From assembly GCA_023664535.1 (NCBI GenBank), contig JAMPFJ010000018.1:1-62891 (forward strand): a stretch of DNA of 62,891 nt, written 5' to 3'. Below, one piece after another: positions 1 through 62,891 of the stretch. The first letter of the stretch is position 1; each line of letters starts with the position of its first letter. The stretch comes from Bacteroidales bacterium (lineage in GTDB: Bacteria > Bacillota > Clostridia > Lachnospirales > Lachnospiraceae). Under the pieces are notes generated by a model. That model was given only the letters and a program-made list of their open reading frames with translations. It had not been told where the DNA came from and did no database searches. The position numbers were made by a program, and so were the translations under genes.

Positions 1-1
1 T

Positions 2-97
2 ATTTTAGAAAAACATGACTTGATAAAGGAAATTTCAAACAAGCAGAGGTACAGGGTCTATTGTTATGAGCGGTACATTAGGGAGATTCTAAAATAA
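2..97 (+). CDS. C-terminal end of a Fic-family protein (partial, cut by window edge)
   Basis: Only the last 31 codons are in the window, ending in TAA at 95-97. The residues read ...KEISNKQRYRVYCYERY..., which resembles the C-terminal winged-helix tail of Fic/AMPylase proteins, where a short basic segment is followed by a tyrosine-rich motif and a short helix ending in EIL. The start and the catalytic Fic core lie to the left of the window, so activity cannot be judged. A second Fic remnant follows 38 bases downstream, which supports the family assignment. It could still be the tail of some other winged-helix protein. Confidence 0.45.
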   Translation: MLEKHDLIKEISNKQRYRVYCYERYIREILK

Positions 98-135
98 AGA
101 ACTATTAAAATTTTTTTGTCCTTTACTTGACATGA

Positions 136-351
136 GCCGACGGAAATGGCAGAACTGGGCGTTTGATTTTAAACCTTGAGCTTATCCGCAACGGATACCC
201 TGCAATTAATGTTAAGTTTACAGACCGCAGACGCTACTACGATGCTTTCGACGCATTTTATCGTGACGGCAAAGCTGACGGTATGGTTTTGCTTGTCGCT
301 GAATATGTAGGTGAACGGCTTGACAGATATTTGGAGATTGTAAAAGAATAA
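136..351 (+). pseudogene. Fic-domain protein remnant (5'-truncated)
   Basis: The frame opens just after a stop at 133-135 and at once reads ADGNGRTGRL, the second half of the Fic core motif HPFxxGNGRTGRL that binds the ATP phosphates in AMP-transferases. The rest (NLELIRNGYPAINV...YYDAFDAFYRDGKADGM...) is the usual Fic-domain C-terminal part. The histidine half of the motif and everything N-terminal are missing, and there is no credible start or ribosome site; the only nearby in-frame start is a TTG at 163, inside the motif. I call it a truncated, inactive gene copy. Its neighbour on the left appears to be the tail of another Fic gene. Confidence 0.7.
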
Positions 352-373
352 AATTACAATCTTCATGGCACCA

Positions 374-394
374 CCCCATTCTTTTGGAATGGGG
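374..394. other. Short hairpin between the Fic remnant and iorB
   Basis: CCCCATTC, a five-base loop and GAATGGGG form a perfect eight-base-pair stem. It lies just downstream of the end of iorB on the minus strand, but no T-run follows on either strand, so a classical terminator is doubtful. It may mark the 3' end of the iorAB transcript. Confidence 0.4.
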
Positions 395-459
395 CAGCGC
401 ACCCTGTACATGATTGTTCCATATAATAATTGTAGGGGGGAACACTTAAATAATATAGG

Positions 460-1035
460 TCATACAGACATATATCCTGTCAGAAATGCTTTCTGGTTAA
501 TTTCCACGGTTTTTGGCGGCACGGTGTCGGCAATAACCTTCAGCCAGTCCTCTTTGGCAAAATCCATATGCTTAGCGGCAACGCCCAGTACAATATTGTT
601 AAACACTCTGGAATTGCCGAGCTTCAAGGCTTCTGCGGCAGCGTCTACAGCATAAACCTTATAGCTTTTGCTTAAATCCTCAATAATATTTTCCGGGTAT
701 TCGGCAACGCCGGTCACCACGGTAATCGGGTCGATGCGCTGGTTATTTATCACCAGTGCCCCCTCCGGTTTTAAGAAGTGGGCATAGCGGAGAGCCTCCA
801 AACGCTCAAAGGCGATTAAAACGTCTGCCTGTCCCTCCTCCACAATAGGTTCGGCAACCTGTTTGCCGTACCGGACAAAGGTAACCACGGAACCGCCGCG
901 CTGCGCCATGCCGTGTACCTCAGACAACTTTACATCATATCCTGCGGTTAAAATAATACCGCCGAGAATCCGGCTGGTAAGCAGGGTTCCCTGCCCGCCT
1001 ACACCGACAATCATAATATTCTTTGTTTCCGTCAT
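460..1035 (-). CDS. iorB: Indolepyruvate ferredoxin oxidoreductase, beta subunit
   Basis: This 191-residue protein is the small subunit of indolepyruvate:ferredoxin oxidoreductase, which oxidatively decarboxylates arylpyruvates from aromatic amino acids to aryl-CoA and reduces ferredoxin in the cytoplasm. The N-terminal GVGGQGTLLTSRILG motif is the hallmark of the gamma-type 2-oxoacid:acceptor oxidoreductase domain, followed by SEVHGMAQRGG. Length matches the family. Its ATG overlaps the iorA stop by four bases (ATGA), so the two are translationally coupled. No regulator gene is adjacent. Confidence 0.93.
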   Translation of the reverse strand: MTETKNIMIVGVGGQGTLLTSRILGGIILTAGYDVKLSEVHGMAQRGGSVVTFVRYGKQVAEPIVEEGQADVLIAFERLEALRYAHFLKPEGALVINNQRIDPITVVTGVAEYPENIIEDLSKSYKVYAVDAAAEALKLGNSRVFNNIVLGVAAKHMDFAKEDWLKVIADTVPPKTVEINQKAFLTGYMSV

Positions 1036-2807
1036 GATTTTGCCACCTCCTTAATTGCGTCAAATGGACATAAGTTCCGGCAGAGCCCGCAGCCGTTGCA
1101 CATGGTTGCATCAATGGAAATGAATCCGTCCTCATTTTTGGTCAAAGCGGGGCAGCCCGGTTTTAAGCACAATCCGCATTTTTTGCATTTTTCCGGAACA
1201 GGAACGCATTTATTCGGGAAATGGACTTCCTTAAGTAATGCACAGGGCGATTTCGTAATAATCACGGAAACGGCATCTCTCGCCACCTCTTCCTTGATTA
1301 TCTTTTCAAGCTCCTTGATATCGAAGGCGTTGACCTCCGTTACATGCTCAATGCCCATCGCCTTGCATAAGTGGTAAATATTGATGGCGGGGACTTCTTT
1401 TCCCTGCAGGGTTTTACCGGTTGCAGCGTGGTCCTGATGTCCGGTCATTCCGGTGGTAGAGTTATCCAGAATGATGACGGTTCCGGTGCCCTGGTTATAA
1501 ACCATATTCATTAGCGAATTAACGCCGGTATGCATAAAGGTGGAATCTCCGATTACGGCAACCCAGTTTTTAATATAATCCTTGCCTTTCGCCATTTCCA
1601 TTCCGTGTAAAGAGGAAATGGAGGCGCCCATGCAGATGGTGGTATCGACTACGCTTAGGGGAGCAACGGCGCCTAACGTATAGCATCCGATATCTCCGGC
1701 AGCGTGGATTTTCAGTTTGTTCAGTACCGTGTATACGCTTCTGTGTGGACAGCCCGGACAAAGAAGCGGCGGTCTGGCGGGAACCGTGGCGGGAGGATTT
1801 AATGCCAAATCCTCGTTTAAGACAATTCGGCGAATCATATTTGCGCTGTACTCGCCCTGTACGGTAAATACCTCTTTACCGATGCATTCGATTCCCCATG
1901 CACGAACCTGCTCTTCGATGACCGGTTCTAATTCTTCAAAGATATAGAGGGTATCCACCTTGGAAGCAAATTCCCTGATGAGCTTTTCCGGAAGAGGATG
2001 CACCAGACCGAGCTTTAAAACGGAAGCATCGGGGCAGGCCTCCTTAACATAGGTGTAAGGAATACCGCTGGTGATAAATCCGATTTTGGTATCCTTGATT
2101 TCCATGCGGTTTAGCGGGATATCCTTTGCAAAGCCGGAATCGGCAACAGTAAGGGTGTTTGCGTCCTCCGCCATTTTGGTTAAGCGCTCTTCTACAAAAA
2201 TATGGCGTTTGATGGCATTTGCCGGCATCATTACATTTTTGGCGGTATTGCGCTCATAGGGCTTATCCTCCGGATTCATACGCTCCTCTAAGACGACTAC
2301 TCCCTGTGAATGTGCAAGACGGGTAGTGGTGCGGAGTACCACCGGAGTATCATATTTTTCGGAAAGTGCAAACGCCGCTTTTATAAAATCCTTTGCTTCC
2401 TGGGAATCGGAGGGCTCCAAAACCGGAACCTGTGCAGCGCGGCAGATTTGCCGTGTATCCTGTTCATTTTGCGAGCTGTACATTCCGGGGTCGTCGGCAA
2501 CCACCGCAGCAAGACCGCCGTTAGCGCCGATATAAGCGGCGGTATACATAGGGTCGGCGGCAACATTGAAGCCCACATGCTTCATGGACGCCATGGCACG
2601 GACGCCGCTGATGGAAGCGCCGATGGCAACCTCCATGGCAACCTTTTCGTTTGGCGACCATTCGCAGTAAATTTCAGGGTATTGGACTAAGTTTTCACTA
2701 ATCTCGGTACTTGGCGTCCCCGGGTATGCGGCGGATACCTTAACTCCCGCTTCGTATGCACCGCGGGCAATCGCCTCGTTGCCGAGCATAACTTTTTTCT
2801 CTGACAT
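1032..2807 (-). CDS. iorA: Indolepyruvate ferredoxin oxidoreductase, alpha subunit
   Basis: This 591-residue large subunit carries the pyrimidine-binding and thiamine-diphosphate-binding domains (AAYPGTPSTEI near the N terminus, CPGCPHRS and GDIGCYTLG in the middle, GDSTFMHTG for the diphosphate site). The C terminus has two ferredoxin-type clusters, CKKCGLCLKPGCP and CNGCGLCRNLCP. The start at 2807 is chosen because AAGGAGG sits just upstream and MSEKKVMLGNEAIARG is the usual N terminus; the frame extends 15 codons further but without a ribosome site. It is the first gene of iorAB and probably serves aromatic amino acid fermentation or redox balance. Confidence 0.95.
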   Translation of the reverse strand: MSEKKVMLGNEAIARGAYEAGVKVSAAYPGTPSTEISENLVQYPEIYCEWSPNEKVAMEVAIGASISGVRAMASMKHVGFNVAADPMYTAAYIGANGGLAAVVADDPGMYSSQNEQDTRQICRAAQVPVLEPSDSQEAKDFIKAAFALSEKYDTPVVLRTTTRLAHSQGVVVLEERMNPEDKPYERNTAKNVMMPANAIKRHIFVEERLTKMAEDANTLTVADSGFAKDIPLNRMEIKDTKIGFITSGIPYTYVKEACPDASVLKLGLVHPLPEKLIREFASKVDTLYIFEELEPVIEEQVRAWGIECIGKEVFTVQGEYSANMIRRIVLNEDLALNPPATVPARPPLLCPGCPHRSVYTVLNKLKIHAAGDIGCYTLGAVAPLSVVDTTICMGASISSLHGMEMAKGKDYIKNWVAVIGDSTFMHTGVNSLMNMVYNQGTGTVIILDNSTTGMTGHQDHAATGKTLQGKEVPAINIYHLCKAMGIEHVTEVNAFDIKELEKIIKEEVARDAVSVIITKSPCALLKEVHFPNKCVPVPEKCKKCGLCLKPGCPALTKNEDGFISIDATMCNGCGLCRNLCPFDAIKEVAKS

Positions 2808-2872
2808 GAGAATCCTCCTTTTGTAACGTAACTTGAGTTGTGCGTATAACAACGATATACACAGTTGGGTTT

Positions 2873-2901
2873 ATTATAACGGAAACAGGAGAATTTGTCA
2901 T
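2873..2901 (-). promoter_or_regulatory. Probable sigma-A promoter of iorAB
   Basis: On the minus strand ATGACA and TATAAT are separated by 17 bases, with the -10 box about 65 bases before the iorA start. The -35 is one mismatch from consensus. No operator-like dyad was seen nearby. Confidence 0.6.
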
Positions 2902-2948
2902 TAAGGAAAATATTCCTCTGAGGGGAGCCGTTTCCGGATTCAGCAGGT

Positions 2949-4748
2949 TTATAAAGCCCAGAACTGGTACATGTCCCAGTAAAAAATAGCGGCAACAGAA
3001 ACAAGCAGGAAAAATCCAGTGAAAACAAGCTTTAGCTTTTGGGAAAATTTCAGGCTGCCGGATTTCCGATGCATCAACAGTGAGAAAAAAGTAACAATCA
3101 TAAGGATTCCCAGTATTCCGGTCAGGGCGAACTGCCATTGGTAGGTGTAGCATGGTGCGTTGGAATAGAGCCGGTAAATGATGATGCCAAGGTTAACGTA
3201 CCATAGCCCCATAAGTATACAGGCAGTGCGTTCCCGCCTGATTAGCAGGATATCGGATGCCGAAACGGTTTTTCGCTGAAGCTTTCGGAGACAGAGTGCA
3301 ATCCCTCCTCCGACTCCCCGGATAATTATCAGATAAAAAAGGGAAATGAGAAACAGTAAAACCAGTATGGTACTGGCATAATACCTTTGCGGGGAAATAA
3401 CAACCCAGTCAACGGCTTCAGTAAACTGAAATTTTGCCACGCCGTCATTTGAGGAATAGCTCCAGGGGATATCGTTATCCGGTCTGGTATATCCGGTTCC
3501 AAAGGCGCTAAGGATGGAAAGGGGTCCCTCTAAAAAGGTTCTCGTCTGCGTGACATATTGCTGCTCTGTGCTTTGGGGTACGGGTATACTGTCTGCTGAA
3601 GCCGGACTGCCATAAATAAGGGGGAGCATGTCCTCGGTATAAATGCTTTCCGTATATTGGTTTGTCATAACCACGGTTCCGATACCGGAATCCGTATCGA
3701 TTGCCATTATGGCAGAGCAGCCATAGGAATTTCCGCCATGGGTGATAACGGGAACGGAATAGTATTTTACCGGAAAGCCGTGGCAGAAGCGGGCATATTC
3801 ACTGTCTCCGAGAAAAGAAGAGGGGGACAGAAGCAACTGCAAGGTATCCGTTTTTTGGAATAGAGGACTGGCCTGGCCATCAGCGGGCATTAAAGCCTGT
3901 GCATAGAGAATTAAGTCGTCAAGCGTACCTGCACACATACCGCAGGGATACAGGGGAATATGGTAAAAGGAACGTGGAAGCCTTGTACCGCTGGCAGTAT
4001 AACATTTTGTTTCCAGCCGTCTTTCCAGAACACCTTTTTGGTCGGACAAATCCGGTCGGATAGCGGTGTTGTTCATGCCCAGTGGGGTAAAGATATGTTC
4101 CCGCACATAGTCATCGTAGGATTGGCGGCTGATTTGTTCAATGACATAGGCAGCCAGAGCAGAACCCCAATTAGAATAAGAAGTGACGGTGCCGGGCTCG
4201 TAGACCTGCGCTGGTTGATGCTTTAGCAGCTGTTCGCCGAGAGGGTGAACGTTTTTCGTGTCAGAAACATACATATCCGCATAGCTTTCCTGAAATCCTC
4301 CTTGATGATTCATTAAATCCAGCATGGTAACAGGAGTATCATGGCTTAAATTGGTGAGATATCCGTCAGGAAGGTATTGCCGGATGTCCGCATCTAAATC
4401 CAGCAGGCCGGCTTCCCATAACTGCATTGCGCTTACCCAGATTAGGGTTTTGCTGATAGACCCCCAGTCCAGTATGCTGTCGGGGCTAAGCTCAAGCTTT
4501 TCCTCTTTATTGATATATCCGTACTCTTTGTGAAAAAGAATGCTGTCTTTGGTAAAAACGGCAGTCTCCATGCCTGCGGTTGTCTCTCTGTGTTCTTCAA
4601 CATAAGCATCAATCTGCTGTGCAAGTTCATCGTAGGCGATACCGGAGGGAAGTACCCCGGATGCTGCCAGGGCGGAGCAGGGACTGTTGCAGAAAATGAG
4701 GATGAAAATGAAAAGCAGGGACAAAAATAAGCGGTATAGTTTTTTCAT
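2949..4748 (-). CDS. Membrane-anchored serine hydrolase (beta-lactamase / penicillin-binding-protein fold)
   Basis: The 599-residue protein begins with a hydrophobic signal segment (residues 5-28). The extracellular domain has the class C beta-lactamase/esterase motifs: SISK (nucleophile S97, K100), YSN at 191-193, and HGG in place of KTG near residue 336. After about residue 460 there are four predicted membrane segments, so the enzyme is probably tethered on the outer face of the membrane. Relatives act as D-amino-acid peptidases or esterases in wall or peptide metabolism; the substrate here cannot be told. It is read in the same direction as thrS and iorAB but is separated by gaps and is probably its own unit. 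Confidence 0.85.
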   Translation of the reverse strand: MKKLYRLFLSLLFIFILIFCNSPCSALAASGVLPSGIAYDELAQQIDAYVEEHRETTAGMETAVFTKDSILFHKEYGYINKEEKLELSPDSILDWGSISKTLIWVSAMQLWEAGLLDLDADIRQYLPDGYLTNLSHDTPVTMLDLMNHQGGFQESYADMYVSDTKNVHPLGEQLLKHQPAQVYEPGTVTSYSNWGSALAAYVIEQISRQSYDDYVREHIFTPLGMNNTAIRPDLSDQKGVLERRLETKCYTASGTRLPRSFYHIPLYPCGMCAGTLDDLILYAQALMPADGQASPLFQKTDTLQLLLSPSSFLGDSEYARFCHGFPVKYYSVPVITHGGNSYGCSAIMAIDTDSGIGTVVMTNQYTESIYTEDMLPLIYGSPASADSIPVPQSTEQQYVTQTRTFLEGPLSILSAFGTGYTRPDNDIPWSYSSNDGVAKFQFTEAVDWVVISPQRYYASTILVLLFLISLFYLIIIRGVGGGIALCLRKLQRKTVSASDILLIRRERTACILMGLWYVNLGIIIYRLYSNAPCYTYQWQFALTGILGILMIVTFFSLLMHRKSGSLKFSQKLKLVFTGFFLLVSVAAIFYWDMYQFWAL

Positions 4749-4850
4749 AATGGTTACTCCTATCGTTTGGTTGAATGTTTAATTTTTTCCATGGTTTACA
4801 AAAAATTATTACAGCGGTTTTTGATGGGCTGCTGATGAAGCTGCAAAGCA

Positions 4851-4893
4851 ACGGCAGGGATATCCGGACGGTCTGACCGGGTAACCCTGCCGT
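4851..4893 (-). terminator. Probable hairpin terminator after thrS
   Basis: ACGGCAGGG...CCCTGCCGT pairs across an inner TCCGG/CCGG stem just past the thrS stop. The stem is strong but is not followed by a long T-run on the minus strand, so termination is likely but not certain. Confidence 0.5.
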
Positions 4894-4913
4894 GTAAACT
4901 TGCTTTAGCAAAA

Positions 4914-6926
4914 TTATTTTTCCATCTGTGTTAAAGATTTTGTCCGGATTTCCTCGCAAATTTTCTGGATAAAGGCAGTCAGCTCCATTGCGCCGAGGTC
5001 GCCGTCCTCGCCCCGCCGGCGCACGGAAACCGTTTTGCTTTCTTCCTCATTTGCACCGACTACCAGCATATAAGGAAGCTTTTGCAGTCTGGCTTCACGG
5101 ATTTTATATCCAATCTTTTCGGCGCGGTCATCCATGGTGGCGAGAATGCCGTTTTTCTTAAGCTCGGCAAGAATCGTATTTCCGTACTCATGGAATTTCT
5201 CGGAGATAGGAAGAATGCGAACCTGCTCCGGAGCCAGCCAGGTGGGAAATGCGCCGGCATATTTCTCAATCAGCCATGCCAGTGTTCTCTCATAGCATCC
5301 CATGGAGGTTCTGTGGATAATGTAGGGACGTTTCTTTTCACCGTCTTTATCCACATAGTACATGTCGAAACGTTCGGCAAGTAATGCGTCCCACTGGATG
5401 GTAATCATCGTATCCTCTTTACCGTATACATTTTTGGCATTGATATCAATCTTCGGTCCGTAGAAAGCGGCTTCCCCCACTTCCTCGGTAAACTGAATAT
5501 TTAACTCGTTCATAATATCCCGCATATGCTGCTGGGTTTCTTCCCAGACCTCCGGCTCGCCCAGATATTTATCTGGATTATCGGGGTCCCATTTTGACAG
5601 GTGGTAGGTGACGTCCTCCTCCACGCCAAGGGTAGTCAGACAGTGCTTCGCCAAAGCCATACAATTTTTAAATTCCTCCACCATCTGCTCGGGGGTGCAG
5701 ATTAAATGTCCCTCGGAAATGGTGAACTGGCGCACACGGGTTAAACCGTGCATTTCTCCGGAATCCTCGTTGCGGAACAACGTGGAGGTTTCCCCCATAC
5801 GGTAAGGAAGGTCACGGTAGCTGTGCTGCTTTGCCTTATAGACAAAATACTGGAACGGGCAGGTCATCGGACGGAGGGCAATAACCTCTTTTCCGGATTT
5901 GGCTGCGGAAGCATTTTCCGCTGCCGCCTGCTCTTCTTCAGCACTGTCGTAGTCGGCGTTATCATCATTCATGACAAACATACCCTCTTTGTAGTGATAC
6001 CAGTGGTCCGACAGCTTATACAAATCGGATTTTGCCATCAGGGGAGTTTTGGTTCTCACATAACCCCATTCATTGTCCTCCAAGTCTTCAATCCACCGCT
6101 GCAGGGTCTGGATGATTTTGGCGCCCTTCGGCATCATCAGCGGAAGTCCCTGCCCGATGATATCCACGGTGGTAAATAATTCCAGCTCACGACCCAGTTT
6201 ATTGTGGTCCCGGTTTTTGATATTTTCCAAAAATTCGAGACGGGCGGTTAACTCCTCTTTTTTCGTATAGGCGGTACCGTAAATGCGGGTCAGCATTTTG
6301 TTGTCGGAATTGCCTCTCCAGTATGCACCGGAGGAGGAGGTAAGCTTAAAAAATTTAACCGGCTTGGTGCTCATTAAATGCGGTCCGGCGCAAAGGTCGG
6401 TAAAATCTCCCTGCTCATAAAAGCTTAACTCGGCGTCCTCCGGGAGGTCGTTTATCAGCTCCACCTTGTAGGGCTCGTTTTTGTCCTCCATCAGTTTAAG
6501 CGCCTCGGCGCGGGGGAGAATATAACTGGTAATCGGAATATTTTCCTTTACAATCTTTTTCATTTCCGCTTCAATCTTATCCAAATCTTCTCTGGTGAGG
6601 GAGGGCATGTCAAAGTCGTAATAAAAGCCCTCGTCAATCGCCGGTCCGATGGTGCATTTTGCGTCCGGGTAAAGCCGTTTTACCGCCTGTGCCAAAATGT
6701 GGGCTGCCGTATGGCGGAATGCTTTTTTGCCGGCATCGTCATCAAAGGTCAAAATGTTAAGCTGGCAGTCCTTATCCACCAAGGTTCGAAGGTCGACAAC
6801 CCTGCCGTCGATTTCTCCGGCACATGCCGCTCTGGCAAGTCCCTCGCTAATGTCTTTTGCAATATCCAAAACGCACATTGCGCTTTCGTACTCCTTACAG
6901 GAGCCGTCTTTCAATGTAATTTTCAT
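4914..6926 (-). CDS. thrS: Threonyl-tRNA synthetase
   Basis: This 670-residue class II synthetase charges tRNA-Thr. In order it has an N-terminal TGS domain (residues 1-62), the editing domain with FRHTAAHILAQ and CAGPH metal ligands, the catalytic core with RPMTCP and FRNEDSGEMHGLTRVRQF (motif 2), GPKIDI, and motif 3 near RTSMGCYERTLAWLIE, then the anticodon domain. The ATG at 6926 has AAAGGAG upstream. An acidic/alanine-rich insertion (EEEQAAAENASAAKSGK) sits just before the RPMTCP motif and is longer than in typical ThrS. The threonine T-box about 600 bases upstream probably controls it, through an intervening small gene and repeat. Confidence 0.97.
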   Translation of the reverse strand: MKITLKDGSCKEYESAMCVLDIAKDISEGLARAACAGEIDGRVVDLRTLVDKDCQLNILTFDDDAGKKAFRHTAAHILAQAVKRLYPDAKCTIGPAIDEGFYYDFDMPSLTREDLDKIEAEMKKIVKENIPITSYILPRAEALKLMEDKNEPYKVELINDLPEDAELSFYEQGDFTDLCAGPHLMSTKPVKFFKLTSSSGAYWRGNSDNKMLTRIYGTAYTKKEELTARLEFLENIKNRDHNKLGRELELFTTVDIIGQGLPLMMPKGAKIIQTLQRWIEDLEDNEWGYVRTKTPLMAKSDLYKLSDHWYHYKEGMFVMNDDNADYDSAEEEQAAAENASAAKSGKEVIALRPMTCPFQYFVYKAKQHSYRDLPYRMGETSTLFRNEDSGEMHGLTRVRQFTISEGHLICTPEQMVEEFKNCMALAKHCLTTLGVEEDVTYHLSKWDPDNPDKYLGEPEVWEETQQHMRDIMNELNIQFTEEVGEAAFYGPKIDINAKNVYGKEDTMITIQWDALLAERFDMYYVDKDGEKKRPYIIHRTSMGCYERTLAWLIEKYAGAFPTWLAPEQVRILPISEKFHEYGNTILAELKKNGILATMDDRAEKIGYKIREARLQKLPYMLVVGANEEESKTVSVRRRGEDGDLGAMELTAFIQKICEEIRTKSLTQMEK

Positions 6927-6947
6927 TATCTATCTCCTTTGCTGTTC

Positions 6948-7208
6948 AGGTAATTGCGAAACTTAAGCTTTTCAAGACGTCCGTTGTACAATATAGACAA
7001 ATCAATACAGGCACGCTTGCGCTGCTTGTCGCTCGCAACAGTGCTAAGCTCGAAAAAACCAGCTAAAGCATACCTTTCTACTAAGCTCAGCTCAGCTTCG
7101 CTAAGTATTCAGGCATCGCTAAGCACTGGCGGCTCCAAAGCGCCTTGTTTATGATATTGTCTATATTGCACAACTGGATTTTGGAAATTGGGAGTTTCGC
7201 AATTACCT
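6948..7208. repeat. MITE-like 261-bp element with 16-bp terminal inverted repeats
   Basis: The element is bounded by AGGTAATTGCGAAACT and its exact reverse complement. A second inverted pair lies inside (GTTGTACAATATAGACAA at 6983-7000 and its near-complement at 7157-7174, one mismatch). Each end with its inner arm resembles one copy of a 49-bp palindromic repeat also present at 39118-39166. The middle has repeated GCTAAG words and no believable gene. It fills almost all of the 313-base gap between the small membrane protein gene and thrS, and must be transcribed if the T-box promoter drives thrS. No clear target duplication is visible. Confidence 0.75.
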
Positions 7209-7239
7209 ATTATAACGGTTTTGTGATTAAGGCGGTAAG

Positions 7240-7464
7240 CTATTTGTCGTCTTCCTCGCGCATATTGCCGTTGTTTGCAATGTTAATATAAATCCCCTTT
7301 TTAATCGGGGAAAGGACAAATCCCCAGACAATGCCGACCAGTGCGCAGACTGCGCCAACGGTCATAAGAGATTTTCTGGTTACCGATATCTCATCCGTAA
7401 AAAAATCCTCAACGGAGGTACAGATATCGGAGATGGTGTCTTTCACAGTTTCTAAAATATTCAT
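7240..7464 (-). CDS. Small single-span membrane protein, first gene after the T-box
   Basis: A 74-residue protein starting at the ATG at 7462-7464, which has AAAGGAG just upstream; longer readings lack a ribosome site. Residues 1-30 are an acidic amphipathic stretch, 31-50 form one hydrophobic span (SLMTVGAVCALVGIVWGFVL), and the tail is short and acidic. I do not recognise a family. It lies directly behind the T-box terminator and ahead of thrS, so its expression should respond to threonine starvation. It may be a passenger or have a role linked to the operon. Confidence 0.7.
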   Translation of the reverse strand: MNILETVKDTISDICTSVEDFFTDEISVTRKSLMTVGAVCALVGIVWGFVLSPIKKGIYINIANNGNMREEDDK

Positions 7465-7489
7465 GGTAAAACTCCTTTCGTTATAAAAT

Positions 7490-7757
7490 ATAAAAATCCC
7501 CGACATGATATCATCATGTCAGGGACGATTTCTCGCGGTTCCACCCTGATTCCTATTCCTGCATCAATCCACGGCAGTTTGCCTTGTGTATCGACAGCCA
7601 TAGGCGGCTTCATTGACGGTAACGGTGTCACCGGCCTTTATTGGAGGCAGCTCAGAGGTGGTGTTCAATAAGGCTCTAAATGGGCTTGTTCCAGCATAAT
7701 AAGCCCTCTCTGGAAATAGAATCCTAATCTACTGTCCTCGTCATTGCATTTCATATA
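7490..7757 (-). ncRNA. T-box riboswitch, threonine-specific (thrS leader)
   Basis: The minus strand carries the conserved T-box sequence AGGGTGGAACCGCG at 7534-7547, followed by a terminator hairpin (CCCTGACATGAT...ATCATGTCGGGG) and a T-rich run. Upstream, the stem I region includes an AGTAG-type element and, before its 3' side, GAACACCACC, in which ACC would be the threonine specifier codon. T-boxes read uncharged tRNA and allow readthrough when the amino acid is scarce. The specifier and the downstream thrS agree. The exact 5' end is inferred from the promoter. Confidence 0.93.
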
Positions 7758-7762
7758 ACTGA

Positions 7763-7791
7763 ATTGTAGACTAATCAATGCAGAAAGTCAA
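7763..7791 (-). promoter_or_regulatory. Promoter of the T-box leader
   Basis: TTGACT and TACAAT are separated by exactly 17 bases on the minus strand, just upstream of stem I of the T-box. This is a near-consensus sigma-A promoter. Confidence 0.75.
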
Positions 7792-7854
7792 CTACCATTC
7801 TTTATTATTAGTATATCTTTTTTTAGCCGTTTGATTCCCGCATAAAGCAAAATC

Positions 7855-9723
7855 TTAAATCAGCTTCAGATAAGGAGAGGAAATCCAGCCCGTATAAACC
7901 TTCTTATTTTTAGTAAAGGTAACTTTATACCAGAGCACGCCGTTTTTGGTCTTGACAGAGGTTACCGTAACCTTTTTCCCCCGTGCCAATGTGGTGAGAA
8001 CCGAAGAGCCGGTGCTGTAAGATTTTCTTACATTTACCTTTGCGGTGCCAGCCACCTTTCCGGTCATGGTAACGGAAACCCTGCCTGCCGGGACGTAGCC
8101 TTTACTTTTTTTGTCCCCGGTTTGGCAAGTGACGTAATACCAGATGTTTCCGTCCTCATCCTGTGTGCTGTAGGTGACGGAGGCTTTGGCGCCCTTCGGC
8201 AGAGTAAGAACAGCCGTATCCTCATCTGAAGCGGAGGGGTAAAGTGCGGTTTTCCGTCTTGCCGTCGCCGTCCGGGTATAACCGGTTTTGGTATAAAGCG
8301 CTTTTACCGGTGAAAATGCACCGAAATAGTTAGCGCCGTCAACGGTTTTATAGGCACGGATTTTATAATAGCAGCAGGTGCCGGCCTGCAGCTTTGCATG
8401 CTGAAATGTCGTCGTTTTATTTGCCGAAATGGTTGCCGCTTTTTTATAAGCGCCGTTCAGGGAAGAAGAGCAGTATATCTGGTAGCCGGTAACGGAGGAA
8501 TCCCTTTCCCAGGAAAGCGTGATGGCGTTTGCCGTGCGTTTCTTTGCTTTCACGCTGCCCATGGTTTTCGGAAGAATCTTAAAGGTGACCGTCCGGACGT
8601 TCCGGTATTCGTTTGTTCCGGCAATGGTGACGGCTGCCGTACCGATTTTTTTATTATCCGAATAAATCACGGTGTAGTCTTCCCCCTCCTTCAGTGTCTT
8701 CCCGTCATGGGTCAGTTTAAGCGCCGGGGTTATCTTTTTGCCGGTGTATATCTGGTTGGGAATCCGGGCAACGGTAACGGAGGAAATGCTGTTGGCATTT
8801 TGCGCAAAGCTGTCCCCCAGCTGCTCGTAATAAAAATTCATATCAACATTTCCGCTGATGCCCTTTACTGAACCGGAGCTGGAATACTGCCAGAAATCAA
8901 AGGTTTTACCGTAGGTGGTCGCTGTAGTGTAATTGGCAAGCCAGATGCGGTAATCCTTGCTTATGGTATCTGCATTTAACTGGGTTTCCAGCATACTCTT
9001 GTTGGCATAGACCATAGGGGTATAGCCGGCATTGGCAATCGTCTGGCAGAAAGCAAGGCAGATATTGGTCGCCTGCTTTTTGGTGAGATTGGCGTTGTAG
9101 AGGCGTCCGCCAAGCCCTGTTTCGGTGGATGCATATTCGTAATCCAGAATTAGCGGCATGGAAATCTCATAATTTCCGATACGGTTCAGAATATAATTTG
9201 CTTCCGCAATCGCTTCTTTTTTTGTGACAGCCTGGGAAAATACATAAACGCCTACCTTAATACCGGCGGCAATGGCATTTTTCATATTTGTTTCATAATA
9301 AGTATCCATTGTGGAGTCGTCCAGGAGGCCGGAGCCGTATCCGCGGTAGCCTACCCGGATAAAGGCGAAATCAATTCCTGCTTTTTTAACCTGTTTCCAG
9401 TTAATGGTTCCCTGCCACTGGCTGACATCAATGCCGTTTACGAGAGTGCGGTCGGTAAAGGTGTCCTGATGGGAATAGGTGTTTCCAGTGTAGGGGCTTA
9501 CGCTGGTAAAACTGCCGTACCGTCCAAATTCTGACAGGGCGGCAGGATTTTCTTCGGGAACCGTAGAAAAGGCTTCCGGGTCGTCGTCATAAAATCCGGA
9601 GGAAATAGAACTGCCGGACAGTCTCCCGGAACCGGGGTCCTCGTTTGCGGCAAGAGCAGTATTTCCGATAACAAAAAGCAGTAACAGCGTAAGGACGCTT
9701 GTGAGTACGGTTTTTTTCTTCAT
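7855..9723 (-). CDS. Secreted GH25 muramidase with fibronectin-like and SH3 domains
   Basis: The 622-residue protein has a signal peptide (residues 1-25) and a glycoside hydrolase family 25 domain at about 92-300: GIDVSQWQG at the start of the barrel, FIRVGYRG, and LILDYEY carrying the catalytic acidic residues, ending FDFWQYSSSG...GNVDMNFYY. GH25 enzymes cut the MurNAc-GlcNAc bond of peptidoglycan. Then come an Ig-like segment, a fibronectin type III-like domain (residues 385-470) and two bacterial SH3 domains (about 480-622) that probably bind the wall. It stands alone between the T-box unit and tRNA-Lys, on the minus strand. Roles in wall turnover or in attack on other bacteria are both possible. 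Confidence 0.92.
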   Translation of the reverse strand: MKKKTVLTSVLTLLLLFVIGNTALAANEDPGSGRLSGSSISSGFYDDDPEAFSTVPEENPAALSEFGRYGSFTSVSPYTGNTYSHQDTFTDRTLVNGIDVSQWQGTINWKQVKKAGIDFAFIRVGYRGYGSGLLDDSTMDTYYETNMKNAIAAGIKVGVYVFSQAVTKKEAIAEANYILNRIGNYEISMPLILDYEYASTETGLGGRLYNANLTKKQATNICLAFCQTIANAGYTPMVYANKSMLETQLNADTISKDYRIWLANYTTATTYGKTFDFWQYSSSGSVKGISGNVDMNFYYEQLGDSFAQNANSISSVTVARIPNQIYTGKKITPALKLTHDGKTLKEGEDYTVIYSDNKKIGTAAVTIAGTNEYRNVRTVTFKILPKTMGSVKAKKRTANAITLSWERDSSVTGYQIYCSSSLNGAYKKAATISANKTTTFQHAKLQAGTCCYYKIRAYKTVDGANYFGAFSPVKALYTKTGYTRTATARRKTALYPSASDEDTAVLTLPKGAKASVTYSTQDEDGNIWYYVTCQTGDKKSKGYVPAGRVSVTMTGKVAGTAKVNVRKSYSTGSSVLTTLARGKKVTVTSVKTKNGVLWYKVTFTKNKKVYTGWISSPYLKLI

Positions 9724-9869
9724 GAAAGGCTCCTTTCCTAATCGGTAGAATCAGACATTTATTATAATATAGGATTAGATAAAATGCCACTGTCAAATCA
9801 TGTCTATGGGATAAAAGATACTGTAAAACAGGAATATGAAAAAAATATGAATTTTTTTTGAAAAAGTAC

Positions 9870-9898
9870 TTGCATTTTATTTAGCTATCATATATAAT
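9870..9898 (+). promoter_or_regulatory. Promoter of tRNA-Lys
   Basis: TTGCAT and TATAAT are 17 bases apart, with the -10 box 35 bases before the tRNA. Near-consensus sigma-A spacing. Confidence 0.75.
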
Positions 9899-9933
9899 CA
9901 TCACTGTTGTTACGAAAAACAACGATATATTTC

Positions 9934-10006
9934 GGGCCGCTAGCTCATTTGGTAGAGCACCTGACTCTTAATCAGGGTGTGCGGGGTTCGAGCCCCCGGC
10001 GGCCCA
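9934..10006 (+). tRNA. tRNA-Lys (anticodon CTT)
   Basis: The 73-base cloverleaf begins GGGCCGC and ends GCGGCCC plus discriminator A, a perfect acceptor stem. The anticodon loop ACTCTTAAT has CTT at 9967-9969, and the T arm shows GGTTCGAGCC. The CCA end is not encoded, so it must be added after transcription. Confidence 0.97.
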
Positions 10007-10061
10007 CTGTAAAGGAATCGATTTGATGTCTTTGTACATTGGGTTGGTTCTTTTTTTGTGT

Positions 10062-10442
10062 CTAAATCCCATGCAGCTTCATATGTTCCCGAAACAATTC
10101 TCTATACAGTTCTTCTGCACTCCATGAAATGTTGTGGGGAGTAAGGACGGCTTTTAAGCTGACAGGGGCAATGCCGGTTTCCTTATATTGAGAAAGAAAT
10201 CTATCTACCCGCTGGGAGTCCATGCCGGAAAATACCAGCATTTCTGAAGGAAACTCGACGCTTTGGCAGGGGATGTTTTCCCGGGTAAAGCCGGTAATAC
10301 CGGCGAGATAGCCCAGCTTCTGCCCATAGGCGGCGGGCTTGATTTTAACCGGTTTAAGCTTAAGGCTCCGGCAGATGCCTTCAATCTGTGCCGCCTTTTT
10401 CGGCTCAATATGGAACATGAGAATTTTTGCCTGATTTGCCAT
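10062..10442 (-). CDS. DUF3783 family protein
   Basis: A 126-residue cytoplasmic protein with no membrane segment. The C-terminal half (EMLVFSGMDSQRVDRFL...APVSLKAVLTPHNISWSAEEL) is the conserved core of the DUF3783 family, which is widespread in Clostridia and has no known function. The ATG at 10442 is preceded by AAAGGACGACTT, an acceptable ribosome site. It is a single gene, divergent from the large glucanase gene. Confidence 0.8.
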   Translation of the reverse strand: MANQAKILMFHIEPKKAAQIEGICRSLKLKPVKIKPAAYGQKLGYLAGITGFTRENIPCQSVEFPSEMLVFSGMDSQRVDRFLSQYKETGIAPVSLKAVLTPHNISWSAEELYRELFREHMKLHGI

Positions 10443-10521
10443 GGATAAGTCGTCCTTTCGTTTATCTGATTTTTATACAATATTACCATATAAAATTGCC
10501 GTTTTCACGAAAAACTTTTCA

Positions 10522-10550
10522 TTGTGTACAAAGGAATAAATTGATATAAT
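10522..10550 (+). promoter_or_regulatory. Promoter of the GH9 glucanase gene
   Basis: TTGTGT and TATAAT are separated by 17 bases, about 108 bases before the chosen start codon. The leader in between holds no obvious riboswitch. Confidence 0.65.
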
Positions 10551-10657
10551 AAAAATAGTGTATTTTGCGGTAACGCACGGCAGAGAATGTGCGTTGGAAT
10601 GAAAATTAAGAAACTATCGGATTAGCAAACAGGGTGTGTAAAGGAGGATGGAAAAGA

Positions 10658-13600
10658 ATGGCAAAGGGAAAACGGAGATTAGGTAAACGGATTGCGGCAT
10701 GGCTGCTGGCGTTTATCATGGCTGCCGGACTGGCAGCGGTACCGGCGAAGGATGCTAAGGCGGCGGACAAGGTAACGGTGACGGGAGCGGATGATACGTC
10801 CAAGCCGATACATGTCAAGCTGAGCGTAGATGAGACGAAGAGAGTTCCGGCAGGTAAATGGGGGGCAAATTCTCCCGCCGAAGATTTGGACCAATACGCA
10901 GTGGAGATTGTAAACGGTTCTGCCGGGACAATCAGCGACTGGGAGCTGACGATTACCTGTAATAGTTTAAGCACATATAATGCAGGCTGGAACGGGGTTT
11001 CCAAGAGCGGAAATAATATTATAGTAGGTACATATAAAGGAACCGGTGACGATGGCTTGTGGACAAATGCAACCATCAGTGCGGGAGAAAGCGCCAACGG
11101 CGCAGGCTTTCAGATAGCGTCAAGGGAAATGGCAAATGCAACCTATACGCTGACCTACCAGCTTGGTGAATCCTCCGGTTCGCCCAGCGTGGATGATACG
11201 GCAACAGACCCGTCGGCGATTGGAGAAACATCGGATAAGGTTAAGGTAACCTTTACAGAGAGCAATGTAGCGGGAGAATATCATGAATATTACCTGCAAA
11301 TTGATAATCAGACCGGAACCAGCATTGGGGACTGGATAGTTGCCGTCCCGATAAAAGGGGTGACCAAGGTAGAGGACTGGAGCTCATGGGCACAGATAAA
11401 GACTGCTTATACCAGTGATTATCTGTATATTTCCCCTGTCGCAAGTGCGGTAATCCCGGCGGGAGCTTCCTTTGGCTCCACAAATACGGAGACGATTAAG
11501 TTTAATTATTTTGCAAACAGCAAGCCGGATAATGCGGTGGTATACTATAAGACGGGAACATCCTCCAGTAATGCATTCGATTCCGTTATCAACAATGCAA
11601 CCGGCGGTTCTCCTGTCGGCGGTGGCGGAGGCACCAGCGGTTCCGGCGGGGTACAGGGAGATACCACTACGGATTTGGGACTGGATGTGGAATACAATTT
11701 TGCGAAGCTGTTACAGGAATCCCTTTATTTCTACGACGCCAACATGTGCGGCGAGCTGGAAGGCAAATGTGCACTGGATTGGAGAGGGAACTGCCATTTG
11801 CGGGATAAAACGGTGACCTATAAGGGAAAGACGGTAGACGTATCCGGCGGTTTCCATGATGCCGGCGACCATGATAAATTTGGACTGCCGCAGGGATATA
11901 CGGCATCCATACTGGGGCTTGGTTTCTATGAATTTAAAGACGCTTATGAGGAAACGGGGCAGACAGCGCATTTTAAGACGATTTTGGATTATTTTTGCGA
12001 TTATTTTGTGCGGTGTACGGTGCTGGACAGCAGTGGCAATGCAGAGGCGTTCTGTTACCAGGTGGGGGATGGTGCGTCCCATAACTCGTGGGTATCGGCA
12101 GAGAAGGAGAACCTTGACCGTCCCGCCTATTTTGCAGACAGCTCAACTCCGGCAACGGACCAGGTAAGTGAGGCAGCGGCAGCGCTGGCAATCCACTACG
12201 TCAATTTTGGCAATGAAACCTATCTGGAGTATGCGGAAAAACTGTTTGCCATGGCGCAGAGAAACAGCAAGCAGAAGCAGACCGATGCACAAGGCGGTGC
12301 ATATTACGGCTCAAGCTCCTGGGCGGATGATTATTGTCTGGCGGCGGCGTGGCTCTATAAAGCAACGAAAAAGGAAAGTTATTTAAACGAGTATAAACGA
12401 TACGAAAGCCAGATTGATACTGGTGCAGACCCGGCATGGGATCAGGTGGGACCGTATGCGGCAGCCTACGGCGGAAATTTATCACCGCTGGCAGCAAATG
12501 CATCCCAAAAGATTAACAGTGCGACAAAGGTCAGCAACGGATATGCATGGCTGAGTGAATGGGGTTCGGCAAGATATAACTGTAATGTTCAGCTTGAGGG
12601 ACTGATTTATGATAAAAACAGCGGGAAAGAGCAGCAGTATACCGAGTGGGCAACCGGGCAGATGAAATTCCTGCTGGGAAACAGTGCAGATAAGCGGTGT
12701 TATGTGGTGGGTTATAATGCTAATTCCAGCAAGTATCCGCATCACCGTTCCGCTTCCGGTTATTCAGACTGGCCAAACAACGGAAATAACCATACCGTTC
12801 AGGCGCATGTGCTGGTAGGGGCACTGGTAGGCGGAATTGAGAATACAGCCGGTGTATATCATGACGATTCCAATGATTATAGGTGTAATGAGGTGGCAAT
12901 CGACTATAATGCCGCTTTTACCGGTGCGGCGGCCGGCTTATACCTTGCGAATAAGAAGAATCCGGATATTGCACAGGAACTGGCGACGAAGAAGGAGCTT
13001 ACCGCAGTCGGCGTTACCAAATATTATGAGATGCCTTCCGGGGTAAAGGTTCCGGTGGAGAGCGTTTCCCTTGATGAAGAGGAGATTACGCTGGAGGTTA
13101 AGGGAACAAAGCAATTAACGGCATCGGTTTCTCCTGCCGAGGCAACAAATAGGGCGGTAACCTGGTCGTCCTCCGATGCCACGGTAGCTGCGGTATCCAG
13201 CAGTGGTATGGTAACCGCAGTAGCGCCGGGAGAAGCGGTTATTACGGCAACCACAAGGGACGGGGAGAAAACCGCTTCCTGCAGGGTAACGGTAAACAAG
13301 AAGAAAATTACGTCCGTAACCTTCCCGGCGGTATCCGGTACGGTGACGGCAGGGACGGCTTTGGAGCAGGTAAGGCTTTCCAAAACCTCGGATGAATACG
13401 GAACCTTTGCCTGGAAAAATCCGAAGCAGACGGTTACTGCGGATATGACTGGGGCAGAGGTAATCTATACGCTGTCGGAGACGGCGAAGAAAACGGCAGA
13501 GCTGGCGGCTGGCATAGAAGGGGTCAGCGAGGATAAAACGCAGGTGACGAGGACGGTTACGTTTACGGTGGAGAAGCAGAAGCCGGTAGTTACTGTGCCG

Positions 13601-16600
13601 CCGGTGATTGCGGTACAGGCGGGGACGAAGCTTAGCGGAGTGCCGGTGACGGAATGCACGTCTTCCGTGGAGGGAACATTTAGCTGGAAAGAAGAGGATA
13701 GGGTATTAACCATAGACGATGACGGAGAGGAATTTACCCTGGTATTTGAGCCGGAGGATAAGGTGAATTACACAGCTGTAGAAAAAACGGCAGCCTTGAA
13801 AGTCACAAGGAAGCAATATGAAAAAACACCGGAAGCGCCGGAGCTTCTGTCGAAAACAGCGGACTGCGTTGTGCTGAAAGAGTATGCGGGAGAAGAAACG
13901 GTACAATACGGAATAAAAACAGGCACCGGGGATTATGTCTGGGGAGACAGCAGCGAATTTACCGGTTTGGAAGCTTATACCGGTTACCGCTTTGCCCTGC
14001 GCTATGCGGAGACCAGGATTTATGAAGCAAGCGGGGCGGGAGCACCCCTTGACGTGACAACGTACATGACGGAGAAAGACTGCTATTACGTGGATTTGTC
14101 AAAGGTGGAGGACGCCGGATATATTGAGGCGCATAACGGTAAGCTTACCTATGATGCGGATACAAAGACGGTAATCCTGCCGGCAGGAGATTATACGGTA
14201 ACCGGAGAAAATGCCAAAGTAACGGTATCTGTGGAAGGAGCCGGAACGCTTACCTTGAACAGCGCTGCAATGAAACGCCTGAATGTCACGGCGGATGTTG
14301 TGATTAAACTGGTTGGCGATAATGTGATAAGCGAGGGGATTCACGGCGGCAGAAATACGGTAACCATTCAAAACGGAAAGGAAACGGGAAAAGCCGGAAG
14401 CCTGGAGGTATCCGGAAGTGAGAATGCAGCGGTTGAAGCGGGAACAATTATTTTGGAAAGCGGAAAGGTAACCGCTGCCGGAAGCGGGGATGCAGCAGCG
14501 CTGAAAGCAGACGAGATACGGTTATTAGGCGGTATTCTCATTGCGAATGCGGCAGAGGGAATTACGCCGATTCAAGCGGAAAAAATAGTGATTGAGGGCT
14601 GTCAGATACAATCCGATGCGGAAAAGATTTATTCGGTTGAGCCGGTGGATGCAGAGGGCAACCGGATTACGTTCTGCAAGGTGGTCTATCAGAATGCAGA
14701 CGGAGAAACCATAGCAGAGGTAGAGGTAAAGCGAGGGGGCACGATTACTCTTGACAATCTGAAAAAGCTTTCCGGATACAAGGCGTTAGGCTGGAAGAAG
14801 GACGGCAGCAAAGAGGTGCTGGCTGTCGGTACGGAAGAAATCGTTTCGGGAGATGTCGTCTATGTAGCGGAATACATAGAAATCAGCGGTGAGCTGGAGG
14901 TTAAGGTGTATGCCGGGGATGCCGAGGAGTTAAAGGCAGGGTATACATCGGATGATGGCGTACTTGTCGAGGTAATCAATAAAACCAATGTCACCATTGA
15001 TGAGTTGACCTTTACCCATGATAATACGGAGGAGTTTACGCTGAGCGTGAAGGACGCACAGAATCTTGAGCCGTTAAATGAGGAGGAAAGCAATGCAGAA
15101 GCGGCAACGGCGAAGCTTTATGTACGGTTAAAGAAAGGAATGGGCGTCAATACGGAGGGATACAGCACTATCCTTACCATCAGCTGTGAGGAACTGACGC
15201 CGGATATACAAAAAGAGATTAAGCGGGTGGTGAAAAAAGCAGCGACAGCAAAGCCGGCAAAACCGCAGTTGAAAAGCAAAACCGCAAGCAGCGTAATCCT
15301 GCAGACCGTAAGCGGCGCAGAATATGGAATAAAGCAGAATGGCACGGTTGAATGGCAGGAAAGCGCAATGTTTACCGGTCTTGAGGCTTATACGGGATAT
15401 ACTTTTGTGATTCGTATTAAGGAGACTGCCGATAAGGAGGCGAGCCCGGCAAGCGATGAGCTGGAAGTAATTACTTATATGACAGAGGAAGAGCAGTTTA
15501 AAGTAGATGTATCAAGGGTTACGATTGCCGGATATATCGAAGCGCACGGCGGTACGGTTTCCCTGGAGGAAAATGTACTGACCCTTGAGGAAGCGGGAAC
15601 CTATATCATTACCGGCAGCAACGAAAATCTGATTATACGGGCAGAGAAAGATGTTACGGTAATACTGGATAATGCGGTAATCAAAGCGATAGAGGCTGTG
15701 GGAGACTGCACGGAGCTGAATATTCTGCTGAAAGGAAACTCCGAGATTGTTTCAGAGAAAACAGCGGCGGTTAAGGGTGGTGCCGGGTGCACGGTAACCA
15801 TTTCCAATGCAGACGAAGAGAAGCCGGGCAGCGTAATAATTGCCGGAGGAAACGGAAATGCGGGAATTACCGCAGGAAATGTGACTATTTCGGACGGAAC
15901 CGTGACGGTTACCGGAAACGGAGCTGCAGCGGGAATTACCGCTTCAGGAACGGTAACGATTGAAGGCGGAAAGCTAACCGTTACCGGCGGAGAAAACGGC
16001 GCGGCTATTAAAGCGGAAACCGTTATCATTACAGGCGGTACGGTCAGTGTGACCGGACAGGGTGACAAACCTGCTATTGAGGCAGAGAATAAAGATATTA
16101 AAGTAGAGATTCAGCAAAAGAACGGTAACAGCTATAAAGAACCCGAAAAGGGTGATGACGACAAGGATGACGATAAGGAAGAGGAAGACAAGAAGGATGA
16201 CGACGATGACGACGGCGATGAAGAGAGTGATGATGAAATCGAAGCTACCGGGTTGAAGGTGGTTGCGAAGGTAAAGGGCGCCGGGGCGCTGCCGGTTCAG
16301 AAGGTATATAAGCTTGCACCGAAAAAGAGCATGACCCTTCAGGTGGCATTTTTACCGGCAAATGCCGAAAAGGAGAAGCTGACCTATAGTTCAAGTAATC
16401 CGAAGCTTGTCAAGGTTAACAAGAGCGGTAAGATTACAGCAGGGAAGAAAGCGGGAACAGCGACCATTACCGTGAAGTCAGAGAACGGCTTAAAGAAGAC
16501 CTTTAAGGTGAAGGTCATGAAGAAGCCGGTGACGAAGATAAAGATTAAAGCTGCCAAAAAGGTACTTAAGGTGAAAAAGACGTTGAAATTAAAGGCAGTC

Positions 16601-16780
16601 ACAACTCCGGGAAAGGCAAGCGCCAGCAATGAGGTAGTCTGGAAGTCCAATAAGACAAAGGTTGCCACGGTTTCCGCCAAAGGAGTAGTGAAGGCATGTA
16701 AAAAGGGAACCGTTAAGATTACGGCTTACGCAACTGACGGAAGCGGAAAGAAGGCAGTAATTACGCTTAAAGTAAAATAA
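10658..16780 (+). CDS. Giant secreted GH9 endoglucanase with binding and Ig-like modules
   Basis: The 2040-residue protein starts at the ATG at 10658, which follows AAAGGAGG; a signal peptide ends near AKAA. In order: two cellulose-binding-type beta domains (10.78-11.15 and 11.23-11.58 kb), a Gly-rich linker, a GH9 catalytic domain (11.68-12.96 kb), a Big2 domain (13.05-13.30 kb), two related Ig-like units, two copies of a carbohydrate-binding-like module (13.83-14.66 and 15.25-16.12 kb), a highly acidic linker, and two Big2-like basic domains. The GH9 signature is complete: DAGDHDKF supplies the catalytic aspartate and YHDDSNDYRCNEVAIDYNA holds the acid glutamate. GH9 enzymes cut beta-1,4-glucans such as cellulose or mixed-linkage glucan. 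There is no sortase motif; the basic Big2 tail may hold it to the wall. Confidence 0.92.
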   Translation: MAKGKRRLGKRIAAWLLAFIMAAGLAAVPAKDAKAADKVTVTGADDTSKPIHVKLSVDETKRVPAGKWGANSPAEDLDQYAVEIVNGSAGTISDWELTITCNSLSTYNAGWNGVSKSGNNIIVGTYKGTGDDGLWTNATISAGESANGAGFQIASREMANATYTLTYQLGESSGSPSVDDTATDPSAIGETSDKVKVTFTESNVAGEYHEYYLQIDNQTGTSIGDWIVAVPIKGVTKVEDWSSWAQIKTAYTSDYLYISPVASAVIPAGASFGSTNTETIKFNYFANSKPDNAVVYYKTGTSSSNAFDSVINNATGGSPVGGGGGTSGSGGVQGDTTTDLGLDVEYNFAKLLQESLYFYDANMCGELEGKCALDWRGNCHLRDKTVTYKGKTVDVSGGFHDAGDHDKFGLPQGYTASILGLGFYEFKDAYEETGQTAHFKTILDYFCDYFVRCTVLDSSGNAEAFCYQVGDGASHNSWVSAEKENLDRPAYFADSSTPATDQVSEAAAALAIHYVNFGNETYLEYAEKLFAMAQRNSKQKQTDAQGGAYYGSSSWADDYCLAAAWLYKATKKESYLNEYKRYESQIDTGADPAWDQVGPYAAAYGGNLSPLAANASQKINSATKVSNGYAWLSEWGSARYNCNVQLEGLIYDKNSGKEQQYTEWATGQMKFLLGNSADKRCYVVGYNANSSKYPHHRSASGYSDWPNNGNNHTVQAHVLVGALVGGIENTAGVYHDDSNDYRCNEVAIDYNAAFTGAAAGLYLANKKNPDIAQELATKKELTAVGVTKYYEMPSGVKVPVESVSLDEEEITLEVKGTKQLTASVSPAEATNRAVTWSSSDATVAAVSSSGMVTAVAPGEAVITATTRDGEKTASCRVTVNKKKITSVTFPAVSGTVTAGTALEQVRLSKTSDEYGTFAWKNPKQTVTADMTGAEVIYTLSETAKKTAELAAGIEGVSEDKTQVTRTVTFTVEKQKPVVTVPPVIAVQAGTKLSGVPVTECTSSVEGTFSWKEEDRVLTIDDDGEEFTLVFEPEDKVNYTAVEKTAALKVTRKQYEKTPEAPELLSKTADCVVLKEYAGEETVQYGIKTGTGDYVWGDSSEFTGLEAYTGYRFALRYAETRIYEASGAGAPLDVTTYMTEKDCYYVDLSKVEDAGYIEAHNGKLTYDADTKTVILPAGDYTVTGENAKVTVSVEGAGTLTLNSAAMKRLNVTADVVIKLVGDNVISEGIHGGRNTVTIQNGKETGKAGSLEVSGSENAAVEAGTIILESGKVTAAGSGDAAALKADEIRLLGGILIANAAEGITPIQAEKIVIEGCQIQSDAEKIYSVEPVDAEGNRITFCKVVYQNADGETIAEVEVKRGGTITLDNLKKLSGYKALGWKKDGSKEVLAVGTEEIVSGDVVYVAEYIEISGELEVKVYAGDAEELKAGYTSDDGVLVEVINKTNVTIDELTFTHDNTEEFTLSVKDAQNLEPLNEEESNAEAATAKLYVRLKKGMGVNTEGYSTILTISCEELTPDIQKEIKRVVKKAATAKPAKPQLKSKTASSVILQTVSGAEYGIKQNGTVEWQESAMFTGLEAYTGYTFVIRIKETADKEASPASDELEVITYMTEEEQFKVDVSRVTIAGYIEAHGGTVSLEENVLTLEEAGTYIITGSNENLIIRAEKDVTVILDNAVIKAIEAVGDCTELNILLKGNSEIVSEKTAAVKGGAGCTVTISNADEEKPGSVIIAGGNGNAGITAGNVTISDGTVTVTGNGAAAGITASGTVTIEGGKLTVTGGENGAAIKAETVIITGGTVSVTGQGDKPAIEAENKDIKVEIQQKNGNSYKEPEKGDDDKDDDKEEEDKKDDDDDDGDEESDDEIEATGLKVVAKVKGAGALPVQKVYKLAPKKSMTLQVAFLPANAEKEKLTYSSSNPKLVKVNKSGKITAGKKAGTATITVKSENGLKKTFKVKVMKKPVTKIKIKAAKKVLKVKKTLKLKAVTTPGKASASNEVVWKSNKTKVATVSAKGVVKACKKGTVKITAYATDGSGKKAVITLKVK

Positions 16781-16813
16781 CAGAAAAAGTTCAAAGGACA
16801 TCAGGAGCAGAAA

Positions 16814-16863
16814 GAGGGCAGTTTATCCGCAAGGGTAATAAAGGCGGATGAGCTGCCCTTTGC
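16814..16863 (+). terminator. Hairpin between the GH9 gene and the next gene
   Basis: AGGGCAG and ATCCGC pair with GCGGAT and CTGCCCT around a 13-base loop, followed by a short TTT. It probably reduces readthrough from the glucanase gene, but the T-run is weak. Confidence 0.5.
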
Positions 16864-16886
16864 ATGAGAAAGGAGGCACGGTATAA

Positions 16887-17882
16887 ATGAAGTGCAGGAG
16901 TAAGATGGGAAGAATCGGTATGCTGGCGGTATTAGGCGTCTGCCTTTTATTTTGTATGAACCGGAATGCTCTGGCGGCAGGTACGGACGGAGAGGTGAAT
17001 TTAACAGGCGATACGCTGTTGAATCTTGAAAACCCGGAGGCAGCGTTGTCTGCGGTAAACGGAAGCACTGTGTCCACCGGGACGGCGGGAAAACCCAAGG
17101 TTTTAGTTTTTTATAAGCAGGGCTGCGGATATTGTATGGCGATGCTGAGGGAGTTACATGACAGCAGCAGGACATTTTCCGATGTGGATATTCTTGCCGT
17201 GGATATTTTGTCTACGGAAATAAAGGATGTAGAGGAATACAGTAATACTTATGGAAGAGGGGATATTACCTTTTGCAGTAATGCCGGGTATGTTTCCAAT
17301 AAATATTTGCGTGTATTGGGAATTACCGGTTCATTTTATACGCCGCTGGTCGTCTATATCAATGCGGAAAATAAGATTGTGCGGTATACAAACGGATATG
17401 TGGAAAACTTTATAGAGGAGATTTACCGCTGTCTGGATACGGCGCCGAAAACCCATAAAGCGGTTTACCGGCTTAACGGCGGGAAGCAAAATGAGAATCC
17501 GGCAGAATTTGAAGAGGGAAAGGATTATCCGTTAAGCGCTCCGGTAAAAAAGGGCTATACCTTTTCCGGGTGGTATACCGATGCCGCCGGGAAGAACAAA
17601 ATAACCAATTTGGATTCCTGTAAGGAAGATGTAACACTGTATGCCAGATGGAAGAAAGTGAAATATAAGATTACCTATGTGATGCGCAAAGGGAAAAACC
17701 ATAAGAAAAATCCGAAAAATTATACCGTTACCACAAAGACGATTATCCTGAAAAAACCGGCAAGGAAGGGATATGTATTTAAGGGCTGGTATCGGGATAA
17801 AAAATATAAACAGAAAATCACCAGAATAAAAAAGGGAAGTACCGGAAATTTGAAGCTTTATGCAAAGTGGGTACGCCGATAG
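16887..17882 (+). CDS. Secreted thioredoxin-fold protein with two InlB-type repeats
   Basis: The 331-residue protein has a signal peptide (ending ALAAG, about residue 32) and a thioredoxin-like domain at about 60-195. KQGCGYCMAML gives a CxxC redox site at C80/C83, and the TP in GSFYTPLVVYI is the usual cis-proline. After it come two Listeria/Bacteroides (Flg_new, InlB B-type) repeats, each ending GWY...LYARW or LYAKW. It may form or reduce disulfides outside the cell, perhaps on the neighbouring secreted proteins; the GH9 protein has few cysteines. The ATG follows AAAGGAGG. It is probably co-transcribed with the two genes that follow. Confidence 0.8.
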   Translation: MKCRSKMGRIGMLAVLGVCLLFCMNRNALAAGTDGEVNLTGDTLLNLENPEAALSAVNGSTVSTGTAGKPKVLVFYKQGCGYCMAMLRELHDSSRTFSDVDILAVDILSTEIKDVEEYSNTYGRGDITFCSNAGYVSNKYLRVLGITGSFYTPLVVYINAENKIVRYTNGYVENFIEEIYRCLDTAPKTHKAVYRLNGGKQNENPAEFEEGKDYPLSAPVKKGYTFSGWYTDAAGKNKITNLDSCKEDVTLYARWKKVKYKITYVMRKGKNHKKNPKNYTVTTKTIILKKPARKGYVFKGWYRDKKYKQKITRIKKGSTGNLKLYAKWVRR

Positions 17883-17907
17883 GTGAAAGAAGAAGGAGGA
17901 TAATTTG

Positions 17908-18819
17908 ATGAAAAGAAGACGATGGACGAGGCTTTCGCTCGTGCTGTTTGCCCTGCTGCTTCTGGCAGGAACCGGCATGACGGCAAAAGCGGCAGACAAG
18001 GTTACAGGGAAAGTGTATGTTGACGCTTACCAGAATGCCAAGGGAAACTGGCAGAGCACAAAGAAAAAGAGGGTAGCAGTGTACAGCTTGACCAGCTTTA
18101 AGGTGGATTATGGGTATGGCGACAGCATTTCCAAATTAAAGGCAAATAAAAAGGGTCTGGATTTACGTGTGACCCGTTCCTATGAACGACATGACGACGA
18201 AAACAGATACGGTTATTCAACGGTGACGATGATGGCACAAAAAGCGGGAACCTATAAGGTATCCTTTGATGTGGTGGACAGTCAGAAGAAGAAAAAGGGA
18301 CATTATACAATGACGGTTTTGGCGACAGCGGGAACTACAGATGCGATATCCAAGGTAACCTTTGGAAAGCAGACCGTGTTTTCGTATACCGGGGCAATAA
18401 AGAAGGGCACGTATACGACTACGGAGGTGAACGCAATGAAGGTAAGCGGAACCGCCGACCGGTTAAAGGTGACCCCCAACAGTCAGTACAAGGTTACCGG
18501 AGTTCTTGTGGTATCGGTAGGAGCAAACGGTAAATACGCTTATAAAAAGGTGAAAAACGGAGGCACGGTTACGCTTTCCAAAGACTATGAATCCGTTTCC
18601 CGTTATGCAGACGGTGATTACAGCCATTCGACGAGAAAGTACACCTATGTGTATGTATCCTATAAAGATAAATTTCTAGGCGACAGCTTAACATATTCCG
18701 TTACGAATAAGCGGGGCAGAAAAGAGATAAAAACGATAAGAAAAAATGGAAAAACCGGAGAGAAAAGTGTGAGCTACAGTAAAATTCCTACGGCTACGGT
18801 TACCCTGTGGCAGTACTAA
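17908..18819 (+). CDS. Secreted protein of unknown family (paralogue of next gene)
   Basis: A 303-residue protein with a signal peptide (RRRWTRLSLVLFALLLLAGTGMTAKA). The rest is basic, lysine- and tyrosine-rich, and probably all beta. No catalytic motif was seen. The C-terminal part (YVYVSYKDKFLGDSLTYSV...IKTIRKNG) matches the layout of the next protein (VYIGYRNKFTGEFAAYDV...IKSTWRNAG), so the two are distant paralogues. The ATG at 17908 is chosen because AAGGAGG lies eight bases upstream; the preceding in-frame TTG is too close to that site. I cannot assign a function. Confidence 0.7.
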   Translation: MKRRRWTRLSLVLFALLLLAGTGMTAKAADKVTGKVYVDAYQNAKGNWQSTKKKRVAVYSLTSFKVDYGYGDSISKLKANKKGLDLRVTRSYERHDDENRYGYSTVTMMAQKAGTYKVSFDVVDSQKKKKGHYTMTVLATAGTTDAISKVTFGKQTVFSYTGAIKKGTYTTTEVNAMKVSGTADRLKVTPNSQYKVTGVLVVSVGANGKYAYKKVKNGGTVTLSKDYESVSRYADGDYSHSTRKYTYVYVSYKDKFLGDSLTYSVTNKRGRKEIKTIRKNGKTGEKSVSYSKIPTATVTLWQY

Positions 18820-18840
18820 AGAGAGGGGAGGTAAAAATTA

Positions 18841-20079
18841 ATGGATTATTTAGCAAAGTTAAAGACAGCGGTGCTGGCGGCGGCATTTGCGCTTGTTCTG
18901 CTTCCGTCAGTGGGCGTTGAGGCAAAGATTATCAGTAAAAAGGCGGAGCCGGAAAAGAGGCTGGCAGAAGTTGGGTCGACATATACCCCGGAATATGGCA
19001 GTATGAACCTGGCAGTTAAATCGGGAAAGAAAAAGGCAACGGCAAAACAGGTCAAAAAGGCATTGACGGGGAATAGTGCAGATTATTTTTCCTGGCGGAC
19101 AAAGGCATATTTTTCCGACAGCAAGGCATATAAGACTTCTGCGGAATATACGGAAGCTAATTCCGGAGCAGTGAAATATTTGTCCAGGAGCAGCTATAAC
19201 CTCTGTTTTTTACGGTCGGGAACCTATACAGTTACCTATGACTTATATACAAAACAGGATTTGGAGATGAAGGAGGATACGCAGGCAGATACAGAGCAGT
19301 ATTATCTCTATGATAATGACGAAAGCAAAAAATATTCGGAAGAGCCCTTTGTGAAAAAAACGCTGAACGGGGTGACCTATTTTGAGGGAGTTACGAGCCA
19401 TCAGATATACAGCAAAGGCAGTGAAAACTGGAATAGTACGGATGTTGTGCCGGCGGCAATAAAGAAAGGGGCAGACGGAGAACTGCATTTATTTTATCAG
19501 CCAGTAAACGTGATTAAAACGACGCATCAGATTGTGTATAAGATAGTAAAAACGACGAGTCCTATAGCATCGGTCAAGCTGGGAAAAGCTAAGTCGACAA
19601 GGGCGGTAAAAGCAAATGGTTATAGTACCACGACTACTGTTTCCAGGAATCAGTTCCTTACCGGGAAAAAAGGCAGATTAACCGTAAAGTCGTCGGATAA
19701 GAATTTCACTGTTACCAGTATTATCGTGCGTACATATAATAAAGACGGAAAACCGGTTTATCAAAAGGTGAAAAATAAATCGATGATTACTTATGGAACG
19801 CAGAGAGAAACGTCTCAGTATGAGTATAATTCATCGATATCAGATTACGGCTATAAGGATTCCTCGGCCTCTATGTATAAGCCGACGTCCGTCTATATCG
19901 GGTACCGGAATAAATTTACCGGTGAATTTGCAGCATATGATGTGATTACGGATGCAAAAACAGGAGAACAGAAGATAAAATCTACCTGGCGGAATGCGGG
20001 AGCCACGGAAGATAGTGAATATACAGGAAGCACCTTCCGGGGTAACAGCTACAGCAGATATGATTTTTATAAGAAATAA
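18841..20079 (+). CDS. Secreted protein of unknown family (paralogue of previous gene)
   Basis: A 412-residue protein with a signal peptide (residues 8-28, ending VEAK). It starts at an ATG behind GGGGAGG, 21 bases after the previous stop, so the pair is surely an operon. The body is polar, with a central SITS-like section of serine, tyrosine and lysine residues and no known motif. Its last 150 residues align with the preceding protein. Both may be surface or wall-associated products, but this is only context. Confidence 0.7.
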   Translation: MDYLAKLKTAVLAAAFALVLLPSVGVEAKIISKKAEPEKRLAEVGSTYTPEYGSMNLAVKSGKKKATAKQVKKALTGNSADYFSWRTKAYFSDSKAYKTSAEYTEANSGAVKYLSRSSYNLCFLRSGTYTVTYDLYTKQDLEMKEDTQADTEQYYLYDNDESKKYSEEPFVKKTLNGVTYFEGVTSHQIYSKGSENWNSTDVVPAAIKKGADGELHLFYQPVNVIKTTHQIVYKIVKTTSPIASVKLGKAKSTRAVKANGYSTTTTVSRNQFLTGKKGRLTVKSSDKNFTVTSIIVRTYNKDGKPVYQKVKNKSMITYGTQRETSQYEYNSSISDYGYKDSSASMYKPTSVYIGYRNKFTGEFAAYDVITDAKTGEQKIKSTWRNAGATEDSEYTGSTFRGNSYSRYDFYKK

Positions 20080-20122
20080 CCGGAATATCCGGTTTTAGCA
20101 GGAAAAGACAAATTTTCCGAAT

Positions 20123-20176
20123 AAAAAACCTGTACAGGCATACCTGATAATTACGGTATGCTGTACAGGTTTTTTT
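20123..20176. terminator. Bidirectional terminator
   Basis: AACCTGTACAGGCATACC pairs perfectly with GGTATGCTGTACAGGTT around a 10-base loop. It has an A-run before and a T-run after, so it works for the secreted-protein operon on the left and the minus-strand gene on the right. Confidence 0.92.
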
Positions 20177-20198
20177 ATCCTTTATCGGAAGCCTTTCG

Positions 20199-21710
20199 TT
20201 AAAGAGAAGCGAATAAAGCGGCAATCTCATCAGCGGAAAGCTTTTTGTTCGGGTCGTCGGAAACCGGTGCGGCAGGCTCGGGAACCGCAGCGGGTGCAGG
20301 CTCCTCCTTTTGAGGGGCGGGCTCTGCCGAGGCAAATAAAGCGGCAATTTCGTCAGCGGAAAGCTGTTTATTGCTGTCCTCGGGTGCAGGAGCAGCCGGC
20401 TCGCTTTTCTTTTTATCGGCAGCCTTTTTTTCCGGTTTCTTTGGTGCCGGGTCTGCCGAAGCAAACAGGGCGGCAATTTCATCGGCAGAGAGGGTACTGT
20501 CCGGAGATTTATCGGATGCCGTGTTCTGGATTTCCGTAACCGGTGCCTCTGCTGCTGTCTTTTCGGAAGCATCCGGTAACTCTGCGGTCAGTGTGTCAAT
20601 ATAGGAATCATCCGATATGGGGATATCCGCATCGCCAAGGGAATCCACGGGCGTATCTGTATCAGATGGAGTAATCGAAGCTTCATCCGGCATGGAAATA
20701 TCCGCATCGGTGAGGGAATCTACAGGCGTATCCGCATCAGATGGAGTAATCGAAGCTTCATCCGGCATGAGAATATCCGCATCGGTGAGGGAATCCACAG
20801 GCATATCCGTATCGGATGGAGTAATCAAAGCTTCATCCGGCATGGGAATATCCGCATCGTCAAGGGAATCCACAGGCGTATCCGTATCAGATGGAGTAAT
20901 CGAAGCTTCATCCGGCATGAGAATATCCGCATCGGTGAGGGAATCCACAGGCATATCCGTATCAGATGGAGTAATCGGGATTTCTTCCGGCACAAAACCG
21001 GCTTCTTTTGCCGGAGGCGACTGGATAATGGCCGGCGCCGGAATCTCTATCTGCCGGATATCGTCGGAAATATCCCGAAGCTCCTGTGCGATAGTATCCA
21101 GATGCTCGCTGAGCGCTTCGTCCATTCCCTCCGGGCGGGATTTTAAATAGGTGGTGATATCTTCCAGAATAGCGATAATGTCGGAGCTGTCCGCCGGTTG
21201 AATCTGGTCAAAACCATGGTTCATGGTTTCATTTAACTGGCTGTGCATATCTTTAATGGAAGAAACCAGCTTTGTCGTATTGTTCTGGTTATATTTTATA
21301 ATCAATCCGGTTGCTTTATTTTGCAGACTGGATAAAGAGGCGAGATTCTTGTATAACGCCATCTGGCTTTCCGCATAGTTGTCCTCCAGCCGGGTGATAA
21401 CATTTGCCGTCTGTTTGGTGTAAATGTAGGTTGCCTTTCCCAGCTGAGTCTGTGCGCCGCCCAGTATCTCCAGCTGGGAGGAAATATCATCAATACCGCT
21501 TTTCACTATGGTCTGGATAGATTTATTATGCATTGCGGAAAACGCAATCAGATTTTTTGTCAGAATAAATGCAGTTAGTAAAAATAATAAGCTTATCCCT
21601 GCAACGGCATAAACCATATCGCGATACATCATCAGTGTATAAATCAGTGCAAGTGTAGTGGTAAGTGCAGCAAGCACCGACAGTGCCAGTTTCGAGTCCT
21701 GTTTTTTCAT
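20199..21710 (-). CDS. Membrane protein with 25-residue repeats and triple LSADEIAALFAS motif
   Basis: This 503-residue protein has two membrane spans (residues 8-28 and 32-50), a coiled-coil-like region (75-215), five tandem 25-residue repeats (246-370, core ITPSDTDTPVDSL.DADI.MPDEA), and then three copies of LSADEIAALFAS (407-418, 450-461 and 491-502) joined by Pro/Ala/Lys-rich linkers. The motif resembles the short N-terminal peptide of FliM/FliN (LSQDEIDALL). No catalytic domain is present. It looks like a membrane scaffold with a long disordered arm carrying repeated docking peptides, but the partner is unknown. The gene stands alone. Confidence 0.75.
   Translation of the reverse strand: MKKQDSKLALSVLAALTTTLALIYTLMMYRDMVYAVAGISLLFLLTAFILTKNLIAFSAMHNKSIQTIVKSGIDDISSQLEILGGAQTQLGKATYIYTKQTANVITRLEDNYAESQMALYKNLASLSSLQNKATGLIIKYNQNNTTKLVSSIKDMHSQLNETMNHGFDQIQPADSSDIIAILEDITTYLKSRPEGMDEALSEHLDTIAQELRDISDDIRQIEIPAPAIIQSPPAKEAGFVPEEIPITPSDTDMPVDSLTDADILMPDEASITPSDTDTPVDSLDDADIPMPDEALITPSDTDMPVDSLTDADILMPDEASITPSDADTPVDSLTDADISMPDEASITPSDTDTPVDSLGDADIPISDDSYIDTLTAELPDASEKTAAEAPVTEIQNTASDKSPDSTLSADEIAALFASADPAPKKPEKKAADKKKSEPAAPAPEDSNKQLSADEIAALFASAEPAPQKEEPAPAAVPEPAAPVSDDPNKKLSADEIAALFASL
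20601..20975 (-). repeat. Five in-frame 75-bp tandem repeats
   Basis: Five direct copies of a 75-base unit encode the ITPSD...MPDEA segment. They differ from each other at a few positions only, so recent expansion by slippage or recombination is likely, and copy number may vary between strains. Confidence 0.9.
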
Positions 21711-21857
21711 TATCCCATACCTCCGTGTTGTAGCTTCCCCTTATCTTAATGCGGATGCGATGTCGAATAGATGATAAATCAACGCATTACTTATTTATTA
21801 TACATGAAAAAACACAATTCGTAAAGAAATTACTATAACCTGCCGGGGTAAATTCCA

Positions 21858-21911
21858 TTGACAAAGGCAGGGAGGAAGCGGTATACTGAAAACAAGTTAG
21901 CAATGACTAAC
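21858..21911 (+). promoter_or_regulatory. Promoter and GTTAG-N6-CTAAC operator of the HMA-ZIP genes
   Basis: TTGACA (21858-21863) and TATACT (21882-21887) are separated by 18 bases. Eight bases after the -10 box lies the dyad GTTAGCAATGACTAAC (21896-21911), well placed for a repressor. The same arrangement with the same spacing precedes the ABC transporter genes at 23049. Confidence 0.75.
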
Positions 21912-21987
21912 AAACGAGCGCAGCTTTGATTAAAATCATCGGTTGGCTTGTGCTAATCAATAGCAAAAAAGCAACGGAGGGTGTTTT

Positions 21988-22245
21988 ATGGTTAAGATTA
22001 CATTAGGTATAGAAGGCATGGCGTGCGGCATGTGCGAGGCGCACATCAATGAGGCGGTAAGGAATACGTTTCGGGTAAAAAAGGTAACCAGCTCGCATAC
22101 GAAAAAGCAGACGGTTATTCTTGCGGAACAGGATATTCCGGAAGAGGAATTGAAAAATGCGGTGGTAAAAGCGGGATATGAGATGGTATCCGTAAACAGT
22201 GAGCCTTATGAGAAGAAAGGGCTGCTTTCCGCATTCCGGGGGTGA
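21988..22245 (+). CDS. Heavy-metal-associated (HMA) domain protein
   Basis: The 85-residue protein has one ferredoxin-like HMA domain with the metal-binding loop GMACGMCEAHIN (C13, C16). Such proteins are copper or other soft-metal chaperones, or the free-standing counterpart of a P-type ATPase domain. The ATG follows GGAGGGTG. The ZIP transporter gene starts five bases after its stop, so the two form an operon. The C terminus (KKGLLSAFRG) is a short extra tail. No P-type ATPase is near, so the partner may be the ZIP protein or a distant one. Confidence 0.88.
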   Translation: MVKITLGIEGMACGMCEAHINEAVRNTFRVKKVTSSHTKKQTVILAEQDIPEEELKNAVVKAGYEMVSVNSEPYEKKGLLSAFRG

Positions 22246-22249
22246 TATC

Positions 22250-23032
22250 ATGCAGACACAGGTATTTTGGGGCATTCTGATACCGTTTGCCGGTACGGCG
22301 CTTGGGTCTGCCTGCGTGCTGTTGATGAGGCGTGAAATGAATCCTCTTTTGCAGCGGGCATTGACCGGATTTGCAGCAGGGGTTATGGTTGCGGCTTCTG
22401 TCTGGAGCCTGCTGGTTCCCGCTATGGAGCAGTCTGCATCCATGGGGAAATGGGCGTTTGTTCCCGCAGTAGCCGGTTTCTGGATAGGCATTCTGTTTTT
22501 ACTGCTGCTGGACAAAACGGTTCCCCATCTGCATATGAACAGCAGTAAGGCGGAGGGTTTGGAAAGCGGTCTGCAAAGGACTACGATGCTGGTGCTGGCA
22601 GTGACGCTTCATAACCTGCCGGAGGGTATGGCGGTAGGCGTGGTTTATGCCGGGTGGCTCTCCGGAGACGCCGGAATTACGGCAATGGGCGCATTGGCGC
22701 TTTCTCTGGGAATAGCGATACAAAACTTTCCGGAGGGGGCGATTATTTCCATGCCCTTGCAGGCGGAGGGGGTCAGTAAGGGAAAAGCGTTTTTCTATGG
22801 TGCGCTTTCCGGAGCCGTGGAGCCGATAGGAGCCGTTCTGACCGTTTTGGCAGCAGGCTTAGTGGTACCGCTTCTGCCTTATCTTTTGAGCTTTGCGGCA
22901 GGGGCGATGATTTACGTGGTAGTGGAGGAATTGATTCCGGAAATGTCAGAGGGAAAACATTCCAATGTGGGGACGGTTTTGTTTGCGGCAGGCTTTACGG
23001 TGATGATGGCGCTGGATGTGGCGTTGGGGTAA
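22250..23032 (+). CDS. ZIP family divalent metal transporter
   Basis: A 260-residue membrane protein of the ZIP/ZupT family, which moves zinc, iron or other divalent metals into the cytoplasm. Two motifs on neighbouring helices carry the metal-site residues: HNLPEGMAVG and NFPEGAIISMPL; GAVEPIGAVL follows on the next helix and EELIPEM on a later one. About eight hydrophobic segments are visible. The ATG at 22250 is chosen over earlier in-frame starts because it gives a normal family N terminus and follows GGGGGTGAT. It is co-transcribed with the HMA gene. Confidence 0.92.
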   Translation: MQTQVFWGILIPFAGTALGSACVLLMRREMNPLLQRALTGFAAGVMVAASVWSLLVPAMEQSASMGKWAFVPAVAGFWIGILFLLLLDKTVPHLHMNSSKAEGLESGLQRTTMLVLAVTLHNLPEGMAVGVVYAGWLSGDAGITAMGALALSLGIAIQNFPEGAIISMPLQAEGVSKGKAFFYGALSGAVEPIGAVLTVLAAGLVVPLLPYLLSFAAGAMIYVVVEELIPEMSEGKHSNVGTVLFAAGFTVMMALDVALG

Positions 23033-23048
23033 GAGCATTTATCTTTTG

Positions 23049-23148
23049 TTGACAGGCGCAGGGCAAAGGTGCTATACTTGGTTTTGGTTAGTGGCGGCTA
23101 ACAAAAAGACGCCACATATATTCGCACTATGAGTTAGTTAAAACTAAC
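23049..23148 (+). promoter_or_regulatory. Promoter and two GTTAG-N6-CTAAC operators of the ABC transporter
   Basis: TTGACA (23049-23054) and TATACT (23073-23078) are 18 bases apart. A dyad GTTAGTGGCGGCTAAC (23087-23102) follows the -10 box by eight bases and a second dyad GTTAGTTAAAACTAAC lies at 23133-23148. Both have the same five-base arms and six-base spacer as the dyad at 21896, implying one regulator for both units. Confidence 0.75.
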
Positions 23149-23238
23149 ATGAGAAATAATAACGGTTGGCAGGGGTAAAGCGCACTGTTTCCAAAATACG
23201 GCTGCGCCCATGGCGGCAACAGGAAAAAGGAGGTTAAT

Positions 23239-23937
23239 ATGCTGGTTGAATTTAAAGACGTGGTAAAAACTTACGGGACGGGTGAAGGTATGCAGAGAGC
23301 GGCGGACCATATCAGCTTTTCCGTAAACGAGGGGGAATTTGCGGTTATTTTAGGACAGTCCGGGGCGGGAAAATCCACGGTGCTGAATATGCTTGGCGGT
23401 ATGGATGTTCCTACAGAGGGAAAGGTGGTTGTGGCGGAGCGTGAGGTGTCGGCGATGAACGATAAGGAGCTGGGTTGCTACCGTGCGGATGTTATTGGAT
23501 TTGTATTTCAGTTTTATAATCTTATTCCCAGCCTTACCGCATATGAGAATATTGCGCTGATTAAAAGCATTGTTAAGGATGCCAGGGATGCAGATGAACT
23601 TTTGGAGCTGGTGGGGCTTTCTCACTGTCGGGATAAATTTCCGTCGCAGATGAGCGGCGGGGAACAGCAGAGGGTGTCCATTGCCAGAGCGCTGGCAAAA
23701 AATCCCCGGATACTTCTGGGAGATGAGCCCACGGGCGCCCTGGATTCGGAAACGGGAGTGGTGGTTCTGGAGCTTTTACAAAAGCTGTGCCGAGAGGAAG
23801 GGAAAACGGTAATTCTGGTAACCCATAATTCCGATATCGCCAGATGTGCAGATAAAATCATAAGGATGAAAAACGGGAAAATCCGGGAAATCAAGATAAA
23901 TGAAAATCCGATTCCTGTCAGGGAGGTGGAGTGGTAA
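23239..23937 (+). CDS. ABC transporter ATP-binding protein (MacB/LolD type)
   Basis: This 232-residue ATPase has Walker A GQSGAGKST, a Q-loop in FVFQFYNLIP, the signature MSGGEQQR, Walker B ILLGDEPTGALD and the switch histidine in LVTHN. It belongs to the type VII (MacB/LolD-like) group that powers peptide, antibiotic or lipoprotein export or mechanotransmission together with FtsX-fold permeases. The stop overlaps the start of the permease gene by one base. The promoter has two copies of the shared dyad. Confidence 0.95.
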   Translation: MLVEFKDVVKTYGTGEGMQRAADHISFSVNEGEFAVILGQSGAGKSTVLNMLGGMDVPTEGKVVVAEREVSAMNDKELGCYRADVIGFVFQFYNLIPSLTAYENIALIKSIVKDARDADELLELVGLSHCRDKFPSQMSGGEQQRVSIARALAKNPRILLGDEPTGALDSETGVVVLELLQKLCREEGKTVILVTHNSDIARCADKIIRMKNGKIREIKINENPIPVREVEW

Positions 23938-26408
23938 TGCTGTTTAAGAAAATGCTGCGGGAAACAAAAAAGGACTGGGTGCAGGCATTCTCCGTGTTCC
24001 TGCTTTCCGCTCTTGCCGTCATGATGTTTTGTACCTTTGAGGGTCATGTATTTGCGCAGAATAAGGCGCGTACCACATTTCATGAGAAGTGCCGCCTTGC
24101 CGAGCTCTGGGTATATGGAGAGGGCTTTGATAAAGAAAATCTGGAAGCGGTGCGTAATCTGGATTTTGTAGAGGAGGCGCAGCTCCGTATGTCGGTGACC
24201 GGCTCCGCTCCGGATTGTGACGGCGCCCAGGTGGATTTGTTTTTGGAGAGGGAAAACCTTGTCAATGTGCCCTATCGTATAGACGGGGAAGACTTTAACC
24301 CGCAGGATACGGAGGGAGTCTGGCTTACCAATGCCTTTGCCAAGCTGAGAAATATTAAGGTGGGGGACGATTTTACCATTGAATATAACGGAATTACGTT
24401 TACCCGCAGAGTAAAAGGATTGATTGAAAGCGCAGAATACGAATACCGTCAGGCGGAGGGCGATGCGGACATGTATATAGAAAATATCGCCTTTGTTTAC
24501 CTGTCCTATGATGCTTTCCCTGTTCGGGAATATGTAACCCATTTGATTGAGCAGGGTAAGATTACGGCGGAGGATATTACGGAAAATACGGATGCTTTGG
24601 ACGAACAGCTCGAACTGCTGCGGCAAAACGGAATGGACGTTTCGGATATCACGAAGGAAACGCTGCTTGAATTTGCGGAAAAAATCGACGACGAACAGCT
24701 GGCAAAAATTATGCCTTATACGCAGATGATTATTAAGACCAAAGACGGTTCGGCACTTTCCAGGGAGGAGGAAATCGGGAAAGCGCTTAACCATGAATAT
24801 GCGGTAATGGTGGATAAATCCTCTATTGCCGGAATTGCAAGGCTTGACAGCGAGCTCTCCCAGCATGAATCCTTTTCCTATGTATTTGTCATTATTTTTG
24901 TGGGAATTGCCGTCCTGGTCATTTCCACCTCCGTAAGCCGTATGGTGGAGCGGCAGCGCACGCAAATCGGAACCCTTAACGCTTTGGGCATGAAAAAGGT
25001 TAAGGTGTTTTTTCACTATATCAGCAGCAGCTTTTTCTTTTCTCTTCTGGGGGTAACGGCAGGTGCGCTTGTGGGCAGCTTTTTATTAAGTCCCGTGATG
25101 GTAAATATGTTTTCACAATGGTATATTGTGCCGGGATTAGAGGCGGGATTTGATGTTCACTGCATCCTGATTGGGGGGGCGGTGGTTGTCATATGCGCGC
25201 TGTCCTCGTATTTGAGCTGCCGTAAGATACTCCGCATAAAACCGGCGGAGGCATTAAGACCTGCTCCACCAAAAAACGGGAAACATTGTATTTTTGAAAA
25301 GCTTCCTTTTTGGGGACGTCTGGGATTTATTTCACAGTATAATCTGCGGGATATTTCCAGGGCGAAGCTGCGGGCGGCAATGTGCGTATGCGGTACGGCG
25401 GTAGGGATGATGCTTATGCTCTACGGAACAGGCTGCAGCGTACTGGTTGATGATATGGTCAATATGATATTTAAGGTTCAGTCCGCCGAATGGCAGGTTA
25501 AGCTTTCTGAAGATGCAGTGGTTGAAGAGCTGGATTCCTTTGCAGATGACCTTTCTGGGGAATTGATTATGGTAAATCAGATTGAGGTGGCAAAGGCAAA
25601 AAACGCCCCGTCAGCAGACCGGGAAAAGGAAACGCTGACCGTTGTGGAGGGAAAAGGGCTTTATCATATTTTGGATGAAGATAAAAATGTCCTGTCGCTG
25701 GAATCCGGAAATATCGGCGTCAGCCGGAAGCTTGCACAGGATATGGACATTAAGGCGGGAGATGAAATTTACTGGCATCTGTATATGGAAAACGACTGGC
25801 ATAAATCAAAGGTCGGTTTGATTTATCAGAGCAACGAGACACAGGGGATTACACTTCTCCGGAAGGATTATGAAAAAACCGGCGAGAAATATATGCCGAC
25901 ATGGATGTTCAGTAATTCATATCCCGAGGGGCTTGCGGACAAAAGCTATGTGGTATCTGTAAATGGCAGACAGGAAATTGAGGACGCATACCGGAACAGC
26001 ATGGAGGTAATCAGCATACTGGTCTGGGCAATGCTGATTTTTTCGGTAATCCTCATTGTTGTAGTGCTTTACAATTCGGGGAATCTTTCCTTTAATGAAC
26101 GAATCCGGGAGTTTGCTACCCTTAAGGTTATGGGAATGCAGTCGGGAAAAATCCGGCGTATTTTGAGTGTACAGAATTTATGGCTGTCTCTGCTGGGTAT
26201 TATACTCGGTGCGCCTTTGGGGAAGCTGAGCCTGAATGCAATGATGAACAGCAATGGGGATAATTTTGACTATAATCTGACGCTTAAACTGTGGTGCTAT
26301 ATAATATCCGGGATACTGGTGCTGGCGGTTTCCGTGCTCATCAGCTTTTTCTTCTCAAAGCGAATCCGGAAAATCGACATGGTAGACGTGCTGAAAGGAG
26401 TGGAGTAA
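23937..26408 (+). CDS. ABC transporter permease, double FtsX type
   Basis: The 823-residue permease has an N-terminal span, a large extracytoplasmic domain (about residues 45-310), a first FtsX domain of three spans, a fourth span, a second extracytoplasmic domain, and a final FtsX domain of three spans. This ten-span plan is typical of the large permeases next to MacB-like ATPases in Firmicutes, often involved in antimicrobial peptide export or resistance. ATG at 23937 follows GGAGGTGG and overlaps the ATPase stop. A long open frame on the other strand within this gene is a coding shadow. Substrate unknown. Confidence 0.92.
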   Translation: MLFKKMLRETKKDWVQAFSVFLLSALAVMMFCTFEGHVFAQNKARTTFHEKCRLAELWVYGEGFDKENLEAVRNLDFVEEAQLRMSVTGSAPDCDGAQVDLFLERENLVNVPYRIDGEDFNPQDTEGVWLTNAFAKLRNIKVGDDFTIEYNGITFTRRVKGLIESAEYEYRQAEGDADMYIENIAFVYLSYDAFPVREYVTHLIEQGKITAEDITENTDALDEQLELLRQNGMDVSDITKETLLEFAEKIDDEQLAKIMPYTQMIIKTKDGSALSREEEIGKALNHEYAVMVDKSSIAGIARLDSELSQHESFSYVFVIIFVGIAVLVISTSVSRMVERQRTQIGTLNALGMKKVKVFFHYISSSFFFSLLGVTAGALVGSFLLSPVMVNMFSQWYIVPGLEAGFDVHCILIGGAVVVICALSSYLSCRKILRIKPAEALRPAPPKNGKHCIFEKLPFWGRLGFISQYNLRDISRAKLRAAMCVCGTAVGMMLMLYGTGCSVLVDDMVNMIFKVQSAEWQVKLSEDAVVEELDSFADDLSGELIMVNQIEVAKAKNAPSADREKETLTVVEGKGLYHILDEDKNVLSLESGNIGVSRKLAQDMDIKAGDEIYWHLYMENDWHKSKVGLIYQSNETQGITLLRKDYEKTGEKYMPTWMFSNSYPEGLADKSYVVSVNGRQEIEDAYRNSMEVISILVWAMLIFSVILIVVVLYNSGNLSFNERIREFATLKVMGMQSGKIRRILSVQNLWLSLLGIILGAPLGKLSLNAMMNSNGDNFDYNLTLKLWCYIISGILVLAVSVLISFFFSKRIRKIDMVDVLKGVE

Positions 26409-26491
26409 AAAGGGACGCATCCGGAATACCTGTAGATGGAAGATTTCCGGAAACCTATTATGAGAAGATTAAGCAGGATAAGCAGAAGCAT

Positions 26492-26632
26492 ATGACCTAT
26501 GAGATAATCTGGCAGATTGGCGATATGTGGGATACTGGATTTGATTATATGAAAGGGGATGCGAATCGGGCACAGGAATTGTTGGATGATTTTGCGGAGT
26601 ATTGGAGAATGGGTGCAGCAGAAGGTGGCTGA
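26492..26632 (+). pseudogene. Possible gene fragment, 46 residues
   Basis: The frame reads MTYEIIWQIGDMWDTGFDYM and ends MGAAEGG. It looks like real protein (helical, acidic, with three Trp) but has no ribosome site and no clear family. The frame is open upstream into the end of the permease gene. It may be the tail of a deleted gene. Confidence 0.3.
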
Positions 26633-26649
26633 CTTGGCAGGTAGTGATG

Positions 26650-26675
26650 AAGGAGGTGCGAGAGTGCCTCCTTTT
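26650..26675 (+). terminator. Small terminator-like hairpin
   Basis: AAGGAGG and CCTCCTT pair around a ten-base loop and are followed by TTT. It may end the ABC transporter transcript. Confidence 0.5.
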
Positions 26676-26755
26676 GTGATGAAACTAAAGTATATCGGAA
26701 ATATCGACAGGAAAAATTAAAGCCACAGGAACTCGCAAGGTTGTGCGAAAGTTTC

Positions 26756-26784
26756 TTGAAGATGAATAAGGATTGTGTTATAAT
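26756..26784 (+). promoter_or_regulatory. Promoter of the XRE and AlbA_2 genes
   Basis: TTGAAG and TATAAT are 17 bases apart, 48 bases before the XRE start codon. Confidence 0.65.
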
Positions 26785-26831
26785 ATTTTGCGGAATTTTA
26801 TAAGTTTTGGATGCATGGTGGAGGGTACATT

Positions 26832-27035
26832 ATGGCTGTATCATACAACAGATTATGGAAATTATTAGTGGATAGGAAAATGAGCAAAGCAGATTTGAGA
26901 AAACAGGCTGAAATTGCACCAAATACCATGACTAAACTTCGAAGAGATGAAGAAGTTACGTTGGGCGTGCTGGGAAAGATTTGTAAGACCCTTGATGTGG
27001 ACTATGGCGATATTATGGAGTATGTGAAAGATTAA
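26832..27035 (+). CDS. Small XRE/Cro-type DNA-binding protein
   Basis: The 67-residue protein is a single helix-turn-helix domain: VSYNRLWKLLVDRKMSKADL, then AEIAPNTMTKLRRDE as the recognition part, and LGVLGKICKTLDVDYGDIMEY. This matches the short Cro-type regulators common in Firmicutes. The ATG at 26832 follows GGAGGG; an ATG 21 bases earlier lacks a site. It precedes the AlbA_2 gene by 50 bases and may regulate that pair. Confidence 0.88.
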   Translation: MAVSYNRLWKLLVDRKMSKADLRKQAEIAPNTMTKLRRDEEVTLGVLGKICKTLDVDYGDIMEYVKD

Positions 27036-27085
27036 GTTCAAAATATTGGACGCAAATCGATTTAAAATGATAAGGAGTGTAAATA

Positions 27086-28582
27086 ATGCCTAAGACTTTT
27101 GACCTTTCACAATTTGATGAATACAGAGAAGACAACAGAAGAGAAGTGAAAAAAGCAGAAGGTGGCTTGCCAGTTTCATTGTGGGATACCTATTCTTCCT
27201 TTGCTAACTGCTATGGTGGAGTTATTATTCTGGGTGTCAAAGAAAATAAAGACGGCAGTTGGAGAACTACCGGGCTTCGGAACGCATCGAAGCTTCGTAA
27301 GGAACTTTGGGATAATATGAACAATCTTAAAAAGGTAAGTATTAACCTTCTGTCGGAAGATGATGTTCAGACATATGAAGTTGGTGACAATAAAGATGTA
27401 ATTATGGTTATTTATGTGCCTATGGCAAAGCGTGAGCAGAAGCCGGTGTACATCAATAATGATATTTTCAATGGCACTTTCCGTCGCAATTACGAGGGTG
27501 ATTATCATTGTACCAGACTGCAGGTAAAGACTATGCTTCGCGACCAGACCGAGAGAACTATGGACATGGAAGTGCTTGATAAGGTGCCTATGGAAGATTT
27601 GAATTATGATACTATTCATGGATATCGTAATAGCCATCGTTCATTGAAAGAGGGACATCCTTTTGAACGATTGAACGACCATGAGTATCTGAGAAGTATA
27701 GGCGCGGCTGCAATTTCTGATGAAGATGGACAATTACATCCTACGGTAGCGGGTATGTTGATGTTTGGTGACGAGTACAATATTGTCCGTCATTTCCCTG
27801 AGTATTTCTTGGATTACAGAGAAGAATTAGACCCTACTACACGTTGGAGTGACAGATTGCAGTCCAGTTCTGGTGAATGGTCTGGAAATGTGTGTGATTT
27901 TTATTTCAGAGTTTACAATAAAATCATTAAGGATGTTAAGGTGCCATTCAAAATGTCCGGTGGCGAGCGTGTGGATGATACTCCAGTACATAAGGCACTT
28001 CGTGAAGCATTGGCAAACTGCCTGATTAATGCAGATTATCATGGATTGCGTGGCGTTGTTATTCGTAAAGAACCAGATAAGCTGATTTTTGCAAATCCCG
28101 GATACGTCAGAACCGGTAAAAAGCAGATGCGCCTTGGCGGTGAATCCGACCCACGAAATAAGGCACTTATGAAAATGTTTAATCTTATTAATATTGGCGA
28201 ACGTGCTGGAAGTGGTGTGCCGAATATCTTTAATGTTTGGGAAGATGAAGGCTGGGAAGAACCAGTGATTGAGGAGAGATTTGATCCAGATAGAACGGTA
28301 CTGACGCTTTCTTTCAAAAAAAGCGGCGATAAAAAAGCGGCGATAAAAAGCGGCGATAAAAAAGCGGCGATAAAAAACGGCGATAAAAAAGTGACGAAAA
28401 AAACTCAAATGCAGTATGATAAAATTCTTGCTTTTATGGAAGAAGGAAAGGAATATGGAATTAGGGATTTCTGCAAATTGTTGGGGTTAAAAGAAAGTCG
28501 CACAAAGGATATTTTGAAAGGGATTTCTGATTATATTGAACCAGTTGGAAGGAATCGTGACAGACGTTACAGGAAAAGGTAA
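27086..28582 (+). CDS. AlbA_2 / ATP-binding domain protein (putative transcriptional regulator)
   Basis: The 498-residue protein opens with an AlbA_2 (Schlafen-type) domain, residues 1-150, with FDEYREDNRREVKKAEGGLP and SFANCYGGVIILGVKE. The middle (300-400) has a GHKL-type ATP-binding segment, LREALANCLINADYHG and FANPGYVR...GERAGSGVPNIF. Next is a Lys-rich tandem repeat (SGDKKAAIK units near 412-440), then a C-terminal winged-helix-like region. This family is linked to transcription control and sometimes to phage defence. It forms a pair with the XRE gene. Codon use is more AT-rich than that of its neighbours, suggesting later acquisition. Confidence 0.85.
   Translation: MPKTFDLSQFDEYREDNRREVKKAEGGLPVSLWDTYSSFANCYGGVIILGVKENKDGSWRTTGLRNASKLRKELWDNMNNLKKVSINLLSEDDVQTYEVGDNKDVIMVIYVPMAKREQKPVYINNDIFNGTFRRNYEGDYHCTRLQVKTMLRDQTERTMDMEVLDKVPMEDLNYDTIHGYRNSHRSLKEGHPFERLNDHEYLRSIGAAAISDEDGQLHPTVAGMLMFGDEYNIVRHFPEYFLDYREELDPTTRWSDRLQSSSGEWSGNVCDFYFRVYNKIIKDVKVPFKMSGGERVDDTPVHKALREALANCLINADYHGLRGVVIRKEPDKLIFANPGYVRTGKKQMRLGGESDPRNKALMKMFNLINIGERAGSGVPNIFNVWEDEGWEEPVIEERFDPDRTVLTLSFKKSGDKKAAIKSGDKKAAIKNGDKKVTKKTQMQYDKILAFMEEGKEYGIRDFCKLLGLKESRTKDILKGISDYIEPVGRNRDRRYRKR
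28317..28392 (+). repeat. AGCGGCGATAAAAA-type short tandem repeat in the AlbA_2 gene
   Basis: A run of near-identical AAAGCGGCGAT units encodes alternating SGDKK and AAIK residues. The direct repeat is prone to slippage, so length may vary between strains. Confidence 0.8.
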
Positions 28583-28694
28583 GGAGCTTGAGAAAGGGTT
28601 TACCTTTTAGGACTGGAATAATTGAAGTTTCTTGCGTATTGTTGGCGGGTATGATAAGATGAAGCAGGAATAATAAACAGTGAGGAGAGAGCTT

Positions 28695-29873
28695 ATGCAA
28701 TATCGCAATGACCGCAACGGAAACCCGATTTCCCTTCTTGGCTATGGATGCATGCGTTTTACGAAAAAAGGTGGAAGCATTGACCTTGACAAGGCGGAGA
28801 AAGAAATTATGGAGGCAGTCCGCTTAGGCGTCAACTATTTTGACACCGCTTACATATATGGCGGAAGCGAGGTGGCGCTGGGCGAAATTCTGGCACGCAA
28901 TAATTGCCGCGGGGATATTGCCATAGCGACGAAGCTGCCGCAATATCTGATTAAATCGGAGGCATCTATCGAAAAATATTTTCATGAGCAGTGTGAGCGG
29001 CTTAAAACGGACTATATCGACTATTATCTGATGCATATGCTGACGGATATCGGGGCATGGGAGAAGCTTAAGCGTCTCGGCATTGAAGAATGGATTGACG
29101 GGAAAAAGAAAGAAGGGAAGATACGGAACCTTGGCTTTTCTTTCCATGGGAATACCGAGAAATTTTTGGAGATTCTGAACGCCTATGACTGGGATTTCTG
29201 TCAGATTCAATATAATTATTTGGACGAGCACAGCCAGGCAGGCAGAAAGGGACTGCAGGCGGCAGCCGAAAAAGGTATACCGGTGATTATCATGGAGCCT
29301 CTCCGGGGGGGCAAGCTGGTTGATTTACTGCCGGAGAAAGCAAAAAAACGGATTGCCGGTTATCGGGTGAAACGGACTCCGGCGGAATGGGCGTTTCGCT
29401 GGCTTTATAATCAGCCTGAGGTCACCTGTGTGCTTTCAGGAATGAATACGCTGGAAATGGTTCGGGAAAACTGTGCCGTCGCATCGGACGCTGTGGCAGA
29501 CAGTTTTACCGAGGAGGATTTCGCCCTGATTGAGCAGGTTAAGGAGGAGATTAACCGGAATATGAAGGTTGGATGTACCGGCTGCGGATACTGTATGCCC
29601 TGTCCCAGGGGAATTGATATTCCGACTGCATTCCGCTGTTACAATCAGATGTATACGGAGCATAAACGCTCCGGAAGATTTGAATACCTGCAGTGCCTTG
29701 CGTATAACAAAGACAGAGCAGATATTAAGGAATGCGTAGAGTGCGGAAAGTGTGAGAGCCATTGCCCGCAGCACCTGGAGATTCGCAGGGAGCTGAAAAA
29801 TGCGAGAAAGGCTCTGCTTCCCGTCCATTATAATCTGGTGACAAAGCTTATGCGGCTGTTTAAGTTCTGGTAG
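28695..29873 (+). CDS. Aldo/keto reductase with two ferredoxin-type clusters
   Basis: The 392-residue protein has an aldo/keto reductase barrel (GYGCMRF at the start, NYFDTAYIYGGSE with the catalytic Asp/Tyr, KTDYIDYYLMHM, NLGFSFHG, GMNTLEMVREN) followed by two 4Fe-4S motifs, CTGCGYCMPCP and CVECGKCESHCP. Such proteins are common in anaerobes and are probably ferredoxin-linked reductases of unknown substrate. The ATG at 28695 follows GAGGAGAG; an in-frame start 15 bases earlier falls within the ribosome site. It appears to be a single gene. Confidence 0.92.
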   Translation: MQYRNDRNGNPISLLGYGCMRFTKKGGSIDLDKAEKEIMEAVRLGVNYFDTAYIYGGSEVALGEILARNNCRGDIAIATKLPQYLIKSEASIEKYFHEQCERLKTDYIDYYLMHMLTDIGAWEKLKRLGIEEWIDGKKKEGKIRNLGFSFHGNTEKFLEILNAYDWDFCQIQYNYLDEHSQAGRKGLQAAAEKGIPVIIMEPLRGGKLVDLLPEKAKKRIAGYRVKRTPAEWAFRWLYNQPEVTCVLSGMNTLEMVRENCAVASDAVADSFTEEDFALIEQVKEEINRNMKVGCTGCGYCMPCPRGIDIPTAFRCYNQMYTEHKRSGRFEYLQCLAYNKDRADIKECVECGKCESHCPQHLEIRRELKNARKALLPVHYNLVTKLMRLFKFW

Positions 29874-29913
29874 GGGTATCTCTTATCTGGAATAGTGGTG
29901 TCTTGGAAAATGA

Positions 29914-30042
29914 GATGGAAGAAGAGGACGGGCATGTGGAACAGCGCTGCTGGATTTAGTTATAGTACAGAATAAATTAAATTTAGAAAATCTCATTTTA
30001 AGAGTTGGAGATGGCTCAGCAACCGTGTATAAATTGAAATGA
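29914..30042 (+). pseudogene. Possible remnant of a winged-helix protein tail
   Basis: A 42-codon stretch between stops reads ...GTALLDLVIVQNKLNL and ends LRVGDGSATVYKLK. The ending resembles the C-terminal wing of AlbA_2 or Fic-type regulators (GxGxxTxYxL). There is no start. It may be what is left of a gene deleted next to the AKR gene. Confidence 0.35.
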
Positions 30043-30127
30043 ATCGAGTGATTTATTTGTTTGCACTCGATTATGAAGTGCTATAAACGCTGGAAATATG
30101 AGAAATTGATAATTTGATCGAGTTTCT

Positions 30128-30157
30128 AATCGAGTGCTAATCGATTAGCACTCGATT
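30128..30157. repeat. Perfect 30-bp palindrome
   Basis: AATCGAGTGCTAATC is followed immediately by its exact reverse complement. The core word AATCGAGTG also occurs at 30042 and, inverted, near 30072. It could be a binding site for a dimeric regulator or recombinase, or a cruciform; no T-run follows. Confidence 0.8.
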
Positions 30158-30463
30158 GAAAGACTGATGTTTACATAAATAAATATAAGCTTTGTTAAGC
30201 AATACTATATTAGCATAGGTGGAAATATTATATTGAAGCTTATTAGTTTGTTTAGATGAAATTATATGAATAAGAATATTTACTTCAAGTTAGCTCAAGA
30301 ATAGTCTAAGTTAGTCTAAGATTATTAGTGCAATTCAAAGCCGATTATTTGAAAAATTGAAATAACCAATAGGGTAAAAAGTAATCAGCAAGGAAATAAC
30401 TAAAGTGATTTTTAAGGCGTTCAAAATTAATGTGATACGTGTAATAGATTCAAGTAAAGGATG

Positions 30464-30506
30464 AAAAAGCCCGGATGACCATTTTATAAGGTTTTCCGGC
30501 TTTCTT
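30464..30506 (+). terminator. Rho-independent terminator
   Basis: AAAGCCCGGA...ACC pairs with GGT...TCCGGCTTT around a short AT loop and ends in CTTT. It stands just before the malQ transcription unit. Confidence 0.75.
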
Positions 30507-30576
30507 TATGGCAGGATATGTGATAGCATAGAATAAACAGCTCATAGCTGAAAAATGGTTGATACGGAGGTATGGG

Positions 30577-32076
30577 ATGAATCGAGCCGCAGGTGTGTTA
30601 TTGGCAATTAGCAGTTTGCCGTCAAAATACGGAATAGGATGTTTTTCAAAGGAGGCTTACCGGTTTGTGGACTGGCTTAGCGGGGCAGGGCAGAGCTGCT
30701 GGCAGATACTGCCTCTGGGACCGACGGGATATGGTGATTCTCCCTATCAGTCCTTTTCCACCTATGCCGGAAATCCCTATTTTATCGATTTGGAGGCGCT
30801 GATTGCGGAGGGAGTGTTAACAAAAGAGGAGTGCGACAGCATGGATTTCGGGAAACGTGCCGGGGCAATTAACTATAAAAAACTTTATGAGGGCAGATAC
30901 GTTCTGCTCCGCAGGGCATATGAGAGGAGCAATATCAGCAGGAATGCTGCGTATCAGGCGTTTGTGGAGGAAAATGGATGGTGGCTTCACGACTATGCAC
31001 TTTATATGGCGGTAAAGGGCAGGTTTGGCGGAAAGGCGTGGACAGAATGGGCGGAGGATATCCGGATAAGAAGGGAAAATGCGCTGGATTATTACCGGAG
31101 GGAGCTTTATTTTGATATCGAGTTTCAGCAGTATATGCAGTTTGTGTTTTTTCAGCAGTGGAATGCGTTGAAGGCATATGCGAATGAAAAGGGAATCCGG
31201 ATTATCGGGGATATTCCGATTTATGTGGCAATGGACAGTGCGGATACGTGGGCGCATCCGGAATTATTTTATTTGGACGAGGAAAATATTCCCATAGCCG
31301 TGGCAGGATGCCCGCCGGACGGATTTTCAGCGACGGGTCAATTATGGGGAAATCCATTGTACCGCTGGGATTATCACCGTAAAACCGGATATCAGTGGTG
31401 GATTCGACGTATGGAATACTGTTTTCGTCTGTATGATGTGGTCAGAATCGACCATTTCCGGGGCTTTGACGAATATTTTTCCATTCCTTATGGAGAAGAG
31501 ACGGCGGTAAATGGACACTGGGAAAAGGGACCGGGGATAGAATTATTTCGGAGGATTGAAGAGGCTATCGGCTGGAAACAGGTTATTGCGGAGGATTTAG
31601 GCTATGTGACGGATTCCGTAAGGCAGATGGTGTGGGAGAGCGGATTTCCCGGGATGAAGGTGTTGGAATTTGCCTTTGATTCCAGGGATACAGGCTGCGC
31701 CGGAGATTATCTGCCGCACAATTATCCCGAAAATTCCGTGGCGTATACGGGAACCCATGATAATGAAACCGTAACCGGCTGGATTGCTGCCCTTCCCGAT
31801 GAGGAGCGGAACCTGGTACGGGACTATATGTGTGACTGGCATACGCCGGAAAATAAACTGTATCTTCCGTTTATTGCCTTAATTATGCGGAGCAGGGCGA
31901 AGCTTTGCATCGTACCGATGCAGGACTATCTGGGTTACGGAAATAATGCCCGCATGAATACGCCCTCTACGGTGGGGAAGAATTGGAAGTGGAGGCTAAA
32001 GGGGACGGAGCTGACGGAAAAGCTGCAGGAGCTGCTTATCGGTATGGCGAAACGGTATGACAGGATGGATTGGTAA
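30577..32076 (+). CDS. malQ: 4-alpha-glucanotransferase (amylomaltase)
   Basis: This 499-residue GH77 enzyme moves alpha-1,4-glucan segments between maltodextrins in the cytoplasm. The N terminus RAAGVLLAISSLPSKYGIGCF and LPLGPTGYGDSPYQSFS are classic for the family. The catalytic nucleophile is the Asp in VVRIDHFRGFDEYF, the acid/base Glu in IAEDLGYV, and the third Asp in YTGTHDNETVTGW. The ATG at 30577 follows GGAGG by seven bases. Length is standard. No other maltose genes are adjacent. Confidence 0.96.
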   Translation: MNRAAGVLLAISSLPSKYGIGCFSKEAYRFVDWLSGAGQSCWQILPLGPTGYGDSPYQSFSTYAGNPYFIDLEALIAEGVLTKEECDSMDFGKRAGAINYKKLYEGRYVLLRRAYERSNISRNAAYQAFVEENGWWLHDYALYMAVKGRFGGKAWTEWAEDIRIRRENALDYYRRELYFDIEFQQYMQFVFFQQWNALKAYANEKGIRIIGDIPIYVAMDSADTWAHPELFYLDEENIPIAVAGCPPDGFSATGQLWGNPLYRWDYHRKTGYQWWIRRMEYCFRLYDVVRIDHFRGFDEYFSIPYGEETAVNGHWEKGPGIELFRRIEEAIGWKQVIAEDLGYVTDSVRQMVWESGFPGMKVLEFAFDSRDTGCAGDYLPHNYPENSVAYTGTHDNETVTGWIAALPDEERNLVRDYMCDWHTPENKLYLPFIALIMRSRAKLCIVPMQDYLGYGNNARMNTPSTVGKNWKWRLKGTELTEKLQELLIGMAKRYDRMDW

Positions 32077-32263
32077 AAGACAGCAGAAAATCCGTTTTGC
32101 TGAAATAAAAGAGATGAAAAATAGAAACAACCATGTTATAATGTACCCACAATAAGCAAGCCGTTATGGTGGGATATGGCATGCTGCATGGATGCAGTTT
32201 TTGTCCGGGCGGATTACCATGCTGTACCGGTAAAAGGGGTTGACGGCGGAAATGGAGGAGATT

Positions 32264-32827
32264 ATGCAAAAAGAAAATTTATCTGCGGCAGAGGCATTGC
32301 AGAGGTTAAAGGAAGGAAATCAGCGCTATTTATCTGCGGCAGCCAATCCGGGAGATATATCGCCACAGATTAGGCAGACTACCTGCGACGAGGGACAGAC
32401 GCCGTATGCAATTATTGTAACCTGCTCGGATTCCCGGGTGATTCCCGAGAGTATTTTTATGGCAGGAATCGGTGAATTGTTTGTTATCCGTGTAGCCGGC
32501 AATGTGATGGACAAGCATCAGCTGGGAAGCGTGGAATATGCAGCGGACCATCTCGGAACGAATCTGGTTGTTGTATTAGGGCATGAACATTGCGGCGCTG
32601 TGGGAGCGGCAATGCATGATAATCCGGGCGGATATATCAAATACATAACGGACGAGATTCGCAAGGCGATTGGAGAGGAAAAGGATGAGTTTCGTGCGTG
32701 CTGCTTAAATGTGGAAAGAAGCGTAGCAGCCATTAAGGACAGCCTGGACGTTAAGGAAGACGGGAAGCTGAAGGTATGCGGGGCGTTTTATCATATTGGC
32801 AGCGGTAAGGTTGAATTTCTGGATTGA
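32264..32827 (+). CDS. Beta-class carbonic anhydrase
   Basis: The 187-residue enzyme interconverts CO2 and bicarbonate. Its zinc ligands and active residues are in TCSDSRVIPE (Cys, Asp-Arg pair) and VVLGHEHCGAVGA (His, Cys). The start at 32264 is chosen because GGAGGA lies just before it; alternative in-frame starts at 32240 and 32252 lack a site. It stands alone after malQ with 190 bases between, probably under its own promoter (a TATAAT lies near 32136). Confidence 0.95.
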   Translation: MQKENLSAAEALQRLKEGNQRYLSAAANPGDISPQIRQTTCDEGQTPYAIIVTCSDSRVIPESIFMAGIGELFVIRVAGNVMDKHQLGSVEYAADHLGTNLVVVLGHEHCGAVGAAMHDNPGGYIKYITDEIRKAIGEEKDEFRACCLNVERSVAAIKDSLDVKEDGKLKVCGAFYHIGSGKVEFLD

Positions 32828-32928
32828 TGTGTCGATGGGGCACATTTAAACGCAGGTCCGCAGCTTACGGTTTGTCCCGGCGGCAGAAAGTATGAGCAGC
32901 ACTGATAAAAGCAAGGAGGAAATGATAA

Positions 32929-33294
32929 ATGGAGGATAGGGAACGGCTTCAGCGCGAGGTATTAAAGGAGCTAATCGCATACAGTGATAATCTGATACCG
33001 GCACTTCAGATGATTATTGAGGAAATGCGGGAAGGAGAGCGGGAAGATACGGCGGATTTCCTCAATGAGGTCATTTCCGGAATTAACTGGGAAATAGAGG
33101 TGTACAATCAATGTGCGGCGTTAATTAACGAGAAGAGTAGTTATATTGATAAGAAAGCAATGATTTTTGCCGTTAAGAATCTGGGAAACGTATTGAACGG
33201 CGGGGAAACCCGCCGCATAGCGGACTGCCTGGAAGCGGATTTTCTTCCGTTTCTGAATAAGCTTGCACTGGCATCCCGGATGGTGCTGGAGTAG
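32929..33294 (+). CDS. Hypothetical helical protein
   Basis: A 121-residue, cytoplasmic, mainly helical, acidic protein starting at an ATG behind AAGGAGG. I do not recognise the family. Segments such as LKELIAYSDNLIPALQMI and ETRRIADCLEADFLPFLNKL suggest a four-helix bundle. It faces the FliD-like gene tail-to-tail with a shared terminator. Confidence 0.7.
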   Translation: MEDRERLQREVLKELIAYSDNLIPALQMIIEEMREGEREDTADFLNEVISGINWEIEVYNQCAALINEKSSYIDKKAMIFAVKNLGNVLNGGETRRIADCLEADFLPFLNKLALASRMVLE

Positions 33295-33312
33295 CTGGTG
33301 CACAAAATAAAC

Positions 33313-33370
33313 CAGGGGCTGTTTTGCCGATGAATGAACGGGTTCATCCTCGGCGAAACAGCCCCTTTTA
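33313..33370. terminator. Shared terminator between convergent genes
   Basis: AGGGGCTGTTTTGCCG pairs with CGGCGAAACAGCCCCT through an inner ATGAA/TTCAT stem and is followed by TTTT. It serves the helical protein on the left and the FliD-like gene on the right. Confidence 0.9.
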
Positions 33371-33374
33371 TGCC

Positions 33375-34643
33375 TTATGCGTAATCGTTGAACAGCAGTC
33401 CGGAATATTTGGAAGGATGGTAAGGATTCGGGTAAGCCTTGCCTGTATTGGGATAGGTTACCACAACCTTATCAATATAATCCAGCGGGTTTAATGTCAT
33501 TTTTTCTGTGGTTCGCTTGATATCCCTGCGGAAAGAGGATAATTCTTCGTTAAACAGGGAATGAATCCGGTCGCTGTCAATATCATCTGTCTGTTGCAGA
33601 TAACCGTCTTCGTCTATGGTTATTCCTGCCTCCTGTAACGCTTCCTGATGCCGGCGGCTGATATTGGTGATATCCTTCAATAGCCGGCTGGCTCCCTTTT
33701 GTCCGGCGCCGTTTTTAGCGATATCCACCAGCTGATTATAGGAGGTGATAAAATCGGCTAACCGGTTGGATAATTTATTCTCGTCCGGAACAAGGCGGAC
33801 GGTAACCGGCGCATCATTGGTGGACAGTAAATCAATGTCAATAGAGTGATTCAGTGAAATCCGATTGCTGATGGACTGGTGCAGGGAATCGTTAATATAA
33901 AACTCTGCATTGGACGGCGAGGATTCCACATGTTCAATTCCAAGAGCGGAGGCAATATCATTTTCCAGATAGGTTTCATCAAAGCGGAAAATGGTTTCGT
34001 CATGCTCATCGGTAATCCCCATGGCATCCGAGCGGATGACCAGAGCGCTGGTGCCGTCTGTCCGGTTGCTGCGAATGCTGGCGCGGACGCCAATCTGGTT
34101 ATTGTTGATGGAATTTGCCAGACGGCTTTGTATCGCTAAGTTAGTATCGTTATCGTGTACGGTAAGACCAAAGGTATACTGGTTTCTTCTGACCGTAATA
34201 CCGAAAGAATATTCTCCCGGAGTAAATGAAGCCTCGCCGGATGGCAGATAACTGCCGACATTGACCTGTCCGGTGGCTAAGGATTTTACCTGGATAGATA
34301 ATTCCTCAGGAAGATTCTCTGAAGGGTAATCATTCAGATTGGCAAAAACAACGCTTTCGTTATCGGAAACAGCCATCATTTCTTCCAGTGCGCCGGTATT
34401 GCGGCTGCTTAAGGACTGGCTTTCGGCCTCTAAAGCCATGGCGGCTTCTTTAATTCCAATCGTATATGCCTGTGTCTGACCGGAGAAGGTAAATTTATAA
34501 AACGGCGAAGAAATATTCTGCTTAACCATATTCTGATATACGGTTTTCAAATCGTCTTTTTTATGAGAGTTAAATCTGGCATTACTCTTATGTGAAACAA
34601 TCTGCGTACTGTAATAATTGTAAACGTTGTTCAGATTCAGCAT
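33375..34643 (-). CDS. FliD-like (flagellar cap-like) protein, orphan
   Basis: The 422-residue protein has no signal peptide. The N terminus (MLNLNNVYNYYSTQIV) and a central region with IGVRASIRSNRTDGTSALVIRS, DEHDETIFRFDET and ALGIEHVESSPSNAEFYIND resemble the variable domains of FliD or other hook-associated proteins. The C-terminal part (FITSYNQLVDIAKNGAG...LLKDITNISRRHQEALQEAGITID.DGYL) matches the FliD C-terminal helical domain. No other flagellar gene is in the window. It may be a stand-alone homologue found in some Lachnospiraceae, of unknown role. The ATG follows GGAGGGCG. Confidence 0.65.
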   Translation of the reverse strand: MLNLNNVYNYYSTQIVSHKSNARFNSHKKDDLKTVYQNMVKQNISSPFYKFTFSGQTQAYTIGIKEAAMALEAESQSLSSRNTGALEEMMAVSDNESVVFANLNDYPSENLPEELSIQVKSLATGQVNVGSYLPSGEASFTPGEYSFGITVRRNQYTFGLTVHDNDTNLAIQSRLANSINNNQIGVRASIRSNRTDGTSALVIRSDAMGITDEHDETIFRFDETYLENDIASALGIEHVESSPSNAEFYINDSLHQSISNRISLNHSIDIDLLSTNDAPVTVRLVPDENKLSNRLADFITSYNQLVDIAKNGAGQKGASRLLKDITNISRRHQEALQEAGITIDEDGYLQQTDDIDSDRIHSLFNEELSSFRRDIKRTTEKMTLNPLDYIDKVVVTYPNTGKAYPNPYHPSKYSGLLFNDYA

Positions 34644-34706
34644 ATAATCGCCCTCCTTCCCTGGATGAGTCTGCCTGCTTCGCCCGGCATAATCATATTA
34701 CTGGCG

Positions 34707-34785
34707 GTTTCCGAAGTGAAATCAGAAACCGTATGGTAGAATCATGGGAACAGCCCCAATCCGTTGAGGCTACTTTCCCATGATT
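34707..34785. other. Two adjacent hairpins downstream of the subtilase gene
   Basis: GGTTTC...GAAACC (from about 34707) and AATCATGGGAA...TTCCCATGATT (34740-34785) are inverted repeats in the gap between the FliD-like gene and the end of the subtilase gene. The second stem is strong; a clean T-run is absent on the minus strand. They may act as 3' stabilisers or terminators. Confidence 0.5.
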
Positions 34786-34852
34786 AGATAATAATTAATA
34801 TTATTATAATATAGAAATATGGTAATGTCTAGTAAAAAATTACGAAATTCGG

Positions 34853-37800
34853 CTATTTTCCGCTTATTTTACCGGTATATCCTGCCGCTTTTAATAATTT
34901 TTTGTATTTGGATTTTTTCTTCTTTGGCACGGAAACGGACGCTTTTTGGCTAATGGAAGTAAAGGCTCCTTTTCCAATACGTTTAAGCCTGGAAGATTTT
35001 ATCGTTATCTTTTTCAGCTTTTTGCAGGATTTGCATGCATTTTTTCCGATAACCGTTACATTTTTTCCGATAGTCAGTGTTTTCAGCTTTCCGGCGGATT
35101 TAAATGCGTTGTTCTCGATTTTGGTTACCTTAAAGGTGTATCCGTTAATGTTAACGGTATTGGGAACGGATACCTTGGTCAGCGTCTTCTTATTTTTTTT
35201 GCGTATGTCCACACAGGATACGGTTCCTCCAATGTCTGAGGATTTGGTTACCTTATAAATGAGTTTGCCTGCTGTAACCCGGCTGTTTTTTTCCGGAAGC
35301 TCCTGTATTTTTTCCCCTACTGTTACCTGGCAGACCGCCGTCACAGTCCCCCGGTCGGCAGCCGTTGCCGTAATCAGGGCGGTATCGCCGACCTTTGCCT
35401 TTTTGGAAACGGTGATTATTCCCTCCTGGTCAACCTGTACTACGGAGGGTTTATCGGATTTCCATGTTAACTGCGGATTTTCTATGGTTTCGGGGATAAC
35501 CGAGGGGAACAGCATATAGGTGTCTCCGGCGGGGATTTCCACCCATTCCTCCATAAAAATTGCCGCTACATAAGGCTTTGTTGTTAACGTAACCGCTAAC
35601 CCTGACGGATAATTGGCGGCGAGCCCTGTGTATGCGTATTGCTTGTTTTTGCCGGGGGTAACCTTTTTTCCTGCCACGGTAAATTCATCCACGAAGTAAT
35701 CCTCCATGGCAATGGCGGTAAAGGCCATGGTGTCGCAGGGGAGATAGTATTCTTTTATGTTCTCAATATACCCCCACTCATCACAGTCAGTCTTTACCGG
35801 AATGCACCCGTTTGACACCGGAATGCTGTAGGTATTGGTTATCTCGCAGCCGTCGGCATCGACAGCCGCCGTCATAATATAGAATTTGTTTTGCAGGGTA
35901 GTGGCATTATAGGCTTTATCCCCGGTAAGGGAAGTGTCGAGCATATAACCGGAAAACTGGTATTTATCCGTATTTGCCTGATAGGTGTAAATGCTGCCTA
36001 ACCCGTCTGCACTATTGCCTTCATAAATAATGCCGTCTTTTGTCATGCCGAGATGCGCAGTATAATATGGCAGCTCAGCAGGCATGCCGTCGTTGCCCTC
36101 GTATAAATAGGAAGCATTTGTATCCGCCTGAGGCAGCGGTGCATGGGAAGTTGTCCATGCAGTTCCGTTAAAAATCAGGTTAGCCGGATATGTGCCGGTA
36201 TTATCCCGGCAGCCGAGGGTGACAATCATATTATTCTGAACCTGAAGCACCTGTGAGAAAGCACGGCCCTCGGGCAGCTCTTTATCCTGTGTCCATGCCT
36301 TTTTGCTCAAATCAAAATTCCACATCTGCGTACCGAAGGTTCCGGTTTCTGCGTCAAAACCGCCCATCAGATATAGTTTTCCCTTATAGGCGCCCAACAG
36401 CATATGGGAATATCCGTCAAACTGTCCGGGAATATCCGCTATCTTGCTCCAATCCCAGTTTTCCGGCTCGCCGGCAGGGGAAATCGCACGGGCAAGGATA
36501 CTCTTTTTGGTGAAACCGACGTCAATGGTTAATACAGCGTAAATGCTTCCGTTGAGGCATACAAATTCCGAATCATTATAGATGACGTAATCAGTGTAAG
36601 TATGAAACTCTTTGCCAAATGTGGCTTTGTCAAAAAAATTGGTGACCGGATTCCAGGAATACTGGTTTTCAGTAACTTCGGCATAAATATCGCCGCCTGT
36701 TTCCTGGGACATGGCATAAACGGTTCCGTTCTCCGTAATCTGATAAATCGTGGTACCGTCGGATACCAGCTTTCCGATTCCGCCGAATTCGGGATTACCC
36801 GTTATGGAACGGTCCGAAGCGGCAGGCTTGCCATCCGGGAAATAACAGTCCTCTTCATAGCTGTCGTCCCCTTTTATGACAGTCAGATGGAATTTCTGGT
36901 TAAGCAGACCGGTTCCGCTAAGGGTAATGCAGTTTGCTTCAGCCTTGGCAGGAGTGACATCCTTGCCGTTAATATTTATCTTTGCACCCTGTAGATAATG
37001 TCCCTGTATCTCAATATTTTTTGATGCGTTTAGCCGGATGCCGGTAACGGACATTCTTGGATTATCCAGCATTTCAAAATCCAGTATTCCGCCGGAGCTG
37101 ACTTTTCCTGTCAGGTCACCTGTTTTTTTACTGCATCCCAGTATAATGGCCTTCCGCTCTGCCGGAGTCTGATTTGGATATGCCTGTGCCGCCGCTGCCA
37201 CGGCGCCGGTTACATAAGGGGTCGCCATGGAGGTTCCGTTGTAGTAATCATATTTTCCGAAAGAGGAAGAATCCGCATTGCCTTTGCTTATGCCTATATT
37301 GTCAAGATAAACCGAATAATTACCTTTGGAAGCCGCCTGCAGCTGGAGGACAATCACCCGCCGTCCGGCAGTGGTGATTTTGTCCGCATAGATACCGGAT
37401 ATATGGTTCCAGCAGTTGCCGGATGAGGCAATGCCGACGGTGTTTAACTCATCCTCTGCCATATGTCCGTTTTCATCCAGCACACCCTCGTCCAGGGATA
37501 AAATACTGCCACCGTAGATTGTAGCCAACATCCCTTCCCCTAAGGGGTTGGTATCAATCAGCCTTGTCATGGCGCTGGCGTAAACCGGTGTATCGGAGGG
37601 AAGCGCATCATAGGGGATAACCAGCGAATAGGTTTCGTCCTCTTCGGCATTTTGGATATTCCAGTAAAGGGATTGTCCTGCCGTTTCTTTCCCAAAATAT
37701 TCAGTGGCAGTAATTTCTAACGTTGCGGTGGCAGAGCCGCTTAGTTTCATGGAGTAAAGGAAAGAATCGTCTGTTGTGGTGTTTAAGTTATCCGCCGCCG

Positions 37801-39085
37801 TCAGCTTATCGGAAGTAAGCTGTTCAAAATCCAGGTAGGTTCCACAAAGCTCCTCACGTTTTGCCGTACTGTAAATTCCCGGGTTAAAGGTGTCATAGGA
37901 TACCGTAGAAAGAATATCCGTTCCGGGGGCGGCGATATCGACGGTGTTTTGTCCGTAATTGGAAAAGTCCGCCAGTTCTCCCTTTTCATTGACTGCCGCT
38001 ACCGAAATAATATAGGGACTGTCAAGATTAGCCGGAAAAGTATTTACCATATCGTTATCGGAGCTGTCGTTGCCCGCTGCACAGACAGAGACGGCACCTG
38101 CCTTGCCGATTAAATCTACCAGCTCAGAGAAGATGGCGCTTTCCTCTTCTTCGCCTCCGCCGCCCCATGAATTATTTACCGCAACAATGTTGATTCCCAG
38201 CTGCTGGGCGTGGTAAATATAATTGTAGGCACCGACCGTTTCCATTCCGTAACAGGAGCCGTCACTGTCCAAAATTTTTACCGGCATAATTTTAACGGTG
38301 GAGGACTGGGCAATACCGGAGATACCGGACTGGTCGTTTGCCGCCGCTGCCATGATGCCTGCGCAGTGTGTCCCGTGACCGTTGTCGTCCATCGGGTCCG
38401 TGTCCTGATTGACGATATCATAACCGTGGGCGCCCTTTAACTGGCTTTGCTTTAATGGGTTGTTCCATACGCAGGCGGCTAAATCCGGGTGGGTATAGTC
38501 CATTCCGGTATCTACCAGGGCGATTACCTTTTCGCTTAAATCTTCGGAAGTAAGAGTATTGATTTTTTCTGCGTTCACGTCAATACCCGCTGTTCCTGCA
38601 TTTTGCCCGATATTATTCAGCGCCCATTGAAAAGCGGTGTAATCCTCATCCAGTATGTGGTATTTGTAGTTTGGCTCGGCGATGCGGATATCGCTTCTGG
38701 CATTTAACATAGTTACCAGCTGTTTTGTCGTATATTTGTCCGATTTGACAAGGGATACGCACAGACTGCCGGAAACCGTGGCTTTCGCAGAATTACCCGA
38801 TTTTGTACCGGCGGAAGAATCCGGGATATCGAAGGTATAGGTTTCGTCAATGCTCAGCCCTTCCCCCAGACTGCCGCTGCGCAGTGCGGAGTTTTTTGCA
38901 TTTCCTGTTTCATACAAAATCAATGCCTGTCCCTCGGCATAGGGGAGAGCGGCTTTTTGCCGTTCCTCTGCTGCCGTTGTTTTTTGCCGGATAATACCGG
39001 TTGATGCCTGTGTGGTAAGCCCTGTTGCCAGCATACAGGTGCCCAGCCAGACGGCTATTCCGATTTTCCACCATTTTCTTTTCAT
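34853..39085 (-). CDS. Large secreted subtilisin-like protease with Kelch-like, Big2 and BspA-type repeats
   Basis: The 1410-residue protein starts at the ATG at 39085 behind GGGAGGAG and has a signal peptide (KRKWWKIGIAVWLGTCMLATGL). The S8 peptidase has D192 (VDTGMD), H237 (GHGTHC) and S619 (GTSMATP). About 210 residues are inserted between the GTDILSTVSY strand and the serine motif. After it come a Kelch-like propeller region (about 760-1100), a Big2-type domain (around 1230-1290) and leucine-rich BspA-type repeats (1310-1385), ending in a basic VPKKKKSKYKKLL tail. All three catalytic residues are present, so it should be active outside the cell. It is separate from the secretion locus. 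Confidence 0.92.
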   Translation of the reverse strand: MKRKWWKIGIAVWLGTCMLATGLTTQASTGIIRQKTTAAEERQKAALPYAEGQALILYETGNAKNSALRSGSLGEGLSIDETYTFDIPDSSAGTKSGNSAKATVSGSLCVSLVKSDKYTTKQLVTMLNARSDIRIAEPNYKYHILDEDYTAFQWALNNIGQNAGTAGIDVNAEKINTLTSEDLSEKVIALVDTGMDYTHPDLAACVWNNPLKQSQLKGAHGYDIVNQDTDPMDDNGHGTHCAGIMAAAANDQSGISGIAQSSTVKIMPVKILDSDGSCYGMETVGAYNYIYHAQQLGINIVAVNNSWGGGGEEEESAIFSELVDLIGKAGAVSVCAAGNDSSDNDMVNTFPANLDSPYIISVAAVNEKGELADFSNYGQNTVDIAAPGTDILSTVSYDTFNPGIYSTAKREELCGTYLDFEQLTSDKLTAADNLNTTTDDSFLYSMKLSGSATATLEITATEYFGKETAGQSLYWNIQNAEEDETYSLVIPYDALPSDTPVYASAMTRLIDTNPLGEGMLATIYGGSILSLDEGVLDENGHMAEDELNTVGIASSGNCWNHISGIYADKITTAGRRVIVLQLQAASKGNYSVYLDNIGISKGNADSSSFGKYDYYNGTSMATPYVTGAVAAAAQAYPNQTPAERKAIILGCSKKTGDLTGKVSSGGILDFEMLDNPRMSVTGIRLNASKNIEIQGHYLQGAKININGKDVTPAKAEANCITLSGTGLLNQKFHLTVIKGDDSYEEDCYFPDGKPAASDRSITGNPEFGGIGKLVSDGTTIYQITENGTVYAMSQETGGDIYAEVTENQYSWNPVTNFFDKATFGKEFHTYTDYVIYNDSEFVCLNGSIYAVLTIDVGFTKKSILARAISPAGEPENWDWSKIADIPGQFDGYSHMLLGAYKGKLYLMGGFDAETGTFGTQMWNFDLSKKAWTQDKELPEGRAFSQVLQVQNNMIVTLGCRDNTGTYPANLIFNGTAWTTSHAPLPQADTNASYLYEGNDGMPAELPYYTAHLGMTKDGIIYEGNSADGLGSIYTYQANTDKYQFSGYMLDTSLTGDKAYNATTLQNKFYIMTAAVDADGCEITNTYSIPVSNGCIPVKTDCDEWGYIENIKEYYLPCDTMAFTAIAMEDYFVDEFTVAGKKVTPGKNKQYAYTGLAANYPSGLAVTLTTKPYVAAIFMEEWVEIPAGDTYMLFPSVIPETIENPQLTWKSDKPSVVQVDQEGIITVSKKAKVGDTALITATAADRGTVTAVCQVTVGEKIQELPEKNSRVTAGKLIYKVTKSSDIGGTVSCVDIRKKNKKTLTKVSVPNTVNINGYTFKVTKIENNAFKSAGKLKTLTIGKNVTVIGKNACKSCKKLKKITIKSSRLKRIGKGAFTSISQKASVSVPKKKKSKYKKLLKAAGYTGKISGK

Positions 39086-39103
39086 AAAATATACTCCTCC
39101 CTG

Positions 39104-39178
39104 TGTAATCAATAAGTAGATAATTGCGAAACTTTCTATTTTCAAAATCTAGTTGTGCAATTACCTGTAATCAATAAG
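39104..39178. repeat. Solo 49-bp palindromic repeat with 13-bp flanking direct repeats
   Basis: AGATAATTGCGAAACT and AGTTGTGCAATTACCT (39118-39166) are imperfect inverted ends of a 49-base unit similar to the arms of the element at 6948-7208. TGTAATCAATAAG occurs directly on both sides (39104-39116 and 39166-39178), which looks like a target-site duplication. It lies just upstream of the subtilase start, in its leader. Confidence 0.75.
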
Positions 39179-39331
39179 CTCAGACAATGCGGAAACAATC
39201 GTAAAAGCGGCGGTTTCCGGCAGGTTCTGACCTTTATTTTCCTATGTCTATAATACACACAAACAGAGAGGAAAAATTCTTAAAATTTTCTTAATTTTTT
39301 GAATTGATTTTTTGAAAATGAGAAAAAATTC

Positions 39332-39360
39332 TTGACACCGGAGAAGCTGTATGCTAGAGT
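39332..39360 (+). promoter_or_regulatory. Promoter of the rplJL operon
   Basis: TTGACA and TAGAGT are 17 bases apart, directly upstream of the L10 leader. The -10 is weak, but the position fits. Confidence 0.55.
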
Positions 39361-39477
39361 GGTTAGCGATGAACTGCCGAAGACAGTAGGTACCAGATTG
39401 GTGTAAGCAAAGCGCCTACCGAGGAAGAATCGTAAGAATGACGTTTCACTCTGTGTCTTTGGACATGGAGTTTTTTT
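39361..39477 (+). ncRNA. L10 ribosomal protein leader with attenuator
   Basis: The leader has the conserved kink-turn type sequence around CTGCCGAAGACAGTAGGT...GCGCCTACCGAGGAAG, the binding site for the L10(L12)4 complex, which represses its own operon. A terminator-like stem (ACTCTGTGTC with GACATGGAGT, 39448-39471) and T7 run follow, so control is probably by premature termination. Confidence 0.9.
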
Positions 39478-39543
39478 ATGTAAACAGTCGGGCGGAGGTT
39501 CGATATCGCGCAGTCATTAGTATGATAAGGAGGCGCATAAACG

Positions 39544-40044
39544 ATGGCAAAGATTGAATTAAAACAGCCAATCATTGAAGAAATCAAGGCTCAGCTTCAG
39601 GATGCACAATCCGCTGTAATTGTTGACTATCGTGGACTTACTGTAGAGCAGGATACCAGACTTCGTAAGGAACTTAGAGAAGCCGGCGTTATCTACAAGG
39701 TATATAAGAACACGATGGTAAGATTTGCGATTGAGGGTACGGAATTTGAAGCCTTAAAGGATGATTTGGAAGGTCCTAACGCAATCGCTATCTCTAAGAC
39801 AGATGCAACTGCTCCGGCAAGAATCCTTGCAAAGTTTGCCAAGGAAGCAGAAGCATTGGAGATTAAGTCGGGCATTGTAGAGGGAACCTACTATGACCAG
39901 GCAGGAATTAAAGCAATTTCCAGCATTCCGTCAAGAGAAGAGCTGCTTTCCAAGTTCCTTGGAAGCATCCAGTCACCGATTGCCAACTTTGCAAGAGTGC
40001 TTAAGCAGATTGCAGAGCAGCAGGACGGTGCAGCAGAGGCATAG
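39544..40044 (+). CDS. rplJ: 50S ribosomal protein L10
   Basis: The 166-residue protein anchors the L7/L12 stalk on 23S rRNA. AQLQDAQSAVIVDYRGLTVEQDTRLRKELREAGV is typical of L10 N termini, and the C-terminal helix (SPIANFARVLKQIAEQ) binds L12 dimers. The ATG follows AAGGAGG. It is preceded by an L10 leader and followed by rplL. Confidence 0.98.
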   Translation: MAKIELKQPIIEEIKAQLQDAQSAVIVDYRGLTVEQDTRLRKELREAGVIYKVYKNTMVRFAIEGTEFEALKDDLEGPNAIAISKTDATAPARILAKFAKEAEALEIKSGIVEGTYYDQAGIKAISSIPSREELLSKFLGSIQSPIANFARVLKQIAEQQDGAAEA

Positions 40045-40159
40045 GAAAAACAAAAGCTGCATAGCGGCGGAAGGCTTCGTGACAGGAGCGTTACATGCCG
40101 CATAGCGGAATGAAACATGATGATAAGCATCAAATATTTTATATGGAGGAATGAAAATA

Positions 40160-40531
40160 ATGACTACTCAGGAATTTATCGAAGAGATTAAGAAGTTAAG
40201 CGTTTTAGAGTTAAATGAATTGGTTAAAGCTTGTGAGGAAGAGTTTGGCGTATCTGCGGCAGCAGGTGTTGCCGTTGTAGCAGCAGGCGGTGCAGCAGGC
40301 GGAGAGGCAGCGGCAGAGAAGGACGAGTTTGATGTAGAGTTAACAGAGGTTGGCGCTAACAAGGTTAAGGTAATCAAGGTTGTTCGTGAAGTAACCGGTT
40401 TAGGACTTAAGGAAGCTAAGGAAGTTGTTGACGGTGCACCTAAGGTAGTTAAAGAGGGCGCTTCCAAGGCAGAGGCTGAGGATATTAAGGCTAAGTTAGA
40501 AGCTGAAGGCGCTAAGGTTACCTTAAAATAA
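40160..40531 (+). CDS. rplL: 50S ribosomal protein L7/L12
   Basis: This 123-residue acidic stalk protein has the usual N-terminal dimer domain ([30 protein letters not shown]), an Ala/Gly-rich hinge and the C-terminal factor-binding domain ([24 protein letters not shown]). Starting at 40160 gives the normal N terminus; an ATG nine bases earlier is almost on top of GGAGG and is less likely. It ends the operon. Confidence 0.98.
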
Positions 40532-40598
40532 TTTAGATTCTTGTTTATGCTTCACAGCATTAAAGGCTGGGAACGGAAAACAGAATATAAAAGTGAGA

Positions 40599-40650
40599 AA
40601 AACAGATGTTGAGACGGATAAGCGTTATCCGTTTCAGGGTCTGTTTTTTT
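40599..40650 (+). terminator. Terminator of the rplJL operon
   Basis: AAACAGA and GAGACGGATAA pair with TTATCCGTTTC and TCTGTTT, followed by a T7 run. Strong rho-independent terminator. Confidence 0.92.
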
Positions 40651-40879
40651 GTGCGTAAAAACAGATTGGACGGATTTTGTATCAGAATAAAATGTGATTC
40701 TATGTAAAATAGAATGATTGGAGAAAATATTACGGATGTAAAGATGGATAAAATGTCGTATTTATTAGGGTGGCAACCAGAAGTTGCCAACAAGAAATAA
40801 AAAAGTGCTGGAAAAATTAAACTAAGTTTGTTATATTTTAAAAAGGCATATAAAAGATTGAGAAAGGTAGAGCGCATAA
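40651..40879. other. Interval with two dyads upstream of the XRE membrane regulator
   Basis: ATTCTAT-GTAAA-ATAGAAT (40697-40715) and GGCAAC-CAGAA-GTTGCC (40772-40788) are perfect short inverted repeats with five-base spacers. Both lie between the rplL terminator and the XRE gene, and could be operators for that gene's own product. No other gene was found here. Confidence 0.55.
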
Positions 40880-41698
40880 ATGACAGAAGTAGAGAATTTA
40901 TCCGTTGGTGAAAGGTTATTGTTGCTTCGGGACAAGCATAATATGACACAGGAGGATTTGGCAAAAAAACTTGTAGTCAGCCGGCAATCTGTTTCAAAAT
41001 GGGAATTGAATAAAGCACTGCCGGATATGGATAAGCTGATTCAGCTGGCAAAACTTTATCAGGTTAGTATAGATTATCTGGTTATGGGGAATGAACCGGC
41101 GGAACGTCAAATAAAAGAAGATATTTTGCTGAAGCAGGAGACGGTGATTACACAGGAGCAGGATATCGTAGAGAAAGAGGAAGGCAATCAGGTACAGAGC
41201 GGATATCAACAGCATGAAACAGAGCAAAATACAATAGAGGGTGACGATGGGATAATAGGCAAGGGTAAGGATGAAAGGAGAATCAGAGGACAGGATATTC
41301 TTGTAAGAAAGTATATTTTGCTGATTTGCATCCTGTTTAGTGGAATATTATGTTTTATGACGTTGATTATTGCCGGGAAAATCTTATCGGGGTATGGCAA
41401 CGATGTCCGCGATAAAGAACAGGAGATGGTTCAGGTTGACAGGATATATGAACAATATACCAAAGCAGAGGTAAAAGGCAGCACGGAGGATGGGAGAACC
41501 TTTAGGAAAATTGTTGTATTGGATGTGCCGGGAGTAAAAGAGGATGATACCATCCAGTGCTATATAAATTCAGGGAATCCCCTTTTTGAATACTATGCAA
41601 AAACAGTATGGATGATAATTGGGTTTGGAATAGTCATATTTTTGTTTTTTCTTGTATTTTTGCTGGAATTTATAAGATTAAAGCCAGACAGATATTGA
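40880..41698 (+). CDS. XRE-family regulator with a C-terminal membrane domain
   Basis: The 272-residue protein has an N-terminal helix-turn-helix (SVGERLLLLRDKHNMTQEDLAKKLVVSRQSVSKWELNKALPD, given here as residues 8-50), a charged linker, and two membrane spans (about 150-172 and 245-268) enclosing a short extracytoplasmic domain. Such membrane-bound XRE proteins can sense surface signals. It is transcribed in the same direction as the secretion locus, about 100 bases before the protease gene, and is a candidate regulator of it. Membership of the locus is inferred only from position. Confidence 0.82.
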   Translation: MTEVENLSVGERLLLLRDKHNMTQEDLAKKLVVSRQSVSKWELNKALPDMDKLIQLAKLYQVSIDYLVMGNEPAERQIKEDILLKQETVITQEQDIVEKEEGNQVQSGYQQHETEQNTIEGDDGIIGKGKDERRIRGQDILVRKYILLICILFSGILCFMTLIIAGKILSGYGNDVRDKEQEMVQVDRIYEQYTKAEVKGSTEDGRTFRKIVVLDVPGVKEDDTIQCYINSGNPLFEYYAKTVWMIIGFGIVIFLFFLVFLLEFIRLKPDRY

Positions 41699-41796
41699 AG
41701 GAGAAGGAGGAACGAGTGTGAGGTGAGAGGCGGGATAACGAGATAAACGGCATATTTACAAAAACTAAAGAAGAAAGCGAATGAGGATGATGGAAA

Positions 41797-43434
41797 ATGA
41801 AAAAACGGATTAGCGTGTATTTAAGCATAGTTATGTTAATGGTATTCTTTTCGACCGGAATAACCGTTATGGCAGATGAAAATTATACGGAGAAGAATAA
41901 GGACAGTATTGTCCAGGTCGTTGTGCAGTATGCGGTAGACGGAGGAGAAACTATTGTATTGCAGAGCGGGAGCGGGATTGTTGTTGACAGCAATACGGTT
42001 CTGACCAATTACCATTTAGTACATTTAACGAAAAGAATCAGAAAAAAGACCAGGGAGTATATATTAGGAAAAACCGGTGCAGATGTGGATTTAAAAAATG
42101 ACAACGGGGTCAGCATTTCTGTTGTAAATAAGGGGGATAAGCTGATTAGTGCGGAAATTGTGGACGAGAGCCAGGAGGATGATTTTTGCATGCTCACCCT
42201 GTCGGAGGAGATAGAGCGTTCGGCGGCAGCACTGGGTGACAGCGATACGGTTTCTGTCCCTGCAAATGTAATTGCTATCGGTTATCCGACAATGGATGCA
42301 TTTAAAGAAAATGTGACATTTTTTAAACCGTCGGATGTGAATCTTGTTACCGGAGTTGTTTCAGAGGTGACCAATGAAAATATCCGGGTTGGCACCAAAA
42401 TTTCAAAGGGTAATTCCGGCGGAGCGTTGATTGACGCATCCTCGGGGGCTGTAGTGGGAATGCTGGTTTTTGATTCTGCGGATAACAAGAAAGAGTGTTT
42501 TCGTGCCTTGCCCATCAATCATTTGAAGGAATATATGCAAAATATTGCCTATACGGATGTGAGTGCAGCTGAGAAGACTACCCAGGAGGAAGTGTCAACA
42601 GAGGAAGTGGTTGTTCCCACGGACAGAACGAAGCTGGATGCAGCTATTGCCGAAGCAGAGCAAAAGGACAAAGCATTATATACGGAAGAAAGTTATACGA
42701 TGATGACCAGCTGCCTGGAGCAGGCAAAAATAATCCAGCAAAAGAAAGAGGCAGTGCAGGATGAAATAGATGCGGCGGAAAAATTGTTAAATGACGGGAT
42801 AGGCAATCTGGAAGAGGTTAGTACATTTAACTGGACAATAGTAATTATCGGTGCCTCGGTGGTTTTGGTCATCCTTATTATTATCATTATTGTCATTGTA
42901 TGTGTGACAAGCGCAAAACAGAAAAAGAAAAATGAGTTTACCACGATTCCGGGAAATGCAGCCGGCGCTTATTCGGGACAAAACAATATGCAGATGCCGA
43001 ATACGCCGGGAGGTACGCCGCCGATGAACGGTGCAGGAGGCAGTGATGCGGGAAAGGTCGGTGCAACAACGGTACTAAAGCCGTCTGAAAGCAACAAATC
43101 CCAGGGAACTACGGTGTTAAACAGCGGACCAATGCAAATGAGCGCATATTTTGTCAGAACAAAGACAAATGAGAGAAATATGATTACTTCCCAGGAATAT
43201 ATAGTGGGAAAAGATGCGGCAGTGGTTCATTATTGCATTGCCGACAATGCTGCCGTCAGCCGGTGCCATATGAAAATTGTGAAACGTGGGATGAATTATT
43301 TTTTGATAGATTTAAATTCCACAAATAATACTTATTTAAATGGAAAACGGGTCATGCCGAATAAGGAGCAGGTATTAAACAGCGGGGATGTGATTTCGGT
43401 AGCAGACGAGGAATTTGTGTTTGAGATAAAGTAG
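41797..43434 (+). CDS. Membrane trypsin-like protease with a cytosolic FHA domain
   Basis: The 545-residue protein has a signal/anchor at 5-25, an extracytoplasmic trypsin-like domain (H73 in TNYHLV, D129 in EDDFCML, S207 in GNSGGAL), a helical FIVAR-like stretch (277-340), one membrane span (346-371), a Gly/Asn/Pro linker, and a C-terminal FHA domain (467-545) with conserved GKD, VSRCH and NSTNNTYLNG. FHA domains bind phosphothreonine. The linker holds two TTVL motifs (424-427 and 438-441), similar in place to the phosphorylated ETT site of GarA-type FHA proteins. The PP2C and kinase genes follow. It may couple surface proteolysis to kinase signalling. Confidence 0.88.
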   Translation: MKKRISVYLSIVMLMVFFSTGITVMADENYTEKNKDSIVQVVVQYAVDGGETIVLQSGSGIVVDSNTVLTNYHLVHLTKRIRKKTREYILGKTGADVDLKNDNGVSISVVNKGDKLISAEIVDESQEDDFCMLTLSEEIERSAAALGDSDTVSVPANVIAIGYPTMDAFKENVTFFKPSDVNLVTGVVSEVTNENIRVGTKISKGNSGGALIDASSGAVVGMLVFDSADNKKECFRALPINHLKEYMQNIAYTDVSAAEKTTQEEVSTEEVVVPTDRTKLDAAIAEAEQKDKALYTEESYTMMTSCLEQAKIIQQKKEAVQDEIDAAEKLLNDGIGNLEEVSTFNWTIVIIGASVVLVILIIIIIVIVCVTSAKQKKKNEFTTIPGNAAGAYSGQNNMQMPNTPGGTPPMNGAGGSDAGKVGATTVLKPSESNKSQGTTVLNSGPMQMSAYFVRTKTNERNMITSQEYIVGKDAAVVHYCIADNAAVSRCHMKIVKRGMNYFLIDLNSTNNTYLNGKRVMPNKEQVLNSGDVISVADEEFVFEIK

Positions 43435-43489
43435 CAGAAAATGTGGTGGGTGGAGAATTGCTGCGCATTGCAGCGGAATGGAGTTCAGA

Positions 43490-44272
43490 ATGAAATGTAT
43501 TTCCGGTATATATTCTGATGTAGGGATTGAAAAAAAAGTTAATCAGGATGCTGCGCTTGTGCGGCAGGCGGCTACAAAAAGAGGAAAGGTGCTGTTTGCG
43601 GTGGTTTGTGACGGGATGGGGGGATTGGAACAGGGAGAGGTCGCAAGCGCTACCGTGATTGCCGGAATGTCTGACTGGTTTGAGCAGGTCTTTCCTAAGA
43701 TGCTGGGACATGACTTTGCACCGGAAATAATAGAGAAAAGTCTGCGGGAAGAGATTAAACGGTTGAATAACTGCATAAATATATATGGAAGAGAGAAAGG
43801 AATCAGCCTGGGGACAACCCTGGTCAGCCTGCTTTTAATCGGGGATTACTATTATGTCTGTAACGTGGGGGATTCACGGATATATTATTTGAAAGATGGA
43901 ATTGAACAAATGACGCATGACCAGTCGTACATCCAAAAAGAGATTGATTTGGGAAGGATTACGGTGGAAGAGGCAGAGAACAGTCCAAAACGCAATATGC
44001 TGTTACAGTGCATTGGAGCGAGTACGGAGGTGGTTCCCGATTTTTACCGGGGGGAATATCGAAAACCGGCATCCTTTTTGTTGTGCAGCGACGGGTTCCG
44101 GCATGTCATTACTTCTCAGGAGATGTGGGAGGCATTTCGACCGGAATTGTTAGACGGAGAGGATAGTATAAAAGAGAGAATCCGCAAATTGATTGAGACG
44201 GCAAAAAGGCGTCAGGAGAGGGATAATATTACAGCAGTCCTGGTATGTACGAAAGAGGAGAAGCCATGTTAG
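43490..44272 (+). CDS. PP2C-type Ser/Thr protein phosphatase
   Basis: The 260-residue enzyme has all the PP2C motifs: NQDAALV, VVCDGMGGLEQGE (metal site), GTTLVSLLLIGDYYYVCNVGDSRIYYL, LLCSDGF and RDNITAVLV. It is cytoplasmic and metal-dependent. The start at 43490 follows GGAG by six bases; an ATG 12 bases earlier is less well placed. The gene overlaps the kinase start by seven bases, the standard bacterial phosphatase-kinase pair, so it should reverse phosphorylation by that kinase. Confidence 0.95.
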   Translation: MKCISGIYSDVGIEKKVNQDAALVRQAATKRGKVLFAVVCDGMGGLEQGEVASATVIAGMSDWFEQVFPKMLGHDFAPEIIEKSLREEIKRLNNCINIYGREKGISLGTTLVSLLLIGDYYYVCNVGDSRIYYLKDGIEQMTHDQSYIQKEIDLGRITVEEAENSPKRNMLLQCIGASTEVVPDFYRGEYRKPASFLLCSDGFRHVITSQEMWEAFRPELLDGEDSIKERIRKLIETAKRRQERDNITAVLVCTKEEKPC

Positions 44273-45957
44273 AAATAGGAACGGTGGTAGACGGAAAATA
44301 TAAGATACTGAATGAAATCGGGCATGGTGGGATGAGCGTTGTTTATCTTGCGGTAAACGAAAGGGCAAACAAACCGTGGGCAATTAAAGAAGTACGAAAA
44401 GATGGTGTGGATAATTTTGAGGTGATTAAGCAGAGTCAGATTGTAGAGACAAATATGCTGAAAAAATTTAATCACCCCAATCTTCCCAGTATTATTGATG
44501 TCATTGACCAGACGGATTCTTTCCTGATTGTTATGGATTATATTGAGGGAAAACCGTTAAGTGAAAAGCTGGAGGAACAGGGTGCTCTTCCCTGTGAGGA
44601 TGTAGTGGAATGGGCTAAGCAGTTATGTGATGTTTTGGGATACCTGCATTCCAGAAAACCACCGGTAATATACAGAGATATGAAGCCGTCGAATGTTATG
44701 CTGAAACCGGACGGCTCGGTTATGCTGATTGATTTTGGTACCGCCCGGGAATTTAAGGAGAAAAATGTAGAAGATACAACCTGCCTGGGTACGCAGGGAT
44801 ATGCAGCGCCGGAACAGTTTGGCGGGCAGGGACAGACTGATGCAAGAACGGATATATATTGTCTGGGCGCAACGATTTATCATCTGGTGACCGGGCATAA
44901 TCCCAGCGAACCTCCATATGAAATGTATCCGATTCGGCAATGGAACCCTGCACTTTCATCGGGATTGGAAAAGATTATTATAAAGTGTACGCAGAGAAAT
45001 CCGAATGACCGTTATCAGTCCTGTGCGGAACTTCTATATGCACTGGAGCATTATAAGGAAGAAGAGGAAGAGTATAAAAAATTACAAAATATCAAATGGT
45101 ATCTTTTTCTGACATCGGCGGTGCTTACTCTTTTTATGGGAGCGCTGACGCTGGGATGCCATGTAATGATTAGTAAAAAAACAAAAAGCACATATGATGA
45201 ATATATTAATACTGCGCTGCTGGCAGTAAGTGCGGAGGAAAAAATTAAATATTATGAGGATGCAATTCAATTATCGCCCCAAAGAGAGGAAGCATATATA
45301 GAATTACTGGAAACTATGGGACAGGATGGTATATTTACGGAGGAGGAAAGTCAGATTATCCGGAGAATTATGCCACAGTATATCGGGAAGCTGGAAACGG
45401 AGCAGGAAGCGTATATAAAGATAGCATACGAACTGGGAATGATGTATTTTTACTACTATGAAAATTCAGAAGATATGCAAAATGCAGCCAGATGGCTTGA
45501 TATAGCGATTGGAAATACAATGGAGGGAATAACGGAGGAACAAATTAACATGATTTTAAGTCAGAAAAAAGCGTTCCGCGCAAGACAACTCCATAGTATC
45601 GTTCAATATTACCAGGATTTAAATGTGACCAATAAGGAGGGTGATGCCGAAGGAAGTTATTTTCAGCTGTGGGAGGATTTATCCTCTGTTGTTACAGCAG
45701 ATATTGCAAAAGAGGACAACAATGTTACGGCATTGGTCATGTACAATTTCATGGCAAATCAGTTAATTGTACATGCACAGGATTATATGGAGGCGGGCGT
45801 TTCGCAGGATGCCATGGCGGATATGTTAAATATGATGGATTTGTGCGGTAGATATGATGAGAAAAATGATTACCAGCGTGAACTATATGACAAGCTTCGG
45901 AATAATCTGCAACAGGCAAAAAAAGCAGTGGAACTGGCATTTTCTACGGTGGATTAG
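44266..45957 (+). CDS. Transmembrane Ser/Thr protein kinase (EssB-like topology)
   Basis: The 563-residue protein has an N-terminal Hanks-type kinase with every key residue: Gly loop GHGGMSVV (19-26), K41 in AIK, E61, D138 in YRDMKPSN, D156 of DFG, and GTQGYAAPE. One membrane span (278-302) follows, then a helical C-terminal domain of about 260 residues outside the cell, with TPR-like helices and no PASTA repeat. This is the topology of the T7SS subunit EssB/YukC (cytosolic pseudokinase, one span, helical outer domain), but with an active kinase. I infer it takes that place in the machine. The ATG at 44266 follows GAGGAG. Confidence 0.93.
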   Translation: MLEIGTVVDGKYKILNEIGHGGMSVVYLAVNERANKPWAIKEVRKDGVDNFEVIKQSQIVETNMLKKFNHPNLPSIIDVIDQTDSFLIVMDYIEGKPLSEKLEEQGALPCEDVVEWAKQLCDVLGYLHSRKPPVIYRDMKPSNVMLKPDGSVMLIDFGTAREFKEKNVEDTTCLGTQGYAAPEQFGGQGQTDARTDIYCLGATIYHLVTGHNPSEPPYEMYPIRQWNPALSSGLEKIIIKCTQRNPNDRYQSCAELLYALEHYKEEEEEYKKLQNIKWYLFLTSAVLTLFMGALTLGCHVMISKKTKSTYDEYINTALLAVSAEEKIKYYEDAIQLSPQREEAYIELLETMGQDGIFTEEESQIIRRIMPQYIGKLETEQEAYIKIAYELGMMYFYYYENSEDMQNAARWLDIAIGNTMEGITEEQINMILSQKKAFRARQLHSIVQYYQDLNVTNKEGDAEGSYFQLWEDLSSVVTADIAKEDNNVTALVMYNFMANQLIVHAQDYMEAGVSQDAMADMLNMMDLCGRYDEKNDYQRELYDKLRNNLQQAKKAVELAFSTVD

Positions 45958-45976
45958 TTTATTTGGAGGAGAATAG

Positions 45977-46396
45977 ATGGATATAGCCACATATCGAACA
46001 TTGTTTACGGTGTTTCTGATTCTGACAATAATTTTTGCTGTTCTAACGGCGGTTTTGTTTTTTTTGTTTGATATAAAAAAAATAATCAGTGTGAAAACGG
46101 GATATGCCGTAAGAAAGAGCGTTAAACAGGTAAATGCGCTGAATCAGAAGGAGAATGAAGAACAAAAGATAAAGAAAAAAGCAGCATTAAATCAGAGAAA
46201 AACAGTGTCTTCTGAAGCGACAGCCGTGTTGGAGAATGAAAGAGAACGAGACGGGAAACGTGTTGTGGAAGAGCGTCATTTGCCAATTTCTGATGAGCCA
46301 AATACAGAGGAAGGATTTGAGATTATTGAAACGAAACAGATAAGGACATCGGAAGTCATTATTGACGGGCATGGCAAGATTAAAAGGATTGTGTAA
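45977..46396 (+). CDS. Small membrane protein with charged cytosolic tail
   Basis: A 139-residue protein with one N-terminal span (8-33) and a long, highly charged tail rich in Lys, Glu and Arg, ending in a short hydrophobic beta-like segment (FEIIETKQIRTSEVIIDG). The tail has several Thr and Ser residues (KTVSSEATAV, NTEEGFE) that could be kinase targets. No family recognised. The ATG follows GGAGGAG, 20 bases after the kinase stop, so it is in the same operon. Confidence 0.75.
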   Translation: MDIATYRTLFTVFLILTIIFAVLTAVLFFLFDIKKIISVKTGYAVRKSVKQVNALNQKENEEQKIKKKAALNQRKTVSSEATAVLENERERDGKRVVEERHLPISDEPNTEEGFEIIETKQIRTSEVIIDGHGKIKRIV

Positions 46397-46437
46397 TTGC
46401 AGGTGATGGAATTAAAAAATAGGCAGGAGGAAGTGTA

Positions 46438-48252
46438 ATGAAGAAAAAAAGTGTAAAAGGATTTCGGACAGGAAAGAGGATTTTAATATGGGGAATGATG
46501 GCGGTAATGGCATTATCGGCAAAGCTTCCGGCAGCGGCGGCGGTGACCGGTGCGGATTTAGCGAATCCTGTGGTGGATGAAAGCACGCATATAATGTATG
46601 GGAGCCATGAGGTAAACTATAAGTATATTTATTTTGGTTTATTTCCGCAGAAAGAAATCTGGGGAGATGAGCTGACGGATGCAATCCGGAATGCTGCTTA
46701 TGACAAAAATGGTGTCGGCTGGGTAAATGGGAGAAAATATCAGCGAATGTCTTATGATATGATTCCGGAAGATATTAATATAACGAGAGAGAGATGGAAC
46801 CATTATTGTCCGGAGGGATATCTGTACTTTCTATATGAGCCGGTTAAATGGAGGATATTGGAAAACAATAACGGAACATTATTTTTGCTGTCGGATAAGG
46901 CATTGGACGCAAGAAGGTATGATTCAGGCTATTCCGCTACATGGGAAACCAGCGAATTGAGAAAATGGTTAAATGATGACGGAAGCAAAGAGGTAACGTA
47001 TATCAGCTCAAAGCATTATGATACTCCGGGAATTTTATTGCGGGGATTTACCGCAGAAGAACGGAGTCGAATAAAGATTACGCATCTGCAACAGGACGTT
47101 AATCCGGAATATGGGACCAGTAATGGAGCGGATACGGAGGATAAGGTATTTATATTAAATTATACGGAATCAACAAATATCAAATACGGATTTTGTGATG
47201 TTAAGAGAAGCAGCCGGAACTGTTCCTCCAGAGATATAGCGAATACGGATTATGCAATGCGTATGCATCCGTACGGTTATTTTGGAAGAGAGGATTTTGC
47301 GGAGTTTGTAGCAACACCTAACGGCTCATGGCTTCGTACAAAGGGAGAGGATTCTTTTACAGAAATGAGAATGATTAAGGAGATGGATAAAGGGTGGCAG
47401 GTAAATACTACCCAGACAGTAGTTCCGGCGATGAAGATAAGCTGTGCGCCGGCAGAATGTATACGTATTTCTTTTGTGACCAATACCAATACCGGGGTAG
47501 AGGAGCAGATTATGCTTGGAAGTAATTATGCAAAGGAGCCGGAAGCATTAACAAAGACCGGTTACAAATTTACGGGATGGTATACGGATGCAGCATGTAC
47601 CCAAACCTATGCGTTTAATGAAAAGCTGACAAAGGATACTGTTTTATATGCCGGATGGGAAAAGGAGCCGCTGCCCGAAGATTCGACAATAAAGGATGCG
47701 GGAGCAGTGTATAGTGTCATATCCTCTGAACACAGGACGGTGGAATATAGAGGAACAGCAAAGGGAAAACAAGCAAAAAAGGCCACTATTCCGGCAACGA
47801 TAACTTATGACGGGATTACTTATCAGGTGGCGGCAGTTGGGGAAAAGGCATTTAAGAATAACAAAAAACTGAAAACGGTGACTATTGGAAAAAATGTAAC
47901 GCAGATAAAGGCGGAAGCGTTTAGAGGCTGCACAAAGCTGAAGAACGTGACTATCGGAAAAAATGTAACGCAGATAAGAGCCAAAGCATTTATGGGTTGT
48001 AAGAGCCTTGAGACAATAGCTGTAGGCAGAAAAATGAAAACAATAGGTGCAGAGGCATTCCGGGGATGTAAAAAGCTTCGTCTGATTACATTTAAGACAA
48101 CAAAATTAAAAGCAGTAGGGAAAAATGCATTTTATCAGGTAAACAATAAAGCAAAATTCAAAGTGCCAAAGAAGAAATATAAGGCATATAAGAAGCTGCT
48201 GGCAAAAAAGAAAACGGGTTATGCAAAAACAATGAAAATAAAAAAATACTAA
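46438..48252 (+). CDS. Secreted protein with DUF6273-like, InlB-type and BspA-type repeats
   Basis: The 604-residue protein has a signal peptide (ending PAAAA), an N-terminal domain of the DUF6273 kind (VKWRILENNNGTLFLLSDKAL...WETSELRKWLN), an InlB-type (Flg_new) repeat (GYKFTGWYTD...LYAGWEK), and BspA-type leucine-rich repeats (EKAFKNNKKLKTVTIGKNV and two more) before a basic KVPKKKYKAYKKLL tail. Its tail is like that of the subtilase at 34853-39085. It is in line with the T7SS genes and probably acts at the surface, perhaps for adhesion. Ligand unknown. Confidence 0.82.
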   Translation: MKKKSVKGFRTGKRILIWGMMAVMALSAKLPAAAAVTGADLANPVVDESTHIMYGSHEVNYKYIYFGLFPQKEIWGDELTDAIRNAAYDKNGVGWVNGRKYQRMSYDMIPEDINITRERWNHYCPEGYLYFLYEPVKWRILENNNGTLFLLSDKALDARRYDSGYSATWETSELRKWLNDDGSKEVTYISSKHYDTPGILLRGFTAEERSRIKITHLQQDVNPEYGTSNGADTEDKVFILNYTESTNIKYGFCDVKRSSRNCSSRDIANTDYAMRMHPYGYFGREDFAEFVATPNGSWLRTKGEDSFTEMRMIKEMDKGWQVNTTQTVVPAMKISCAPAECIRISFVTNTNTGVEEQIMLGSNYAKEPEALTKTGYKFTGWYTDAACTQTYAFNEKLTKDTVLYAGWEKEPLPEDSTIKDAGAVYSVISSEHRTVEYRGTAKGKQAKKATIPATITYDGITYQVAAVGEKAFKNNKKLKTVTIGKNVTQIKAEAFRGCTKLKNVTIGKNVTQIRAKAFMGCKSLETIAVGRKMKTIGAEAFRGCKKLRLITFKTTKLKAVGKNAFYQVNNKAKFKVPKKKYKAYKKLLAKKKTGYAKTMKIKKY

Positions 48253-48281
48253 TATCAAAAGTCAGGTAAGAGGTACAAAAG

Positions 48282-51200
48282 ATGAAAAAATACTTGCATA
48301 CAGCATGGAAAAAATGGATAGCGTTTTTATTAACAATATGTATAGTGATATCTAATATGAATACAGGAAGTTTAGTATGGGCGGCAGAGGAATCGGCAGA
48401 ATACACCGTTCAGTGTACAATTATGCAGAATAATCAGGCTGCGATTTCAATTCCTGACAATATGGTATCAATAATGGAGGGAGATAATCGGATTACCGGA
48501 ATCCAGGGAAAATATTTCTTAAAAAAGAATACAAAGTATACTTATAAAATTTCAGGAAAAGAAATTGATGCAGAAGGAACGATTACGACCGGTGAAGAAG
48601 AAGTTATTGCTATTGGGATTGATAAAGATAAATTAAAAGTTATCTATCCGGATAGGATTTATGTAGGGCAAAAAGCAGTACCGGAATCGGATAATCTGGT
48701 ATCCGGCTGTACATGGTCGCTTTCTGATGCTTCTGAACCGTATGCGGATATTGTGGAAGAAACAGGAGAAATAACAGGGAAAGCTGCGGGTACCATAAAG
48801 GTCGTGAAGACCTATGGCGCAACGGGTATTACAGTTACGCAAACGCTAAATGTAGAGGAAAAGAGTAAGCAGTTTTCCCTGAAGTATAAAGTAAATGATG
48901 AAGTATGGGAAAATGAGATAGCCGACAAAGATGTGCAGATTATGGCGGATGGAAAACCGATTGACATAACAGAAGGAAAATGCATGCTGATATGTGGGAG
49001 GAAATATACTTACTCCATAAAAAAGAATGGATTTACAGAGGAGGAGCAAATCTTTACTGCGCCTGCAGAGGGAACTGATAATGTGGTAAATCTCAGCTTC
49101 AAATTAGTGCTGCCTGAGCTTACAGCGGACGGAAAAGATTTAGGGGATGTAAATACAAAAATAAAGACAGGTGCGAAAAACCTTCCGATACAGTGTTCAA
49201 ATAGTAATGCCCTGTATGGAAATATCAAAAACTGGAGTGTACAGATTGGTGCAAATTCGCTGGAAATAAATGCTGCCATGAAGATTGCTGAGGTAAAGAA
49301 AAACCAGGAAATCCGATTTTTATACTTGGATAAGGATGTAGGTGGGGTTACTCTCAATACCTTTGATAATTACGAAATAGAAATGCAGTATGCAAAAGGT
49401 GGGACAACGATTAGCATAAGCGGTAATCCAACGCTGAAAGACAGTAAAGGAACGGCATGTACGTTAAATGACCTGAAAGCAGGATGTGCCTATACGGTTG
49501 ACCAGACTAATGTTACAGGATGTACCTATACAGATGATGAGAAGAAAAAGGTTAAATTTGTACCGACTTTCTATGATGAAAAAATTACCCTCGCTTTAAA
49601 TGAATCAAATTTTTCGATAACTAAACCGGAAATACAGGTGGGAACAGGCAATGGTGCTGACTATATTGGAACATATGGTGATAAAGTAAGTTTAAAGGTT
49701 AAAAATGAAGATAAATTATTTAAGGGGAATAGGGGAGGCTGGTCATGGGAACCCATTGGCGAAATTAAAAATCAGTTAAATATTGCAAATAATAAATTAA
49801 CCCTTGGAGGTATAGGCAAGGCGCAACTAAAATATGTTTATAAAGTGGATAATAAAGTAATTTGTGAAAGCAATGAGATTAACATAGAAGTAGAGAAAAT
49901 TAAATTGAATTTTCAAAAAAACGCTACGCTGAAAGCGGAAAAAAGAACCTATGATTTTACAAACATTTTTAAAATAGAATGTAATGCAGGGGATAATGCT
50001 CTGTTTTATGTGGAGAGGTTAAATAATAACGACTTTGTCATGGACGATACACTGGTTATAACCGGACAGGTGGAAAGCGAAAATGTAAAATATACCCAGG
50101 CGGCTCCAGACAAAGAGCTTGATTCCTATAAAGAGCTTACAATAGTAAGCGTAGAGCGAAAAGGTGTTTCCTCAGAAGATATTTATGATTTCACCAATCT
50201 GGAAGGGAAGAAAATCAAGGTTAAAGATGCAATTATTACACCGGTAACATTGTATACAAAGATAGGCACGAAGAAAAACTTGATTTCTGTACAGTACAAT
50301 ACAAAAAAAATAGATGATGAGAAAACAAAATTGGCTATTCAGTTTTTTGAAAAGAATGACAGTACTGAAGAAATGGGTTTGGATATAGAGCTAAAAACAA
50401 AGTTTAAAGAAGATATATATGGCAGAATAGGGGAATTTAAGATTGAGAATGAAGCTGACAGAATTGGTTCTTTTTCTAAGATAACTGAGCCCGGTAAAAG
50501 TATCAAAGATGAAAATGGTAATGTTGAATATATTTTTTCTTCCGTACAATTTAAATTTAATTATATACCGGAAATTATTGATTATTTAGCTTATGAGGAT
50601 TTGGAGGTTGAATTACGTCAAAATAATGAAGAAAAAATAAACGGAAGCTGGATTAACAGCACAGATATTGAAGCCGTTATTCACAGAAAAGACTATCAAC
50701 AAGCATATTCACAGATAAATTTTCAAAAGATATCCGAGGCTGAACTGAAACAGGGAAAAATTGCGTGTCAAGCTGAAATAAGCGAGGCTTTGCCGGAGCT
50801 GCGGGTGGACACAAATGTGCAGGAACAGTATTATAGAATGATTTTCTCCTTGCAGGGCAAGTATGCAACGGTAGCCGCCGTTATCCGTATAATCAGCCAG
50901 AGCGCAGAAGAAGATAAAAGTTATCCGGAGAAACTAGAAGCCTCGGATGGTAATACCTATAAAGTAATCAACCTGTTTTTGTCGGAGAAAGCGGGGAAAG
51001 TCACCTTGGAAAACTCCGAAGGCATAGAAATGCATGAAGTCACCGGAATGAATGCGAATGAGATGATAAAGGAGATAAAGCAGAGCGGGGCTGGCAAAGA
51101 CGGGAAAAAGGAGCTTGCCTTCAGGGTGGAAAATGAAGGAGCAGAGCTTAGGGAAGTTTCCTATGCATACATACCATATGAAGAGGTTAAAAAGTTGGAT

Positions 51201-54200
51201 GTGCCAACGGTACAGCAGTGGAGCATAGTAACTGAGCCGTGGATAGGCGTCCACACGGTTTCGCTGCCTAATGATGAAAAGGATTATATTCTGCTGGTCA
51301 AGACCGTCAATGAAGCGAATGTGAAATCGGTTTACGCTTCGGATGTTTTTGTTATCGATTGGACAAGGCCGAAAATCAGAGCCACATACAAGGAGACGCT
51401 TCCCAATAGGAGTACTGCGCCCGGATTCAGTGAGGCGGAACGGGATTACCGGAGTACCGGAACAGATGAAGAGGGTAAAAGCAAAGGGCTGGTCCTGAAG
51501 ATAGAAATTGAGGAAAAGCATCTGAAAGAGGCGAATATCGAGCTGACGGCGACGGATTTTCATGGAGAGACAATTGAAGAGGCACTACTGAAAGAAGAGA
51601 AAGAAAAGTTCGAGAATGAACTGCTGAAAAACCAAAAGGATGGAATCTGTACGGCGGAATTGTGTTTTTTTACCGATGCAAATTATACATTAAGGATTAC
51701 AGCCAAGGATGTATCGGGAAACAAAGGTATCCGGCATACAGAAGAGGAAAACGGCGCAGAGGAAGAGGCGGTGTACTATTTTACCCTGGACAATGGGGCG
51801 CCGGAAGAGGGAGAAATCCGGGTAAAGGGGAGAAAGCGGGAAGTAGAGGAAAACGAAGGAAAGAAAAAGGGAATCATTACTACAATCCGGAAAGCTGTGG
51901 AAGGCATATGGAGCCTGGCAGCCGGAGATGCGGCGGAAATGCTGTTTACCCGGAACAGGGCGGTCATCACGATGAGCGGAGAGGACCGGATTTCGCCGGT
52001 AACGCTCTCCTATTTTATCACAGACCATGAGATGGGGGTGCAAGAGCTTGGCAAAGCGGCATGGACAGCCTATGACAGGGCAGCTCCGCCGAAAACGGAG
52101 CTGAACCGGAACAGCAGGGTATATGCCCGGGTGGAGGATGAGGCGGGAAACATCAGCTATTTCGGTTCGGAGGGGATTATCTCGGACAACGAGGAGCCGG
52201 AGATAGAGGTGGAGTTCAAGAAAAAGCCAAACGAAAAGGGCTTTTACCACGGAGACGTGCAGTTTACAGTGGAAGTGACAGAAAAAACGGCAGCCGTGAA
52301 CGGCGCAGCATCCGGACTGAAGCTGGTGAGCTGGCGGACAGAGAACGGGAAAGAGGTAACGAAGGCAGAGACGGTGTATGAGGGAAACGAAACCGATGCA
52401 TCGGTAAAACGGAAAAGCTTTACGGGAAAAGCAGGGGCAGAGGAAAACAACAGCAACAGCGTTACGCTGTATGTGACGGCAGTGGACAATGCGGGAAACC
52501 GGACGGAATACAAAAAAGAACTGAAAATAGACAGGGTAAGACCGGAAATCACGGTGAGCTATGACAATAACCGGATGGAAAACGGAAGGTACTATAACGA
52601 ACCGCGGACAGCGACGGTGCGGATAAAGGAAAGGAATCTGGATACGGGGAAAGTAAGGCTTACGGCAGAGGGAAGCGGAGGAGGAAAGGCATTTATTGGA
52701 GCGTGGAGCAGCCCTGCGGAAGCAGGGAAGTCAGATGAGGCAGAGTATACCTGCCAGGTAAGCTTTACGGAGGATGACGATTATGTGTTTACCGTTTCCT
52801 GTGAGGATGAGGCGGGAAACCGAAGCACCGGGGATTACCATGAAGAGTTCACGCTGGATACAACAAAGCCGGAAATCAGGGTGAGTTATAACGGAAGAGA
52901 GCCGGAAGAGGATGCATATTATAACGAGGAGATAACGGCGGAGATAACGATAACGGAGCATAACTTTGATGCGGCAAAGGTAAGGGTGCGGACTGAAGGA
53001 GGAAGCGGACAGGGAGGGGAAGCCCTTGTAACGGGATTCCGGAGCAGCGGGGACGTACATACGGCAGAGGTAAGGTATGACCGGGACGGGGAGTACCGTT
53101 TGACGGCTGCTTATACAGACGAGGCAGGAAATGCGGCAGAGGAGTATGCAGGGAAGCGGTTTGTGGTGGACATGACAGAGCCGGAAATAGAGATAATCAA
53201 TGTGGGAAACCGTTCGGCGAATGCCGGGGAGGTAAAGCCGGTAGTTATCTGCCGGGACGAAAATTATGAGGAAAGCCTGGTGGACATCACGCTGTCTGGA
53301 GCCAACAGCGGGGAGCTGAAGCTTGCAGAGGCAGGTTATGCCAAAGAGAAAACGGAAGAAGGGGGCAGGTTTGCTTTTGATTTCCCGAAAACGGAGAAAA
53401 TGGATGATGTGTATGTGTTAAAGGCGGAGATAAAGGATAAGGCAGGAAACGGGAAGAAAGCGGAAGTGGAGTTTTCGGTGAACCGCTACGGCTCAGTGTA
53501 CACATTGGGGACGGAAACGGGAGAATGGCTGGAGAGCGGAGTATGCGCCTATGTGCGGGATGCCAGGGAAGTGGAGATAATCGAGACGAACGTAAATGAA
53601 ATCGTGGAGAGTAAAATTACCTGCAGCCATGGAGGAGTCGGTGGAGACACGGCGGAGATAAAGGAAATTGGAGAATGCAGTGGAGAAGAGAGGGAAGCAG
53701 GGCGGTACTACGAGAAATGGGACGTACCGGAGGAAAGAGGCTGGAAGAGGAAGAGTTATACTATAGCAGCAGCAAATTTCGGAGAGGAAGGAACGTACCG
53801 GATAAACATTTATTCCCGGGATGAAGCAGGAAATGAGACGAGCAGTGTAAGCAACCGGCATGCAGGAGGAAAGCTTTCGGTGGAGTTTGCAGTGGACAGG
53901 ACAGCGCCGAGCATTGTGTTTTCAGGAGCTGAGGATGGAGGGATGTACAATGAAGCGGAGCATACGGTGCTGGTAGATGTACAGGACAATATCGCCCTGT
54001 CAGAGTTTACGGTGTATGTGGACGGAGAGGAATACGGAAGATATACGGAAAAGGAGCTGAAGGAGTACGGAGATGGCCTTGTGCCGGTAAAGGTGGAGCA
54101 GTCCCTGGCAAGACAGAGGATTCAGGTGAAGGCGGAAGACAGGGCAGGGAACCGTACCGGAGAAGAGGAAGGGAAAGAACCGGAGGGAATCAGCATACTG

Positions 54201-54326
54201 GTTACGACCAATGGTTTTGTGCGCTTTATGAACCGGTCATGGCTGCTTGTAGTGGTACTATTGCTGCTTGCCGTAGCAGCAGTTAGCTACATCGTCTACA
54301 GAAGGAAGAGGGAAAGCATAAAATAG
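48282..54326 (+). CDS. Giant surface protein with Ig-like repeats and a C-terminal membrane anchor
   Basis: The 2014-residue protein has a signal peptide (YLHTAWKKWIAFLLTICIVI), a long N-terminal region of weak beta-type repeats, and in its second half a series of Ig-like domains, each ending with DEAGN or DKAGN motifs followed by a segment such as DTTKPEIRVSY. A membrane span near 1980-2003 with a short basic tail (RRKRESIK) anchors it. The first half of the gene is AT-rich and the second (from about 51.4 kb) is markedly GC- and purine-rich, so it looks like a mosaic. It may form a wall-spanning stalk for the secretion system. Binding partners unknown. Confidence 0.8.
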   Translation: MKKYLHTAWKKWIAFLLTICIVISNMNTGSLVWAAEESAEYTVQCTIMQNNQAAISIPDNMVSIMEGDNRITGIQGKYFLKKNTKYTYKISGKEIDAEGTITTGEEEVIAIGIDKDKLKVIYPDRIYVGQKAVPESDNLVSGCTWSLSDASEPYADIVEETGEITGKAAGTIKVVKTYGATGITVTQTLNVEEKSKQFSLKYKVNDEVWENEIADKDVQIMADGKPIDITEGKCMLICGRKYTYSIKKNGFTEEEQIFTAPAEGTDNVVNLSFKLVLPELTADGKDLGDVNTKIKTGAKNLPIQCSNSNALYGNIKNWSVQIGANSLEINAAMKIAEVKKNQEIRFLYLDKDVGGVTLNTFDNYEIEMQYAKGGTTISISGNPTLKDSKGTACTLNDLKAGCAYTVDQTNVTGCTYTDDEKKKVKFVPTFYDEKITLALNESNFSITKPEIQVGTGNGADYIGTYGDKVSLKVKNEDKLFKGNRGGWSWEPIGEIKNQLNIANNKLTLGGIGKAQLKYVYKVDNKVICESNEINIEVEKIKLNFQKNATLKAEKRTYDFTNIFKIECNAGDNALFYVERLNNNDFVMDDTLVITGQVESENVKYTQAAPDKELDSYKELTIVSVERKGVSSEDIYDFTNLEGKKIKVKDAIITPVTLYTKIGTKKNLISVQYNTKKIDDEKTKLAIQFFEKNDSTEEMGLDIELKTKFKEDIYGRIGEFKIENEADRIGSFSKITEPGKSIKDENGNVEYIFSSVQFKFNYIPEIIDYLAYEDLEVELRQNNEEKINGSWINSTDIEAVIHRKDYQQAYSQINFQKISEAELKQGKIACQAEISEALPELRVDTNVQEQYYRMIFSLQGKYATVAAVIRIISQSAEEDKSYPEKLEASDGNTYKVINLFLSEKAGKVTLENSEGIEMHEVTGMNANEMIKEIKQSGAGKDGKKELAFRVENEGAELREVSYAYIPYEEVKKLDVPTVQQWSIVTEPWIGVHTVSLPNDEKDYILLVKTVNEANVKSVYASDVFVIDWTRPKIRATYKETLPNRSTAPGFSEAERDYRSTGTDEEGKSKGLVLKIEIEEKHLKEANIELTATDFHGETIEEALLKEEKEKFENELLKNQKDGICTAELCFFTDANYTLRITAKDVSGNKGIRHTEEENGAEEEAVYYFTLDNGAPEEGEIRVKGRKREVEENEGKKKGIITTIRKAVEGIWSLAAGDAAEMLFTRNRAVITMSGEDRISPVTLSYFITDHEMGVQELGKAAWTAYDRAAPPKTELNRNSRVYARVEDEAGNISYFGSEGIISDNEEPEIEVEFKKKPNEKGFYHGDVQFTVEVTEKTAAVNGAASGLKLVSWRTENGKEVTKAETVYEGNETDASVKRKSFTGKAGAEENNSNSVTLYVTAVDNAGNRTEYKKELKIDRVRPEITVSYDNNRMENGRYYNEPRTATVRIKERNLDTGKVRLTAEGSGGGKAFIGAWSSPAEAGKSDEAEYTCQVSFTEDDDYVFTVSCEDEAGNRSTGDYHEEFTLDTTKPEIRVSYNGREPEEDAYYNEEITAEITITEHNFDAAKVRVRTEGGSGQGGEALVTGFRSSGDVHTAEVRYDRDGEYRLTAAYTDEAGNAAEEYAGKRFVVDMTEPEIEIINVGNRSANAGEVKPVVICRDENYEESLVDITLSGANSGELKLAEAGYAKEKTEEGGRFAFDFPKTEKMDDVYVLKAEIKDKAGNGKKAEVEFSVNRYGSVYTLGTETGEWLESGVCAYVRDAREVEIIETNVNEIVESKITCSHGGVGGDTAEIKEIGECSGEEREAGRYYEKWDVPEERGWKRKSYTIAAANFGEEGTYRINIYSRDEAGNETSSVSNRHAGGKLSVEFAVDRTAPSIVFSGAEDGGMYNEAEHTVLVDVQDNIALSEFTVYVDGEEYGRYTEKELKEYGDGLVPVKVEQSLARQRIQVKAEDRAGNRTGEEEGKEPEGISILVTTNGFVRFMNRSWLLVVVLLLLAVAAVSYIVYRRKRESIK

Positions 54327-54344
54327 AAAACAGGAGAGGAAAAA

Positions 54345-54938
54345 ATGGACAAAATCTCAACAATACTGATATCAAATCAAGCAATCTGTTTTTATGAGGC
54401 GGTTATTTTATGTATCGTATTTATATACTGGCTTCGGCTTCGGAAAGAAAAAAAGCGCAAAAAAGAAATGAATACCTTGAAGAAAGAAAAAGCAAGAAAT
54501 GAGAATCTTGACCAGATGCTTAAGAATAATTTATATCAGGGTGACCAGAATAAAATTCTGCAAAATAATATACCCTATGAGATAGATTTTCATGAAGAGG
54601 TTTCTCTGCAAAATATTGACGCAGATGCAGTAAAAATACAAATTGTTGAACAAAGCAGGCTGTCTACAAGAAAATATATTATTTTTGTTTCGGGGGAAAT
54701 GGTGATAGGCAGGGGAAGAGAATGCGCGCTGATTTTAAATGATTCGTCGATAGCTGAAAAGCAGTGCAAGCTGTTTTGTTATCAAAAAGGCTTGTATCTG
54801 CAGGCATTGGAAACCGGTCACGCTGTAAAAATTAAAAGAAAAAAGAGCAATATGCACCTGGGGCAGGATGCAGTGAACCTTATAGACGGAGATTGCATTG
54901 AATTAGGAGAAACAAGCTTAAATATTCATTTTATATGA
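54345..54938 (+). CDS. Membrane protein with a degenerate FHA domain
   Basis: The 197-residue protein has one span (residues 13-29), a lysine-rich coiled-coil linker and a C-terminal FHA-type domain (107-197: MVIGRGRECALILN...). The usual SRxH motif is replaced: SIAEKQC lacks the Ser-Arg and His that contact phosphothreonine. The fold is probably kept but not the phosphopeptide site. It could be an adaptor between EssC and the other membrane proteins of the locus. The ATG follows GGAGAGG, 18 bases after the previous stop. Confidence 0.78.
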   Translation: MDKISTILISNQAICFYEAVILCIVFIYWLRLRKEKKRKKEMNTLKKEKARNENLDQMLKNNLYQGDQNKILQNNIPYEIDFHEEVSLQNIDADAVKIQIVEQSRLSTRKYIIFVSGEMVIGRGRECALILNDSSIAEKQCKLFCYQKGLYLQALETGHAVKIKRKKSNMHLGQDAVNLIDGDCIELGETSLNIHFI

Positions 54939-55033
54939 TAGATAAACAGTAAGATAAATGATATTGCGCAACACGGATTCGGAAATGTGGTGTTGTGCAA
55001 ATATCCAATATACTATACAAAAGGAGAAGGTCT

Positions 55034-58000
55034 ATGGTAACAGTTCTGTCAGTTTTTACAAATTCAGCATTTAAAGAGATTCGATTACCAAATTTAGTCA
55101 ATACAGATTATTCATTTATTTTATACAAAAAAATATTTGATTTGTCTGAGGACTTTGAGATTGAATTAGAAAACATAAACGGTAACTGGTGTTTTGTGGA
55201 AAATACAAAATATGTTGTGATGAAGAACACAGAAAAATACGAGGGGAAGACTATTCAGAATCAGGATATTTTACATGTGTTTACGGAAAAATCCGAAAAT
55301 ATAACCATAATTGTACAGCACCAGAAGTATTCCATATCGGTGTTTGATAAATATGATATTTCTCAGATAAATGAGATTACTATTGGTAAAAACGAAGACA
55401 TGGACATCTGTTTCGATTTTGAAGGTCTGGTTTCCAGATATCATGCCAGATTATACCGTGTTAACGACAATCAATGGATGTTGGAAAATAAAAGTGTAAA
55501 CGGAATTTATGTAAATTCGGTTTTTATTCAGGAGAATACAGTACTGAATTTTGGTGATTTTATTAGTTTTACGAATCTGCAAATTATGTTTCTTGGAAAA
55601 TGTATTGCTATCAACCAGGCAAATACGAAAGTGATGGTGAATAAGGAAAAGCTGGCGCCTATTTGCTATGAAACATTTATTGAAGAGCAGGAATCCATAT
55701 TAAATACCGGTGTCAATGATGAAAAATTTCAGAAAGATGGTATGGTGTTATTGCGCCGGTCGCCGCGTAATATAGAAAAAATAGATACAGAGCCGGTGCA
55801 GATTGAGGCGCCGCCGGATTTGGGACGGGTAAAAAAGCAATCTATTTTTCTGACCATCGGACCTTCTTTTACGATGGTATTACCGATGCTGTTGGGAAGT
55901 CTGCTTATGGTATATTCGTCACAGGCTTCCGGAGGTTCATCGGGATTATATATGTATTCCGGTTTAATTATGTCGGTGGCTTCTGCGGTAATTGGTGTTG
56001 TCTGGGCAGTGGTCAATCTGTATGTCCAGAATAAATCGGAAAAAGAAGATGCTTTGCATCGGTTTGAAGCGTATAGTAATTATCTGGTGAAGCGGACCGA
56101 ACTGATAAAAGAGAAATATGAGCGGAATATCCAAGCCATGAACCTGATGTATCAGAGTGCAGATGTTTGTGCAGATTATGATGAGCATAGCAGTGTATTG
56201 TGGAACAGAAATTTTCGTCATCATGATTTTATGTTTTACCGGCTCGGACTTGGAAATATTCCGTTTCAGGTACAGATTGATGTGCCAAGGGAACAGTTTA
56301 AGCTGTATGAAGACAGTCTTGCGGAAAAACCGAAGTTTATTAAGGAAAACTATAAAACCTTATACAATGTTCCGGTGGGGATTGATTTATTAAAAAATCG
56401 GCTGGTGGGACTGATAGGCGGTGAGAATCTGGAGGGCGCGGAAAATATTGTAAAGCTGCTGGCTTCCCAGATTGCAGCAAATAACTGTTATACGGATGTG
56501 AAGATGGTATTTGTATATGATGATAAGGATTCTTCCAATCTGGATAAGTGGGAGTACGTGAAATGGTTTCCGCATGTCTGGTCGGAGGATAAAAAGCTTC
56601 GGTTTATCGCATCCAATAAACAGGAAGCAGGCGACGTATTTTATAATATGGCAAAGATTTTCCGGCAGCGGGAGGAGCTGGGGGAAACAAAGAAAAAAGA
56701 AGTGATTCAGAAACCGTATTTTATTATGTTTTTGATTAATCCGGAAATGATTGAGGGCGAACTGATTGCAAAATATGTTTTTGATACCAATGCCAATTAC
56801 GGGTTATCCACGGTTATTGTAGCGGATTCTTATACTAAGCTGCCGAATGAATGTGAGTATATTGTAGAAAATGATTCCAATTTCCAAGGGGTATATGATG
56901 TTAAGGATAGTATGGAAGAAAGGCTTCAGATACAGTTTGACAACATTACGGACGGAAAGATTGGGCAGTTTGCCAAGCGGCTGTCGAATATCTATGTAAG
57001 GGAAACGGAATCCGGAGGCGATATTCCTTCTGCGGTTACTTTCTTTGAAATGTATGGGGTGAACAGACTGCAGGATTTAAACGTATTAGACCGGTGGAGA
57101 AAAAACCGTACCTATGACAATATTCGGGGAATGACGGGAGTAAAGGCAGGAGGAAATCCAAGCTATCTGGATGTTCATGAAAAATACCATGGACCTCACG
57201 GCCTGGTTGCCGGTACAACAGGCTCCGGAAAGAGTGAAACCTTGCAGACCTATATGCTGTCCCTTGCGGTAAATTACAGTCCGGATGATATCGGTTTCTT
57301 TATTATTGATTACAAGGGTGGCGGAATGGCGAATCTGTTTAACGGACTGCCGCATATGATTGGCCAGATTTCCAATCTGTCCGGAAATCAGGTGCATCGG
57401 GCAATGGTTTCCATTAAGAGCGAAAACCGCCGCCGGCAAAGGATTTTCAGTGAAAACGGAGTGAACAATATAAATCTCTATACAAAATTATACAAAAACA
57501 ATGAAGTAAGCGTTCCTGTCCCCCATTTATTTATCATTATTGACGAGTTCGCAGAATTGAAAAGAGAGGAACCGGATTTCATGAAGGAGCTTGTCAGTGT
57601 GGCACAGGTAGGACGAAGCCTGGGTGTTCATTTAATTTTGGCAACGCAGAAGCCGAGTGGCACCGTAGACGATAATATCTGGAGTAATTCCAAGTTCCGT
57701 CTGTGTCTGCGTGTTCAGGACAGGCAGGATAGTAATGATATGCTGCATAAGCCGGATGCCGCTTATATTACTCAGGCGGGACGCTGTTATCTGCAGGTAG
57801 GTAATGATGAAGTGTTTGAACTGTTCCAGTCCGGATTCAGCGGGGCTGTGTATAGTGAGGATGAGGAGGATACCAAGACGGAGATTGCCAAACTGATTAC
57901 GCTGGACGGCAAGGTGGATATGACCGGTAATTATGCAAAAGCATCGCAGAAGGAGAAAGTGCTTGTGGAGTGGCTGACCACCATTGAGCGCTATCTGCAT

Positions 58001-60037
58001 GAGGCATTGGAAAAGGAAGGAACCACGCTGGGCGACTGTAGAAAAACAAAGGCAAGGCTGCAGGCAGTTATTGATGATTTGTATCAAATGTTTGAAGAGA
58101 ATATGATTGACTATCCGATTAGTGCGTATAATACTGCGAGGCTGGAGGATTATCTGGAATTGTATGCCTCTCTTGAGAAGGAAGACGGAATTATCCAGAA
58201 AATGATAGAACGGGCAGAGCAGAATAATATAAAACTGCCGCAGGCGAAAGACAAAACCCAGCTGGATGCAGTGAAGGAATATCTGGCAAAGGTGGCAAAA
58301 GAAAACGGCTATACGCATGAACTGCAGTTGTGGATGCCGGTTCTTCCGACGGCAATATACCTGAATGCATTTGACTATTTTAATAAAAACTGCTATCGGG
58401 ACGGACAGTGGCCGGAGCCCGAGGGTGAATGGAATATAGAGGTGGTTCTCGGACTATATGACGACCCGCAAAATCAGGCTCAGGTACCAATCAATATCAA
58501 CTTTACCGAAGGCGGGCATCATGCAGTGTGCGGTATGGTAGTCAGCGGAAAGAGTACATCGCTTCAGACGGTGGTCTATGGACTGGTGAACAAATATACA
58601 CCGGAATATATTAATATTTATGCGATTGATTTCAGCAGTAAAATGATGACTGCATTTGAAAAGGCGCCTCATGTGGGAGGAGTAATGTATGAGGGGGATT
58701 ATGAGAAAATTTCCAAGTTCTTTAACATGCTGCAAACTATTTTGGAGGAAAGAAAAGTATTATTCCGGGGAGGAAACTATAGCCAGTATGTTCAGGTGAA
58801 CGGAGTGAAGCTGCCAATGATTTTGGTGATTATTGATAACGTTTCCGCCTTTATTGAAAAGACCGAGGAGGAATATATTGATTTTCTGATTATGCTGTCA
58901 AAGGAAGGGGTAAGCCACGGAATTTATCTGTTGTTGACCGGCGCAGGATTCGGAACAACGGAAATTCCTTCTCGTGTAGCGGAAAATATTAAAACGACTA
59001 TCTGTACAGAAATGGCGGATAAATTTGCATATTCGGATGTTATGCATACGGTAGCCATTGATGTTATTCCGGAAACCAATATTAAGGGCAGAGGTCTTGC
59101 CTACTATGGGAATCGTATACTGGAATACCAGACAGCGCTGGCATGCCAGGCAGAGGACGATTACCAAAGGATTGAAAAAATCAGTGCGTTGTGCAGGGAT
59201 ATGCGCGAAAACTGGAAAGGGAAGAAAGCAAGACCGATTCCAGAAATTCCAGAGAAACCGGTTTGGTCCGAATTTAGTGAGCTGGAAGAATATGAAAAGG
59301 TACTTGCATCACCCAGATATCTTCCTGTTGCCTATAATGCGGAGGATGCTTCCGTTTATGGATTGGATTTGGAGATGACTTATTGTTATCTGGTTACCGG
59401 ACTTCCGCGCTCCGGTAAGAAGAATTTTATGAAAATTATGATTCAATCGGCGTTGTTAAAGAAGAGCCGGATTTATATTCTGGACAGCGACAAAAAGCAT
59501 ATGCGTGCGTTTGAGGAGAGGGAAGAGGTCTGTTATGCAAATGATGAAAGGGGAATTTATGATTTCTTTTCTTCCGTTATACCGGAATTTAAGAAGCGAA
59601 ATGAGATAAAGAAAGCTATGGTAGAAGAGGATGCCGAGGAATCAGAAATTTTTGAACGGTTAAGCACGGAGCAGCCGATTTTCTTCTTTATTCCGGATTT
59701 GGAATGGTTTATCAATTTGATTTACAATGCAGAACTGGAGATGAAGGGATTTATTGAGAATATACTGGAGAAGGGGAGACTGCTAAACTTTTATTTTATC
59801 GGAGTAATCGGTCTTGAAGCAGTTTCCATGGTGGATTATCAGAAAGCCTTTGAGCTGTTTGCAGGATATAAAACCGGCGTACATTTTGGAGGAAATGTGG
59901 CGGAAAACCATATTTATAATTTTGACGCAATTCCTTATAAGGAACAGTCCAAATTATTTAAACCGGGTATCGGTATGATAGCAAACAGGCTGAATGATGA
60001 AGTGGAACAGATTATTGTTCCGTCTGCTCGGAGGTAA
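55034..60037 (+). CDS. essC: Type VIIb secretion ATPase EssC (FtsK/SpoIIIE family)
   Basis: The 1667-residue motor has an N-terminal FHA domain (about 110-200, with VSRYH and NKSVNGIYVN intact), two membrane spans (271-296 and 306-333), and three FtsK/SpoIIIE domains. Domain 1 has Walker A GTTGSGKS (727-734) and Walker B IIIDEF (D837, E838). Domain 2 has GMVVSGKS (1167-1174) but DN in place of DE. Domain 3 has a degenerate GLPRSGKK (1456-1463). EssC drives export of WXG100-type substrates; only domain 1 is usually an active ATPase in this family. The start at 55034 follows AAGGAGAAGG. It is longer than typical Firmicute EssC (about 1500). Downstream genes encode YukD-like and WXG100 proteins. 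Confidence 0.96.
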   Translation: MVTVLSVFTNSAFKEIRLPNLVNTDYSFILYKKIFDLSEDFEIELENINGNWCFVENTKYVVMKNTEKYEGKTIQNQDILHVFTEKSENITIIVQHQKYSISVFDKYDISQINEITIGKNEDMDICFDFEGLVSRYHARLYRVNDNQWMLENKSVNGIYVNSVFIQENTVLNFGDFISFTNLQIMFLGKCIAINQANTKVMVNKEKLAPICYETFIEEQESILNTGVNDEKFQKDGMVLLRRSPRNIEKIDTEPVQIEAPPDLGRVKKQSIFLTIGPSFTMVLPMLLGSLLMVYSSQASGGSSGLYMYSGLIMSVASAVIGVVWAVVNLYVQNKSEKEDALHRFEAYSNYLVKRTELIKEKYERNIQAMNLMYQSADVCADYDEHSSVLWNRNFRHHDFMFYRLGLGNIPFQVQIDVPREQFKLYEDSLAEKPKFIKENYKTLYNVPVGIDLLKNRLVGLIGGENLEGAENIVKLLASQIAANNCYTDVKMVFVYDDKDSSNLDKWEYVKWFPHVWSEDKKLRFIASNKQEAGDVFYNMAKIFRQREELGETKKKEVIQKPYFIMFLINPEMIEGELIAKYVFDTNANYGLSTVIVADSYTKLPNECEYIVENDSNFQGVYDVKDSMEERLQIQFDNITDGKIGQFAKRLSNIYVRETESGGDIPSAVTFFEMYGVNRLQDLNVLDRWRKNRTYDNIRGMTGVKAGGNPSYLDVHEKYHGPHGLVAGTTGSGKSETLQTYMLSLAVNYSPDDIGFFIIDYKGGGMANLFNGLPHMIGQISNLSGNQVHRAMVSIKSENRRRQRIFSENGVNNINLYTKLYKNNEVSVPVPHLFIIIDEFAELKREEPDFMKELVSVAQVGRSLGVHLILATQKPSGTVDDNIWSNSKFRLCLRVQDRQDSNDMLHKPDAAYITQAGRCYLQVGNDEVFELFQSGFSGAVYSEDEEDTKTEIAKLITLDGKVDMTGNYAKASQKEKVLVEWLTTIERYLHEALEKEGTTLGDCRKTKARLQAVIDDLYQMFEENMIDYPISAYNTARLEDYLELYASLEKEDGIIQKMIERAEQNNIKLPQAKDKTQLDAVKEYLAKVAKENGYTHELQLWMPVLPTAIYLNAFDYFNKNCYRDGQWPEPEGEWNIEVVLGLYDDPQNQAQVPININFTEGGHHAVCGMVVSGKSTSLQTVVYGLVNKYTPEYINIYAIDFSSKMMTAFEKAPHVGGVMYEGDYEKISKFFNMLQTILEERKVLFRGGNYSQYVQVNGVKLPMILVIIDNVSAFIEKTEEEYIDFLIMLSKEGVSHGIYLLLTGAGFGTTEIPSRVAENIKTTICTEMADKFAYSDVMHTVAIDVIPETNIKGRGLAYYGNRILEYQTALACQAEDDYQRIEKISALCRDMRENWKGKKARPIPEIPEKPVWSEFSELEEYEKVLASPRYLPVAYNAEDASVYGLDLEMTYCYLVTGLPRSGKKNFMKIMIQSALLKKSRIYILDSDKKHMRAFEEREEVCYANDERGIYDFFSSVIPEFKKRNEIKKAMVEEDAEESEIFERLSTEQPIFFFIPDLEWFINLIYNAELEMKGFIENILEKGRLLNFYFIGVIGLEAVSMVDYQKAFELFAGYKTGVHFGGNVAENHIYNFDAIPYKEQSKLFKPGIGMIANRLNDEVEQIIVPSARR

Positions 60038-60042
60038 AGTAA

Positions 60043-60765
60043 ATGATTTCAATATTCATTTGCAGCAGTGAACAGGAGGAGCTTGCTGAATTACAGAAAG
60101 TGTCAAAGGACATAGTGGCTCAGCTTGGTGATGAGCGTTTAGATATTACAACGTATTCCCTGCAGAAGAATACAGAATTTCCTTCATTTGATTGTATGGA
60201 TGTTGCCTTTGTGGATATTACGGAGCGTGGGGGCCTGGAAATGGCGAAATGCATACGGAAGCAGTTTGCCAGGGCAGAAATTGTAATTATATCAGATAAG
60301 AGGATTTCGCCGGTAATGTACCTTACACCGGATATCCGTGCAGCGTCCCTGATTATGAAACCGTTTGTATATAAGGAAATGTTTTGGCAGCTTGAAAAGG
60401 TTTTTCAGACCCTGAATCTGGAGGAGGAAGAATCAGGCGGTTTTCTATTACTGAAGGAAAAGGATGAAAAAATCCGTATACCCTATTCAAGAATTTTATA
60501 TTTTGAATACAGGGATAAACGAATACATATCCGGTTGCAGAGCAGAGAATACGGAATGTACGGGACCATGGAAGAGTTGGTTCAGATGCTGCCGGTTACT
60601 TTTAGACGCTGCCATAGAAGCTTTATTGTCAATATGAATTATATAAGCAGGATTCGCTATGCAAAAAATAAAATCGTGTTAAAGGATGAAATAGAAATAC
60701 CTTTATCCAGAAGCTATAAGCTGAATATGAAGGAGATAATCAGGGATGAATCAGAAAGTAAGTGA
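60043..60765 (+). CDS. LytTR-type response regulator
   Basis: The 240-residue protein has a receiver domain with D58 in VAFVDITERGG as likely phosphoacceptor and K106 in LIMKPF; the usual N-terminal acidic pair is replaced by SSEQEE, so the receiver is atypical. Residues 140-235 form a LytTR DNA-binding domain (RILYFEYRDKRIHIRLQS and FRRCHRSFIVNMNYI). It begins six bases after essC ends, inside the operon. No sensor kinase is next to it. It may control the locus itself. Confidence 0.92.
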   Translation: MISIFICSSEQEELAELQKVSKDIVAQLGDERLDITTYSLQKNTEFPSFDCMDVAFVDITERGGLEMAKCIRKQFARAEIVIISDKRISPVMYLTPDIRAASLIMKPFVYKEMFWQLEKVFQTLNLEEEESGGFLLLKEKDEKIRIPYSRILYFEYRDKRIHIRLQSREYGMYGTMEELVQMLPVTFRRCHRSFIVNMNYISRIRYAKNKIVLKDEIEIPLSRSYKLNMKEIIRDESESK

Positions 60766-61450
60766 AGCCTATATTCTTACGCCGTTAGAATTTAATATTC
60801 TTGCTGCCGGAAAGGATATACCGAATATAGTCGCTTTACAGCAGCAGGCGGCGCAGCTTGAGGAAAGGGATGTCTGCTATGCAATGGATACGCTTTATCG
60901 GCAGCGGTTGATAAGAAAAGCAGAAGAAGGTTTTCAAGTGGAAACGGAATTGGCAGATATTTTGGATGGGATTGCCAAAGCGGAGTTTCTGCTTTTGGCA
61001 AAAAGCCAAAAAAGGGATTCCGGAATAATTTATTTTGGGGAAAAGGTGGTGTGTGCTGAGCAGAGCCAGGCAGACCAATCGGCATTGAAGTTATATACCT
61101 TAGAGAAAAAGGAGACGTTGGCTTTAATAGAGGGATGGATGCAAAAAGAGGAGCAGCAAATTTACCGAAATATTCCGGATGGGGAAGAGCTGCCGTTGAA
61201 CATACTGAAGAAAAGCAGTGTGCTGGAAAAAAGCGATTGGGAAAAGCTGCCGGGGATAATAGTAATTCTTGAAGGAGTAAGCTGCCGGAACCGGCAGGTA
61301 GTGAAAAGGCTGGCGGTTTATCAGAGAGAAGGAGAGAAGCAATTTATTTACATTCAGCGTGGAAATATGAGGAAAGGTAAATATGAAAGGACACAGTTAA
61401 TAGCTATAGTAAAGGATATGGTAGAGGAGGAAGCATATGATATTGGTTGA
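60746..61450 (+). CDS. Unknown cytoplasmic protein of the T7SS operon
   Basis: The 234-residue protein overlaps the LytTR gene by 20 bases and the YukD-like gene by 14, so it is part of the operon. The N terminus (LTPLEFNILAAGKDI...DVCYAMDTLYRQRLIRK) looks like a winged helix; the rest is mixed helix and strand without recognised motifs. It lacks signal and membrane segments. It could be a secretion chaperone or adaptor similar in role to EspG, but sequence gives no proof. Confidence 0.72.
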   Translation: MNQKVSEAYILTPLEFNILAAGKDIPNIVALQQQAAQLEERDVCYAMDTLYRQRLIRKAEEGFQVETELADILDGIAKAEFLLLAKSQKRDSGIIYFGEKVVCAEQSQADQSALKLYTLEKKETLALIEGWMQKEEQQIYRNIPDGEELPLNILKKSSVLEKSDWEKLPGIIVILEGVSCRNRQVVKRLAVYQREGEKQFIYIQRGNMRKGKYERTQLIAIVKDMVEEEAYDIG

Positions 61451-61685
61451 TGTTTATATTCCGTCATTAGATGAGGTGTATGATTTTAAGGTGGATGAAA
61501 CTGCAAAGATTATAAATGTAGTACAGGAAATCAGTGAAATGATTTGTAAAAAGTATAAGACAGAGCTCAATGAAGAATCAAAGAATTTCTTTCTTTGTTC
61601 AGTGGAAAACGGAGAAGTTCTCAACAGTAATTCGACGCTGGCAGAAAATAAAATTTATAATGGAAGCAGGCTGTTTATAGTTTGA
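61437..61685 (+). CDS. esaB: YukD/EsaB-like ubiquitin-fold protein
   Basis: The 82-residue protein fits the YukD/EsaB family: MILVDVYIPSLDEVYDFKVD starts the beta-grasp, a helix follows (VQEISEMICKKY), and it ends NKIYNGSRLFIV. It is a small cytoplasmic accessory part of type VIIb systems with a regulatory role. The gene overlaps the preceding one and is followed by a 145-base gap with a possible promoter. Confidence 0.85.
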   Translation: MILVDVYIPSLDEVYDFKVDETAKIINVVQEISEMICKKYKTELNEESKNFFLCSVENGEVLNSNSTLAENKIYNGSRLFIV

Positions 61686-61830
61686 AAAATTAATGAAGTA
61701 GTTGAAATTTTGCCCTAAGGTGGTCGTTCAGACAAAAAAGTGGTTATCTGTCGTATTTGAAAATTTATATACGAAGAATGTGATAATATATAACTGTCAT
61801 AGAGAAGCGAGAAAAACATGAAGCAGGGAT
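61686..61830 (+). promoter_or_regulatory. Gap with a possible promoter before the WXG100 genes
   Basis: TTGAAA near 61757 and TAATAT/TATATA near 61784-61791 could form a weak promoter for the small helical protein and the WXG100 genes, with spacing that is not optimal. No hairpin terminator was seen in the gap. Confidence 0.3.
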
Positions 61831-62187
61831 ATGAGTATGATAGAAGTTTCAATTACTGGCTTGAAAACGGTGATAGATGAATTGCAGGTTTGTCAGACGG
61901 CGTTTAGGAGAGAGATAGATTTATATGAACAGATTTTAACGGATATGGACATCCAACAGGATAATCAATCAGCGTTAAAAAAGATTTTGGAAGATTTAAA
62001 TGAAGAATACGCTTTGATGAAAAGATGGAGGAGGGTATTAGAAGAGAGTATTCGATGCTATGAGGATGTCGAGAAACAGATTATCAGGAAACCGGTTACT
62101 TCATTTTCCCATTCACTTATCCTTAAAACAGTTGAAATAAATGAGGTAAAAGAAGTATTAAAAAAATACCATATTAATTTTATATGA
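61831..62187 (+). CDS. Small helical protein preceding the WXG100 genes
   Basis: A 118-residue, mainly helical protein, with LIDELQ-like heptads early and ...WRRVLEESIRCYEDVEKQI in the middle. It has no WxG motif. The start at 61831 or the next ATG six bases on cannot be told apart. The position and size suggest a partner or chaperone of the WXG100 proteins, like the small helical companions of LXG effectors. Its stop overlaps the frame that opens at 62184. Confidence 0.7.
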   Translation: MSMIEVSITGLKTVIDELQVCQTAFRREIDLYEQILTDMDIQQDNQSALKKILEDLNEEYALMKRWRRVLEESIRCYEDVEKQIIRKPVTSFSHSLILKTVEINEVKEVLKKYHINFI

Positions 62188-62204
62188 CGTGGTGGAGGTA
62201 TGAA

Positions 62205-62510
62205 ATGGCAGTTTCAAAAATCAAAGTCAATACGGGTTCTTTGAAAAAGGATACCGATTCGATTGAAAATCATTTGAAGAACATTAAGAGCCAGATTAAG
62301 CAGATGAAAGCAGATGTAAAAGAGCTGGATAGTATGTGGGATGGTGAAGCCAATGATGCATTTAATGCGGCATTTCAGAGTGACCTTAACGATTTGGATA
62401 CGGTCTGCAACAATATTCAGGGGATAATTGACTACGAGAAAAATGCGAAAAAAGAATATGATTCCTGCGAGGTAAAAGTGGCTGATTTGGTTAAAAGTAT
62501 AACGGTATAG
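62205..62510 (+). CDS. WXG100 family protein 1 (EsxA-like)
   Basis: The 101-residue helical-hairpin protein has MWDGEANDAF at the turn, the WxG signature, flanked by two long amphipathic helices, so it is a T7SS substrate. The start at 62205 is chosen because GGAGG lies before it. The C-terminal YxxxD/E-type export signal is plausible: YEKNAKKEYDSCE. Confidence 0.92.
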   Translation: MAVSKIKVNTGSLKKDTDSIENHLKNIKSQIKQMKADVKELDSMWDGEANDAFNAAFQSDLNDLDTVCNNIQGIIDYEKNAKKEYDSCEVKVADLVKSITV

Positions 62511-62521
62511 GAGGAATACAT

Positions 62522-62839
62522 ATGGCATCAATCATATTAAAGGTTAAACCGGAGGATTTAAAGAATAAGTCAAAAGAAATTCAGAAGAATATTGATACAA
62601 TCAAAAAAGAATTTGACGAAATAGGAACAGTTATCCGGGGAACGAAGAAATATTGGGAAGGCGAAGCAAGTAATCAGCATGTCCAGAGCTTTGAAAAAAT
62701 GAAGGATGATATTGAAACGATAGTTAAGCGCTTAAAAGAGCATCCAAAGGATTTGGAAACCATGGCGGGGGTTTACGAGGAAGCCGAGCGGGGAGCAGAG
62801 CAGATAGCAGCAGCCCTGCCAATAGATTTGTTTGATTAG
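62522..62839 (+). CDS. WXG100 family protein 2 (EsxB-like)
   Basis: The 105-residue protein has YWEGEASNQ as WxG turn between two helices; the C-terminal part (LETMAGVYEEAERGAEQIAA) holds a YxxxE motif (YEEAE) typical of T7SS export signals. It begins 12 bases after the first WXG100 gene, behind GGAGG, so the two may form a heterodimer. The window ends 52 bases after its stop. Confidence 0.93.
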   Translation: MASIILKVKPEDLKNKSKEIQKNIDTIKKEFDEIGTVIRGTKKYWEGEASNQHVQSFEKMKDDIETIVKRLKEHPKDLETMAGVYEEAERGAEQIAAALPIDLFD

Positions 62840-62891
62840 AGGAGCTTCCTGTATAATTCAAGTATAGGGAATTCCAAGAAAGAGGGTTGAG

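What the first reader, a model, noticed from the sequence alone, without database searches (positions are those of the whole stretch)
40880..62839. Type VIIb secretion locus wired to a Ser/Thr kinase, PP2C phosphatase and FHA domains
Seen: EssC, YukD-like and two WXG100 genes sit in one strand-uniform locus with a PP2C phosphatase, an active transmembrane kinase, a membrane protease with FHA, a degenerate-FHA protein, and EssC with FHA. Overlaps of 1-20 bases indicate operons. Known: in type VI secretion a kinase-phosphatase-FHA trio (PpkA/PppA/Fha) triggers assembly; canonical Firmicute T7SS lacks such a trio, using a pseudokinase (EssB). Inference: here T7SS assembly or firing is gated by threonine phosphorylation, a phospho-regulated T7SS that I do not know as a described system.
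Basis: partly seen in the sequence, partly recalled or inferred. Interest (0 to 1): 0.88.

Follow-up and report, generated by a model that had tools for sequence, protein, structure and literature searches.

The report
Phospho-gated type VII secretion, protease-linked variant
This stretch of DNA encodes a type VII protein-secretion system together with its own kinase, phosphatase and phosphate-reading FHA proteins, one of them a membrane protein with a protease domain; kinase-bearing systems of this kind were published in 2024, this is a new variant of them, and its secretion is likely switched by threonine phosphorylation.

Summary
In detail: 15 plus-strand genes (40880-62839) encode EssC, a YukD-like protein, two WXG100 proteins, a kinase, a PP2C and three FHA proteins. 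The novelty claim does not: Garrett et al. 2024 (PMC11217815) described T7SSc-j, several with such kinases, phosphatases and FHA proteins, and proposed phospho-control with the T6SS analogy. It is not T7SSb: the genome has no EssB and the EssC lies outside the T7SSb clade.

What is new: a Lachnospiraceae EssC clade beside T7SSd/e, with a mosaic locus. The PP2C-kinase-TsxH-(LRR)-TsxI cassette is T7SSe-like. The core reads EssC-LytTR-EspG-fold chaperone-YukD. TseJ's place is taken by a trypsin-TM-FHA protein; each triad position is kept in 43 of 46.

A Thr-x-[Val/Leu/Ile]-Leu motif recurs in tandem in TsxH tails and twice in the protease linker. In a scan of 2312 proteins the ten best scorers were all TsxH. 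I infer these are phosphothreonine docking sites, resembling the GarA/OdhI ETTS site; phosphorylation itself is untested. The window's own TsxH has one copy. A new variant of a known kind.

The parts
40880..41698 (+). Cro/CI-type HTH protein with C-terminal TM segments; possibly a regulator of the locus (membership uncertain)
   Evidence: PF01381 E=1.1e-16; two hydrophobic segments
41797..43434 (+). Signal/TM - trypsin-like protease - TM - linker - FHA protein, in the place TseJ holds in T7SSe
   Evidence: PF13365 8.8e-18, PF00498 5.5e-15; H73, D129 and S207 each conserved in 43 of 46, FHA S/R/H/N in 45 of 45 ungapped rows
43066..43077 (+). first TTVL motif in the protease-FHA linker (residues 424-427), predicted phosphothreonine docking site
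43108..43119 (+). second TTVL motif in the linker (residues 438-441)
43478..44272 (+). PP2C/PPM phosphatase (TsxF)
   Evidence: PF13672 8e-12; metal-binding aspartates conserved in 45-46 of 46 aligned PP2Cs
44245..45957 (+). Hanks-type Ser/Thr kinase, TM, all-helical extracytoplasmic domain (TsxD)
45977..46396 (+). 1-TM protein with disordered-looking cytoplasmic tail (TsxH); one T-x-V-L motif at 46220-46231
46438..48252 (+). secreted DUF6273 / Flg_new / BspA-LRR protein (insertion in the cassette; role unknown)
48282..54326 (+). 2014-aa protein with N-terminal hydrophobic segment, Ig-like domains and C-terminal TM (TsxI)
   Evidence: Big_13 3.1e-18, Big_3_3 5.4e-12; phmmer hits to the Ig proteins of L150 and L116
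54345..54938 (+). TM-FHA protein with degenerate phosphothreonine site, directly upstream of EssC in 8 other clade loci
   Evidence: PF00498 2.5e-5; layout, relatives; sequence lacks the SxxH and N residues
54995..60037 (+). EssC/TsxC ATPase with N-terminal FHA (probable start about 55034)
   Evidence: PF01580 1.3e-51, FHA 3.7e-12; TIGR03928 1096 bits; tree
60043..60765 (+). LytTR transcriptional regulator
   Evidence: PF04397 9.4e-23; directly 3' of EssC in 12 of 16 clade loci with sequence there
60746..61450 (+). EspG-fold chaperone (TsxG)
61437..61685 (+). YukD-like ubiquitin-fold protein (TsxB)
   Evidence: PF08817 6.7e-5, 24.0 bits, under the 27-bit cut-off
61831..62187 (+). 118-aa small protein in WXG100/Lap position, found in several clade loci
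62184..62510 (+). WXG100 protein (TsxA)
   Evidence: PF06013 2.5e-11
62522..62839 (+). WXG100 protein (TsxA2)
   Evidence: PF06013 7.2e-11

Best explanation
The locus encodes a type VII secretion machine (EssC, YukD-like protein, WXG100 pair, a chaperone predicted to have the EspG fold) together with a membrane kinase, a PP2C phosphatase and FHA proteins, and its assembly or firing is likely gated by threonine phosphorylation. Shown: gene content, conserved kinase and phosphatase active sites, conserved phosphothreonine-binding residues on EssC and on the protease FHA, a confident EspG-fold model, and a T-x-[VIL]-L motif repeated in TsxH tails and twice in the protease linker. Inferred: the kinase senses an envelope or contact signal through its helical outer domain and phosphorylates the threonines of those motifs. 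The phosphorylated tail of TsxH and the protease linker then dock the FHA domains, gathering EssC and the protease at one site, and the phosphatase resets the system. Untested: that the kinase uses these sites, that FHA binds them, that secretion depends on it, and what the outer trypsin domain cuts.
For: Co-occurrence within the clade: kinase 9 of 11, PP2C 9 of 11, against 0 of 7 EssB-type loci. The protease-FHA gene is in 8 of 397 family genomes, own included; 7 of 8 have PP2C and a kinase directly downstream, and all 8 genomes carry an EssC, 7 of them the window type. Kinase catalytic residues invariant in 19 of 19. PP2C aspartates 45-46 of 46. The EssC FHA S/T-H-N triple is intact in 11 of 11 clade loci with at least 12 kb of flank and in 0 of 7 T7SSb loci (labels). 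Motif: 44 of 46 protease linkers have TT[x]L and 42 have two or more, shuffled mean 0.6. In an unbiased scan of 2312 proteins the ten best were all TsxH, the 1-TM protein encoded next after the kinase; 82 T-x-[VIL]-[LM] copies in 15 TsxH tails.
Against: No phosphorylation was or could be measured. The window's own TsxH has a single motif copy (p about 0.05 alone). Two of 11 clade loci (G134, G101) show no kinase, and two (G134, G142) no PP2C, in the stretch held. 29 of 51 named T7SSe/d-type loci with at least 9 kb downstream show neither kinase nor PP2C there. In that group an intact EssC FHA goes with a nearby kinase/PP2C (19/7 against 3/22), but the pattern rests on about three changes of the FHA state on the tree and is not significant after correction. 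The five vWA-FHA proteins of sister loci lack the TT[x]L motif.
Confidence: 0.6

Rival explanations
1. It is an ordinary T7SSe as published, with local gene shuffling.
For: Same order F-D-H-I as in Bacillaceae loci L104 and L106, F-D-H in L105 and L107; kinase 37% identical to theirs and 42-43% to those of L121, L166, L150; TsxA, A2, B, C present.
Against: EssC falls outside the clade that holds Neobacillus, Paenibacillus and Clostridium cibarium, 31% identical to G544 of that clade. No DUF6382 TseJ at the locus, though the paper says all T7SSe loci have one. EspG-fold and LytTR genes are extra.
Confidence: 0.25
2. FHA domains dock phosphate-independently, as EssC FHA does on the EssB pseudokinase in T7SSb; the kinase is mainly a scaffold.
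For: T7SSb precedent, read in PMC11217815; same kinase-TM-helical layout; the 197-aa FHA is degenerate.
Against: Kinase and PP2C active sites and the phosphothreonine pocket are conserved, which a scaffold does not need.
Confidence: 0.15
3. The kinase-phosphatase-FHA cassette is a separate envelope-stress pathway that happens to sit beside T7SS genes.
For: Cassette lies upstream; in G766 it stands beside a second, distant EssC (34% identical) while the window-type EssC is on another contig, and in G684 only distant EssC genes were found; genus-mate G584 has only a distant EssC (34%).
Against: In all 8 genomes the cassette comes with an EssC, though only 40 of 150 family genomes have one at E<=1e-60; the homologous F-D-H-I genes sit inside T7SSe loci.
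Confidence: 0.12
4. The signalling output is transcriptional, through LytTR or HTH, and EssC activity is not touched.
For: LytTR directly follows EssC in 12 of 16 loci; IreK-dependent transcription of T7SSb in Enterococcus, cited in PMC11217815.
Against: No FHA match in the LytTR protein, while EssC itself has a conserved FHA.
Confidence: 0.1

Closest known systems
T7SSe / T7SSd (Garrett, Higginson, Palmer 2024, PMC11217815)
   Same: WXG100 (pair in e), TsxC with conserved FHA site, TM kinase, PPM phosphatase (e), 1-TM TsxH, Ig-like TsxI; phospho-control already proposed
   Different: EssC in a separate neighbouring clade; TseJ replaced by protease-TM-FHA; extra EspG-fold chaperone, LytTR and TM-FHA proteins; the tandem T-x-x-L motif in TsxH and in the FHA linker is not mentioned in the parts of the text read
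T7SSi (same paper)
   Same: FHA-bearing TsxC, TsxB, EspG-like TsxG, LytR-like regulator
   Different: T7SSi has kinase-like TsiM without outer domain, a poorly conserved FHA motif and no clear TsxA; no named T7SSi reference could be placed in the tree here
T7SSc (same paper)
   Same: kinase, PPM phosphatase, EspG-like G; sister loci here also carry a vWA protein
   Different: TscC lacks FHA; vWA there is cytoplasmic, here (sister loci) fused to TM and FHA
T7SSb (Staphylococcus, Bacillus subtilis)
   Same: EssC architecture, YukD, WXG100
   Different: no EssB pseudokinase; EssC outside the T7SSb clade; no kinase or PP2C at 7 of 7 T7SSb-type loci examined
T6SS PpkA/PppA/Fha
   Same: kinase, phosphatase and FHA act on secretion by threonine phosphorylation (works like; from the discussion of PMC11217815 and recall)
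   Different: unrelated machine
GarA/OdhI with PknB/PknG
   Same: phosphorylatable ETTS motif in an FHA protein, N-terminal to the FHA domain (motif from passages of PMC8546545; its position recalled)
   Different: soluble metabolic regulators; here repeated and membrane-anchored, phosphorylation untested

Membership tests
T7SSe | two WXG100 proteins and YukD-like TsxB | tested here: met
   (YukD under cut-off at 24 bits)
T7SSe | TsxC with N-terminal FHA and conserved phosphothreonine motif | tested here: met
   window G131 K132 S147 H150 N169; R replaced by K
T7SSe | TM kinase TseD and PPM phosphatase TseF | tested here: met
T7SSe | TseH and TseI | tested here: met
   position, 1-TM tail and Ig-like domains with TM; H similarity weak (20-21 bits to two loci)
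T7SSe | TseJ (DUF6382 + FHA) at the locus | tested here: not met
   none at the locus; two DUF6382 matches on other contigs
T7SSe | TseK (1 TM, short cytoplasmic stretch) | tested here: inconclusive
   no sequence of a named TseK was at hand; the TM-FHA protein is a poor match by description
T7SSe | TsxC inside the TseC clade | tested here: not met
   quick tree, midpoint root: outside the clade holding Neobacillus; the paper's own TseC set was not available
T7SSb | EssB (YukC) | tested here: not met
   0 of 1 own genome at E<=1; no hit in class-1 loci
T7SSb | EssC inside the T7SSb clade | tested here: not met
   TIGR03928 nevertheless scores above its cut-off
T7SSb | EssA and EsaA | not tested
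   only a sub-cut-off PF10661 match in the protease linker region
T7SSi | FHA-bearing TsxC with TsxB, EspG-like G and LytR-like N | tested here: met
T7SSi | TsiC clade membership; TsiM | not testable with these tools
   no named Vallitalea locus among the 79 named loci

The most novel reading that the evidence does not exclude
TsxH is a membrane-anchored phosphothreonine barcode: its tandem T-x-[VIL]-L repeats are written by the TsxD kinase, erased by the TsxF phosphatase and read by FHA domains on the EssC motor and on exchangeable sensor proteins (protease, vWA or DUF6382 heads). In this new Lachnospiraceae subtype the barcode recruits a surface protease to the secretion channel, so one phosphorylation event opens the motor and arms a protease outside.
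Probability: 0.4. Interest if true: 0.78.

Novelty: new variant of a known kind. Interest (0 to 1): 0.6.

Why it matters
How non-mycobacterial type VII machines are switched on is an open question. The published proposal of phospho-control names writers and readers; in the parts I read it names no docking site. The repeated T-x-x-L motif in TsxH and in the FHA linker gives a short, concrete site that can be tested with peptides. The protease-FHA protein would link an intracellular phospho-signal to an enzyme outside the membrane, and the different heads (protease, vWA, DUF6382) on FHA proteins at the same place suggest a modular input or output to the same switch.

Tried and rejected
T7SSb label: rejected. 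Plain T7SSe: rejected as membership, kept as rival. Kinase as an EssB relative: profile comparison of the kinases with EssB gave probability 0.4, and EssB chains are not among the 50 rows shown for the kinase model, which test mainly the kinase domain; the outer helical domain was not folded alone.

Co-evolution of the EssC FHA site with kinase/PP2C presence: raw Fisher p 1.3e-5 (51 loci), but only 3 changes of the FHA state (11 of the kinase/PP2C state) on the tree and no significant independent pairs; not used as proof.

Whole-genome DNA pattern for the ETT motif: matched in 299 of 299 genomes, too common to say anything. Protein search with the 234-aa chaperone found only the window's own protein, so its relatives came from iterated searches within the fetched loci. 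Promoter and terminator scans gave near-background counts, apart from a 13-pair hairpin after rplL at 40609-40637. Literature: no paper other than PMC11217815 came up for T7SSe with type VII secretion or for two of T7SSb/c/d, and no paper with two of the motif/FHA terms; only the open PMC subset was searched.
Full report
WHAT IS THERE. Genes 40880-62839 are all on the plus strand with overlaps or short gaps. Order: HTH; trypsin-TM-FHA; PP2C; kinase-TM; 1-TM protein; DUF6273/LRR protein; 2014-aa Ig-like protein; TM-FHA; EssC with FHA; LytTR; 234-aa protein; YukD-like; 118-aa protein; WXG100; WXG100. The window is the whole of contig C9 (62891 bases), so the locus stops at a contig end. Contig C49, read from its end, begins with three WXG100 genes and another FHA protein, which fits the gene order of sister locus G137; that the two contigs are neighbours is an inference (no overlap of the ends).

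NOT T7SSb. The genome has no EssB at E<=1, and EssB was found at 7 of 8 T7SSb-type loci but at no window-type locus. In a quick tree of 65 EssC rows (midpoint root), the window's EssC groups with 15 other family genomes (16 rows, support 98; with G456/G356, of other classes, support 100). That group stands beside a clade of 31 rows (support 96) that holds Neobacillus, Paenibacillus, Cohnella, Clostridium cibarium and two Coriobacteriia contigs. The family is Lachnospiraceae as judged by two named contigs (L115, L119) whose lengths equal those of G002:C56 and G012:C2.

ALREADY IN PRINT. I read text parts 1-4 of 7 and the Discussion of Garrett et al. 2024 (PMC11217815), not its supplements. It defines T7SSc-j and reports kinases, PPM phosphatases and FHA proteins in several of them. 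T7SSe has TseA, A2, B, C, D (TM kinase), F (phosphatase), H and K (1 TM), I (Ig-like) and J (DUF6382+FHA). It states that the TsdC/TseC phosphothreonine site is well conserved and suggests control by threonine phosphorylation, with the T6SS comparison.

ARE THE PARTS WORKING ENZYMES AND READERS? Kinase residues K48, E68, D145, N150 and D163 are invariant in all 19 kinases aligned (several second kinases have DFN for DFG and lack the HRD arginine). PP2C metal aspartates are conserved in 45-46 of 46. Each protease triad position is kept in 43 of 46 and the FHA S/R/H/N in 45 of 45 ungapped rows. EssC FHA S147 and H150 are kept in 14 and N169 in 15 of 16 window-type rows, two of which hold no complete FHA. 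The S/T-H-N triple is intact in 11 of 11 window-type loci with enough flank and in 0 of 7 T7SSb loci (labels).

THE MOTIF. The linker between TM and FHA of the protease protein carries TT[VILMTA]L at least twice in 42 of 46 and at least once in 44 of 46 (shuffled linkers: mean 0.6 proteins, largest 5). Seven of 12 TseJ proteins carry it before their FHA; the five vWA-FHA proteins and nine TM-FHA proteins do not. An unbiased scan of 2312 proteins from all loci held, scoring T[TS][VILM][LM] against shuffles, put ten TsxH proteins on top (L104, L113, L105, L166, L107, G544, G684, L150, L106, G148); 27 proteins had two or more hits, of which 11 are TsxH, 8 are protease-type FHA proteins and 8 are others, three of them EssC. 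TsxH means here the 1-TM protein encoded next after the kinase; the paper's text as read does not say which of H and K stands there. Fifteen TsxH tails hold 82 copies of T-x-[VIL]-[LM], 1 to 10 each; for 13 of 15 the count exceeds shuffles at p below 0.035, for the window p is 0.046 and for G090 0.19. A sixteenth (G058, in one frame with its kinase) was left out and by eye holds none. The window's TsxH has one copy (EATAVLE). The sets are partly redundant, since some loci come from near relatives. The motif resembles the phosphorylatable ETTS motif of OdhI/GarA (passages of PMC8546545). I infer that these threonines are what the kinase writes and the FHA domains read. The passages read on TsdH and TseK call their cytoplasmic parts short and unstructured and mention no motif; a text search for it with FHA found nothing.

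RESULTS AGAINST. G134 and G101 show no kinase, G134 and G142 no PP2C, in the stretch held; 29 of 51 named e/d-type loci with at least 9 kb downstream show neither enzyme there, though in G017 and G012 the kinase lies further downstream than the first stretch reached. A strong raw link between intact EssC FHA and nearby kinase/PP2C (19/7 against 3/22) rests on about three changes on the tree and is not significant once kinship is allowed for. Genus-mate G584 has only a distant EssC (34%).

VERDICT. A real, well-conserved locus; a new variant of a published kind; phospho-gating likely but untested. The added value is the docking-motif hypothesis, the protease-FHA swap and the EspG-fold identification.

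Noticed in passing
contig C49 end of the own genome (L195, minus strand 12889-15487): Three WXG100 genes, then a 509-aa trypsin-fold FHA protein whose catalytic residues do not align (His and Ser replaced, Asp gapped) but whose FHA site is intact; likely downstream continuation of the window's locus.
   Followed up: partly
L049:14796-16691, L048:1375-3267, L051:9579-11486, L039:14855-17014 and others: A second TM kinase type in sister loci has DFN instead of DFG and lacks the HRD arginine; in some loci it stands with a vWA-TM-FHA protein.
   Followed up: partly
TseJ proteins (A5) against EssB proteins (A6): DUF6382 of TseJ aligns with the N-terminal part of EssB (hhalign probability 74, E 2.7e-5): TseJ may hold an EssB-like head.
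   Followed up: partly
27 loci between L123 and L177, mostly Bacilli contigs: A clade of e-type EssC loci in which none of 27 rows has the FHA S/T-H-N triple and 26 of 27 show no kinase or PP2C in the stretch held.
   Followed up: partly
L150, L163 (Coriobacteriia contigs): EssC loci labelled Actinomycetota with a YukD-like gene in the contig, although the paper reports none at T7SSd loci; mis-binning not excluded.
   Followed up: no
upstream of EssC in G148, G013, G090, G058, G003, G137: Proteins with a TM segment and a long further part (326-627 aa; TPR in G090) stand just upstream of the TM-FHA or EssC gene; absent in the window.
   Followed up: no
window 39544-40637: The locus begins right after rplJ-rplL and a strong terminator-like hairpin; rpoB, usually next (recalled), does not follow in the window.
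   Followed up: no
window 10634-16780 and 34853-39145: A 2048-aa GH9 cellulase with Ig-like domains and a 1430-aa subtilase with Kelch and LRR repeats.
   Followed up: no
G000 C19:26384-27649 and C48:55360-57087: Two DUF6382-FHA proteins in the own genome away from the secretion locus.
   Followed up: no
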